A stretch of DNA of 52,466 nucleotides from Boothiomyces macroporosus. Lineage: Eukaryota > Chytridiomycota > Chytridiomycetes > Rhizophydiales > Terramycetaceae. Positions 1 to 52,466 of the stretch are shown piece after piece. Each line of letters begins with the position of its first letter. Position 1 is the first letter of the stretch. Made by a program: the position numbers and the translations under genes. A model generated the notes under the pieces. The model searched no databases, was not told where the DNA came from, and saw only the letters and a program-made list of their open reading frames with translations. Location of the stretch: positions 1-52,466 of the forward strand of contig JADGKB010000100.1 of the NCBI GenBank assembly GCA_027604185.1, in the 5' to 3' direction.

Positions 1-111
1 GTAGTGGTTTCTGGGCATGGAGTAGTAGTTGGTTGTACTTTTGGAGCATCAGTAGTGGTTTCTGGGCATGGAGTAGTAGTTGGTTGTGCTTCGTCTGGGC
101 ATGGAGTAGTA
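1..111. repeat. 51-bp in-frame tandem repeat
   Basis: The block at 1-51 is repeated almost exactly from 52 onward (period 51 bp, 17 codons). A shorter third piece of the same unit covers about 90-111. The units sit inside the secreted-protein gene and encode its TTTPCPE repeats. Confidence 0.8.
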
Positions 112-197
112 GTTTGAGAAGCACCAACATCACGGACGTTAATTCTCTTTGCTGCAAGAGCAAGTGAAGCAAGGAAAGCCAATTGAGTGAATTTCAT
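1..197 (-). CDS. Secreted Thr/Pro/Cys repeat protein (3' end outside window)
   Basis: Reads leftward from the ATG whose first base is at 197 and leaves the window still open, so the C-terminus is missing. The first ~16 residues are a classic signal peptide (MKFTQLAFLASLALAA), followed at once by Lys-Arg, a Kex2/furin-type processing site. The visible rest is low complexity, built from a 17-residue unit containing TTTPCPE with regularly spaced Cys and many Thr/Pro that could be O-glycosylated. I infer a secreted or cell-surface mucin-like protein. The repeat itself does not identify a family, and the function is unknown. Confidence 0.7.
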   Translation of the reverse strand, partial: MKFTQLAFLASLALAAKRINVRDVGASQTTTPCPDEAQPTTTPCPETTTDAPKVQPTTTPCPETT

Positions 198-1154
198 TTC
201 TGTCTATTATGGATGAAGGTGAAAAGCGCTTTTCGTCTTTAAATATGAACGAGGCCTCGAATGTGGTGTCGATTTCTATTTTAGGCGCCATGCGGGTTCT
301 GATGAAACACTGAAATTAAATTAAAACAGGCCAGTTGAATACAAGGCGAGCTTGATTTAAAATGAAAAGCAAAGTATTATCATTCAATTCATCTGCTTGC
401 TTCTCTATATGAATATTCATCGTATTCCCTTCCTTTGGTTGCGACAAAGTGGTACGAGGACACAAAAGGCCGGGTCCCAGCCTGTGAGCCCAACCTAAAA
501 CGGCATCAATTAAAGTGGATAGATGGCTAAATCGAAATGTATTTCAATGCCTTTCAAGAACTAGAATGGAAACACCTGTTTGAATGCAAATGAAAAGGAG
601 TCTTTTCCCTTCATGGGCGCCGTTTTTGGCTTGGGGTTACCACGGTCAAGACTCCCTGCTTTGTGCTACTTTGGCCCCATTGCGACTCTCGGCGCAGAGT
701 AAATGAAGGTTTACAAGAGCAAATACATCTTTACCACATTGTAGGAATTGAAGAATATAATGGACAATTTGGACAGTATCGGCAGCCATAGGGATTAATT
801 CGGATACCGTTATTTTAGTACAGCAAAGCATTCTAAATGGATATATAATTGCTTCCAATCTCAATTGTTCTATCGCAAGACATATAATCTCAATTCTCCA
901 TAAGCATTCTCACATCTGATCATTGCTGACTAAAATGAATGGACTATTACACCAGTAATTAGAATTACTATCTGGTTTTAATTAAACCCATAAAAAGTGT
1001 AATGAACCTATCGTATTGCTTACCGCAATTAATTCAATATGTCGTAAATTCAATTGTATCGTTTAATGCAATATGTCGTAAATTCAATTGTATCGTTTAC
1101 TGATATTCTATAATTACAGTTGAAACTTTCTATAGTTTTCCATTTTTTTTAATC
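198..1154. other. Intergenic region, no convincing gene
   Basis: Lies between the ATG of the leftward secreted-protein gene and the ATG of GRX5, so it should hold two divergent promoters. A 72-codon minus-strand reading frame (646-864) resembles nothing I know and has no supporting context. The only clear structure is the exact direct repeat at 1035-1099. Confidence 0.5.
1035..1099. repeat. Exact 31-bp direct repeat, period 34
   Basis: Bases 1035-1065 and 1069-1099 are identical and separated by only 3 nt. The pair ends about 55 bp before the GRX5 ATG, so it is either a recent slippage duplication in the promoter or a doubled binding site. Confidence 0.85.
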
Positions 1155-1553
1155 ATGAGCAGAATTACAAGAGGGTTCAACCTACTACTGAGACGCAGCA
1201 TTTCAGACGCATTAAAAAAAGATATCGAATCAGTAACATTTGGTTAATATTAGAGCATCAGAAGCAACCCGGTAGTTGTTTACATGAAAGGAAACAAGGA
1301 ACAACCTCAATGCGGCTTCAGCAGAGCAGTAGTCCAAATCTTGGAATTGCAAAAAGTTGACAACTACAAGACATTCGACATTCTTCAAGATCAGGAACTC
1401 CGTAATGGAATCAAGGAATTTACTAGCTGGCCAACTATCCCGCAAGTCTTTATTGACGGTGAATTTGTTGGGGGATGTGATATTATGATTAATATGCATC
1501 AGTCTGGTGAATTGGAAGATTTGTTGATCAAGAAAGGCATCGTAAAAGAATAA
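1155..1553 (+). CDS. GRX5: Mitochondrial monothiol glutaredoxin (GRX5 type)
   Basis: The 125-aa protein comes from two exons with a 21-nt intron at 1233-1253. The first 26 residues are Arg-rich and non-acidic, fitting a mitochondrial presequence. The body matches GLRX5/Grx5: a [12 protein letters not shown] active site (Cys about residue 46, CGFS), then [19 protein letters not shown], the GSH/[2Fe-2S]-binding segment. Family knowledge: CGFS glutaredoxins pass Fe-S clusters from the ISC scaffold to acceptor proteins. The ATG at 1155 is chosen because it supplies the presequence and the splice restores the NPVVVYMKG strand. All active-site residues are intact. Confidence 0.92.
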
Positions 1554-1618
1554 AATATAATCAATGACTCTTACAAAAGTCAGGTGACTGATTGACAGAT
1601 ACATCTTTAGTCTATAAA

Positions 1619-1990
1619 ATGTTGGTCAAATCAACTGTAATTGGCGCTATTGGATGGTTTACTGCTGCACAGTTTGTAAAATACACTGGGCTTGCTGAAC
1701 CAACTACCAAGTGGCCCGCTCTATCTGTCTACGGTGCTAGCCTTGTTCTAGGACTTTGTCCAATACCAGTGCTAAAGTTAATCAGTGTGGAATCTCGACA
1801 GGTGTTTCCAGTTCTCTCTTTGGCCACTGCTGCAGCATTGATCTTGGATGGCCTAGCGACTGTATTGTGTCCCTTTTTGTATACTTTTCAGTCTACTACT
1901 CCAGTTGAAGGGTTGGCTGCCATCGCTTTTGGGGCAGGGTGCGGAATACTTGGTGGCTACTATGTAATGCTCAATGGCTATCCCTTTTAA
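1619..1990 (+). CDS. Small four-helix membrane protein, function unknown
   Basis: A single exon of 123 aa with four hydrophobic segments (about residues 5-23, 35-55, 64-90 and 98-118) joined by short loops. A Pro/Asp/Cys-containing stretch lies in the third helix (LILDGLATVLCPF). It loosely recalls small bacterial DUF5367-type membrane proteins, but that is an impression, not a match. The ATG at 1619 is the first in frame; an in-frame TTG 27 nt upstream is unlikely to be used. It is packed between GRX5 (65 nt upstream) and SMPD4 (82 nt downstream) on the same strand. Confidence 0.6.
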   Translation: MLVKSTVIGAIGWFTAAQFVKYTGLAEPTTKWPALSVYGASLVLGLCPIPVLKLISVESRQVFPVLSLATAAALILDGLATVLCPFLYTFQSTTPVEGLAAIAFGAGCGILGGYYVMLNGYPF

Positions 1991-2072
1991 TAAATCCCAT
2001 TTCCTTCTTTCTTTAGTCCAGTTATATTTTATCCACAATATCGAAATATTTTCTTTTTTCTCAATCACATTC

Positions 2073-4404
2073 ATGGACCCGAATAGATTACTCTCAGATT
2101 GGATCGTCAACTCCACTCTGAACAACTCGTCTACAACAGACTTGAAAAGGCTCAGGGATACGATCAACCTTGTAAATCAATGGCTGTCTACTACCCACGA
2201 CTCTGCAATTTCTCGTCCGCTATTTCAGAATCTTCCAGAGTTATGTGCATCGCTATTTGGTTCAATCAAGTCGAAAAGAGGATTATTCCACTCTCAGTAC
2301 AAGGATTTGCCTGTGAATATTTTCAAGCCTCAGAATATCTTTATTTTGAAATTAATTTATTTCCAATATGATAATTCACTCTCATTCTGTATCTCACCCG
2401 AAATATTGCCAGTACCTTATTTTGATTTAGGAATCTACGAAAAAGATACTTTTATCTGGGGATCTCACGAATCTATCTCCAATGTACAAAGGAAATCTAC
2501 TAACTAGGGACAAGGATAATCGCATCATGTTTAATATGCTAGAGTACTATCTCTTTTGCTTTTGCCAATGCTCCACTTTACTAGATTCTGTCACGGATTC
2601 AAACATCAAACCGCAATTCCAGTTAATCCTTAATCCAAACTATTTTGATTTGCTTCGCCAATACCTTTCATTCTTTATCCCAAAGAAACATGAAGAAATT
2701 ATGCAGACTCCCGTAAAGAATCAACCAAAGCAAGCTCCAATACAGTTGGACAACTCTAGTATTTTCAGGTGCACAGCTATAGATTCACCACATTCTGCTC
2801 TGAAATCTAGCCAGTTTTTTATTGAAGCGTTGATTGAAGAATTATTATGTCAAAATGACTTTGAATCTGTTGGTCTAAACTGCTCCAAAATCACAGTAAC
2901 CATCACTAAATTAGAATTATGTAAAACCAAATTCATACCAAATTGAATGTATACAAATAGTATCGAAATATCTAGTTTCTTTGGATTTAAGATATATGAA
3001 TGATCAGCGAATGCCCCTGGACCAAGACAATTTATATGAAATTATCAAAGTGCAAAGTTACAAATCATTTACCGTCAAATTTTACAGATTTTTGTACATG
3101 GCATTTTTACACTGGCCGAATGATGTTTCTATTGGAGGAGTAACAATTCAGTTAATTGTAGATTGTTGATTGCTGGATTTCTTGGGCATTTCCTTGGAGA
3201 GCTACAAATTCAAAGTACACTGATGACTGGTAATATTCGTTGATGACAGGTCAAACTTTGTTAAAGACAATTTCTTGTTTTACACCAAAATCTTTCAGCT
3301 ATTTTTAGCTAGATCCCAAAAGTTTGATTTCTATTCATCTGCCAGACCTCAAAAGCCGATTATTAACAAGCTCACTACTGTGCCAGCGGCAGTGCAAAAG
3401 ACCGATGATTTCCTATCAATCACTGAAAAGATTATTGATTGCTATGCTGACAACAATCTGATTACTTTATTGAAAGCAATGGAGACTGCTTTACTTTCAC
3501 TTGACAATTATTCCACTGGAATTGTTGCCAAGACTGCGGTTACTGCTACCCCTTCCAGAGCATTTGGGACACCAAGAATGGGATCATTCAAGGATCATTC
3601 TGGAGATGTTACCTATCAATACAGAAATAGCGGTCCTAAAACTCGATTGCATATCATTTCTTTACACACAAAGTATGATTATCTTCCACTATTTGAAGAA
3701 CCACCTCAATCAGATGAACTGATTTTACCCGCAATACTAAGATCAAGACTACACGAAACATTAGAAAGGCTAAAACACAAGAAAACACAACACCAATCTA
3801 AACCACCACCTAGCCAAACATTCTTTGAAAAGCTTTCCCAATTATTTGCTGACCAAAAAGAAATATCCGCTGATCAACTAGTACTAATTGACAAGACAAT
3901 TTCCAGATTAGAAAAAACAAAAGCAATTTTAAGCAACCTATGGCAACTTCCGGAATACGAACAGCCAATTCTAAAGAAAACTTCAAGCGATTTGTTCCAC
4001 CTTGAAGAAACCGAGCTAAACGAAATAGAACCAGGTGTATACGAACCACAAAGATACGAAAGTGTATTGACTTACAGGGGCAGAGAGCAGGTAACTGTTA
4101 CTAAGAAAGATCAAATACGGAGTGCGTAAATCAGACTCAAACCAAATACCAATAATGAAATCAACCAAATCACTTCACTTGGTAAAAAGTAACGAGATTG
4201 CCTTTTTAGTATACTTTTTCAATTATCTGGCAAAAATGTTTGATGAAAAAGTACGTTTGGTTAATGTAGGTTGAAGAGCTTCGAGCTAAACATGATTTGA
4301 CGTGGTTGCCCAAAGTTGGTATTTGGTGGTTGAGAGCTTTTGCTGCTTACAACAATTTAATACCGGCAGTGGCGGTATTGCTATTCTTTTATTACGTGCT
4401 CTAG
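2073..4404 (+). CDS. SMPD4: Neutral sphingomyelinase-3-like protein (SMPD4)
   Basis: Seven exons give 737 aa; introns at 2412-2430, 2896-2914, 3140-3161, 3230-3249, 4091-4109 and 4251-4269 (19-22 nt). Once spliced it matches human SMPD4 from end to end: LPELCASLFGS near the N-terminus, FNMLEYYLF, YFDLLRQYLSFFIP, FLxWPxD, VKDNFLFYTKIF, LTYRGREQIKYGVRK and SNEIAFLVYFF. A hydrophobic C-terminal segment (WWLRAF...FFYYVL) could be a tail anchor. Family knowledge: SMPD4 is an ER/nuclear-envelope protein linked to nuclear pore function and assigned sphingomyelinase activity. It converges tail to tail with CWC25, 12 bp away. Confidence 0.88.
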
Positions 4405-4416
4405 AATAAAAAGAGT

Positions 4417-5277
4417 TTATTTTACAGTTAATTCTCTGGAGCGGTGGGGAGAGTAATCTCGTTTTCTTTGCCTTCTCTCTGGAGATGTGGAGCGCCGACT
4501 TCTTGAAGATTCCCTTTCTCTAGAGCGTTTTTGGTAGGGCGACCTGGAGCGATCTCTACGTTTTCTTTCAGGGGTTCGAGATCTGTCTCTTCTTTCTGGA
4601 GTGTAAGAGCGATCTCTTTTTCGTTCTGGAGAGTAGGAACGATCTCTTCTTCTTTCTGGAGTGTAAGAGCGGTCTCTTTTTCGATCAGATCTTTCATCCG
4701 GAGAATCATGCTTGCTCTTTTTCTTTTCCTTCTTTAAGCGTTTACGTTCTTCCTTTTCTTTCCTTTTCTGTAATTCTTTTAATCGCAATGGATTTTTCAA
4801 CATTGCTTCCAAAGTCAACTGTTCCTGTCTTCTGAATTCCAACAACGGATCGTCCCTGACTTTGTTTTGGAAATCGCGCTGAGTGTTGGCAAGCAGACCA
4901 TACACGGAATTACCCACTGGCTTATCAGTTACCTATCATTAGTAATAATTTACATGTGTAGTAGTTGGTTGGTCAACTTTATCAATTCGTTTCTTTCCCA
5001 AAAGGAACGCTTCCTTTTCTTGATCAACATAGTCATTTTGTTGCGAAGGACCGGAAGCATACATCCACTCCAAACGTATATTCTTCTGTCTTCCTTTACT
5101 GGTATCATGTAACCCCAAAAGCTCATCCCTATCACGTTCTTCCTGTATTTCTTTTCGGAGTTGCTCCAATTTCCTCTTTTCTTTTTCGACTTCCTGCTCT
5201 CGTTTCCACACAATTTCCTGGTTCTTGTATGTATTTGGATGCCATGATTTCTTCAAGTTCAAGTCTCCTCCACCCAT
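4417..5277 (-). CDS. CWC25: Pre-mRNA splicing factor CWC25
   Basis: Two exons, 279 aa; intron 4933-4953 (21 nt, carrying TACTAAT before its 3' end). The N-terminus starts MGGGDLNLKKSWHPNTYKNQ, the signature of CWC25, followed by the basic coiled region (KLEQLRKEIQEERDRDEL), LEWMYASGP and the KVRDDPLLEFRRQEQ block. The C-terminal ~100 residues are an RS-type tail with repeated RDRSYTPERR/RDRSYSPERK. Family knowledge: CWC25 joins the spliceosome for the first catalytic step and helps position the branch helix. That makes its RS-expanded tail notable in a genome with ~20-nt introns. Confidence 0.93.
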
Positions 5278-5798
5278 TTTTGTAAACTCTGAAATGGATT
5301 CAAATCGAAGGTGGCTTGGCGTGGCGTCGGTAGTATAAATTCTATTTTTTTTCTTTTTTTCTTTGTTGGTGCATAGATTTACTTCGCAAGTTTGGCAATG
5401 GAGCATAGGTATTGGATTTCCCTTTACCCTGTTGTGTATATTCCTCGCCAACGCATCACAGAGTAATAATCACTATAGTATTTGATTCCCTTCGGGTTGA
5501 GTCAAAGCTATTTTGAAGCTTTTTATATTCTATATCTCTCTGGAATTACCACTTGCGTATTGACAGTTGAGAGAAACCATAAAAAGTACATTTTTTCATA
5601 TTCCACGCGAATTACTAGTTTCCCTTGTCCAACTACTATAATACTTGGCTGAGGTTCCAATGGGCCTTCAGCAGGTAGTCACGTTGCTGGAGGGACTAGT
5701 GCACTGTCCCTAGTAATGGGTAGTCGGTACTATTTCAAGCTGCTCTTGTGAAAATTTGAGTGTCTTTAGACATCATGGAGATAAATTTCAATCATTTA
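5278..5798. other. Intergenic region; possible structured RNA near 5665-5710
   Basis: Promoter side of CWC25 and downstream side of the desaturase gene. No open frame looks like a protein. Around 5660-5730 the base composition is visibly richer in G+C than its surroundings. CCTTCAGCA (5665-5673) can pair with TGCTGGAGG (5685-5693) around an 11-nt loop, with one G-U pair. An alternative short stem is GGGAC (5692-5696) with GTCCC (5706-5710). I cannot assign it to a known RNA family. Confidence 0.3.
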
Positions 5799-7015
5799 TT
5801 AGGAATAGTAATTTGGATAACACTTGGCAATTTCTTCTCTAGTCAATCTTCTCGCTCTGTTTCGGAGAAAAGTGATTTTGTCATCCATAGTCATCTTCCC
5901 GGTCAAGTCAACATAGTGGTTAGCAAGCCATTTGTAGTCCTTGACCATCAAATGGCACCAAATTAGCCAGTAGTCACAATCTCTGAAAATGACAACCTTT
6001 TCAGACTTGTATTTTTCAATATTTTGGAAGAAATGTTCTGGGTGGTCTTGCCAATGTCTGATAGAGTTGAGATGATGGGAAGTGTGATATCCATCGTTAA
6101 ACGCGGTTGCATTGTAAACAGATTCAACGACAGTTAAAGCAGTCTTGTGGTCGTTAGTAGCATCATCTTGAGCCAAGAATGCATGTTGAGTCCAGTTTCC
6201 AGTCATCATTCCAATTCTATATTATAATAAACTTACCTTGAAAAGTTGAGTGGGACAAACCAAGCAAATATTACAGATCGTGGATCGAAAACAAAAAAGA
6301 AGGACGAAATGAACATGATGGTCAAATATTCCCCTACAAACACGTTAATCCCCCAGTTCAACTTGCCCTTCTTGTAAAAGTAAACCGGCAATTCCATGCC
6401 AATCAAAAAGTAGAATCTAAAGTAATAAATAGCAAAGTGCATCCAATTATCTCTGTCGTACCAGATAGTAGAGGAGAGATCTTCAGGACCATTGTCTTCA
6501 ATATGGTGATGTTTTACATGGTGGTAGTAAAAAGTACTCCAGGTTTGCCCATAGAATGGACAAAGAATGTAGTGAATGAGAAAGTCCGCAACTCCGTTCT
6601 TTGAGGTCTTCTTGTGAGATACACAGTGCAACATCAAAATAAACGGTGGAATAGTAACTACCATCATTACAGTGTGTAAAATGGCATGAACCCAGTTGAA
6701 CCTGTAGAGCAGAAGGAAAGTCGAAGGAACCACTACTGCAAATGAAAATATTATGTGTGAAATGAAAATAGTATCTCTAGGATCGACTAGAAAGGTTTGC
6801 GTCCATTTTACATATTGTTGGAGTAATGGCTGTAGTACAGAAGGTACATCCTTGTTTGCAAACCAAGAAAAGGCTCTATTGAATTCAGTGTCTACTGGCA
6901 AGTTGTATTTCGGATCGAGGGTGTTGTCCAGCTTGCGCTTTGCGTAGCCTAGAATGGTAGAGTCTCGTAGCGGCTCTCTTACAGTCATTAACTTTTTCTG
7001 CTTTTTCTTGTCCAA
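5799..7015 (-). CDS. Membrane fatty acid desaturase
   Basis: Two exons, 398 aa; intron 6217-6236 (20 nt). It carries the three histidine clusters of the membrane-bound di-iron desaturase/hydroxylase superfamily: HCVSH (about 130-134), HHVKHH (about 165-170) and HTSHH (about 304-308). Hydrophobic pairs precede the first box (about 84-128) and follow the second. The motif HHIEDNGPEDLSST and the later WTQHAF recall a fatty-acid-desaturase-like group of protists and fungi, not the classic delta-9 type. Family knowledge: such enzymes act in the ER with cytochrome b5; the double-bond position here cannot be read from sequence. The start is the first ATG after the upstream stop. Confidence 0.82.
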
Positions 7016-7305
7016 TTTAAACTAGTCACGTGATTTTGTTTATAATATTGAGATTGTGTTGAATAATTCTGAATTTTTTGTTTATCTGTGCCATACTGGC
7101 CATCCAGCATATGGGGATACCGTATAAACACGTACAGAAGAACAAACGGACAAATAATCTAAATCCGCGAATTGCTTTGGTTAGTAAGATTCTTTTATTA
7201 GTTCGTAACCTCTACAGTACAATTCCTTTAGCTCTGCCATTGAATTGTACTCTTTATACTCTTGGTCACTTCTAAGATAGTCGCTTTTACTGAGTTAGCA
7301 AGTAT

Positions 7306-8197
7306 TTACAAAACAAATCCGAGATTGTTGATTTGGGATAACTGCATTTTAATCATTTCACGTTTTTGATTGTATTTCTCTGTTCTCTTTTTGTTTATAG
7401 AATTCAAGAACCTCTGGGTTTTCGGATACTGCTTTTGATTTGGTATGAAATACTTGTTTATATTGAGTTTCTTGAGCTGAACTTGATTAGTCTCCGTTAG
7501 AAGGTCAGTGTTTGAATCTGTAGGCAGCAGATTGCTTTGTGAATCATCAGCCTTGTTAAGAATAGTGCTTGAGATTTCTTGATACTCTGATTGAAGCAGC
7601 GGTTTCATATGCCTCAGTAATGGACAAGAGTCAAAGATCTTTTTGAGATCCGATATTTGCTGGGATGATTGCTCTTTAAATTCGCCGATTATCCTATTAC
7701 TATACATTCTGGTGTAATTGTAATGCTCCTTTCTATCGTAAATTAAATGGAGGATATCAACCAGCAGAATATAAGTCTTCCAGGAATCAAAATCAATCAC
7801 TGGTTGCTTCTTTTTATGCTTTACTGATTTCAATCCAATCGTTGCCAATTCCGTTAAAATAGCGGATTTGATTGGTGTATTGGACAGGTACAGCTTTAGT
7901 TCCATGAATTCTTGTAATATTCGTTGTTTATAATCCACAAAATACTTTTTGTAAATCATCAGCAATTCCAACGGCGAATGATGACGGGAAGCCTAATATT
8001 AGAGTCGCATACCTATCGTTAGTGTATTATTACGATATCAATCTAAATTAGTAGTGAGTTACTTTCATTCCGCACTGTACGCAATTCAAATCGTCCTTGT
8101 GGGATACGCTGTCGCATATATCACAGAAATACAAATCCAGTCCGCAGTTGCGACATTTCAACGTCGGCGAAACTTTTGGAGATGGTTGGCAATTCAT
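7306..8197 (-). CDS. Zinc-ribbon N-terminus plus helical body, unknown function
   Basis: Three exons, 276 aa. Exon 1 (8063-8197) encodes a Cys/His cluster: CRNCG, CDIC, SVSHKDDLNC, CVQCG, a treble-clef or zinc-ribbon pattern. It is spliced by a 20-nt intron (8043-8062) to a 9-nt exon (8034-8042). A 41-nt intron (7993-8033) that looks like two miniature introns end to end then leads to a long helical, Lys/Leu/Gln-rich exon with no motif I recognise. In-frame stops upstream and in both introns force this structure. The ATG at 8197 follows an in-frame stop. Joining the zinc exon to the long exon is inferred from phase only and is less certain than either part. Confidence 0.55.
7993..8033 (-). 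other. 41-nt intron composed of two abutting miniature introns
   Basis: In gene orientation, the 21-nt unit (8013-8033, GTAATA...CGATAG) is followed directly by the 20-nt unit (7993-8012, GTATGC...ATTAG). Each has its own GT, AG and CTAA-type branch site. Removing both, or the whole 41 nt, keeps frame. Retaining either one gives an in-frame stop or a frameshift. Confidence 0.55.
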
Positions 8198-8456
8198 CTG
8201 GACAAGTCTAAATTTCAACAATACAAGAAAAAATGTTCATTAAAATTATGCAAAGCTCTGCATTTCCCAAAAATCTGATCCGCTCTAGTAAAACTTGATG
8301 TATCTTGAGTCCTAAGGAGATCCGCTTGGGCAGATCTGCTGTCTGCTACATTGCACGTTTTGTTTTAGTTCTGTGTGTGACCGTTATTTCGACCAATCAA
8401 ATGTCCACGTTCAAAACAGTATCAAGCTCTTATAAATTCAAAATTTCAGTAAAAAA

Positions 8457-9716
8457 ATGTCCTTTATGCAAGAAAAAAAGCCTTTGAGGATCCTGTTCGC
8501 AACTGAATATTTACCGCCATACGTTTCCGGAATCGCTAATCGATGTAAAAACTGGATTCAAGGATACAAGGACCAAGGTCACCAAGTTACGGTATTCTCT
8601 TGCAAAGGAACGGATTGTGATGTAGTAGTGCCTTCATTAGCAAATCCGTTCTACAATCATCAAAGGTACCCTCATTTTAACAAGAACTTTTATCTTGCCT
8701 CCGTTTTCACTTGTTTACGACTTGCTAAACTTTATGAAGCCAGTAGAATACGATATAGCTCACATTGTCGCACCGCTGTGTCTATCATTTCTACCGCTGT
8801 TGCCTCTAATGTGGTTGAGAGGCGTCAAAATTTATGTCTCTTACCATGTTTATCTTGAATACTATCGCGATTTATATTTTGGAAAGATTTTGTTTAGAAA
8901 ACTGTTCAACTTGATTACAGATATCCTATTCCCGCTTGCTTACTATTTGCCTCTCAGTTTCTTTGCCGACTGCGTTGGGATTCCTTCTAAAACTGCAGAC
9001 TCATATGTATTTGACTATTCGCACAGAGTGCATATATTGAAATCAGGATTAGATACTAGAATATTCCATCCAGATGCTAAAAATTATCAGGGAGATGTTT
9101 TGGATTTGAAATCAATGTCAACTGAAGGACCAGTATTGATTTACTGTGGGCGTTTGGCAGTTGAAAAATCAATAGACTTTCTCATTGAATCATTAGCGGA
9201 ATTGGATACTGCCACTCTTGTAATTGTTGGCGACGGGCCAATCAGAAAAGATCTCGAGCAGCTATCCGAGCGTGTAGTTGGAAAGGAATACGTCTATACA
9301 GGAGAATCTCCAGTAAGTTGGAATTGACATAGATAAATGGAAGATATAGAGTCATTTTCACTGGAATGATCCGCAATGAAAAAATAGTTGCAAGTTACTA
9401 TGCCCAATCTGACATTTTTGTCAGTGCTTCTGGATCAGAAACGTTTGGATTTACTGTAGCTGAAGCCATGGCTTGTGGTACTCCATCGTGTGTAGTGAGG
9501 TCTGGTGCGTTCACCACTGTTTACAAAATGATTGATAACTGGATGTTTGATGTGGGCAACACTGAACAATTTTGCCAAATCATTCGGGATATTTACAAAA
9601 ACAGCAGTAATAGACAGTTATCCAGACGAATTGGAATGCAATTTAGCATTGAATCCTCAGTTAATGATTTATTAGATACTTATTATTGGATTGTTGGTGG
9701 ATGCCAAGAAGAATAA
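8457..9716 (+). CDS. SQD2-like family 4 glycosyltransferase
   Basis: Three exons, 406 aa; introns 8666-8684 (19 nt) and 9313-9332 (20 nt). GT-B fold, GT4 type: N-terminal ILFATEYLPPYVSGIANR, a central YCGRLAVEKSIDFL, the GDGP nucleotide-binding turn and the EX7E motif SETFGFTVAEAMACGTP. Its closest pattern in memory is plant/cyanobacterial SQD2, which makes sulfoquinovosyl diacylglycerol, and not PIG-A or ALG2: YVSG...NR, then PxDIxHxxxP and YCGRxxxEKS. Homologues occur in several non-photosynthetic eukaryotes with unclear acceptors. I therefore call a glycolipid-type transferase, with sulfolipid only as a possibility. The gene ends 15 bp from the convergent 7TM gene. Confidence 0.8.
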
Positions 9717-9731
9717 AGTAGAATTTCATTT

Positions 9732-10963
9732 TTATTCGGCTTTAACTTGGTCGCTACTTTTACTTTGCAGAGTTTGACCCGAATCACAACAAACATTTGG
9801 TGGTTGAAAGTCTTCCACAGTTATTTTAGTCTCTGGGAGAGCAGGTAGAGGTATAGCTTCGCTTGGGGTATGTGAATGATCATCTTGCTCGTCAAGTGCC
9901 TTTTCGGGTATGGTCAACATTTCGCTAGTATTTGAAGTTTGGATATTGGCTGGAGACTGCTCAATCGGATTTATGACTGGTGGGTTGTCCTCTTTGACAA
10001 TTTTGCCATTTCGAGAGATGGAATTTACCCTACTCAAATCCTTTTTGGAGTGAGCACGATGAAGGTCTCTTCTAGAAAGAGCGCTTGGCTCTCGAACCAA
10101 GTTTACACCCTGCTCTACACCAATGCTAGGTTCTCTCAATGACCGAATGAGCGATCTAGGCTTGGACGACCTTTGCGATGCCATTGACTGTGGCAAGTAC
10201 GATTTTTCAGAGTGCATGCCTTCCATTTTGCGAGCATAGTGCTTCTTCATTATTTTGGTGACAGCCCGCTTTAGTTCCAAGAGAGCCGCAAGTCTCGTAC
10301 AATCCAGAATGACTGAAAATCCGTCCTGTCGAAAGCATAACAGTACCAGGGATATCCAAGCCAAAACTAAAATCAATCCTCTGATGCGACCTTTTGGAGA
10401 TATGCTCCTCTTTAAAGGCTTCAGATCTTTCTCAAATGGCTGCTGTAGTGTTACATAGCGGTACAGGAACTGAACAGCTTCAAAAAAGTCTACAACTAAA
10501 AACCAGCAAACCGGGTAATATGTCAAGTACTACATTAGCCTGCTATTACCATTTGAACCCACTGTTTACTGATCGACGCGGCTGCATTCAAAATCCCAAT
10601 AAAGAATGGGATGATGCTTAAGCCATATATAACGTAGCTAAACATTCTAAAAGTACTGATTTTGCCTACAGTAATTCTCCTGTCAAATATTGTAAAATCC
10701 TGTAGAATTATAGTGTTGATGGCAAAAATACCCATTCCCACAGTGCAGTGTAGAATCATTACGGTAATGGTATATATTGGTGTAGAGATGTTTAATATCA
10801 GTTGCAATAGTTTGCAGATTACTAGAACGAGGACAGATATTCGCAAGAACGTGAACTGGAGTTTCTCTTTGTGAAAGGTATATATTCCGTATCCTACGAC
10901 CAAGGCTATAGCTCCAAGCAGTATTATCTGCGCGTAATACAGAGCAATATCTAGCATATCCAT
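9732..10963 (-). CDS. Seven-helix membrane protein, group A (copy 1), with long basic tail
   Basis: Two exons, 403 aa; intron 10530-10549 (20 nt). Seven hydrophobic segments fill about residues 5-225, the fifth formed across the splice (WVQM then YLTYYPVCWFLVVDFF). The C-terminal ~170 residues are hydrophilic and rich in Ser/Arg/Lys (RSLIRSLREPS, SRRDLHRAHSKKDLSRVNSIS), a likely phosphorylated cytosolic tail. There is no rhodopsin-family DRY or NPxxY motif. The layout (short N-terminus, seven helices, long tail) resembles an orphan GPCR-like receptor, which is inference from topology only. It is paralogous to the next gene, and TGACGTCA lies 26 nt before its ATG. Confidence 0.7.
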
Positions 10964-10988
10964 TTGGTTTAGATTTTGATAAATCTGC

Positions 10989-10996
10989 TGACGTCA
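10989..10996. promoter_or_regulatory. CRE-type palindrome TGACGTCA
   Basis: A perfect 8-bp palindrome, the consensus for CREB/ATF-type bZIP dimers, starting 26 nt upstream of the ATG of group A copy 1. Confidence 0.65.
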
Positions 10997-11138
10997 AATA
11001 AAAAAGATACGGTATTGAAAGCAATGTATCAACAATCAGTATATTAATCTAATTATCACTCACTGAGGTTGAAATCAAATACATGGTGGATTATTTGGTT
11101 GGTGTCTGATCATGCAACTGAGGAAAGCCGTCGCACTT

Positions 11139-12323
11139 TTAATATTGAATTGATTTTCTTTTGTCACCAACTTCATTCTGCATCCGAGAACTCGCTCGGT
11201 GTTCGTCGGGAGAAAACTGCTTAATTACTACATCCTCTCTCCTGGTTCTATATTTCTCTGAGTGGGATCTTTTCAAGTTGGCATTTTTGTCTAATTTCAG
11301 AGTGGGTTTCTTGGAAGGATCATCAGCAATTTCTTCCCCTTCTTTCAAAACTTGGGCATCCAGTTTTGCATGAGAAGGCCGCACTGATCGACTAAAAACA
11401 TCTTTGGGAATTTTGGATTGATCATCAGCTGATTTCCTTCCTGCTTCTTGCGCTTCATGACAGGATGCTTTTGAGCTTTCAGCGTACGATGGTCTGGAGG
11501 GACTACAGCCCAAGCTGTTAGGCAGGAAGGAGCGAGCGGAAAAGACCAGAGGCATTTTCTTTGGCTTGAATACCTTTAATACTATTCGGTGAATTATGTT
11601 CTTCATATGAACAATTAGTCCTAGTCGTATACAGTTAAATCCAACAACACAGTTTGATAATTCTTGGTAGGGCAAAGTCTGCAGTCCCAAGCCGCCCCAG
11701 GCTAGTACTAGAGACAATAGAAATACCCAGATGCACTTTGATAAATCCTTTTGCAGTACTGCATACCCTATACTATTATTTTTTGCTCCTTTCAAATACA
11801 ATATTGAGTATTCCACCACTTCAAAAGAATTGACCAACAGCTCCCAAATAATTACTGCATAATAGAAATACTACAATCAGCAGATTTTTACGTTCGGCAA
11901 GTAGCTTCTATTGAGGGAGTTCAATACGTAATAAATGTCCGCTACTGCTGGGAGCATTCCCATTCCAAAGGTAATGTAAAACACTACTCGAACGACTTTG
12001 ATTCTTGCCACGTTAATTGAACTGTCAAATTTACGCAGCTTTTCGCATACCATGGTATTCAGTACCAGTATTCCTAAAATTACAGCACAATGTAGGATAA
12101 ATACGAGTATTTTCACAAGGGGAATATTTCCAGAGAGTATTATCTGATAAACTTTAAGCATTAGTAATACGAGTGATACAAACAAGTATGAAATTTCTAT
12201 TGAACGATTTTTGAAGCTATCCGACCTAAAGAATATTTGCGAACACAACCGCAAACAAACAACAACCCCAATGCCAATGATAACTATTTCTATGTAGAGT
12301 AAAACATCTGGACCAGTATCCAT
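11139..12323 (-). CDS. Seven-helix membrane protein, group A (copy 2), with long tail
   Basis: Two exons, 387 aa; intron 11871-11891 (21 nt) at the same place as in copy 1, just before the fifth helix. It shares the FDxxIxVxxI...VxYxxxG pattern between helices 3 and 4 with copy 1. The tail is again hydrophilic, with many Ser/Arg/Lys and a KKPTLKLDK stretch. The ATG at 12323 (MDTGPDV) is preferred over one 48 nt upstream because it aligns with the start of copy 1 (MDMLDIA). It also leaves the CRE palindrome at 12356-12363 outside the gene. Function unknown; receptor-like topology. Confidence 0.68.
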
Positions 12324-12355
12324 TTTTACTAGATGGGAAGAGGATTTTTGATGGT

Positions 12356-12363
12356 TGACGTCA
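12356..12363. promoter_or_regulatory. CRE-type palindrome TGACGTCA
   Basis: Perfect palindrome starting 33 nt upstream of the preferred ATG of group A copy 2. It sits in the short gap before the next gene of the array. Confidence 0.65.
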
Positions 12364-12385
12364 GATAGCATTGGCTAGCGACGAC

Positions 12386-13204
12386 TTATAGGCTAATATC
12401 TGTAGCTTGAAAGGTAGATTCCTGAATTTTAGCAGGCGTGAGGCCAGAAAATGTAAGGATACACAGCTGTTTGATGAGCATCTGCATTCCAGAGTAATGG
12501 AATCCAGAAAGTCCAATTGCGATTTGGGTGTAGAGCATTATTTTGTAGGGGTCTGATTCCATTATAAGGATGCCTTCAAATGCAACGCCAATCCAATCTA
12601 CAGCCATTATTAACAGGATTACAACTGTTGCTTTTCTGAATTCCAAGATTACACGTTCTTTAACGTTATAAGTGTTCTTTCCATATGCCAGGTTTAGTAA
12701 ATATATAGACTGCACATTATCGTAAATGACAATTACTACTGTCCAGACCATCATGATGTATGCCTTAACCAGCTTGTAAGGCTGTGGAAGGTAAGGAACA
12801 AAGATCGCATTCAATATACACAGCACCACGACCACCAAATAAAAGCACATTGCCGATATATTTGCAATTCTAATCCAAGAGTCTGAAATATTGGGATTGA
12901 TGTACTTGTATATTTTCAATATTCGCAGCCCAGTTACTAGAATGCCGAGCAGCATTGTAACGACTAGTACATCAACAATTTTATTGAGGGTGATACTGTA
13001 CTTGTAATAATTGCAATAAATCATATTTATACACTGGAGGAGGTTTAGTATTTGAAATACAGTCATCTGCCATGTAAATATTTGCTTTTTGGTGTTCATT
13101 AAAATGCTTGCAATCATTACAGTGCTAATTATAAATGAGCCTGTTATTATTAGGAACGCAAGGATTTCTATGGGACTCCCCAGGCCGAGTTGCGAAGCTC
13201 CCAT
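12386..13204 (-). CDS. Seven-helix membrane protein, group B
   Basis: A single exon of 272 aa with seven hydrophobic segments and almost no tail (ends STFQATDISL). It shares three landmarks with the group C genes to its right: GLRILKIYK after helix 3, IYDNVQSIYLLNLAYGKNT after helix 5, and GFHYSGMQMLIKQL near the end. Groups B and C are therefore one wider family. The ATG at 13204 is the first in frame; an upstream TTG is unlikely. Only a weak variant, TGACGCAA (13212-13219), lies 8 nt upstream, unlike its neighbours. Confidence 0.68.
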   Translation of the reverse strand: MGASQLGLGSPIEILAFLIITGSFIISTVMIASILMNTKKQIFTWQMTVFQILNLLQCINMIYCNYYKYSITLNKIVDVLVVTMLLGILVTGLRILKIYKYINPNISDSWIRIANISAMCFYLVVVVLCILNAIFVPYLPQPYKLVKAYIMMVWTVVIVIYDNVQSIYLLNLAYGKNTYNVKERVILEFRKATVVILLIMAVDWIGVAFEGILIMESDPYKIMLYTQIAIGLSGFHYSGMQMLIKQLCILTFSGLTPAKIQESTFQATDISL

Positions 13205-13245
13205 TCTGTTGTGACGCAAACAAATTAGAACAATGATATTTATTA

Positions 13246-13461
13246 TTATTTGATTTCCAATGAAGCGGAATAATCATCGATACCTAGTGATGCAGCCTCA
13301 GAGCCAGATGTGAGTAAAGTAAATACTTGTCTTGCCATGAGTTGCATCAAAGAAAGATGCACGTCAGATAGAGATATCCCGATTTGAGAGTACAGCATTG
13401 CTTGCTGGTAGTTATCAGTTGTCTGCAGTATCTCCATTGCAATCCCTATCCAGTCAATCAT
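13246..13461 (-). pseudogene. Truncated C-terminal copy of the group B 7TM gene
   Basis: The 71 codons align with the last third of the group B protein: MIDWIGIAMEIL versus VDWIGVAFEGIL, then AMLYSQIGISLSDVHLSLMQLM versus IMLYTQIAIGLSGFHYSGMQML. Nothing homologous to the first five helices lies upstream; the sequence up to 13758 carries stops and no related motifs. This is the remnant of a tandem copy. The intact short frame could still be translated, but it would lack a receptor core. Confidence 0.75.
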
Positions 13462-13758
13462 TTATACCTTTCATAACCTGGGGCCAAACTCGCGCTTTGT
13501 AAATTTAGGGATATTCAAATGTCATTTTTGCAATGTTGACACAAACTTAGCCGGTCCAATGTTCAGTGTTGATTATGAAGACCTTATCCACATTCCCAAG
13601 TAATTTCCACATTCAAAAGATGTCCACAATCGTGTATTTTTCTTGCGTCAGTAGATACAGAAAGTGATTACATACAAGCCAAAGTTTCAATTGCTCCTAT
13701 TAAATCTTGTGTGATCCATAAAGAAATTTCGTACAATTTTTTATTTTTATGGATCATT

Positions 13759-14640
13759 TCAATTAGGACTTCCGGCAACACTTTGGAATTGAGAAAATTG
13801 GTCTTCCAGTTCGTCGTCTTCTTCCTCCTTTTTCTGCCACAATTTGCTAATGAACTGTGAAACTTTGTTTGGACTCTTTTGATCACTCGTTTTACCATTT
13901 CCACTTTTATTCAGGATTTTAAACATGTACTGTAAATTGGAATAGTGTATCCCGATTATTGAAGTCGCGATAATTCCTAAATCCGATAATTCTGTTTGGC
14001 TAAGTGAAAAGTAGTTTTGGACTATATAAAGCATTAGTGCGAGGAAATCCATAAACATCATTGATATAATGAGAATGTTTGCTCTTCGCAGTGCGATTCT
14101 TGGAGAGTCTTTGCGGTGTGTAGGGCTTGAAACCAGCCAAATCAGGTAGATTCCTTGTGCTGTATTGTATACGATGGTAAATATCGATAGTACTATAACT
14201 GCAATTAACTGTACCGCGGATACTACTGTGTTGTTTGATATTAGTTGGATTATCGAGGCAGCTACTGCTCCAACATACAACAAAGTGAAGACAACTCCGA
14301 TAATTTGGATTTTTCTATCAGTAATATCTTGCGATACTTGTTGATATAATTTTAGTATGCGAAGATTGGTAATCGCTACTCCATAGATTAGAGTATCACC
14401 CAGGATATCAATTGTCCTTAAAACAACAAATGAAGCTGAGTAATAATAAAAGTAAAATGTGTAGAATAGTAGTAGTATGTTGATTATCTGAAATAGCAAT
14501 AATTGATTACTGAATACAAGTCGTTTGCTTGACGTGTTCATATCTCCAATTGACCATACACTGGCTAAAAATGATATTAGGATTGAAATCACTGCAATGT
14601 AATCTAAAGGAGAATGCACCTGGATATAGTTCTGTAGCAT
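13759..14640 (-). CDS. Seven-helix membrane protein, group C (copy 1)
   Basis: A single exon, 293 aa. Seven hydrophobic segments lie between residues ~12 and 245. Family landmarks are ITNLRILKLYQ after helix 3, IVYNTAQGIYLIWLVSS at helix 5 and GIHYSNLQYMFK at the end of helix 7. The short C-tail is Lys-rich, then very acidic (KKEEEDDELEDQ), and ends in FSQFQSVAGSPN. The acidic run plus FSQFQS recurs in the sister copies and may be a sorting or partner-binding signal (inference). A 297-bp gene-free stretch with no recognisable content separates it from the truncated copy. TGACGTCA lies 29 nt before the ATG. Confidence 0.72.
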   Translation of the reverse strand: MLQNYIQVHSPLDYIAVISILISFLASVWSIGDMNTSSKRLVFSNQLLLFQIINILLLFYTFYFYYYSASFVVLRTIDILGDTLIYGVAITNLRILKLYQQVSQDITDRKIQIIGVVFTLLYVGAVAASIIQLISNNTVVSAVQLIAVIVLSIFTIVYNTAQGIYLIWLVSSPTHRKDSPRIALRRANILIISMMFMDFLALMLYIVQNYFSLSQTELSDLGIIATSIIGIHYSNLQYMFKILNKSGNGKTSDQKSPNKVSQFISKLWQKKEEEDDELEDQFSQFQSVAGSPN

Positions 14641-14668
14641 TATTGAGACGAAATTTCAAAACTTGAAA

Positions 14669-14676
14669 TGACGTCA
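14669..14676. promoter_or_regulatory. CRE-type palindrome TGACGTCA
   Basis: Perfect palindrome starting 29 nt upstream of the ATG of group C copy 1. Confidence 0.65.
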
Positions 14677-15080
14677 AAAAGGTTGTATAGACAATGCAAA
14701 TTCCAACAGTCGTAAGTACACAGCTGCGAATTGTTCATTTTTCATTTCTTTCCTTGATAAAATAACCGCTAACAGAATTGTTGCTAGATCATGTTGCGAC
14801 TGCACTTCTTGCAGAAGCCATCGCGATATTTCAATACAAGTGTAGATTGCTCTAGTTTTGTATGTATGCTCATTCATGCGGCACTGGTTTCATTGAACGA
14901 GGGTTTAAGGACTCAAAGGTATCCGATTAAAGAGCCCACAGTAAAAACATTTGAATGTTTGGATATGGTTTTATATAGAGTCTCTAGATGTAAGCTCATA
15001 CTCATAAAAGAGCTGCAATCTAAACATCAATTAACCCTCAAAAAAGATACACTGTATGTCAAACCCTGTTATTTTATTGT
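14677..15080. other. Gap with short competing frames, no gene called
   Basis: A minus frame (14674-14877, 67 codons) and a plus frame (14791-15108, 105 codons, running into the 3' end of the next gene) overlap here. Neither resembles a known family, and I found no miniature-intron joins that extend either convincingly. The plus frame has somewhat natural codon use (Lys/Leu/Ser mix), so a small unrecognised gene cannot be excluded. Confidence 0.35.
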
Positions 15081-15953
15081 TCAAGTAGGGCTACCAGGAA
15101 CACTTTGAGAATACTGGTCATCAACTTCCTGTTCTGTCAATATCTTTTTCCTCCACAACTTGCCAATGAGTTTGGAGATTCTGCTTGGGCTCTTTGGATC
15201 ACTTTTACTATCTGGCGAATTATTCAATATTTTAAACATGTATTGTATAGTGGAATAGTGTATCCCGATTATTGCAGTGGCGATTATCCCTAAATCACAG
15301 AATCCAGCAGTGGTTAAGTGAACATAATTTTGGATGATGTATAGTAGCAGTCCAAAGATATCCATAAATATCATTGACAGTATTAGGATATTGGCGTGTC
15401 GAAAGGCTGTCCTGGGAGAGTCTTTGACTCCAGTAGAGCTTGAAACTAGCCAAATCAAGTATATTCCTTGAGCAGTACTATATGCAATGGTAAACATTGA
15501 TAGAGTTATAACTGATATAATCTGTGCCGCAGACATTAGTGCGTTGTTTCCAAACATTTGAATAATGGAGACTATCAGTGATCCAGTGAACAATACGGTA
15601 AACATTATTCCGATAATGCAGAGCTTTCTTTCAGTAATATCTTGCGATATTTGTTGGTATATTTTCAGAATGCGAAGGTTGGTAATAGCCACACCATATA
15701 TCAAAGTGTCTGCCAGCAAATCTATCGTCCTTACAACTAAATATGATGATGAATAGTAATAATAGTAAAACGTATAGAATAGCAAAAGTATGTTGATGAT
15801 TTGAAAGAATATTAGTTGGTTGCTGAAGATTAGTCGTTTGCTGGACGTGTTTAAATCTCCAATTGACAGCACACTCGCGAAAAGTGAGAGCAGAAGTGAA
15901 ACTGCTGCAGTGTAATCTAAAGGAGTATGTACCTGAATCCTGTTGTGGAGCAT
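15081..15953 (-). CDS. Seven-helix membrane protein, group C (copy 2)
   Basis: A single exon, 290 aa, closely related to copy 1 along its whole length (IGDLNTSSKRL, NLRILKIYQQISQDITERK, YSTAQGIYLIWLVSS, GIHYSTIQYMFKIL). The tail ends QEVDDQYSQSVPGSPT, so the FSQFQS motif is degenerate in this copy. The ATG at 15953 (MLHNRIQVHTPLDY) aligns with copy 1; an earlier in-frame ATG would place the CRE palindrome inside the gene. It is probably the youngest duplicate in the array, judged by visible similarity to copy 1. Confidence 0.72.
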   Translation of the reverse strand: MLHNRIQVHTPLDYTAAVSLLLSLFASVLSIGDLNTSSKRLIFSNQLIFFQIINILLLFYTFYYYYYSSSYLVVRTIDLLADTLIYGVAITNLRILKIYQQISQDITERKLCIIGIMFTVLFTGSLIVSIIQMFGNNALMSAAQIISVITLSMFTIAYSTAQGIYLIWLVSSSTGVKDSPRTAFRHANILILSMIFMDIFGLLLYIIQNYVHLTTAGFCDLGIIATAIIGIHYSTIQYMFKILNNSPDSKSDPKSPSRISKLIGKLWRKKILTEQEVDDQYSQSVPGSPT

Positions 15954-15980
15954 TAGTGAGGCAAAGCAGTAGATTTTCAA

Positions 15981-15988
15981 TGACGTCA
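15981..15988. promoter_or_regulatory. CRE-type palindrome TGACGTCA
   Basis: Perfect palindrome starting 28 nt upstream of the ATG of group C copy 2. Confidence 0.65.
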
Positions 15989-16095
15989 AGTAGGTAATCA
16001 GCACAATGGAAATTCCGATAGCATCAGAATAAGATCCAAGAGCTCACATAACTGATGCTTGGCTGAATACATTAGCTTGGGGAATTACATGGAGT

Positions 16096-17001
16096 TTATT
16101 GCAAATTAGTACCTGGTGCAAAGCTTTGAAACTGTGAAAAATTATCTTCAAACTCATCTTCTTCCTGTATGGTTTTCTTCTTCAAGATATTGACCACCCA
16201 ACCAACCAATGTTCCGGAATTTCCTGCATCTTTGTTCTTTTGGTTTATTTTGGCTGTTTGTATTTCATTGATTTGCCTGTACATCACTTGTATTATAGAA
16301 AAGTGAATACATGTCAGCCCAGTTGGAATCATATTCAAAAGTTGTGTGGATGATTGTTCTAACAAAGTGAAGCTGCTTATTATATAGCATGTCGCCGCTG
16401 ATAAATCCATAATTAGCATTATTACTATCAGTAGTTTGGCGTTTCTATACGCTGATGAAGTTTGAAGGCGCTCTGTGGAGTTGGTCTTTGTTTTGAGACT
16501 TATTAGATATAATCCTTGAGATATATTATACATTCCGACGGAAACTGCAAGGATTAGTACTACTACTGCATTAACACTACTCAGGTAGTCGTCTGGTTTA
16601 ATTGTAACCACTATCACGATGGCAATATTGCAGATATACAAGCTAAGCAGATATCCGACTCCTATTTTTACCAGTAATCCATATTTTTCTTTGATGTCTG
16701 ACCGGTAAAATTTGAGAACCCATAAATTTACAATAGCTACACCCAACAACATTGTCGCTTCGAAAATCTGAACAACACAACTAACTTGTAGATAATACGC
16801 AATAATATACTCATGCATGATGAAGAATAATAGTGCAATGCTGATTATCTGAAAAAATAGCAGCTGTACGCTAAGTGCTGTCATCTTTTCTGCTGTACAA
16901 ATCCTGGTAATCAAGTACACGCTGAATAGGTACGAAAATAAGAATATTAGTACACATATGTATCCGAGAGCGCTACTAGTCAAAATGATAATATTAGACA
17001 T
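16096..17001 (-). CDS. Seven-helix membrane protein, group C (copy 3)
   Basis: A single exon, 301 aa, the most divergent group C member in the helices but with the same plan: IVNLWVLKFYR after helix 3, MYNISQGLYLISL at helix 5, CIHFSIIQVMYRQI at helix 7. The tail repeats the acidic run and motif (IQEEDEFEDNFSQFQSFAPG). It starts with MSNIIILTSS instead of the QVHTP-type N-terminus of its sisters. A CRE variant, TGACGTGT, lies 27 nt upstream. Ligand and role unknown. Confidence 0.7.
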   Translation of the reverse strand: MSNIIILTSSALGYICVLIFLFSYLFSVYLITRICTAEKMTALSVQLLFFQIISIALLFFIMHEYIIAYYLQVSCVVQIFEATMLLGVAIVNLWVLKFYRSDIKEKYGLLVKIGVGYLLSLYICNIAIVIVVTIKPDDYLSSVNAVVVLILAVSVGMYNISQGLYLISLKTKTNSTERLQTSSAYRNAKLLIVIMLIMDLSAATCYIISSFTLLEQSSTQLLNMIPTGLTCIHFSIIQVMYRQINEIQTAKINQKNKDAGNSGTLVGWVVNILKKKTIQEEDEFEDNFSQFQSFAPGTNLQ

Positions 17002-17027
17002 TTGAGAAAAAGTAAAAATGTGAGGGA

Positions 17028-17035
17028 TGACGTGT
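17028..17035. promoter_or_regulatory. CRE variant TGACGTGT
   Basis: One half-site is intact and the other mutated. It is placed 27 nt before the ATG of group C copy 3, the same window as the perfect palindromes in the array. Confidence 0.45.
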
Positions 17036-17058
17036 TATATCTAGTTTATTTGCGATAA

Positions 17059-17940
17059 TTACAATGCACCATTCGCTATACTCTGAAATTGTGAAAACTC
17101 ATCATCTACCTGCTCTTCCTCTGTAATTTTACTTTTCCACAGCTGCCCTATCCAATTGGAAAACGCACTCGGCGGCTTTGATTGTGCTTGCGAACTGAGT
17201 TCTGAAATCTGTTTAAACATCACTTGCATGGATGAATAATGTATACCAGTAAGACTGGTTGCTATTATAACTGCCAAATAACCGGTGTTCTTATCCGTCT
17301 CTATAAATTGTGGTATTGAAAAGCAAATTATTCCGGCAGTATCAAGCATGATCATAAATACAATGATAAAAGTAGCCTTCCTGAATTCGGTAACTAATTT
17401 GGCTTTCTCCCTAGACGTGTTCTTGTTATATACAAATGAAATCAAGTAAATACCTTGGGCGGTATTATATATCACTACAATCACTGAAAAAGCGAGAATG
17501 GCATAGCTTCCAGCTTTCAAAAGCGTGTTTATGTTTAGGCTATACGCAATAATCAGAAAGATAATTGGAAGCGCATACAGAATGGAAAACAGCCAGTTGG
17601 CTACTTTCAATAGCTGATCTGTAATATCCGGATCTACCTTTTGATACAACTTTAGAATCCTAATGTTCGTTAATGCAACACCGTAAATCAGCGTTGGCTC
17701 CAGAAACGCAACTATAATTCCTGCTACAAAGTTGCTATAAAAATAATTATTGTAAAACTCTGCAAACAGCATGATGATATTTATCAACTGGAAAGTCATC
17801 AGCTGGTTCGCAAACACCGTTATTTTTCCATGGACGTAAATGTCGCCGATAGAATACACGCTGAATAAAGAAGATATGATGATTGAGATTATTGCAATGT
17901 ATTCTTCCGGAGTGTGAACTTGTACCCTGTTGTTGAGCAT
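17059..17940 (-). CDS. Seven-helix membrane protein, group C (copy 4)
   Basis: A single exon, 293 aa. Starts MLNNRVQVHTPEEY like copies 1 and 2. Landmarks are LTNIRILKLYQKVDPDITD, IYNTAQGIYLISFVYNKNT and GIHYSSMQVMFKQISE. The NKNT after helix 5 resembles group B (GKNT), so this copy bridges the two groups. The tail is EEEQVDDEFSQFQSIANGAL. It is the first gene of the array in transcription order, and a CRE-like TGACATCA lies 24 nt upstream of the ATG. Confidence 0.72.
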   Translation of the reverse strand: MLNNRVQVHTPEEYIAIISIIISSLFSVYSIGDIYVHGKITVFANQLMTFQLINIIMLFAEFYNNYFYSNFVAGIIVAFLEPTLIYGVALTNIRILKLYQKVDPDITDQLLKVANWLFSILYALPIIFLIIAYSLNINTLLKAGSYAILAFSVIVVIYNTAQGIYLISFVYNKNTSREKAKLVTEFRKATFIIVFMIMLDTAGIICFSIPQFIETDKNTGYLAVIIATSLTGIHYSSMQVMFKQISELSSQAQSKPPSAFSNWIGQLWKSKITEEEQVDDEFSQFQSIANGAL

Positions 17941-17963
17941 AGTAATGGGAAAACCTCATTCGG

Positions 17964-17971
17964 TGACATCA
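17964..17971. promoter_or_regulatory. CRE-like site TGACATCA
   Basis: Differs from TGACGTCA at one base; starts 24 nt upstream of the ATG of group C copy 4, matching the spacing seen in the other copies. Confidence 0.45.
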
Positions 17972-18096
17972 CCCCAAAGTAGGCATATAGCGGCCTAATG
18001 GTCTTTAATCAACCGATCTATTTGTACACTAATAATTATACGCGTAGAATTTCCGCAATGCAAAATCAGTGATTATTAATTTCCATTAATTATATT

Positions 18097-18466
18097 TTAA
18101 ACACTTTCTTTGACTGCTTGTTCATGTGTTAATCCACTCTCTTTAACAGGAGAGTGAGTCATTTCACCCTTCTTCATAGTCTGTGGGATAGAATGAGGAA
18201 TCCTCTCTGGACTTGGATGTTGTGAACCTAGATTAATCATTCTCTTACCGACGTTTTCTGGGTCGCTCTTTCCAGCTTTTGACATTGCATAATCGCCGGA
18301 ATCAAAGTATTTTCGATCTCCTCCCTACAATTAGATTAATGCTACCTATATTAGTAAACAGTACTTTTATACGCTGGCCTAGAGGCTTCTTTGGTGGGGG
18401 TAATCTTCCATATTTCTCATAGAACAGTCTGTCTTGTTCCGAAAGTGTTGACGGGTCAACTTGCAT
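18097..18466 (-). CDS. ENSA: Alpha-endosulfine / Igo-type PP2A inhibitor
   Basis: Two exons, 109 aa; a 40-nt intron at 18325-18364 looks like two miniature introns end to end. The spliced protein carries the family core: LSEQDRLFYEKYGRLP, then RKYFDSGDYAMSKAGK, with FDSGDY at about 41-46. Family knowledge: Greatwall/Rim15 kinase phosphorylates the Ser of FDSGDY, and the protein then inhibits PP2A-B55, permitting mitotic entry or quiescence. The ATG at 18466 (MQVDPSTLSEQD) is the first in frame. The frame is open further upstream but has no ATG. The rest of the tail is unstructured with SP sites (HPSPER, HSPVK). Divergent from the GNAT gene. Confidence 0.9.
18325..18364 (-). other. 40-nt intron composed of two abutting miniature introns
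   Basis: In gene orientation, a 19-nt unit (18346-18364, GTACTG...ATATAG with TACTAAT) is followed directly by a 21-nt unit (18325-18345, GTAGCA...TTGTAG with CTAAT). Both must go to join QRIK to GGDRKYFDSGDY. Keeping the 21-nt unit gives a stop, and keeping the 19-nt unit breaks the frame. Confidence 0.75.
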
Positions 18467-18765
18467 CAAGATTTTAGTTTGAAGATTTGTTTGTTGAGAA
18501 CTTTGGCACTCATGCGCCACTTTCGTTCCTTTGAAGCAATGGAACGGAATTAATGAGCGGAGCGGTACTATCGCTTTAGAATTACGAGCTAGTGCATTTT
18601 AGCTACGGGTAGAGACCAATGGCTGTCTTTTGGATCTAATAAACGAACAGGACGCGTCTGGTGCGGTAAAATATTCTTCATGGCCCAATTTCAACAGTAG
18701 TGCTTGCTATGCTATTTTCAATTTCGCTAGTGTTCTAGTATTCGCCTCTTTATTTTTCCCAAAAA

Positions 18766-19392
18766 ATGTCGTCTGCATATGGAAAAATCCACCAGCAACT
18801 AAATTCAATTGATCACCTCTTTCCACTTAAAGATGCTCTAAAGAACAACGACCCCGTTGAAATAATCAAATTACAGCCTGGGCATATTGATCAGCTGCAT
18901 GCGCTGCTTAATTTAATCATCAGAGAAGGGAAGACTTATCCATTTGAACAAGAGCTAGATAGAGATCAATTCATTCAGTATTTCTCGCCGGGATTCGTTT
19001 GCGTAAGAGGGGATAAAGTACTAGGTGCTTTCTACGTAAAGCCAAACTTTCCTGGAAGGTGTTCCCATATCTGTAATGGGGGCTTTATCGTAGAGCCAGC
19101 AGCAAGAGGTTTAGGTGTAGCTAAAGTAATGTGCAGAGCATTCTTACAGATTGCTCCGGCCTTAGGATACAAAGCCTCCATGTTTAATTTGGTGTTTGAA
19201 AACAACACCGGCTCAGTGAGGGTGTGGGAAAGCTTTGGATTCAAGATTATCGGAAGAGTGCCTAAGGCTGGCAGATTAGAAGGCAGTGACCAATACGTAG
19301 ATGCGATTCAATATTACTATGAATTCCAAGAAAATAAAGTCCCTAGACACTATTCATCAATCCTGTTTGAGAAAATATTTTCTAAATCTTGA
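18766..19392 (+). CDS. GNAT-family N-acetyltransferase (Mpr1/Ats1 type)
   Basis: A single exon, 208 aa. The GNAT core is clear: GRCSHICNGGFIVEPAARGLGVAKVM (motif A, acetyl-CoA pyrophosphate loop around RGLGVA), then YKASMFNLVFENNTGSVRVWESFGF and IIGRVPKAG (motif B). The phrase GRCSHICNxGF plus FNLVFExN is characteristic of fungal Mpr1/Ats1 acetyltransferases. Family knowledge: Mpr1 acetylates toxic proline-pathway products such as azetidine-2-carboxylate, and Ats1 may act on diamines; the substrate here is not readable. The stop codon ends 3 bp before the next gene's ATG. Confidence 0.85.
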   Translation: MSSAYGKIHQQLNSIDHLFPLKDALKNNDPVEIIKLQPGHIDQLHALLNLIIREGKTYPFEQELDRDQFIQYFSPGFVCVRGDKVLGAFYVKPNFPGRCSHICNGGFIVEPAARGLGVAKVMCRAFLQIAPALGYKASMFNLVFENNTGSVRVWESFGFKIIGRVPKAGRLEGSDQYVDAIQYYYEFQENKVPRHYSSILFEKIFSKS

Positions 19393-19395
19393 TAT

Positions 19396-20622
19396 ATGGC
19401 AAACAAACTGGACGGCTTTCTGCAAAAAGTAAAGGACGCAATAGCGAATGAAAACGGAGAGGAGCTAGGATCGCTGCTCTCAATCAATGATTCCAACAAG
19501 GCAATCAAGTTACCACCGATCATAAAAAAAGTAGAATTTGCTAATTCAGATTGATAATCTACAGCGATATGTTGGAATAAGAATCCCGGGACCATGGAAC
19601 GATGTGATATACCATCATCTTCAAGTAATATGCAATTTGGATGAAGATTTTAAAACCATTGCTACTTTACAAAACGCTGTCGCAATCAATCTACACGCAA
19701 TTGTAATATCAATGACAAGATGGTGCTTACCCGCTATATACACTGTTAATAGAGAGTTGTATGACTCTAGCTGGAGAGCGGAACTGAAAGGAGCGAATGT
19801 AATGGAAGAACACACCCGAACAATGAACAAAGCATTCAGTATATGCGCAACGGACCGATTTTCGAGCTTGGAAGATTCAAGAAAGTGGGGCGTGTATTAC
19901 ATTGTGAATCTGCTGTTCAAAACGTACTTTAAAATTTCTTCAATCAACTTGTGTGCAAATATCATTAAATCCCTCGGGGCTGCTGATTTACCTCCGCTGG
20001 AGAAATATCCAAAGAGTGATCAAGCTACGTTCAAATATTACACTGGAATATTGGCCTTTTACGATGAAAAATATTCCTTGTCAGCAATTGACTTAAAGTA
20101 TCATGTATTAATACTAGATATTCTTTACACCTCTCATTTGCTTGTCCAAAAATTAAAGACGCGAATATCACAAGGATTTTGCAGTACCTAATACCCATAC
20201 AAGTTCTGCTTGGTTCATTTCCAAAATTTGACCTTCCTAGTGAATTGGAGATTTACATTCCATTCATTAGTGCCATCAAAGCTGGAAATTTAAAAGAATT
20301 TGACAGTTTGCTTAAAAAATCTTTAAAGAAACTCGTCGATCTGAACGTATTTCTTGTTGTGGAGCGTTGTCGATTGTTGGTAGTTAGGCAGCTATTCCGA
20401 AAGATTTGGTTAATTATGGATAAATCCAATCGATTAACCGTTGATGCTCTTTCTCATGGAATTAGCACTGCAATGGAACGGCCAGTAGATGAGGATGAAG
20501 TATTTTGCTACATTGTAAACTTGATTGACATGGGGCTAATGAAAGGATATGTATCCTTTGAAAAAAAGACGGTAGTGCTTTCCAACAAGGATCCATTCCC
20601 TTTACCTGTTAAACTGGAATAA
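19396..20622 (+). CDS. PCID2: PCID2/Thp1, TREX-2 mRNA export subunit
   Basis: Three exons, 395 aa (human PCID2 is about 399); introns 19531-19549 (19 nt) and 20098-20117 (20 nt). Landmarks in order: DSRKWGVYYIVNLLFKTYFKI, the TPR-like repeats, LKYSLHLSFACPK, then ILQYLIPIQVLLGSFP, and a winged-helix PCI end (DEDEVFCYIVNLIDMGLMKGYVS...DPFPLP). Family knowledge: PCID2/Thp1 pairs with the Sac3/GANP PCI region and DSS1 in TREX-2, coupling transcription to nuclear export of mRNA. The ATG lies only 3 bp after the upstream stop, so the promoter must lie within the GNAT gene or the two share a transcript. Confidence 0.92.
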
Positions 20623-20647
20623 AATAAAAAACATTTTCGCGTAAACA

Positions 20648-21900
20648 ATGAGAAGGAAGAGCAATCTATGGGATTCTTTATTACCAGCTGCAAAAGAACA
20701 AGTCAAAATTATAGAAGAGGAAGATTCGCATGTATTCGCAGAGCGAAACCTTAGCATTCAGCGAAATTTGGAAATGTTGGAAAAGAAATCAGTACAAGGA
20801 GTTCTTGGTATGAAAATAAAAGATCTTTCTTTGGCCAAAGGTTAACAATATTAACCTAGTCAATCTAGCAACGCAAACGATAGCCTATCATTCCATATAT
20901 TGTTCAATTATTGTCAGAAATTGGACTGCCAGAACGACAATTGTAAGGAATACTGATGGATCTGCCCAATTCAACCAAGTGAAACATTTCCCATTAAACG
21001 TTATTTCATAGTAATATAGGTTGTAGCGTTAAGGACTCATCCCTTCAATTTAGTCAGAGTAGATGTGATTGGAATTGGACCCAATAATACAGAGTACTGG
21101 ATTGGAGGAACACTATTTCATGTACACGATATCATTAGAGTATATATGTTTAACAAGGGGTCACCTTCATCAGCTGAATACGCCATCAATGGACAAAAGA
21201 CAATTGTAGGGCAAATTGGATTAGAGATTACATTCAATTATGGAGCACTAGGATACGGGGTTTCCCCACAGGTACGAAATTATTAAACATAAAGCTATAT
21301 GATGAAGATTACAGTGCCGAAGAATTAATTCAATATTCCCTTTTCCCAAGATTAAATCCATTCCCCGAAGATTGCGAACCAAACGAACATGTACTTAAAG
21401 TCCAAGCAGTAAAATTGGATTAACAAGGTTCCTCATCCGCCATTTATCCCTTTCAAAGAAAAAGTATATCTAAGCTATGGCATAGAGTATCAGGATAAAC
21501 TGGAAAAGATTGCAGATAACCTCTACAAACCAAAAACTTTTATTGATTCTGCAGAGAAGATCAGCAAGATTAGGGATAAAGTAACTAATAATTCATTTAG
21601 TACTTTGAAAACCCAGATAGAGCAAATCGACTTATTTTCCTTCATGACTACCTGTCAACCAATCACCAAAGACAAGAAACTGTCACATTTCCTCAAGATC
21701 AGGTTCCTGTTTCTCAAAAGAATCCTGAAAAAGATTATATTAGATTTCTATCGCCGGTCCTTCCCGATGATTTGGAGTTTTTGACGGACAAGAGAAATAA
21801 CCGGCAGAAAGGCGCTATATTGTCTGCATTTGGCGATGAGCAAGTAAAAAGAGATCGAAAAATGTCCAACGTTGAAAAGTCAATATTTCTGAAAATATAA
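20648..21900 (+). CDS. C2-domain protein, possibly ciliary/flagellar
   Basis: Six exons, 383 aa; introns 20841-20859, 21000-21019, 21272-21294, 21409-21427 and 21581-21600 (19-23 nt). After splicing, residues ~75-190 form a C2 beta-sandwich: IYCSIIVRNWTARTTIVRN, PFNLVRVDVIGIG, GGTLFHVHDI, IVGQIGLEITFNYGALGYG. Classic Ca2+-binding aspartates are not obvious. The C-terminal half is helical, then charged (LPDDLEFLTDKRNNRQKG). C2 domains bind membranes or partners. The YGxxGYG ending faintly recalls C2CD6/CATSPERT, but I hold that loosely. It starts 25 bp after PCID2. Confidence 0.65.
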
Positions 21901-22125
21901 ACATCTGGTAAAAATCATTTTCAACTTACAGAAATTCCCATTTTGCAATAATAAAAGATTTTTGAATTCCTTTTGATTTCAAATTCTTTATTCCACACAA
22001 ATTGAACATATCAGCCCGATTTGGCAAAGTTCGCACCCCATTATTTCTTTGGTCATTGTTTCCACTCCACTTTTAAATTTTAATTTGGAGGATATTGTAG
22101 CTTATATCTTTATCCTCATTTATTA

Positions 22126-24035
22126 ATGAAAGCATACATACCTGGAACTACGGCGGAATCCAGCCCGCCAAGAAATACAAAACCAGCGAGAAAGTTGGTG
22201 GATATTGCAAATATTAAAATTACAACAAACACTGAGTTTGGTTCGCAAGATACAGTTTACTGTGAAACCCCGATTAAATGTAACGTAGGAGGTGCAAAAG
22301 GAAGCGCTAGTAGTATTGGCCCAACGCGAAGAAGCCCAACGAATATAGAGACGCAATTAGAGCAGCTGGATCAATTTGCAACTCAATATCGTAGTTTGAA
22401 TGCTAAAAAAGCAAAAATGATTAAAAAGTCTAAACACCTGTCAATCGATGTTATTGACAGATGTAAACAAAAAGTAAAACCAGAGCACCATACTATATCA
22501 GAGTCAAAACTAAATTTGCCTTGTATAAAACGCGACAGGGGGATTAATACCAAGGCAAGTGGCACTATGGAAAATGTTGATAAGACTGTGCGGAACCTAG
22601 CAGCGGTGTCAACAGTGAAACTATCTTGTATACCTTGTAAATCAATTCAAAAGTTACCAAACATTAAATTCCCAAAAATCGGTGATGATTTTAGTGGACC
22701 AGTCAAGCGAGCGCAATATCTATGCCGAATATCGGAAGATCAGCTTTTATCCAATATTTCAAAAAGAAAATGGATGCAAATATTTCTATTCTATCAGCTA
22801 TTAAGGAAAGCTGTGAAAACATGCAAAATTATTGCCAAGCAATCGAGCGAAAGAGTTTTTGCATTGCCACATAAAGATAGTGAACTGGTTACTGTTCCAA
22901 GTATTGTGGAATTGATCTCAAATAATCAATTGGCTTCTCGAGTTAAACATTTGTTAATTGAACCACAGTATAAAAGAAGCCATGAGTATTTGGAGGAGTT
23001 GCAAAAGTTGCTCTACTCCCAAGTGACTGGATTTTCAAAATACCCAAAACACCAAAGGCTGTATTTTTGTAACGTCATGGCTCTGGAGACCTACGCAAAG
23101 GTAAGCTTGATGTTGACTAGAAAACTGTGTTGGTAAAGGAAGGTGGAATCGGGACCTGCTTTTACATTATTTTGTCGGGTCAAGTAGAAATAACCGTAAT
23201 CACATATGATTACAAATATCGAGTACATTTAACTGATCCAGCTGTATTTGCTAAATAGCGGTGAAATATTTGGTGGTGAATGTCTCTTGTCTGAAACCTG
23301 CAAAAGATTATATACTGCTGCGACTACCGAAAAGACTGTGCTGTTGAAAATCGATAAAGGTATTTCCTCTATAATTTAGATGACTACACAAAAGTAAGTT
23401 TTTCTAACAAGTATTTACCAAGCTTAGAATGCCAACAAGAGCGGGATCTACTTTATAAAACATTGTCAGAAACTACTTTTGCAGGGTATGAGCCAATCCT
23501 CCAACTACTGATCAATTCTAATTCCTTTCAACTGCATCTGTACAGCAATCAGGAGCAAGTGGTGCACGAGAATTCTGAAATAACTGAAATGCAATTTATC
23601 ATCAGTGGCAGATGTAAAATCACTAGAAACTTGCCATTTTTAAGGAATGATCATTCAAAAGTATTAGAGCCGTGCGACTATGATTCTAGTACTAATCCAA
23701 ACTTTGTCACTATTTCTGTAGAGATTGGTATACTTCAACCTGGGGACTATTTCCCTCTCATACCGAGAGCAATTGAACACTTTACCCAATCAAGCTTTAC
23801 GAAAAAAACATACTATCAATTATTCAACTGTAATGATTCAAAAAAGCCTTGCGGATCTCATCAGCTGGGGATGACAGCAATCGAACGAGTAGCGATTGGG
23901 TCAATATGTTTTAAAGACTTTATACACATGGTGCCAGAACAGCTGTTGTACAAAATGATTGTAAATTCCAATGAATTCCAACTGGATCTGAAATATCTAC
24001 AGGAAAAATACTTGAATAAAATCATAAAGATTTAA
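22126..24035 (+). CDS. Cyclic-nucleotide-binding-domain protein, copy 1
   Basis: Five exons, 610 aa; introns 23101-23120, 23223-23241, 23360-23379 and 23394-23411 (18-20 nt). Residues 1-200 are disordered and basic. A conserved helical block follows (KRKWMQIFLFYQLL ... LLIEPQYKRSHEYLEELQKLL ... GFSKYPKHQRLYFCNVMALE). Next is a cNMP-binding beta roll (about 325-430: VLVKEGGIGTCFYIILSGQVEI, LLNSGEIFGGECLL, CKRLYTAATTEKTVLL), then a second, degenerate roll (LHLYSNQEQVVHENSEITEMQFIISG). In the phosphate-binding cassette the canonical FGE reads FGG-E, so ligand binding may be altered. The architecture recalls animal CNBD2. Confidence 0.8.
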
Positions 24036-24480
24036 AAAAAGTTCTGACACTCTATTGCTTGGGTAGCATCCTTGGTGTATTTTCAAGTATATCGTTTCAA
24101 TAAGACAGTGTATCATCACAACACTATGAAAAATATTGAACTGATACCATCAATTTATTTCAGAACAAGAATTACCCGGTAGCACACCACAATTAGATTC
24201 TAATTCCTCACAACGGAAAAGTAAACAAAGCAATATTTTATTTTGGAAAAGGTAATTGGAGGAACAGCAATAATTTTGTCCGGTTACATTCTCACCATCA
24301 AATGATTGTAGATATTTTCCTCCTATTAATATACTGTCACTTGAGCGTCGACATCATTAATAAATTGGTGAGCTAGCGTGTTCATTGTCTAAAAAATCCG
24401 CCATTGTGGTATATTTACTCCTCAACTCGCGGTTAACTTTCCTGGTTTTTAGCGATATTAGTATATAACAGCTTAAGAAA
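24036..24480. other. Intergenic region, nothing recognised
   Basis: Same-strand gap between CNBD copies 1 and 2. AT-rich, with stops in all frames and no repeats or elements I could identify. A pyrimidine-rich stretch and TATA-like sequence near 24460 may belong to the copy 2 promoter. Confidence 0.4.
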
Positions 24481-25743
24481 ATGAACAAGCAAAAATCCCA
24501 TTCAGATACAAAACTAATCTCCAATCAAAGGATAAATTCTAATTGCGGCTCTTTTCCACCTAATCAACCAAATACGCGAAATTCAGCATGCTGCAAATCT
24601 ACACCTGAAAATGAATGGACTACACCAATTATGAATTCCTATGCGAGAGATAGATATAAAAACCAAGGTGTGGACTTTAGTAAAAGAAAATTAAAAGATG
24701 TTTCTGGGCCGAAAACCCAGCAAAAGCCAAAAACAAAACTAGAGCCAATCAGTATGACCAAACATCTTTCACTCAATGTGATATCTAGAAGGTCCAATGC
24801 GAGACCGAATACTCGTCAAACCAGGGCAGGTTTGGATTGTAATGTCCGATTTCCATCCGTAAAAGGATCAAATCCAGATTTTCAATCATTATCTGAAGAA
24901 TCCCTTGGTTCTATGGAAGACCTTGGACCGAGCAGGTCTAGTGTATATTCATCTGGACCCAGTATCTCCATAATTGACGAATCAGATAGTGACGACTCTG
25001 TCCAACTACCAATTATGTTTAACAATAGATTGAAAACGAGTGACAAATCAAGATCCAAAACGCAAACTCATCTAGCAATGTTTCCGATAATGGAATCTAT
25101 TGTATTATCAGAAAAGTCAAAGAGACATTGGGTAAGACTAATATCTCTAGTCAGATTAAAATCAAGACTGCTTTGCAAATACAAATCCATTTATCAATCA
25201 AATGTAATTAATTACATTTCCTTGCCAACTACAGACAGCCCATTAGTTCGAAAATTTGTAAAATCCGCTGGACTGAAGATGGCATTTGAAGTACTTTTCC
25301 AGTTACTCCTCGTGCCTCCATTCAAAAGAACACAAGACCAGCTACAATCAATCCAACGAATACTTTTTTTCAAAGTAGAAGGTTTCGCTAGGTTCCCCAA
25401 ACCAACAAGAATGATTTTCTGTCAAATAATGACAATGCAGGAGTATGACAAAGTATTTCTAGTTAATTTAGAAGCAGTTATTGTTCAAGGAAGGAAACAA
25501 GGCCCAAAATTTTTATATTATCCTATCAGGAAAAGTAGAGCTGTTTAAAATCAAGAACAAGGCAAAGTTTCGCGTAATCTATTGCTAACCAGTTATACTT
25601 GCTTTCGCCAGGTGATTTATTTGGTAATGAGTGTCTTTACGGTAATGTAAAGAGATTATTCATGTCTGCGACCACAGAGAAATCAGTACTGTTAAGTATT
25701 GATAAAGGTAATTCATTTATTGAGTGTAGATTTAATTGTATGA
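24481..25743 (+). CDS. Cyclic-nucleotide-binding-domain protein, copy 2 (lacks second domain)
   Basis: Four exons, 400 aa; introns 25453-25471, 25574-25592 and 25708-25729 (19, 19, 22 nt), at the same positions as in copies 1, 3 and 4. It has the disordered Ser-rich N-terminus with the KHLSLNV motif, the helical block ending FARFPKPTRMIFCQIM, and one cNMP roll (QNFYIILSGKVEL, LLSPGDLFGNECLY, VKRLFMSATTEKSVLL). A stop comes four codons after the third intron, where the other copies continue into the second roll. No homologue of that roll is found downstream before the opposite-strand frame. It is thus a truncated paralogue, or a gene recently cut short. The cassette reads FGN-E instead of FGE. 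Confidence 0.72.
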
Positions 25744-25801
25744 GGTTTTTCTGATTGGCATCTACAAGAATACATTTTCAAATCATATCCCAATGAATAC
25801 A

Positions 25802-26218
25802 TTACATGCCTTTCAAGTTTAATTTGAAATCGACCAGTAAGGAACACGTGCTCTTCCTCTTTGATAATCTGTTTCTAACTTGCGGTTTGTATTTCACTGG
25901 TAACGGGGTTTTGTAAGCCATTAACATTTGGCTGGATTGTCGCTTGTAAGCCATTAATATAGTTTGCGGCTTGCTTTTGTTAATCAGCCAAGTGTATTTT
26001 ATTGAGGAATGAGGCTTAACCAAAGTGTTGTTTTTGAAATGCTTTTCAATAGGAAACTCCCGTTGAACAAAGAAGGGATTTCTGGGCATTGTAATTGAGC
26101 TCTTTTTGTCTAGAAACCTAAGGCTGAAATTGCTTATAAATCCATCGTTGAAATTACCGTCGAAATCACAGTCGAAATTTCTTTTAAATCCAAGGTGGGA
26201 ATCGACTCTTTTTTCCAT
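25802..26218 (-). CDS. Hypothetical basic protein (weak)
   Basis: An ATG-initiated 138-codon frame, rich in Lys/Asn/Phe, containing a duplicated segment (LMAYKRQSSQM / LMAYKTPLPV) produced by a repeat of TTGTAAGCCATTAA in the DNA. No family resemblance. It lies between two plus-strand genes where the second domain of CNBD copy 2 would be expected, so it may be chance. A 45-codon plus frame (26272-26409) next to it is equally unsupported. Confidence 0.25.
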   Translation of the reverse strand: MEKRVDSHLGFKRNFDCDFDGNFNDGFISNFSLRFLDKKSSITMPRNPFFVQREFPIEKHFKNNTLVKPHSSIKYTWLINKSKPQTILMAYKRQSSQMLMAYKTPLPVKYKPQVRNRLSKRKSTCSLLVDFKLNLKGM

Positions 26219-26482
26219 AAAAAAATGATCTTTTTTGAAATCATAAAATGGTTCTAAAGGATTAATTCAGGATGGTTTCAGAATTAGTGAATGCCAAGGA
26301 GCTATGGAGTGATACGCGAAACGACCGGATAATCAATTACGACGGATTGCAGAAATACGATCTGGAACTATTCAATGAAGCGAATTTCACAGTTACACTT
26401 GCTCAATAAATAATCAGGATTGGTAATTCTGTTGCTACTGATCAAATATTAAATTTTGCAATTGGAATGTGTACATTCGCAT

Positions 26483-26490
26483 TGACGTCA
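26483..26490. promoter_or_regulatory. CRE-type palindrome TGACGTCA
   Basis: Perfect palindrome 65 nt upstream of the ATG at 26548. It is the only perfect copy I found outside the 7TM array. Confidence 0.45.
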
Positions 26491-26547
26491 TTTCGAACAA
26501 TCGTCCTGTTATGGTTAAATTCACTAAACTTTCAAAAAGAACCAATA

Positions 26548-27126
26548 ATGTCTGGAAATAAAACTCCTTTCTTGGATAGAGCTGTACTGCGAAGCGTAAC
26601 AAGCATTCAGCCAATGTCGCCAAAAGGACGCCGACTTCCTAGTCTGAACAGCATTCCTAAAATAGTTGCAGATAACTATGATAACAGCAATAGTATGAAT
26701 ACCCTAAATACCGAAAGCGCGCTAGATCATACGAACCAGTTTCAAAGTAACTTTGTAAAAGAAAAGGAGAAACAACGAAAAGCAAGTATCAAAGAGTTGA
26801 CCAAGTCATTGGCGAATCCAAATGTAATGTCCAACGCGAGTGTCCCTGTTCTAAACCAAAACCAAATAGTAATATCCAGAGGGCGGGTTTGTTCGGATTC
26901 TATTAAATCCGTGTCTGTAGACATAAAAACAAAACGCCGAGCTCATTCGGTTCAATTAGAAAAAGATATTGTATCGCTGTCTAATACCCAAACTAATCCA
27001 CGGAATTCCTTTATTATATTGGAGAATGTGTATGAAATGGACAACTCATCCCTTCCACTTTTGAATAGCGCAAATACCCTAAAGAGCAGCGGATCGTATT
27101 CCGAGTCTATCGATGAAGCAATTTAA
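26548..27126 (+). CDS. Disordered Ser/Asn-rich protein within the CNBD array
   Basis: A single exon, 192 aa, hydrophilic, with basic-Ser motifs (RKASIKELTK, KRRAHSVQL) and no folded domain. Its composition resembles the long disordered N-termini of the flanking CNBD proteins, but I could not align it or find their KHLS motif. It could be an independent small gene, or the 5' part of a CNBD copy that lost its domains. An upstream in-frame start exists, but the ATG at 26548 (MSGNKTPF) falls where the hydrophilic sequence begins. Confidence 0.5.
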   Translation: MSGNKTPFLDRAVLRSVTSIQPMSPKGRRLPSLNSIPKIVADNYDNSNSMNTLNTESALDHTNQFQSNFVKEKEKQRKASIKELTKSLANPNVMSNASVPVLNQNQIVISRGRVCSDSIKSVSVDIKTKRRAHSVQLEKDIVSLSNTQTNPRNSFIILENVYEMDNSSLPLLNSANTLKSSGSYSESIDEAI

Positions 27127-27230
27127 TGCTTTCAATATGAATAAAATAATATTCCGTGTAAGATAAAAAATACTAGATATAATTTTCTCATTGTTTATAT
27201 TAGTGACAAAACCGCCGCCTCTATAATAGA

Positions 27231-29691
27231 ATGGAAAATAACCTCCAAATTTGGAATAGGGATAATCGACACGAAATACCATTACAACAGGGAATGGATA
27301 GTAGGTTAATAGTGGGGAAAGAGAAATCACTCAGCATTCCTAAATACAAGGGAGAGGAAAGACCTCCCACTGTACAGGATGCCTATAACCAACCAAAAAG
27401 CAGAAGGAATAGTAATAATTCGAGAAGAAACACAGTGAATACTGGAAAACTAAACTGTTCTCAAAGTGGTGAACAATTCAATCCAGAAGAGTTGCCAACG
27501 ATATCAAAGAATCCAAAACACTTGTCAGTAGATAGATTTGAAACAAAGACTATGAATTTATTTCAAAAGTGCGAGGACTTTGTATCAGATTCAAAGTTGC
27601 AGCTACCACAAATGGTAGAACCTAATAGTAACCGTACAAGAAAAGTATCTGCACTGCGAAAGTATTCCCTAGATAGCGAATCTAGCAGTAGTGAAAACAG
27701 TAATATGCTTACTGAAAAATGTACACAAAAGGATGTAGTGCGTCAAAAAGGGGCTATACAATTAGCTTCAAAGTATTGCAAGGACCCGTCCAGTTTGGAA
27801 GATACTCGTACAAATGAAAGTGACACTGAATCATTCCGGTCTGAAGACTGCTCTGTGCGTACTGAAGAAAGAATGAGAAGACCTAGAAAAAAATCAACTT
27901 TACAAAGTATAGTTTTGGAAAAGAACTTGGAGAGCATTACAGCTGGCTCGAATATTCAGAGACGTACGGCACTTGTGGAATCAAATGAATCCGAGGAACG
28001 TGCATCAATCACAAGTCAAATGGCAAGCGTAGATGCGGATCAATACCGCAGATACTCTACAGGGCCAAACACTATTCTCACGAATGAAACTAGACCCAGA
28101 AGAAATACTGCTGAATCAATGAACTCTGAGCACAGTACAATCAGCCAATATCCTGGTTTTCCCGACAATAGTTTAGCAGAATCAATCCGTAAGAATAACA
28201 GAAATGAAAAACTTTCTAAAAAGCCTACTTTTTTAGGACAAGTCAATAGTTATTTAGAGTCACGTAATACAATGATTTCAAAATACGAGAGGTTCAAAAC
28301 TAAAAAACAATTTGAAACAAGCGAACGGCCAAAAATGCTCAAGCCAGTGTCTAGGCTATCCAAAAGATGTTGGCTCTACGTTTACAATATTCATTCAATG
28401 TACTACAAACTTGGTAAAGCTTATAAAGCAATATCTAATTCTCATTTCGATAGAATATCAGCATACCCCCTCAAAGACAGTGGTTTACTTACTTATATCA
28501 TCAAATCGCAAGTAGTTACTCCCAATCAAAGCTATATTAATCAAGTTAAACAGTTGCTTAGTGAACCACAATTCAAAAGATCTTCCGAGACTGTCCAAAC
28601 ACTTGAAAAATTGTTGTATTATCGAATACCTGGATTTGCAAAATTTCAATCTAATCAAAGAACGTTTATATGCCAAGCGGCTACATTAGAATCGCATCCA
28701 AAGGTAAGATAGACTTACTAGAGCGAACTGTGCTTATGAAAGAAGGAGGTGTTGGCTGCTGTTTTTACTTTGTTATTGCTGGGCAGGTAGAGCTGGTTCG
28801 GATCAATGAAGGATACAACTTTAGGGTACGAATGAAAGTAACATAGTTGGATATGATGAATTCTGGAAATATCTTTGGTGATGAATGTCTGGTTCTGGAA
28901 GATATAAAAAGACTGTATACTGCCGTAACTACGGAATATTCCATTCTACTTCGAGTAGATAAAGGTAAGCTATTCCTAATATAGATGATTTTGTACAGGT
29001 AAATGTTTGTTCAGTTTAGTATATTGGAAGTGGGGAGGCTAGAGAACTCAAAGATCTAATTTACAGAGTACTCTCTGAATCAATATTTAAAGGATTTGAA
29101 GAGGCACTTCAGCATATGCTCAATTCAAACTTTTTTCATGTATACAACTATTCCAAAAACTCTGTAATTGTAGAGCAGGGAAGCCAAATCACAGAAATGC
29201 AGTTTATTATTGAAGGGTCTTGCAAAGTTACACGATTATTGCCATTCATAAAGTCTTCATTCAACAAAGCGATTTTACAGCCCTGTACATTTGAAGACAT
29301 GCATGAACCATTATACACCACTGTCAAAGTAGATACACAAGATCTATTCCAAGGTGCTCATTATCCAACAATTCCAAAGTTATTTACAGATCAAGAAGTT
29401 ATGACAGAATCAGAATTCACCAAAAATCTATACTACGACCTGTACAATAATTTTGATCCGCAAAACCATCATATTTATCATAAATACGGGATTATTGCTG
29501 ATGAGAATGTTCAAATAGCTTCAATGAGAATACAAGATTTTATTCATATGGCTCCCAAAGTATTACTCTATCGAATGATTATGCAGCCTTCTGTGGAGCT
29601 TTATGATGCTAAAGAGCTGCAGCTCAAGTATCTATCGCAAGTTGATTGGAATGAGAAAAGGCAGGAAATTTTAAAAGTGTTCATGAAATAA
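27231..29691 (+). CDS. Cyclic-nucleotide-binding-domain protein, copy 3
   Basis: Five exons, 792 aa; introns 28704-28723, 28826-28846, 28965-28984 and 28999-29019 (20-21 nt). A very long disordered N-terminus (~370 aa) has many RRxS-type sites (RRNSNNSRRNTVN, RPRRNTAES) and KHLSVDR. The helical block follows (SKRCWLYVYNIHSMYYKL ... LLSEPQFKRSSE ... GFAKFQSNQRTFICQAATLE). The first cNMP roll is CCFYFVIAGQVEL, MNSGNIFGDECLV, IKRLYTAVTTEYSILL. The second, degenerate roll is SVIVEQGSQITEMQFIIEGSCKVTRLLPF. The cassette reads FGD-E. Probably a cNMP-responsive or cNMP-derived scaffold. Confidence 0.8.
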
Positions 29692-30551
29692 AACATTTCT
29701 TGCATATATCTTTTTAGTGGGTTACACCTGTATCATAGTGAGTTATTAGTTAAGGAAAGTGTACTACTATTGGAAAAGCTGTCAAACGCGTCACAGTAAA
29801 GCCGAAGTGAATATGGATTGTACATTAAACCAACTATCTTTTTTGTTTGAATACTATTCTTATCCTATTGGAATTGTACTAGGAATTGAATCAGAAGCGA
29901 TTACTGGAAGAGCTCACAGAAATTGAAGCTCTTGAGAGCACTTGACTGCAGATTGAAGGGTTCTTTAAAAGTCACAATTGCAGTTTGCGTGACTTTTAAA
30001 TCCAAATATTTGGAGGGTAGGTGTAATATCCGGATTAGTTGCATTTTTGTCAACTCAGGAGAACCACTGACTTGGTATTGCTTACTCGACCTTGTTTTAA
30101 TTTTAATGTGACACTTTGAATAAGCATCGTCAAACACTTGTACGACTAGCTGCTCCTATTTTGATTGCAAACTAGCTTTACGCGTAATATGGAAATGATA
30201 TTGATACTATACTTTAATCGCCTTTTAATCTCTTAAAATTCTGAGATTGGTTACTAAAGCTGTTCAAAACTATGCTCTTTCAAATTGCTGTAAAACACAA
30301 ACAGAATCACACATATGCCAAAGTAATTTTTCCATTGCAAATTTACCAATCAAGTACAATAGGAGCAATCTGGTCAGGTGACGGATGTTGGAAACGCAAA
30401 TGCATCCACATGCTGGCTTAGACAACTTTAATTTTTGTAAATGAAAGGAACAGCAAAAGCTATAGAATTCTATTTTTAGCGTTTTCCAACAATGCATGTT
30501 CCAATTTTTTTATTTATAGGTTCTTTGATCTCATTGTATATTCTTTGTCAA
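29692..30551. other. Intergenic region with a strong hairpin, otherwise empty
   Basis: The longest gene-free stretch inside the CNBD array. Stops occur in every frame and no CNBD remnants are visible. Its one notable element is the inverted repeat at 29964-30000 plus the adjacent palindrome TCCAAATATTTGGA. Two poly-T-containing tracts near 30510 lie just before the next gene. Confidence 0.45.
29964..30000. repeat. 12-bp perfect inverted repeat (hairpin)
   Basis: TTTAAAAGTCAC (29964-29975) and its exact complement GTGACTTTTAAA (29989-30000) flank a 13-nt loop. The 14-bp palindrome TCCAAATATTTGGA follows within about 15 nt. It could be a structured transcript, a terminator-like element, a cruciform or the end of a small transposon. 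Confidence 0.6.
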
Positions 30552-33081
30552 ATGTCAAAACTTGACAGGGAGGACCACACCAAGCACAGGACAAAAGAGG
30601 ACCATGACTTTGCCCTTCCAGAGATTGCAACTACTCCAAGAAAAACTACTCACGCAAACAAGAAAGGAACACTTACAGAATTTTTGGAAGAGCAATCATC
30701 AAAAGCTCAAGTAAAAGGTAAAAAGGAGGACCCAAAGGTACCACAGAACGACATGAGTAGCACGCAGAGAGCTCCTACACCAATGCCAATGTGCAGGTCC
30801 CACAAGACAAAAGATGGTATCTCATCCAAACTATCAGCCCAAATACAATCATTTACAACATTCAAAGAAACAACAGAACATGATAAAGGTATTGAAAGAG
30901 CGGCACGAAAACTACAGGTAATAACTGTACTAATTTAGTCTATCAAAAAGAGTGCTGATGCAAGTAATGGCAGTATTGTATCAAGTGGTAATTTCAATTT
31001 AATCCAGACAACAGCACAGTACTGGATGTTTCTGAAGGAAAGTCTGTTCATTCCTCATTTGAGCGCCAAATAGAAACGATAGATACGAATGAGCCTTCTA
31101 CCATTCAAATTTCCCAAAGTAAATCAAAAGTAGGTATTGCTAATCTAGAAACTTCGAAATCAGTCAATAACCAAAGTAATTAATACAGAGCATGATGGCC
31201 AAATTCCACTAGTAAATATCAAGGAGGATTCCAAAGAAGAGACTAGCCTTCAAAATGATTTGCCATTGCAAAAAGACACCTCTTTCAAATCCATGAAAGA
31301 AGGGACTATGCCATTCCCCAGTGACTACGAAATAATACGTCAGCATTCAATATCTAAATCGCCAGTAAGAAGCCCTGTTTTGCGCAGAGAACCAACTAAT
31401 TCGGCAAATCCTATTCATGACGGCAATCAAAACACAAGACATTCTCTTGCTCCAGTACATTTAGATATTCTTCGACCAAGAAGGCATTCTGATCTAGATC
31501 CTTCCGCTAGAGAACGCATTAGTTTGACTTCAAACGAAAAGAAATCCGATCCTCATGTTTCTGGTATCACAAAGTCCTCAGATGGTTCATTCTCACTCAA
31601 AACCCAAGTAAACACGCATGATCAAATAATGAAGAGACTAAGTGTTTTCAGGCCCGTTGAAGAACCTCATATACATGCCCATAACAATATCGAAATTGTC
31701 ATTCCAGTAGTGAAAAGGCCATTTACCAATAAAAGCAGGCGAAAGTGGAAAACAGTAGTACGAATTACAAGACTATTTACAAGACTGGTCAACTATTACA
31801 AACTGATATCAAAGAAAAACTTTAAACGGATAATAGAAGCACCGATCAAGGATAGTGGTACATTGACCTACTTGCTAAAGACTCAAATAGTTACTCCTGC
31901 TGAAAACTATATAAAGGAAGTGGAGCATTTGCTTGGTGAACCACAATTCAAAAGGAGTCACGAATGTGTAGAAATGCTGGACAAGATCCTCTCAATTAGA
32001 ATGAGCGGGTTTGCAAAGTACCCATTAAAAGTACGGACATTCTTCTGTCAAGCTATGGTACTTGAGAAATTCCCAAAAGTATTTCGGATTAACAAAAGGA
32101 TACGGTTATACTATACGAGGGACATATAGGCACATGCTTCTATTTTATACTCACAGGCCAAGTTGAGATAGTAAAGATGAATGAAAGGCATAAATTCAGA
32201 GTACTTTTAGCTGACATAGTTGAACATGTGCAACCCTGGATCTGTGCTTGGTGAAAGATGTCTGATTTTCGATCAGGCAAAGAGAACTGCCACTGCTGCT
32301 ACTACAACAGACACAAGTTTACTCCAAATCACAAAAGGTAACTGTTCTTTTACAAAGATGACTATATCAAAGTAACCTTAATTAATTCTAGTTTATGGAT
32401 GCGAGCGATAATAAGGACGTGATTGAACAGTTAAAATCTGCTTTAAGTGATTCTGGCTTGTTCAAAGGCTTTGAGCACATTTTAGAAAAGATGGTTCAAG
32501 CAAAGCAATTCAAGTTGCAGCATTTTGCAAAGAATGCTGTAATTCAAGAAGAGGGCGTTCAATGCCTTGATGTAAGTTGGATAATAGAGGGCAGTTGTAA
32601 TGTAGTAAAACTGGTTCCGTTTGGTACCAAGATTGTCAATGGAAAGCAGTTACTATCAGAGTATATTCCTGGAAAGCACAAGCTGGAGAATGCAACAGAG
32701 TTACCACTGGTTACTCAATCCCTTTCTGTGGGAGATTGGTTCCCTGTCATTCCAAACTTGGCTAAAGATCCTGGAGTAGTAAAGTATTTGGGAGCGGAAG
32801 TGTTTTCCAAACAGCCCTATTCCGAAATGTATGATAATTTGAGCGCTACTGATGAAAACTGCTTTAGCAAGATTGGAATAATAGCAACAAGCAACACTGT
32901 AACGCTGGCCTCTATGCAGATTAGTGATTTCATTTACAGTATACCCAAAGAAATTCTGTTCCGAATGGTAACTGAGCCAAAGATTGAGCAGTATGCAGTT
33001 GAATCCCTTTGCCAGCAGTACCTAGACCAGCAGCTGTGGCAAGTCCATAAGCAAATGACAATGGATGAATTCAAAAAGTAA
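30552..33081 (+). CDS. Cyclic-nucleotide-binding-domain protein, copy 4
   Basis: Eight exons, 796 aa. Three introns in the disordered N-terminal part (30918-30938, 30988-31007, 31130-31148) are unique to this copy. Four are shared with its paralogues (32079-32098, 32201-32219, 32338-32357, 32372-32391). The helical block has LLGEPQFKRSHECVEMLDKIL and GFAKYPLKVRTFFCQAM. The first cNMP roll is CFYFILTGQVEIV, CNPGSVLGERCLI, AKRTATAATTTDTSLL: this copy keeps Gly-Glu and a basic KRTA in the phosphate-binding cassette, so it is the best candidate for real cAMP/cGMP binding. A second roll follows. The ATG at 30552 (MSKLDRED) is preferred over an upstream in-frame one preceded by hydrophobic sequence. 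Confidence 0.8.
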
Positions 33082-33091
33082 TATATTGTAT

Positions 33092-33447
33092 TTATTGAAC
33101 CATTTTACCTACCACTGGGTATTTCTTTAGGTAGAATGCGAGCCATTTATCCAATACTTTCATCTACGTCAAATAAAGTTACCTCTTCTTCAGTCAGCTT
33201 TGAGTAATCAGCATAGCAGTCTTCCGGTTTAACAGAAGATTTTCCCAATGCATTGGAAGCATCCTTTCCAGCGAATACGGCATATCCTTTGCCTTCGTTG
33301 TAGTAGTCTTGTCTGGCAGAAGATACATCAAATACTAGATTAAGAAAAAGTACCGGTGCCTTTAATTGCCAAATACACTGGTAAATTCAAATCCAAGCCG
33401 TTGTACTTGGCCAATTCTTCTGGTGTGAAAGTTCTCTCGGTGGTCAT
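33092..33447 (-). CDS. MAPR-type cytochrome b5-like heme-binding protein
   Basis: Three exons, 105 aa; introns 33335-33353 and 33164-33182 (both 19 nt). It matches the membrane-associated progesterone receptor/Dap1 fold: FTPEELAKYNGLDLNLPVYLAIKGTVFDVSSAR, YYNEGKGYAVFAGKDAS, LTEEEMKVLDKWLAFYLKKYPVVG. Family knowledge: MAPR proteins bind heme through a Tyr in the DYYNEGKGY region and assist P450 and sterol enzymes. There is no N-terminal membrane anchor, unlike animal PGRMC1, so this is the short soluble type. It converges with CNBD copy 4, 10 bp away. Confidence 0.88.
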
Positions 33448-33635
33448 TTTTGGAGAAAGAATTTGCTACACTGTGCTACCAACCAGCGATTCAAATCAAA
33501 AACTCGACTACTGGCATAGAATCCAGCAGCAGCAACTACTTGGCTATTAGCGAACCAAATTAGATATAGACTAATAATAATACATCGAGTCCATTAAATT
33601 ATAAACATAGCCAGTAACGCGCTTTCCTTATTTCC

Positions 33636-33848
33636 ATGTCTGACGCACATGAAAGCCTAAAAAAGATTATCGAGAAAAGAGCGTCCTCGTCAAAACCTGA
33701 ACAGAGCGGAATCAAATCGATATCGCAGCTCACGGGAAGAAAGTCAGTGAAACCCTCTCGTTTGGGGGAAAAGCCCCCAGCAAAACAAGTCCAGACGTTT
33801 AAAGAATTTGTGGTTAATAAAGAAGCGAAACCCGAACTGTTAAACTAA
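33636..33848 (+). CDS. Small basic protein, unknown
   Basis: A single ATG-initiated exon of 70 codons: an amphipathic start (MSDAHESLKKIIEKRASS), then Lys/Ser/Pro-rich sequence (SVKPSRLGEKPPAKQVQTFKEFVV). No domain recognised. It is positioned upstream of VDAC on the same strand with room for its own promoter. Composition is protein-like, but evidence is limited to length and context. Confidence 0.45.
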   Translation: MSDAHESLKKIIEKRASSSKPEQSGIKSISQLTGRKSVKPSRLGEKPPAKQVQTFKEFVVNKEAKPELLN

Positions 33849-33941
33849 CGGGATAGCGGATAGAATTACTAGTACTTTTCTTACATAAGCGCCCGTAAAA
33901 AGAAAACGTGATTAAAGAGCAATTTTTCGTTTCATCTTTAA

Positions 33942-34845
33942 ATGCCATTCATTCCACCATCTTACAGTGACGTTGGTAAGCCAGCAAACGATCTCTTTGG
34001 AAAAGACTTCCCAGTCGGATCAGCCAAACTTGAAGTCAACACTACTACTCCAAACGGTATTAAATTCACTGTTAATGGAAACAAGGACAACAAGTCTGGT
34101 GCAATTGCTTCCGACATCAAGGCCAAATACACCGACAAATCCAAGGGCTTGACCTTTACTGAAACCTGGACCACTTCCAATGTCTTGGGTGCCCAGTTGG
34201 AATTGGTAGATTCCATTGCTCCTGGTGTTAAATTAGATCTTAATGCTTCCCTCTTGCCAGAAAAAGGGTAACTGGCTATTAATTATAGTACCAAGAATGC
34301 CAAAGCCGGTGTTGAATACAAGCAAGAATACGTATTCACTCGCTCTTCCCTCGACTTGTTCAAGGGTCCAACTCTCTTTGGTGATGCTGTTGTTGGCTCA
34401 AATGGATTCGTAGCTGGTGCTGATGTCGCTTATGATGTATCTGAAGCCAAAGTAACCAAGTACGGTGCTGTTTTAGGATACATTGCTCCATTGTACTCTG
34501 TCTCCCTTTTGTCGTAATTTTATATTTGATTATAGCGCAAACAAGTTCACTTTGTTCACTGCTTCCTACCACCAAAAAGTCAACTCTGATGTTGAAGCTG
34601 GTGCTAGAGCCATCTGGAACAAGGCTTTGCCAAACTCCAATGTCAGCATTGAAGTCGGTACCAAAGTTGTTGTGGACAAGAATGCATTCTTCAAGGCAAA
34701 GATTGACAACCAAGGTCGTTTAGGATTAGGTTTCACCCACACTTTGAGAGACGGAATCAAATTCGCTGTCGGTGGTCTCTTTGACACCACCCGTTTGAAT
34801 GCTGATGTTCACAAAGTTGGTTTACAATTGACTTTTGAAGGTTAA
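33942..34845 (+). CDS. VDAC: Mitochondrial porin VDAC
   Basis: Three exons, 286 aa (usual VDAC length ~283); introns 34268-34288 (21 nt) and 34514-34535 (22 nt). Starts MPFIPPSYSDVGKPANDLF, the N-terminal helix signature of eukaryotic porin (PPxYxDxGKxARDLF). It continues with alternating beta-strand sequence (GIKFTVNG, GLTFTETWTTSN, AGADVAYDV, TLFTASYHQKV) and ends GLGFTHTLRDGIKFAVGGLFDTTRLNADVHKVGLQLTFEG. Family knowledge: a 19-strand barrel in the outer mitochondrial membrane passing ATP/ADP and other metabolites. Codon usage is visibly more G/C-ending here than in neighbouring genes, consistent with high expression. Confidence 0.95.
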
Positions 34846-34921
34846 ATATAATACTTGAAGCTGTCAAAATCGCAAGAATATTTTTACGGGTTTTTTGTTT
34901 ACACTTCTTTGTTTTCTTTCT

Positions 34922-37900
34922 ATGGCACCGCTACTGCAGAATATATTGATTAGTGGATTGAAACTGCCTCAGAAACAAGCAACGAGGCCAGTAAGAAGCG
35001 GGTCGCATGGAGAATATGATGCGAGACCATCGGCTAAACAGCCCAGTATCTCAACCACGCCCAGACAAGAACAAAAATCTGATTCTGATATTTTACAATC
35101 AGTTAATAGTTCATTTGATAATGCAAAAGCGAATAAAAGGAAATCTAGATTAGGAACGACAGCTCATCTGGGGCCAAAAGTAGAAATATCAGATTTGGAT
35201 AGGCTCAAAGAACTAAAAGCAGGATTGCTATCATGGTCTAGTCCAGCAGAGCCGAAAAAGGTATTTCTATTTTCATAAAGAATACCGGCCAATCCACATA
35301 CTTTGTTTTGAAAGATGGTTTTATGAACCAGTACGCGAATCAGGAGCAAGCGGAATCAGGCAACCCGCCAATGCAATCCATTTCCATCGCTAACGCTACA
35401 TTATTCCTAAACGTACAAAAAAAAGAACTCAAAGTAATTCTGATTGAGGTTTAATTTACTAATACAGGACGAAATAGTTCATTTATTCGGTTGTGTAGAT
35501 ATAGACGAATTGAAATCATGGTACAAGCTTCTAATTTAGGGAGTCTGTAATTAAAAAAGTTGCTATTCAATGGGGTGCGGCTCAAAAAACGGATTTAGAG
35601 TATGAAATAGCAAAAATGAGAAAGCAGTTGGGTCAACTATGGGAAATGTGTGCCGAGGACGGAATAAATCCAAAGTTACAAAAGGAAAGACTAATTTAAT
35701 GGTAGAGAATCAATGATTTGACTGCTGAAATACAGGTCAAGGATTCATTGATGGCCGATGTAGTTGCAAGACAAGACGAATACAATCTAATGCAGTTACA
35801 TGAAAGAATGAAGAATCGTAAAGCTGATTTGTTTCCTGATGTTCAACCTGAACTTGAGCCTGAGCCTGAACAAGATAATGATTCTGATGATAATATTCGT
35901 CGTCGAGTACTTTATTCTAAAAATAGAGCGAAGAAGAAGAATTTATGACTCCTCTTAGCGGATTTCCTAGAGACCCTGAAGATATTGATAATGAAGTTGA
36001 CTTGCCTGGCGAATCACCGGATTTAAAGTATTGCGATTCACCAGGCAACGTAGTACAATTGAATGATGCAAAAGCAAGTGTTGGATCTCCAAATGTGGAT
36101 AATATATTGGATCACTATGAAAGCACCAGTTCTATCAAAAGAAAATCTCAAATGAAAGAAGAAATACTCAAAGACTCTGTTAGCGATTCGCAAAAAGGGT
36201 CTAGTGAGGTTGTAAGCTCAATGACTCAAAACTTTTCCAATTTGACTGGCTCCTTGTCAAGTTTGGCTGGTAATTTAACAACCAATGTGCAACCATCCAG
36301 TGTTTTCAGCTTGTTTTCAAGCGTGCTAAAATCATCAGCGTCCAACATGTCGATAAACATCATGAACACTCCGGGGCCAGCATTAGACGAGTCTCGAAGA
36401 GTATCTTTGGCAAGCAACTCGTCCCGTAAAGAGTCTATTCAAATTGAAGGACGAGATGCGAAAAAATTGTCGGAAATCCATGAAAATAATCGAAATATTT
36501 CATTGTCGTTTCAGAATATTATTCACAAGAGAGATAAATCTGGTGGAAGTACTGCAACTGGATTACCTGGTAATAGGAAAAGTTCTTTGCCTGTTTCTTT
36601 AGTACCAACTAGAAGCAGATCAAATTCAATTACGACATCAGATAATGTACAGGTAAAGGGCGAAGGAAAAGAACAGCCTTTGGTTGTTGCTGAACAAAGT
36701 GAATCTGCAATCACCCCAAAAGTTCAAGAAATAGGAAATGCCGAACCGTCTCAAGCTACTGTGGAAACACCAGACACAGAGCATGCCTACATTCTTCCAC
36801 AAAACGATCTGCAAAAGATAAATGAAACTGGAACTGCTGAAAATGAAGGATCAATTCTGACGCTTGCGCCAGTGCTTTCCCAAAGCAATAGATCGTCATA
36901 CCAGAAAGGAAATCTCAGTAAAAGAGAATCAATCGGTTCTGGGGAAAGGATTGTAATATCTGATCCGAAATTCAAGCGCGAATCAATGCAGAAATATGAT
37001 AATACCCCTGAAGAGCCTGAAATGCCCTCAAATAAAAGGATTTCAAGTCAAAGCAACAAAGATAGGACTTCTGTGGGGTTACAAGCTGCACCGCAATTGC
37101 CACAAGAGAAAAGGCAATCACTTGGACAAGGAAAGGCGACAAACATATTACTGAAAAGTACTTCTATTCACCAAAGTAGAGAAAAGGGTCTTAACGGGAT
37201 TGCAGCAGCTCCAGTTTTACCGCAATCGAAAAACAGCTCTGCTAAAAGCAGCAGAGAAGGTGTGAATATCACAGAGTCTGTTTATTCCAACAAGAGAATT
37301 TCATTACAGAACAGCAAAGATAGAGGGTCATATTCTAATTTGACTCCTAAAAAGGCACTATCCGTCCAAACCTTGCCGCAATCAGAGGAAGATCCAACTA
37401 TTTCTGGCGAAAACGTTGCACCTACTCTCCTCATGAAGAAAAAACTTTCTATAAATCAAAGTAAGGAGAAAGATTTAGATTCCGTTCCAAATTCTCCTGC
37501 TCCTGTGCTGGTAAAAGGACAGTCTGCAAGCAACAGTGCTGAAGGAATAAACAGGAATGAATTCCAACGAGAGACATCAGTAAGAAACAGACCACTGTCA
37601 AATCAAAGTAGAGAGAAAGGGTTAGATCTAAATAACCTACCAGTGGCACCAGTGATTCCACTACAAAAAGAACCATCTACTCGGCAAAGCAATGAAAAAG
37701 TGGATGAAAGCAGTTCTTCGCCTGTAACTGCAGATAGAAAGCTCTCATTCAAGAATTTAAAATTGTCTAGAGAAAATATAAACAAAATTCTACTGCAAAA
37801 ATCCTCAATTGATGATCTACCTGGTGCTTCTTTAGTAGTTGATAGTTTGGTAGCTGGTGTTGATTCACTGCAAGAACAACCACAGCAAGTGGGTGTTTCA

Positions 37901-39430
37901 GAATCGCCAGTCATTGTGGTAAGTGGGTCAGTTGGTGCTCAAAACGAGCTTGTTGTGATTAAAGAAGTTTCATCAACAGAAATTAGTGAAACGGGATCTA
38001 CTCGTGTAAGCCAGACAAGTTATTCGGTCGCTAATAGACCAAGTTATGCAATGGCACCTAATCTCACCGTTCCAAGTCATCCTGCCAAGAAGCAGTCGGT
38101 GGAAATGTCATCTGAAGATAATGATCGTAAAAACTTGGAAACACAGCAGTCATCGAATGATAGGGTAGCATCAGTAGAATTGCAAGCTCCAGTGCTTGGT
38201 GATTCTGAAAAAATTGAAGCATCACAGATCACTCCTCCTAGTGATGTTTTCGATGAAACTGCAGCAGTTCTCAATATATCCCACAGTAGAAGACCATCAG
38301 CGGAAACAAGAACAACTACATTAACTCATAGTCGTAAAGCGTCAGCCGAGCTTCAAGCACCAATCTTAACGCATAGCAGGAGACCGTCTGCGGATCAGGA
38401 AAGGGTGTCTTCAAGCAGACGCCCATCAACAGATACCAGAACAATCACACTTTCCCATAGCAGGAAACCCTCTGCTGATATTCAAGCTCCAGTTTTATCT
38501 CATAGCAGAAAACCATCCTCTGAACAAATTCCTGGAATTCAAAGTGGTAAAAGGCCATCCATAGATCCAACAACTATTGTTCTCAATCATAGCAGAATTG
38601 GTTCAGCTGATAATCAAGCTCCAGTTTTGATTCATAGTAGAATGCAATCTACAGAGCAACCAGCCTCAAGCATACTAAGGCATCCAAGTCTTCCAGTAGA
38701 AGATTCAGTAAGAAGTTCGTCTTCTGAAAAGGAGATCAACATTCCCCCTCCCGCACCTATACTTGCTTCTGGAAAAAGATTGTCAAAACAAATTACATCA
38801 AGTTCAGATAAAATGTCTACTGGAGAAATTTCAGGATCATCTGAAATCAAAACAACTTCCGATGGCAAACCACCAGCCCCTATCTTGCTCAAAATGCAAG
38901 CTCCAGTGCTAAGTAGAGATCGCTCATCCAAGATTAATATTACCAAAACACCTTCAAGTGGAGAGGTGAAGGTTGCTGCTCCTATTCTTCCAAAGAAGCA
39001 GAATGAAGAGACAGCGAGGCAAAATTCGCAAGAGCTCCCAGCTGCCCCAGTTTTAGGGAAAATACAATTGGGCAACATAAAGCTACCTGCTGCACCAATT
39101 TTGAACTCGCCCATGCCTGAAACTCCAAAAAGTCCATTTGTAGATCAAGCAAAAAAAGCACCTGTGTTATCGTCCCAAGAAAGTGCCGCTCTAGAGCTAC
39201 CAAAGAAAGTAGTAATAAGTGACCAAGCCCAGAAAGCCCCAGTGTTGAACATAAAGAAACCTGCAAGTCTACCATCAACGGATAATACATCTGCACCAAA
39301 GTTACCGGATGCACCAAAGCTTACCCAAAAACTCACCATTCCAGCTTCTGTGCTAGCTCCCAAATTAGCACCAAAGCTTGTGCCCAAAGAAACCAGCCAA
39401 GATAGCGCGAATTCGAAACAAGAAACATAA
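34922..39430 (+). CDS. Large PH-domain scaffold with repeated AP[VI]L and RRPS motifs
   Basis: Six exons, about 1,466-1,469 aa. Introns 35261-35280, 35449-35467, 35521-35539 and 35907-35926 are clear. A fifth near 35675-35707 is either a 33-nt GT-AG or a 21-nt GA-AG intron (35685-35705). A PH domain lies at about residues 98-195: KAGLLSWSSPAEPKK, TYFVLKDGFMNQYANQEQ, LKVILIEDEIVHLFGCVD, ELKSWESVIKKVAIQW with its C-terminal helix. A coiled coil follows (~200-290), then ~1,160 residues of Ser-rich disorder with 16 AP[VI][LI] motifs and a cluster of SRRPS/SRKPS sites. PH domains bind phosphoinositides; the tail suggests a multivalent docking and phosphorylation platform (inference). Family unknown. 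Confidence 0.75.
36860..39260 (+). repeat. Dispersed AP[VI]L / HSRxPS motif array in the PH-scaffold tail
   Basis: I count 16 occurrences of AP[VI][LI], from LAPVLSQS to KAPVLNIK. Between about 38281 and 38640 they interleave with a tighter unit of the form HSR[RK]PSA[DE]..QAPVL, giving a run of RRPS, RKAS, RRPS, RKPS, RKPS and KRPS sites. The DNA copies are diverged, so the repeat is selected at protein level or is old. Confidence 0.75.
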
Positions 39431-39558
39431 GTCTTAATGAAATTATTTCTCCATCTTCCATATTTTGCCTCCCTTAATTTGTGGGAGGCGCCCACTTCCT
39501 TTTTTGTGAATTAAGAGTTTGAAACCGATTATGGAAAATTTAGAATATTTTCGAAACA

Positions 39559-41733
39559 ATGGGTGATTCCAATACGATACGGCAGCGCAACGGGACTTTA
39601 TCAGAGGCGAATTTAGTCCACACATCGTCCAGATCGATCCCTCCTGTGACGTATGTACTGTCTGAACCACAGCAATCCCAACAAAACACTCAACCTAGAG
39701 AATCACTATCTGATATCGAGGAGGAAGTGACTGAGCGAGACGGATTTATTACTAGAATTTTCAAGCTTAGAGGGTTTGTTTCATTTATCTTTCTCCTGGT
39801 TTTTGGAACTGCGATTTTGATTTCTCCAACAGTGAACATTGTTAGGACTGATCCAAACGCATGGATAGACTTTCAACAAAATACCACTGCATTAACCTCC
39901 CAGACCCCTAATCAAATAGTTGTCGTTTGGTACGTGGAACTAACAGTAGGTCGGTTTTCCTTTCCGTATCATGGATTATATTCTTGGGGACCTGGTTCAC
40001 CTTGCTTTCACTACCCGTATTTACAATCGAAGTTATTGAGCGATTTTATGGAACATGCAGCGAACAAACTAGGCAAACGCTAGCTTATATACCGGAATTG
40101 CAAGTTTGGCTTTCATTGATGATTTGGGCAATCGGAAGTGTTCTTGCGTTTAGGATTATATTTCTTCAGCTTGTTCAAGTCAATCCATGGGAGAACATAT
40201 TCAGCTTTTTCTTGTGTGGAATGATATTCACGATCGTACTGTTCTTCCAAAGACTTTTTGTTCAAAAAATTGCTTTTGACTTTCACAAGTAACGGGCTTT
40301 AATGGTAGGGTCGCGTATGAAGAGCGCATGTCTCAATCTCGAAAGGCAATTGACATTATTGAGCATTTGCGTGGTGCTTTAGTTGGAAACACGAATCTAT
40401 TCGGCGATCTATTTGAAAGTGAGAAAAACGATATGAAAATTCCTGATCCTGTTAGTGGAGAAGATGAACATGTTGGTAAAGATGATATGCCTCAAGATCA
40501 AGAACCTCCACCTCGACAAAGAAAATCTGTATTCAGTTGGTTCTCGAAAAATCAGCAACAACCTATTCCGCAAGATCGCAATAGTATAGAAATCAAGGTG
40601 GAAGAAGGCGACTCGCTTACTCGAACATTGTCGCAGAAAAGCAAAGTCCCAACAGGTAGCAGAACTGCCAAGAGAAAGACTTTATCGAAAGAAGCTAAAG
40701 GAAACTCATTCTTAACTTGGGATCAATTTAAATCGGCTCTAAAGATTGGCGGCCTCGGGGCAAAAAAGTCAAAAGGCATGGATCTGTTGTCAGACAGACA
40801 TGCAACCTTTTTGTCTGAAAAGCTTTTCGGAGTATTAAGAAGCCCAGATACTAATGAAATATCTGTTGGCTCTTTCTTTGCTTACTTTGATCAGGAAGAA
40901 CAGGCAAAATCAGCATTTGCACTGTTTGACAAGGATGGAAATGGCAGTATTAACCAAATGGAGCTTAAATGGGCCATTCTTCGAATCTACAGGGAAAGAC
41001 GCAACTTGATGAAATCACTAAGGGATCTATCTAGTGCTCTTGGAACCTTGAATGACTTGTTGTACGGGTTCTCTATTATTTTATCCCTTTTGCTCTCCTT
41101 ACCAGTGTTTGGCATTCCTATCACTACGATAGTGCCATTTTCCACGATTTTGGTCGGTCTTTCATTCATGTTTGGTGGAACAGCCAAGGTAACCTTTGAC
41201 TCTATTATATTTATATTTGCAGTACATCCGTACGACGTGGGAGACAGAGTTTTTATTGACGGTAACAATTATGTTGTGGAGGAATTCAATATTCTCACTA
41301 CAACCTTCACAATTGACGGACAAAAGATTTACATACCTAATGGTAACTTTTTTAATTTACATTAGCTGTCTTGAATGGAAAAACCATCATCAATGTTCGA
41401 CGATCGACAGATATGTCTGATTATATAACTATCAAGGTTGATTTCAACACACCTGAATCCAAACTAAAAGAGCTACAGGCTAAAATGATTGAGTTTACCA
41501 CCGCGCAATCCCGAAACTTCCGCCCTACTTGCTCGATGGATTTCATGGACATGTCTTCCTCAGGTATGATTACCCTGAGATTCTCTGTTGATTTCAAAGG
41601 CAACTGGCAGGATGGAGCTAGGAGATGGGGAAGAAGAACCGCTTTCCTGTTTGAACTAAAGAGACAGTTGGAAAACCACGGAATTTGCTTCGAAATGCCG
41701 GTTCAACCAGTTCGTATGATTGAACGAGAATAA
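39559..41733 (+). CDS. MscS-family mechanosensitive channel with EF-hand
   Basis: Four exons, 703 aa; introns 39930-39949, 40289-40308 (20 nt each) and 41343-41365 (23 nt). Several N-terminal transmembrane helices precede an EF-hand loop at about 444-455 (DKDGNGSINQME). The MscS pore and beta domain follow: GTLNDLLYGFSIIL, FSTILVGLSFMFGGTAKVTFDSIIFIF, HPYDVGDRVFIDGNNYVVEE, IPNAVLNGKTIINVRRS. This is the eukaryotic Msy1/Msy2 layout, in which Ca2+ binding modulates a stretch-gated channel of the ER or plasma membrane in osmotic shock. An acidic, Ser/Arg-rich segment lies between the helices and the EF-hand. Confidence 0.92.
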
Positions 41734-41888
41734 ATTATCGTCATGTATTTCTCTTACTGTTCGGAAGTATTGATATTGGATGGTTTCTAAGCAGTAGTGG
41801 TATCGCCCTGGCAGTATTGCTAGTATCCCACTCATGGTTGGGATCTCTTAAAACTGCGTGACTATTTTGCCATTTCAACACCCAATCC

Positions 41889-42800
41889 ATGAAGTTGAAC
41901 CTCTCACCAATAACTAAACTCATTACCAACCAAAGATCAGTGAATCTATCTGCCAAGAACATTGTCAACACCATACTACATGGAAACGTAAAAGCCGAGG
42001 ACCTCAACGAAACCTATTCCAAGTTACTCGCCAGAGGCAAATCCATACATGAGCTCGCTATCCACAATGTAAAACCTGAAGCAATGAGCGATTATATTGC
42101 TGCAATGAAGGAATTCCAACCAAAGTTGGTAAATGATCAACGAAAGTTGTTTGGTGTTTGGGAAAATACTGTGGGAGAGTTGGATCAAGCTGGTACTATT
42201 GAGCTAATCCAGTTCACATATGGGAGTATGCCGGATACGAAGAATTCCATGAAGCAAAGATATTGAATCGAAACAAGGCAAGTCAATAGTAACACTAGGT
42301 TAATGATTGCTAATGCAGGGGGTTGATGGACAATTTGAAAAGACAATCAGACCAATGCTCCGTTCTAGAGACTCGCAAATTGTTCTCGAGTTTGCTTTCT
42401 GGAATGCATCGATTCCGCATGAACAGGATATAATTTACGAACTTCGCACCTATCTATTGAAACCAGGAAAGCTACTTGAATGGGAACAAGGTTAGTTTGT
42501 ATTAACATTAGGATGGTAATTTGTATTGATACAGGCGAATGGGATTAGAAGCCAGAAAGCAATATGTCCAACCTGTAGGTGCATGGTTTTCACAGATTGG
42601 TCATTTGAACTATGTCCATCACATGTGGGCATACCCTTCGTTACAAGACCGTAAAACTATGAGGGAAGAAACTTGGAAAGAAAAAGGATGGGGAGAGTCT
42701 GTCAAAAAGACCGGTAATTCTAATTAACAAAGTTGGACTAATCGATCACATGCAATCGAGAATCCTTACTCCAATCATCTTGAATAAAAAGCCTCTTTAA
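41889..42800 (+). CDS. NIPSNAP: NIPSNAP-family mitochondrial protein
   Basis: Six exons, 263 aa. Introns are 42193-42212, a 41-nt GC-AG double intron 42278-42318, 42491-42511, 42516-42534 (leaving a 4-nt exon) and 42714-42732. The spliced protein tracks animal NIPSNAP throughout: HNVKPEAMSDYI, VWENTVGELDQAVHIWEYAGYEEFHEAK, SQIVLEFAFWN, IYELRTYLLKPGKLLEWEQGW, VGAWFSQIGHLNYVHHMWAY, then KTVGLIDHMQSRILTP. The Arg/Lys-containing N-terminus could be a mitochondrial presequence. Family knowledge: NIPSNAPs sit in the mitochondrial matrix and can flag damaged mitochondria; two dimeric alpha-beta barrel domains. Confidence 0.9.
42278..42318 (+). other. 41-nt GC-AG intron composed of two abutting miniature introns
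   Basis: Unit 1 (42278-42298, GCAAGT...CACTAG, 21 nt) is followed directly by unit 2 (42299-42318, GTTAAT...ATGCAG, 20 nt, with CTAAT). Retaining either gives an early stop. The start GCAAGT is the usual form of a GC 5' splice site. Confidence 0.6.
42512..42515 (+). other. 4-nt exon (GATG) between two miniature introns
   Basis: Flanked by introns 42491-42511 (21 nt) and 42516-42534 (19 nt). Including exactly these four bases converts CAA-G + GATG + G-CGA into Gln-Gly-Trp-Arg and restores the NIPSNAP frame (EWEQGWRMGLEARK). Skipping it breaks the frame. Confidence 0.8.
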
Positions 42801-42888
42801 TAAAGATTTCATATTCCTTGGTAAAGCATTTCGATTCAGTCACTAGAATAATTTGAATCACGCTTGAAATTTCTTACGCGTTTAACAG

Positions 42889-45800
42889 ATGCAAATTAGG
42901 TAAACAATAATCAACCGTAGACATTTGAAATCTATAATATTGCCGGGGGACTCGCCGAACAGAGTCACTGCCCTTGCATGGTCCCCAAACAATCAGAAGT
43001 TGGCTATCGTTACAGCAGACAGAATAATCCAACTATTTGACGAAACTGGAGAAAGAAAAGATAGATTTGCCACTAAACCAGCTGATTCCAAAGTACCTCA
43101 ATACTAAAATAGAATATTAGATCTTATTTTGTATGCGGTTTGGCTTTTTCACCAGATTCAACAAAGTTGGCTGTAGCTCAATCCGACTGCGTCGTATACG
43201 TTTACAAATTGGGTTTGGACTGGGGAGAAAAGAAATCGATTTGCAACAAGTTTATTCAAACCGCCGATATCACCTGTTTAACTTGGCCAAAAGAGCAACA
43301 CAACGCAATAGTGTTTGGATTATCAGATGGAAAGGTGCGAGTTGGAAATTTGAAAACAAACAAAGCGGCAACCTTGTATCAGACAGAGTCTTGTGTTGTA
43401 TCTGCCGTGAGTAACGTTGAAGGAAACGCAATCATTACTGGGCATTTGGATGGTACAATTAACAGATTCTTTTTTGACGATGGAATATCTGGAGCTTCTC
43501 AAGGAAAGTTTTGCACTCATTCGTGCCCTCCAATAACTCTGGCATGGGGAGAATCCATCATGGCCGCGGGACCAGATAGAACTGTAGTATTCTACGATGC
43601 TGAAGGAAAAGTGTTGCAAAAGTTTGATTACTCGTCCAACCCAGATATCCAAGATTTTACGGTTGCAGAACAGAGCCCTTCTGGACAGTGTATCGTCATT
43701 GGCAGCTTTGATAGGTCCTTTATCGCTGATTTAGGTTGCATATCTTCAATTATTTGATTTCCAAAGGACAGTGGGAAGAAGCTCAAATGAAGACCATCGA
43801 AAACTTTTACACTGTTAGTGCGCTATCTTGGAAACCAGACGGCTCCCGCTTAGTAGTGGTAAACAGAATTTTAAACTTAGGGAAATATGAATAGTGCAGT
43901 TGAATTGTTTGATTGTTGTCTTCGAAGATCAAGGTACAAGGGGAAATTCGAGTTCAACTATGTTTCACCAAGTCAAGTAATTGTCAAGCGATTGTCTACT
44001 GGGTCAAGAATCGTCTTGAAATCACACTACGGATACGAAATCCAGAAAGTGAATATTTTCCAAGACCAATTTTTAATCGCAAATACGCCTGAAACATTGC
44101 TAATGGGAGATTTAGCCAGTTGCAAACTTAGTGAGGTGCCATGGACTGGAAGTGGAAATGAAAAGTTTTACTTTGAAAATCCGCATATCTGTATGGTGTT
44201 TAATGCCGGAGAGCTCTCTTTGGTAGAATACGGTGTAAATGAACTGTTGGGATCGTGTAGAACTGAGCACATGAGTCCTCATTTGATCAGTGTACGAATC
44301 AATGAAACCAAAGCAGATGACGAAATCAAAAAAGTTGCTTATTTGGTTGATTTACAAACAGTGCAGATTTTGGATTTGACAACGGGATTAACAATTGCTA
44401 CCATATCCCACGATTCTAAGATTGATTGGCTTGAACTGTCCGGGAAAGCAAACAAACTTTTATTCAGAGACAAACGAAGGCAGCTGCATTTGTATGATAT
44501 TAAATCCATGACTAGAGTTACGCTGCTCCATTTCTGTAGCTACGTACAGGTAAGTTCTACTTTGATTATAGTGGGTTCCAAACAGTGATGTGGTTGTTGC
44601 TCAAAGCAGAGGAAACTTGTGCATCTGGTACTCTATTGATAGCCCAGAAAGAGTGACAATGTTCCCAATTAAAGGGGAAATTGAGGATATTGAAAGGGCA
44701 AATGGAAAAACAGAAGTTATAGTCGATGAAGGGGTCAACACAGTTTCGTACACACTTGATGAAGGACTAATTGAGTTTGGAGCTGCATTGGATGACAAAG
44801 ATTACGAAAGAGCCATTGCGTTGCTAGAAACTTTAGAAATGACTACTGAAACAGAAGCAATGTGGAAAAGCCTGAGTGCTACTGCATTAAAAGACCAAAA
44901 ACTAGCAATCGCTGAAAGATGTTATGCAGCTATTGGTGATGTAGCCAGATCAAAGTATCTTCATAACCTGAACGATATTATTGATCAAGCAGGAGAGGAA
45001 AATCCGGATGTAATATTCTCTAACATTAGATGGAACCAAACCATTATGTTGTTCGTGCCAAACTTGCTGTACTAGATAGACAATTCAAAGTTGCTGAAAA
45101 CATCTACCTTGAAAAAGGAAAAGTCGAAGAAGCAATGGAAATGTATCAAGAGATGCACAAATGGGACATGTCCATAAAAGTTGCTGAGCTCAAGAATCAT
45201 CCAGAGCTGGATACGCTGAAGAAAAACTACTTCCAATGGCTGATTGATTCAGGACAGGAAGAAAAGGCAGCCCAGATAAAAGAAGAAGAGTATGACTACA
45301 TTTCTGCGATAAATCTATATTTAAAGGGTGGTTTGCCTTCCAAAGCTGCTCAAGTTTTAATCCAAAACTCCTTGTTCAACAACGTAGAATTAGCCGAAAG
45401 AGTTGCTGGTGCACTGTACAAGGGCGGAATATTTGAAAAAGCCGGAGAGCTTTATGAAAGATTAGGAGGCAATGAACGAGCTTTAGACTCTTACAAGAAA
45501 GGAAAAGCTTTCAGACCGGCTGTAGATTTGTGTAGAGTATTATATCCTTCTGAAGTAGTAAAATTGGAAGAAGTAAGTAAAAATTGACGTTAGCAATGGG
45601 GTGACTATCTCATGACCCAAAAGCAGACTGATGGTGCGATAAACCACTATATAGAAGCAGGAAAATCAATCAAAGCTCTAGAAGCAGCGATCTTGGCCAA
45701 GCAATGGAAAAAAGCTGTTGGAATAGTAGATACTTTGCAAGCAACGGACCAAGCAAAACCATATGTGCTACAAATGGCTGAGCATTTCAAATCTGTTGGG

Positions 45801-48234
45801 GAAACAAATTTAGCCGAAAAATACTATGTGGAAGCAGGTAAACCGCAAGAAGCCGTAGAAATGTACACCAAAGCCAACAAATGGGAAAAGGCTCACAGTT
45901 TGGCAATCTCGTACATGTCCAAAGAAAATGTATCGAATTGGTATATTTCACAAGCAAAAGAAATGGAATCTCAAGGTAAACTGAAAGATGCAGAGAAATT
46001 GTATATAACTGTTGGAGAGCCGGATTTGGCGATAAACATGTACAAAAATCATCAAAGCTATGATAATATGATTCGGTTGGTTACTCAATACCACAAGGAT
46101 TTATTGACAGAGACTCATTTGTATCTTGGGAAAACTTTGGAGTCAGAAGGAAATTTAAAGCAGGCAGAACATCACTTTATTGAAGCGAATGACTTTAAAT
46201 CTGCGATAAATATGTATTGCTCAAACAACATGTTTGAAGAAGCATACCGAGTCGGTAAAACACACGGCGGTCCAAATTCTGCTAAACAAGTTGCATATCT
46301 GTGGGCTAGATCACTCGGCGGAGAAGCGGCTGTCAAATTACTCTCAAAATTCAATTTGCTCGATTCTGCCATTGATTTTGCAACTGAAAACGGAGCTTTC
46401 GACTTTGCTTTTGAACTATCGAGATTTGCAGATAAGCACAAGCTTGCAGATGTTCATTATAAACATGCAATGTTTTTAGAGGACGAGGGAAAATTCAAAG
46501 AAGCAGAGACTGCATTTATCTTGGCAGGGAAGCCTAGGGAAGCAATATTAATGTACATTCACGACGAAAATTGGGATGCCGCACTGGCAGTAGCCGAAAA
46601 TTACGAGCCGGTTAGCGTGCCAGAAGTATTAATTGGGCAAGCCAAAGTTTGCTTTAACAACAACGAATTTGCTAAAGCCGAATCATTAATATTACGAGCA
46701 CAACGACCTGAACTGGCAATTAAAATGTACAAGGAAAGCAACAACTGGAAAGAAGCCCTTCGTTTCACAAAACAATATGTTCCAAACAAGGCTGCCGAAA
46801 TTCACCAAGAATACGATAGATACTTGTCTGGCCAATCTGATGCAGGTAAAGATCACATTATCAAAACTGCTAAATCCTTTGAACAACAAAAGGAATACTT
46901 GCGGGCAATTGAAATGTATCTCAAGCTTTCGACATCCCACACTGACGATTTGGACTTGCTTGAAGAAAAATGGGGAAGGGCTGCAGATCTGGCAGTGAAA
47001 TTTGTTCCTGAAAAAGGAAAGGATATTGTAATTACTGCATGCAAAAAATTGGTGGAGATTGGAAAATACGATACCGCTGGGGAGTTGTACGCTGGAATAG
47101 ATCAATTAAAGGATGCCATCGATACTTTTATCGCTGGAGGGCTATGGGAAAAGGCAAGACATATCGTATCCTACGCTCCAAAGTATACAGATTATGTGGA
47201 ATATGCTTATGTTAAACACTTGAAAACTGCTGGACAAGGCGATGCACTGGTTGAAGTTGATGTGAATGCAGGCTTGGAAGTTTTCGCTCAAAGGGGTGAG
47301 TGGGAAAAATGCTTGGAAACCGCTGCTGCTGGTATGAATATTGAGATTCTAAGCAAATACCTTGCAAGCTATTGCACTCTTTTGGTAACTCAAAGCAATT
47401 ACCATACTGCAGTCAATGTAATCAACCAATATGGGGCACCTCCTTCTCAAAATATTTTGGAATTATACAAGAGGATTTCTATTGCAGTTTTGAAGGATAG
47501 AAATTCAACTCCAGAAAATATTGCTTCGTTGAGAAATATGCTCTTCCAATTAATTCATGGAACAGGAATCGTCGCTAATCCTAAATTACTGGAGGCATTT
47601 GGATTGTATCTTACAATCGCTCACTACATGAATCTTCATTACATGTGCTCCAAAAAACGAGATTTGCTCTATTTCGCAGCAAAGCAAGCAATATCTTTAC
47701 TGAGATATACAAATATCTTGCCAGCAGACAAGACTTTCTTGGAGGCTGGACAAGCAGCAAAGGTAACAATTATTAATACAGAATTCTGGGATGCTTTCAA
47801 TGGCATTTGTCTGTTGGAATAGATATTTAGATTTGACTGAAGCCATTGAAGAAGGAGATCTCTCGCTGATCGAAAACACAGACTTTATCAATACCGATGT
47901 TCCATTTGATGTTGAGCTTCCATCAGAAGTCATTCAAGTACATTTCCACTAACAATAGAATGAAAGGATCGAGCAAATCAGAGACTGGGTTCTTCAAGTA
48001 TCGCTGGACCAAAAAGTAAACCAAGAAACAGACAAGAGAGAATGTGAAAATTGCAAGTCTTTAATCTATGATGCATCACTGAATTGTTACAATTGCAAAA
48101 AAGTCTATGAACCGTGTGTTGTTACAGGGTATCCACTATCTAGAAACAAAGTCAAATGCACCACGTGCTCTAAATTTGCAAACAAAGATGATTGGAACAA
48201 ATACGTAATGATTGAAAGGGTAAACTCGCATTAA
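42889..48234 (+). CDS. IFT172: Intraflagellar transport protein IFT172
   Basis: Ten exons, 1,719 aa (human 1,749); nine introns of 19-22 nt at 42900-42920, 43093-43112, 43715-43734, 43859-43880, 44550-44571, 45010-45029, 45573-45593, 47763-47781 and 47938-47958. The first exon encodes only MQI and part of an Arg. Residues ~1-560 are two WD40 propellers ([61 protein letters not shown]). The rest is TPR-like solenoid ([30 protein letters not shown]). The C-terminus has CxxC pairs and [11 protein letters not shown]...NKDDWNKYV. Family knowledge: IFT172 is a core IFT-B subunit involved in turnaround at the ciliary tip. Complete, so a working flagellum is expected. Confidence 0.97.
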
Positions 48235-48368
48235 TCGTAGACTTGTCCATGGTGTAGATCTAGCCAAGCTCCTATTTACTTTACATGATTGAATGAAATC
48301 AATACTATAATTTATTGTTTAATTTTTTCATGTTGTTTGATAGTTCCACTTTTCTGAATTAGAAAATA

Positions 48369-49435
48369 TTACTTTAGACTCCTGCCATTGTTTATACGGC
48401 CATTGGACATGTCCCACTTTCCTGTTTTACTGTTAAACGCATAGTTCTGAATTAGCAAAGTGTACTTTATAGTATGGTTTGTCTCTATATTCTCTTTGCA
48501 ACACCTTTTGGTATTGGTTTGGCCGCCACGTAGGGATACCTTCAAAAGTAGTTCTAACCAATGGGAACAGTTGTTCATAGTTGTAATATCGAGGGGTTTT
48601 GCAAGATAGAAATCTTCTGTACTCTGACACACCTGTAATATCTATAAAATGGCCATTCCTAGTATCTATAAATCTAGCATCGATGACATTATTATCCTGC
48701 TTTCCCCTGACTACATGGTTGGGGTTTACTTCAAGAATATACTAGTATAAAAGTGAATTACATGATTGGCAATAGTTTGGTTTTGATATTTTCGTAAATC
48801 GTACAGACTGTTGGCAACAACTTGTATATCAATATCGTCATCAAATGGCATCGTTCTTCCTCCCCATTTCCATCCCAAAAGCGTGCCGTGCATTATCCAG
48901 TAGGGTATCTCTACTGAATCACTAAATATTGCCCTTGAATTAATTCAAATTACCAGTTTTTGAATAATTCGTGTATAATAAGGAGCTTTTGCTTATGGTC
49001 TTCATATCCGCCTGAGAATCTGCTATCGAGATGGTGAATCTTTTCGTCCTCGTAAAAGTATTTCAAATCTTTGTTCTGCGCCAAAGTTGTTGGCGGCTCA
49101 ACGAAGCTCTGTAAAGTAGGCAACAGACGGGTCCCTAATGGAATCTCAAATGGGTATCCCTCTGGATTCTTTTTCCTTTCCCATTTAGTAAACGTATGCT
49201 GTTGATCTGGCGGTAATACTTGATACTGCACTACACACTCTGGTCCGCATCCTGTTAAAGTAACGTCTGACTGGTACGGCTGTATCAAAATAGGTTGCTG
49301 TGTTGAAAAAACTTCAACTTCAAAGTTATTATCCGTTTCAAAGAATCCAAATACATATAATACCGCAAGGTTCAATATTACCGAGCTTGATATAAATATA
49401 CATCTAGATCTACGTAGTGTTGGAAGAAGATACAT
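48369..49435 (-). CDS. LicD-family transferase, type II membrane protein
   Basis: Four exons, 335 aa; introns 48934-48953, 48742-48761 and 48447-48465 (19-20 nt). A short cytosolic tail and one signal anchor (about residues 12-32) precede a luminal domain. LicD motifs: YWIMHGTLLGWKWGG (HGTLLG ~176-181), MPFDDDIDIQV (DDDID ~192-196), then NVIDARFIDTRNGHFIDITG and LFPLVRTTFEGIP. Family knowledge: LicD/fukutin/Mnn4 enzymes move phosphocholine, ribitol-phosphate or mannosyl-phosphate onto sugars, and in fungi they modify glycans in the Golgi. The ATG at 49435 is the first in frame; an upstream TTG is not needed. It converges with IFT172. Confidence 0.87.
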
Positions 49436-50077
49436 GAAAAAACAACGCGTAAAAGTGGCAAATAATCCGATAATTCTAGTTTCCTGATAATTCAACAATA
49501 CGGTATTCCGGATCCAATGTCTGAAATTGAGAATAGCGGTTTATTTCAGATTGCTTTGAAAGCTTGACTGTGCATTTTCAAATAAAGGATTGTTGGTACA
49601 ATTGAATGATGAAGCAGTGTCCTGACACACAGCATCCAATTTCTCTCTCAAACTGCGGAATACATATCAATATGCGGCCCTAATCACACCTTTTATCAAC
49701 CCATTTGCCCGATATTTATCAGTTATATTTCGTAAGCAAAAATAGCCAGTAACCTCATTTACATTCAATTGTTGGTAAACCCAATATATGTATAATCAGT
49801 TGACGCTATAATTACCATCTTTTGATAATAATCAGATTAGCGCGATCCATCCAAATACTTTCTCTGCTAAGTACTACGGTAGGAAAGGTGTCTCGCCATG
49901 TAGCGTTAATCTGCAGTTATAATGATAGGTTTTATTAAGTTAACTTTAACTTATAACGTGATGGCGTTATCATATACAGGCATTATTGATGTTGCCTCAA
50001 ACTTTTTTTCTCCCTCCACCGCGCCACAAACTGGCAATGAAACTAACAATGAGAAACACATCCTGAATGGGTTTTAT
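49436..50077. other. Intergenic region, nothing recognised
   Basis: Lies between the LicD start and the end of the recombinase gene. Stops in all frames. Small palindromic pieces near 49935-49975 (around GTTAACTTTAAC, and ATAACG...CGTTAT) could mark the outer edge of the mobile element, but I found no terminal repeat to prove it. Confidence 0.4.
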
Positions 50078-52466
50078 TTATTGAAATTTCATGGATGAAT
50101 TTTTGGTTCTTGAACACGGTCCTTTACACAATTTGTTTTTGTTTTCATTGTAGTAATTTGGTAGAATTCCTTCATGCAGCTCTTGTAGAGAATCGATAAA
50201 TTTTGTTTCATTTCCAGAGTGGCATGTATAGTAACATAAAACAATGGGTTTGATTGTTTTGTAATAGTGGTTTTCAGCCGCCTTTGTTAGTTTGTTCAAG
50301 ATCAAACGCCCGTTTCCCATGCGCGAAAGTGATTCAAAATCCTCAAGTACAAGTCGAAGTTTCATTGTGGCTACGATTAGTACAGTTTTACGAGTTAGGT
50401 TGTCCTTCGAGTTCATGATTGTAAGTCTGTTGGGAAAGTCCTGATCTCTCCCTGTGTATCTTATTTTTGAATCACCTTCACCAGCCTTCTTACGCAATCG
50501 ACCAACACCACTTGATTGCGATACTTCAGGTTGATTTACTGGATTGCTAGTCTCGAGTACTACAGTTTGATTTAATGAATTGGTTATTTGAGGCGGTTGA
50601 TTAGTAGATGGTACCAATTCTGTTTCCACGCTCTGTGTTTCGTGTGTTTGCTCTATTGAATTAGCAGTAGGGTACCTGTACGATCCTTATTGAAAGTTGA
50701 CAAAATCCCCTCACTTCTTGCCAAATTCAGCAATTCCTTTAAATCCTCAAGTGCTTCACTTTGTAGATGGTACTTTTCTCTAAATTTTTCTATAGCTTCG
50801 GCGCTGCTGGACTTTGCCTTGAACTTTGTTGCTGCCTGTATCACAGTGAACAAGGAAAGATTTTTTGCGTTAGAACCAAGGCCACATTTCTCTTCCACAA
50901 AGTCCTTTGCTACCTAAAATCAAGAGCAAATTACTGTATATAACTCGGTAGGATTTGAGTGCTCTACATAATTGAAATTACTTTGATTGCTGACGAAGCA
51001 GGGCTTCCATTCTCCTACTAAAGTCTGTGGTTTGGTTGTGCTATAATTGGCCATTGCAAACTGAGTTCTTGCGTCTAGCTCATATTTCACTGCGCTATTA
51101 GTATCACTGTGTCTTGCTGATTGCATTATTCTGGAATAAGCAGCGTTCGAGTTATCCTTTGAACCCCAGATTGCAAACAGATACCCGGTTTTTCTTAAGC
51201 AGTGTGTTCCCCATTTTTTTTTAATCCTACTTTCTTTAATTTTTGTATGGACCACTTTTTTACATAGTGAATCAATTTTGTTGTTGAATTTATCGTAAGT
51301 TAGAGACGTGGAGAATACTCCGTCTGGCGGTGGATTTTCGATTTCAGAAATATCGGGAAATAGCGGTCCATCTTTAATTTGCAGATAGTATACGTATACC
51401 AAAAGATGCCTGATTGGACACAGTAAAGTATTGTCGTTGTCTGCCCACAAAAGTAGATGAACAGGTGTTGTGTCGGTTTTGCCTTTAACTTTAACCAGTA
51501 ATCCTTCAAGCACACCATCCTGGAATATGGAACCTTCCAAATCAATACTGTCAATCGTCAAACCCTGTGTGTTATCTTTGTCACTCCTTATGGCTTCTTC
51601 ACTTCTCAGGAACAGTTTAATCGACAGAATCATGAGCACATAAAATTGTAATCCTGGGAGATTGTCGAATAGCAATCTTTCCCTAATTCTCAGTACATAC
51701 ATTGGAGTTAAAGGAATTGCACCATTCACAGGATTCACACTTTGGACTTTCAACAAATGGTGCTTGTCATCTTTCCAGAACCTCCCTTACATAAGTAATA
51801 ATTACCTAGAGATGGGTTTCCTTTTCTTCGCGGCCTTGGATCCCCAACATGTGCATTGCAGGACATGCCGCCCTTTTCATTCACCACTTTAAAACATTCC
51901 TCACATTCCCTGGTGTAGCGGCCATCCTCATCAAATTGTTGATGGATCTTTGTTATTACGGAGTTGAATCGCTTTACATTTGTCTGTGCCTTCCAACCAC
52001 CTTGGCAGATTACTGGACGATTTCCTACATCGACAACGATTTCTCCATAAAAATCTTTCAATACTTTACCCTTGTTGGTTTCATCCTTGAATTTCAAAAT
52101 GAGGGCCAAGTCAGAATCACACATGGAGGGAGGATTAAGCGGTGGTTCATCCATCAACATTAAAAGATTTTCGTATCTACCTGTGTTCTTGAAGAAGTAC
52201 TTCATCAGTTTAATAGCCCCTTCATCCATGTCTTTTGTGCTTTGTGCACTGCTTGTCTTTGGTACATACTTGGTTGATCGTGTTGGAAATACAAGACCAT
52301 ACTTTTCGACTACCTTACCTACCCCAATTTTTGCTAGTTGCTCAATTTCTTTGTCTACAATATACAGCTCCTTTGGCGCTTTTTCTATTTTAAGAATTGC
52401 TTACTTTTTTTTACTACTGCTGCATGTTTTTTGGCATGGTTGACTGGAATTCCTACATTGCCTCTG
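50078..52466 (-). CDS. Crypton-like tyrosine recombinase (5' end outside window)
   Basis: Five exons in view (768 codons, N-terminus missing); introns 52385-52404, 51786-51805, 50914-50934 and 50653-50675 (20-23 nt). After a Lys-rich start and a Cys cluster (RECEECFK...MSCNAH), the catalytic part shows LFLRSEEAIR (first Arg), THCLRKTG (H-x-x-R, about 51190-51205), SARHSD and VKYELDA (Tyr), the R-H-R-H-Y set of tyrosine recombinases. The C-terminal ~250 residues (AKDFVEEKCGLG, RYTGRDQDFPNRL, CKGPCSRTK) are unknown and may bind DNA. No reverse transcriptase is visible. Catalytic residues and the splice frame are intact, so it is not an obvious relic. Confidence 0.72.
50078..52466 (-). mobile_element. 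Crypton-like DNA transposon (partial)
   Basis: Inferred from the tyrosine-recombinase gene. Cryptons carry such a gene without terminal inverted repeats and insert at short duplicated sites, so no ends can be drawn from sequence alone. The right end is outside the window. A domesticated host gene is the alternative, given the host-like introns. Confidence 0.5.

Follow-up and report, generated by a model that had tools for sequence, protein, structure and literature searches.

Near-uniform predicted introns of about 20 nucleotides in the genome of a flagellated, probably fungus-like opisthokont

Predicted introns in the sampled parts of this genome are nearly uniform in length, at about 20 nt. 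Of 344 introns called by a gene finder that used learned splice signals and a prior on length, 334 measure 19–23 nt (mode 20), which gives a narrow single peak below about 25 nt. This set comprises the window—the whole stretch of 52,466 nt analyzed here—together with 200 kb of contig C1, 9 kb of contig C58, and 13 loci on 12 more contigs, hence less than 0.4 Mb out of a genome of 15.2 Mb. In 261 kb, 297 introns are predicted, and extrapolation gives about 17,000 genome-wide. We favor, with a probability of roughly 0.85, the reading that these are ordinary U2-type spliceosomal introns, shrunk genome-wide to a geometric floor in a flagellated fungus-like opisthokont. Their spliceosomal nature is supported by GT–AG ends, a fixed branch motif, restored frames, junctions that align with relatives, and a genome that encodes RNAs and proteins of the spliceosome, from which we infer that the segments are spliced.

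Within the window, 60 introns were predicted de novo with learned splice profiles and the length prior, all of them at 19–23 nt (19 nt, 16; 20 nt, 24; 21 nt, 13; 22 nt, 4; 23 nt, 3). Confidence is lower for five of these, which lie in pairs separated by an exon of 0–9 nt; the other 55 all fall in this range. Nine introns hand-placed in three CNBD paralogs, at sites shared with the fourth paralog, and one placed by eye in a glutaredoxin-like gene bring the total to 70, all at 18–23 nt. An earlier note on this DNA had counted 74 introns, 70 of them at 18–23 nt; the 70 are matched in number, whereas its four longer introns are absent from the final run. Its range tightens to 19–23 nt for the de novo introns, and 18 nt proves rare, with none among 351 de novo introns and one supported case at 23394–23411. 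A first, weaker gene finder, now superseded, had placed nine introns in the window (five at 19–21 nt), and a lenient run that gave fragments was used for the Cwc25 start only. The features of the window are as follows.

1233..1253, + strand: intron, 21 nt, glutaredoxin-like gene (1155–1553); by eye, not called de novo
2896..2914, + strand: intron, 19 nt, SMPD4-like gene (mit_SMPDase domain); de novo, domain match
3140..3161, + strand: intron, 22 nt, SMPD4-like gene; de novo
3230..3249, + strand: intron, 20 nt, SMPD4-like gene; de novo
4091..4109, + strand: intron, 19 nt, SMPD4-like gene; de novo
4251..4269, + strand: intron, 19 nt, SMPD4-like gene; de novo
4417..5277, − strand: Cwc25 splicing factor gene, 279 residues, N-terminus MGGGDLNLKKSW with glycine plug
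4933..4953, − strand: intron, 21 nt, Cwc25; de novo
6217..6236, − strand: intron, 20 nt, fatty-acid desaturase-like gene; de novo, domain score slightly below cut-off
7290..7309, − strand: intron, 20 nt; de novo
7993..8012, − strand: intron-like segment, 20 nt, abuts 8013..8033; de novo, less certain
8013..8033, − strand: intron-like segment, 21 nt, abuts 7993..8012; de novo, less certain
8043..8062, − strand: intron-like segment, 20 nt, 9-nt exon to adjoining segment; de novo, less certain
8666..8684, + strand: intron, 19 nt; de novo
18228..18248, − strand: intron, 21 nt; de novo
18325..18345, − strand: intron-like segment, 21 nt, abuts 18346..18364; de novo, less certain
18346..18364, − strand: intron-like segment, 19 nt, abuts 18325..18345; de novo, less certain
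20098..20117, + strand: intron, 20 nt, PCI-domain (PCID2-like) gene; de novo, domain match
21272..21294, + strand: intron, 23 nt; de novo
21409..21427, + strand: intron, 19 nt; de novo
21581..21600, + strand: intron, 20 nt; de novo
23101..23120, + strand: intron, 20 nt, CNBD paralog A, site 1; hand-placed, shared site
23223..23241, + strand: intron, 19 nt, CNBD paralog A, site 2; hand-placed, shared site
23360..23379, + strand: intron, 20 nt, CNBD paralog A, site 3; hand-placed, shared site
23394..23411, + strand: intron, 18 nt, CNBD paralog A, site 4; hand-placed, shared site
25453..25471, + strand: intron, 19 nt, CNBD paralog B, site 1; hand-placed, shared site
25574..25592, + strand: intron, 19 nt, CNBD paralog B, site 2; hand-placed, shared site
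25708..25729, + strand: intron, 22 nt, CNBD paralog B, site 3; hand-placed, shared site
28704..28723, + strand: intron, 20 nt, CNBD paralog C, site 1; hand-placed, shared site
28826..28846, + strand: intron, 21 nt, CNBD paralog C, site 2; hand-placed, shared site
28965..28984, + strand: intron, 20 nt, CNBD paralog C, site 3; de novo and shared site
28999..29019, + strand: intron, 21 nt, CNBD paralog C, site 4; de novo and shared site
30918..30938, + strand: intron, 21 nt, CNBD paralog D; de novo
30988..31007, + strand: intron, 20 nt, CNBD paralog D; de novo
31130..31148, + strand: intron, 19 nt, CNBD paralog D; de novo
32079..32098, + strand: intron, 20 nt, CNBD paralog D, site 1; de novo and shared site
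32201..32219, + strand: intron, 19 nt, CNBD paralog D, site 2; de novo and shared site
32338..32357, + strand: intron, 20 nt, CNBD paralog D, site 3; de novo and shared site
32372..32391, + strand: intron, 20 nt, CNBD paralog D, site 4; de novo and shared site
33164..33182, − strand: intron, 19 nt; de novo
33335..33353, − strand: intron, 19 nt; de novo
34268..34288, + strand: intron, 21 nt, VDAC (Porin_3); de novo, domain, alignment
34514..34535, + strand: intron, 22 nt, VDAC (Porin_3); de novo, domain, alignment
35261..35280, + strand: intron, 20 nt; de novo
35449..35467, + strand: intron, 19 nt; de novo
35521..35539, + strand: intron, 19 nt; de novo
35907..35926, + strand: intron, 20 nt; de novo
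39930..39949, + strand: intron, 20 nt, MscS-like channel with EF-hand; de novo, domain match
40289..40308, + strand: intron, 20 nt, MscS-like channel; de novo
41343..41365, + strand: intron, 23 nt, MscS-like channel; de novo
42193..42212, + strand: intron, 20 nt, NIPSNAP gene; de novo, domain match
42491..42511, + strand: intron, 21 nt, gene piece predicted after NIPSNAP domain; de novo
42714..42732, + strand: intron, 19 nt, gene piece predicted after NIPSNAP domain; de novo
42900..42920, + strand: intron, 21 nt, IFT172; de novo, alignment
43093..43112, + strand: intron, 20 nt, IFT172; de novo, alignment
43715..43734, + strand: intron, 20 nt, IFT172, GTC donor; de novo, alignment
43859..43880, + strand: intron, 22 nt, IFT172; de novo, alignment
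44550..44571, + strand: intron, 22 nt, IFT172; de novo, alignment
45010..45029, + strand: intron, 20 nt, IFT172; de novo, alignment
45573..45593, + strand: intron, 21 nt, IFT172; de novo, alignment
47763..47781, + strand: intron, 19 nt, IFT172; de novo, alignment
47938..47958, + strand: intron, 21 nt, IFT172; de novo, alignment, one-residue gap nearby
48220..48240, + strand: intron, 21 nt, IFT172; de novo, alignment stops two residues on
48354..48372, − strand: intron, 19 nt; de novo
48447..48465, − strand: intron, 19 nt; de novo
48742..48761, − strand: intron, 20 nt; de novo
48934..48953, − strand: intron, 20 nt; de novo
50653..50675, − strand: intron, 23 nt; de novo
50914..50934, − strand: intron, 21 nt; de novo
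51786..51805, − strand: intron, 20 nt; de novo
52385..52404, − strand: intron, 20 nt; de novo

Six minus-strand open reading frames within 9735–17955 and a 1167-residue frame gave no Pfam match.

The narrow lengths could in part be a product of the gene finder, with many introns truly longer. The final run carried a length prior, scrambled splice profiles combined with this prior still gave 24–93 introns at 18–23 nt (eight runs), and 10 of the 344 introns, individually unchecked, are longer at 25–161 nt. Also, of 162 introns obtained with splice profiles under a flat length prior, 33 lie outside 18–23 nt, ten of them at 36–47 nt—a possible minor class or paired short introns. However, the peak persists when splice profiles are left out and the prior is flat. 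With open reading frames alone to train the coding model, GT..AG as sole requirement, and equal weight for each length between 10 and 300 nt, the gene finder put 45 of 80 introns in the 261 kb at 18–23 nt, compared with 1–8 among 55–70 for 11 decoy dinucleotide pairs. An earlier decoy test, in which GT..AG calls had served to refine the coding model, led to the same result (53 of 97 for GT..AG, 2–10 among 72–87 for the decoys). As the peak also appears in a raw motif count and at junctions fixed by solved homologs, a substantial gene-finder contribution seems very improbable.

In PRP8, six of six junctions align with solved relatives. The same holds for 10 of 10 junctions in IFT172 (one near a one-residue gap, one two residues from the alignment end), for both in VDAC (one beside a one-residue gap), and for two of three in mitochondrial EF-Tu, whose third lies within an unaligned leader. 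The only GTC-donor intron, at 43715–43734, is backed by the IFT172 alignment. The four CNBD paralogs have up to four common intron sites with unlike intron sequences, nine of these introns being hand-placed. The basis for the 18-nt intron at 23394–23411, whose length is divisible by three and which bears no in-frame stop, is the intron at that site in the paralogs; an 18-nt reading at 28704 was rejected, as 20 nt (28704–28723) retains the paralogs' frame.

Nearly all predicted introns follow the consensus GTA(A)...T(A/G)A(C/T/A)...(T/C)AG at 19–23 nt. The third donor base is A in 266, T in 20, G in 3, and C in 1 of 290 introns, and only 17 percent of the 290 carry a G at +5. With branch points assigned by motif, the putative branch A lies mostly at position 14–16 and is mostly followed by 5–6 nt, which puts a measure on the scant room between 5' site and branch point that the note had pointed out. 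A strong branch motif is present in 48 of 53 profile-free introns and sits at position 14–16 in 45 of the 48; for control GTA..AG non-intron segments, the corresponding numbers are 516 of 2,144 and 176 of 516. Loop and tail vary independently (chi-square p 0.44 for the 255 of 289 introns having loop 14–16 and tail 5–6), and their sum yields the intron length distribution.

These signals make it hardly credible that the segments are kept in the mRNA while translation frameshifts or bypasses them: they begin with GT, end in AG, and carry a branch motif whose position is fixed, their lengths fall in every class modulo three, and a spliceosome is encoded in the same genome. An in-frame stop in 25 of 25 three-fold segments of known phase points the same way, though the gene finder favors such cases. 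Selection against stop-free three-fold introns was dropped as an idea, because the gene finder is blind to such introns and the 25 of 25 thus carries no weight there. For the spliceosomal reading, we propose that U1 would base-pair with AG/GUAA and U2 with the UAAY branch site, and that assembly across the intron (intron definition) would leave a lariat loop of about 14–16 nt and a tail of 5–6 nt. All else might have been removed by deletion bias or selection for compactness—the narrow range being what may still fit among 5' splice site, branch helix, and 3' splice site.

The spliceosome pieces examined appear mostly conventional, with the Isy1 N-terminus not plainly so. U1, U2 (two copies), U6, PRP8, Slu7, Prp18, Isy1, and Cwc25 were found in the genome, which indicates a major spliceosome, and a METTL16-family protein is encoded as well. 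The U1 match scores 68.8 bits, just below the cut-off of 69.5; its 5' end, ATACTTACCTGG, is canonical, as are U6 ACAGAGA and U2 GUAGUA. That U6 or U1 might have changed to compensate for the missing +5 G was rejected, both being canonical at the pairing sites. Yeast work reportedly suggested that loss of Slu7 and Prp18 could let a 5–6 nt tail work; this loss of second-step factors was discarded as well, as both genes are present. Among the families searched (PRP8, METTL16, Prp18, Slu7, Isy1, and RED), all except RED were found, and the positive control for RED likewise gave no match; a U12 snRNA search gave no match, with its controls also silent.

Such introns might instead need a remodelled spliceosome, either of the reduced mikrocytid type or of the kind conjectured for Stentor, where Cwc25 has lost its plug and the N-terminus of Isy1 is altered. 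The first 36 residues of Isy1, in a gene model with a doubtful 5' part, do not align to human Isy1, and the RED result (though its control is empty) and the scarcity of +5 G could be read in the same direction. Yet the window Cwc25 bears Gly2-Gly3-Gly4 (the GGG plug) and tryptophans 12, 24, and 71, which, together with Slu7, Prp18, and the canonical U6, U2, and U1 motifs, makes remodelling unlikely.

To our knowledge, uniform introns of at most about 20 nt are known solely from heterotrich ciliates, mikrocytids, and chlorarachniophyte nucleomorphs. Each of these cases has a peculiarity of its own: branching factors are altered, the spliceosome is reduced, or the nucleus is a relict. The genome described here appears to join this class of uniformly tiny spliceosomal introns. 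Introns measure 15–16 nt in heterotrich ciliates including Stentor (PMC9505925), and 16–17 nt in mikrocytids and 18–21 nt in nucleomorphs (PMC10245619). Hence, the introns are among the shortest known, as the earlier note held, but not the shortest; the note left mikrocytids unnamed, and of its comparable sizes the nucleomorphs fit, whereas Stentor is shorter and Paramecium longer (about 25 nt).

Nucleomorphs are alike in length range, narrow spread, and a compact intron-rich genome (PMC10245619), but are relict endosymbiont nuclei, whereas the 15.2 Mb genome described here belongs to a flagellated opisthokont. Stentor shares uniform, tiny, AT-rich introns with a fixed putative branch A genome-wide; however, this A lies at position 10–11, compared with mostly 14–16 here, and the Cwc25 GGG plug present here is described as missing (PMC9505925). 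Mikrocytids also have uniform tiny introns, yet in a reduced genome with 17–19 spliceosomal proteins and, in Mikrocytos mackini, 224 introns (PMC10245619), compared with 297 in 261 kb here; Slu7, Prp18, Isy1, Cwc25, and PRP8 are all present here. Paramecium and Nyctotherus likewise have ultra-short introns only, but are ciliates with longer ones of about 25 nt (PMC5014332). Fungal introns have GT–AG and a likely lineage affinity in common, although those of intron-rich Cryptococcus neoformans average 63 bp (PMC8476143) instead of about 20 nt. Among the matches listed, none describes aphelids, rozellids, chytrids, or sanchytrids with uniform introns of 20 nt, which is not proof of absence from print.

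That a fungal-lineage flagellate independently fixed practically all introns (branch A at 14–16, tail of 5–6 nt) with a largely conventional spliceosome including the Cwc25 plug, Slu7, and Prp18 is a tentative proposal, which we place just short of even odds. If true, neither stripping nor remodelling of the active site would be required for tiny introns, and the natural floor of a standard spliceosome would lie at 14 nt. This would count against the view that the Cwc25 plug must be lost for a sharp lariat loop to form, at any rate for loops as short as 14 nt. Such a floor leaves the lower Stentor and mikrocytid lengths unaccounted for. An opisthokont with conventional U1, U2, U6, PRP8, and Cwc25 would also move the minimal-intron question into the yeast/human lineage, for which structures and genetics exist.

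The fungus-like identity asserted earlier is supported, not proven, by EF-1A. The EF-1A at locus L032 carries the insertion GWTKETKAGTQTGKTLLDAID, a motif that we take to be an opisthokont marker, and its best solved match is a 458-residue protein, presumably that of yeast, with 908 bits, followed by EF-1A 2 with 861 bits. The C-terminal part of PRP8, on the other side, scores 1999.5 bits against hPrp8 and 1716.6 against spp42, which speaks against the fungal side. A search for relatives with one PRP8 exon in viral and genome contig collections confirmed none. IFT172 represents a flagellum gene in this genome.

Predicted introns of about 20 nt form a peak in this genome even when no length is assumed. 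Simply counting GTA followed by a branch motif and AG in the window gives 19 matches at 19 nt, 31 at 20 nt, and 16 at 21 nt; over these three lengths, two changed 5′ starts yield 4–13 and a changed 3′ end yields 5–17. A purpose-written semi-Markov gene finder was run on the window, 200 kb of a further contig (C1), and 9 kb around the PRP8 gene, with an equal prior for each intron length from 10 to 300 nt and only GT and AG required. With a coding model taken from open reading frames alone, 45/80 GT..AG introns fell at 18–23 nt, whereas each of eleven decoy pairs (other dinucleotides serving as control intron ends) gave 1–8 of 55–70. Refining the coding model on its own GT..AG calls yielded 53/97 in this range, the decoys giving 2–10 of 72–87. 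Splice-site profiles learned from these 53, the length prior still being flat, placed 129/162 introns at 19–23 nt; the remaining 33 comprise two of 13 nt, one of 25 nt, ten of 36–47 nt, and the rest of 51–277 nt.

The final run combined splice profiles with a mixed length prior and returned 297 introns on the three sequences (1.63 per kb of coding sequence), 112 of 161 predicted genes bearing at least one. Thirteen loci on 12 further contigs were added (three overlapping loci excluded), giving 351 introns, and the seven lying in pairs less than 12 nt apart were removed. The resulting 344 have lengths of 19 nt (81), 20 nt (144), 21 nt (77), 22 nt (26), and 23 nt (6); the ten longer ones measure 25, 43, 43, 45, 46, 73, 116, 122, 123, and 161 nt, and none in this set is below 19 nt. 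The claim of an earlier note that nearly all introns span 18–23 nt is hence borne out, with 334/344 at 19–23 nt. Scrambled splice profiles gave 24–93 introns at 18–23 nt in eight runs of the same procedure. These figures bound the false calls loosely from above, since a large share of the introns may be genuine ones located through the reading frame alone.

Junctions in several genes were compared with homologs. Spliced PRP8 (2,329 residues, six introns of 19–22 nt) shows no gaps near any of its six junctions when compared with PRP8 of solved spliceosomes. The reading frames said to be restored in IFT172 and VDAC agree with their homologs: 10/10 junctions align in IFT172—including its single GTC donor, with one junction lying within a few residues of a one-residue gap and another two residues before the end of the displayed alignment—and 2/2 in VDAC, one adjoining a one-residue gap. 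For mitochondrial EF-Tu, 2/3 junctions align and the third falls within an unaligned leader. The four related CNBD genes of the window (paralogs A–D) share intron sites 1–3 in 4/4 copies and site 4 in 3/4, as paralog B ends early. Introns at the shared sites are unlike in sequence and 18–22 nt long, and nine CNBD introns were placed by hand. Within the claimed range, the bulk at 19–23 nt stands, while 18 nt proves rare, with one supported case:

23394–23411, the only supported 18-nt intron, CNBD, hand-placed at a shared site

Paralog B (window 24481–25680) has three intron sites in common with its neighbours, lacks the C-terminal part of the others, and is possibly a decaying copy.

The short introns (n = 290) are A+T-rich (71 percent) and begin with GTA in 266 cases, with A at +4 in 59 percent; a putative branch site (TAAT, TAAC, TAAA, TGAC, or TGAT) occurs in 267. 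This matches the earlier description of a GTA start and a TAAT/TAAC/TGAC-type motif before the 3′ end. In the final set, 266/289 carry a strong motif, the putative branch A lying at position 14–16 (the loop) in 249/266 and being followed by 5–6 nt (the tail) in 236/266. The profile-free set behaves alike (48/53, 45/48, and 43/48), whereas non-intron GTA..AG segments of 19–23 nt give 516/2,144, 176/516, and 136/516. Loop and tail vary independently (chi-square p 0.44, computed on the 255/289 introns with loop 14–16 and tail 5–6), and hence an intron's full length is two narrowly constrained distances added together. If these introns are removed in vivo, as we infer, U1 would recognise AG|GUAA and U2 the UAAY site, the spliceosome would assemble by intron definition, and shrinkage would have stopped at the smallest distance the complex can span.

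Among spliceosomal RNAs, the genome encodes U6 (62.2 bits) and U2, the latter in two copies (142.2 and 135.4 bits); a candidate U1 that starts with ATACTTACCTGG scores 68.8 bits against a cut-off of 69.5. U6 retains ACAGAGA and U2 GUAGUA. G at +5 is scarce in the donors (just 17 percent of the 290) although U1 and U6 retain the bases usually pairing there. PRP8, Prp18, Slu7, and Isy1 were found, as was a Methyltransf_10 protein (METTL16 family, which occurs in bacteria too). Cwc25, encoded within the window, has 279 residues, an arginine-serine-rich tail, the N-terminus MGGGDLNLKKSW, and retained tryptophans 12, 24, and 71. The GGG plug is thus kept here alongside an inferred loop of about 14–16 nt, whereas Stentor Cwc25 is described without it, and the authors suggest that such differences might help avoid a clash with looped RNA (PMC9505925). 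Isy1 aligns with human Isy1 from residue 37; its first 36 residues are unaligned, as is reported for Stentor, but the 5′ gene model is doubtful here and the similarity may be only apparent.

Introns of similar size are given for heterotrich ciliates (15–16 nt; PMC10245619, PMC9505925), mikrocytids (16–17 nt), and chlorarachniophyte nucleomorphs (18–21 nt; both PMC10245619). Fungal means on record are far longer, e.g., 63 bp in intron-rich Cryptococcus neoformans (PMC8476143). The searched text of a paper on three aphelid genomes (PMC10608142) does not mention introns, and the literature matches listed, with most subscription papers outside their coverage, include no case of introns uniformly 20 nt long from this region of the tree. 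We regard this as a tiny-intron genome of a known sort in a lineage new to us, and a useful contrast to Stentor.

The assembly holds 15,203,306 bases in 216 contigs; the window, which is contig C100 (38.1 percent G+C), carries genes on both strands, among others SMPD4-like, PCI-domain, VDAC, mechanosensitive channel with EF-hand, NIPSNAP, IFT172, and Cwc25. EF-1A, encoded elsewhere, bears the insertion that we take to be diagnostic of opisthokonts, and its top match among solved proteins is a 458-residue EF-1A (908 bits), presumably the yeast protein, followed by EF-1A 2 (861 bits). Judged from these sequences together with IFT172, the source is taken to be a flagellated, fungus-like opisthokont. 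The C-terminal part of PRP8 leans in the opposite direction, to hPrp8 (1999.5 bits) over spp42 (1716.6 bits), which may merely reflect fast evolution in yeasts.

Back-to-back intron-like units of 19–21 nt occur at window 7993–8033 (−) and 18325–18364 (−) and at about 1258–1299 of the Isy1 locus (L036), separated by a 0-nt exon (1 nt in Isy1) and spanning 40–41 nt overall; each pair could be one 40-nt intron, a twin intron, or an artefact of the gene model. A row of open reading frames at window 13759–17955 (−), whose translations have similar FSQFQS-like ends, is an unnamed tandem family, its four frames having no Pfam match. The predicted 1220-residue protein at window 35751–39430 repeats LSHSRKPSA-like motifs by eye, and no Pfam family matched its 1167-residue open frame; short direct repeats are likewise visible by eye at the contig end (window 1–140).
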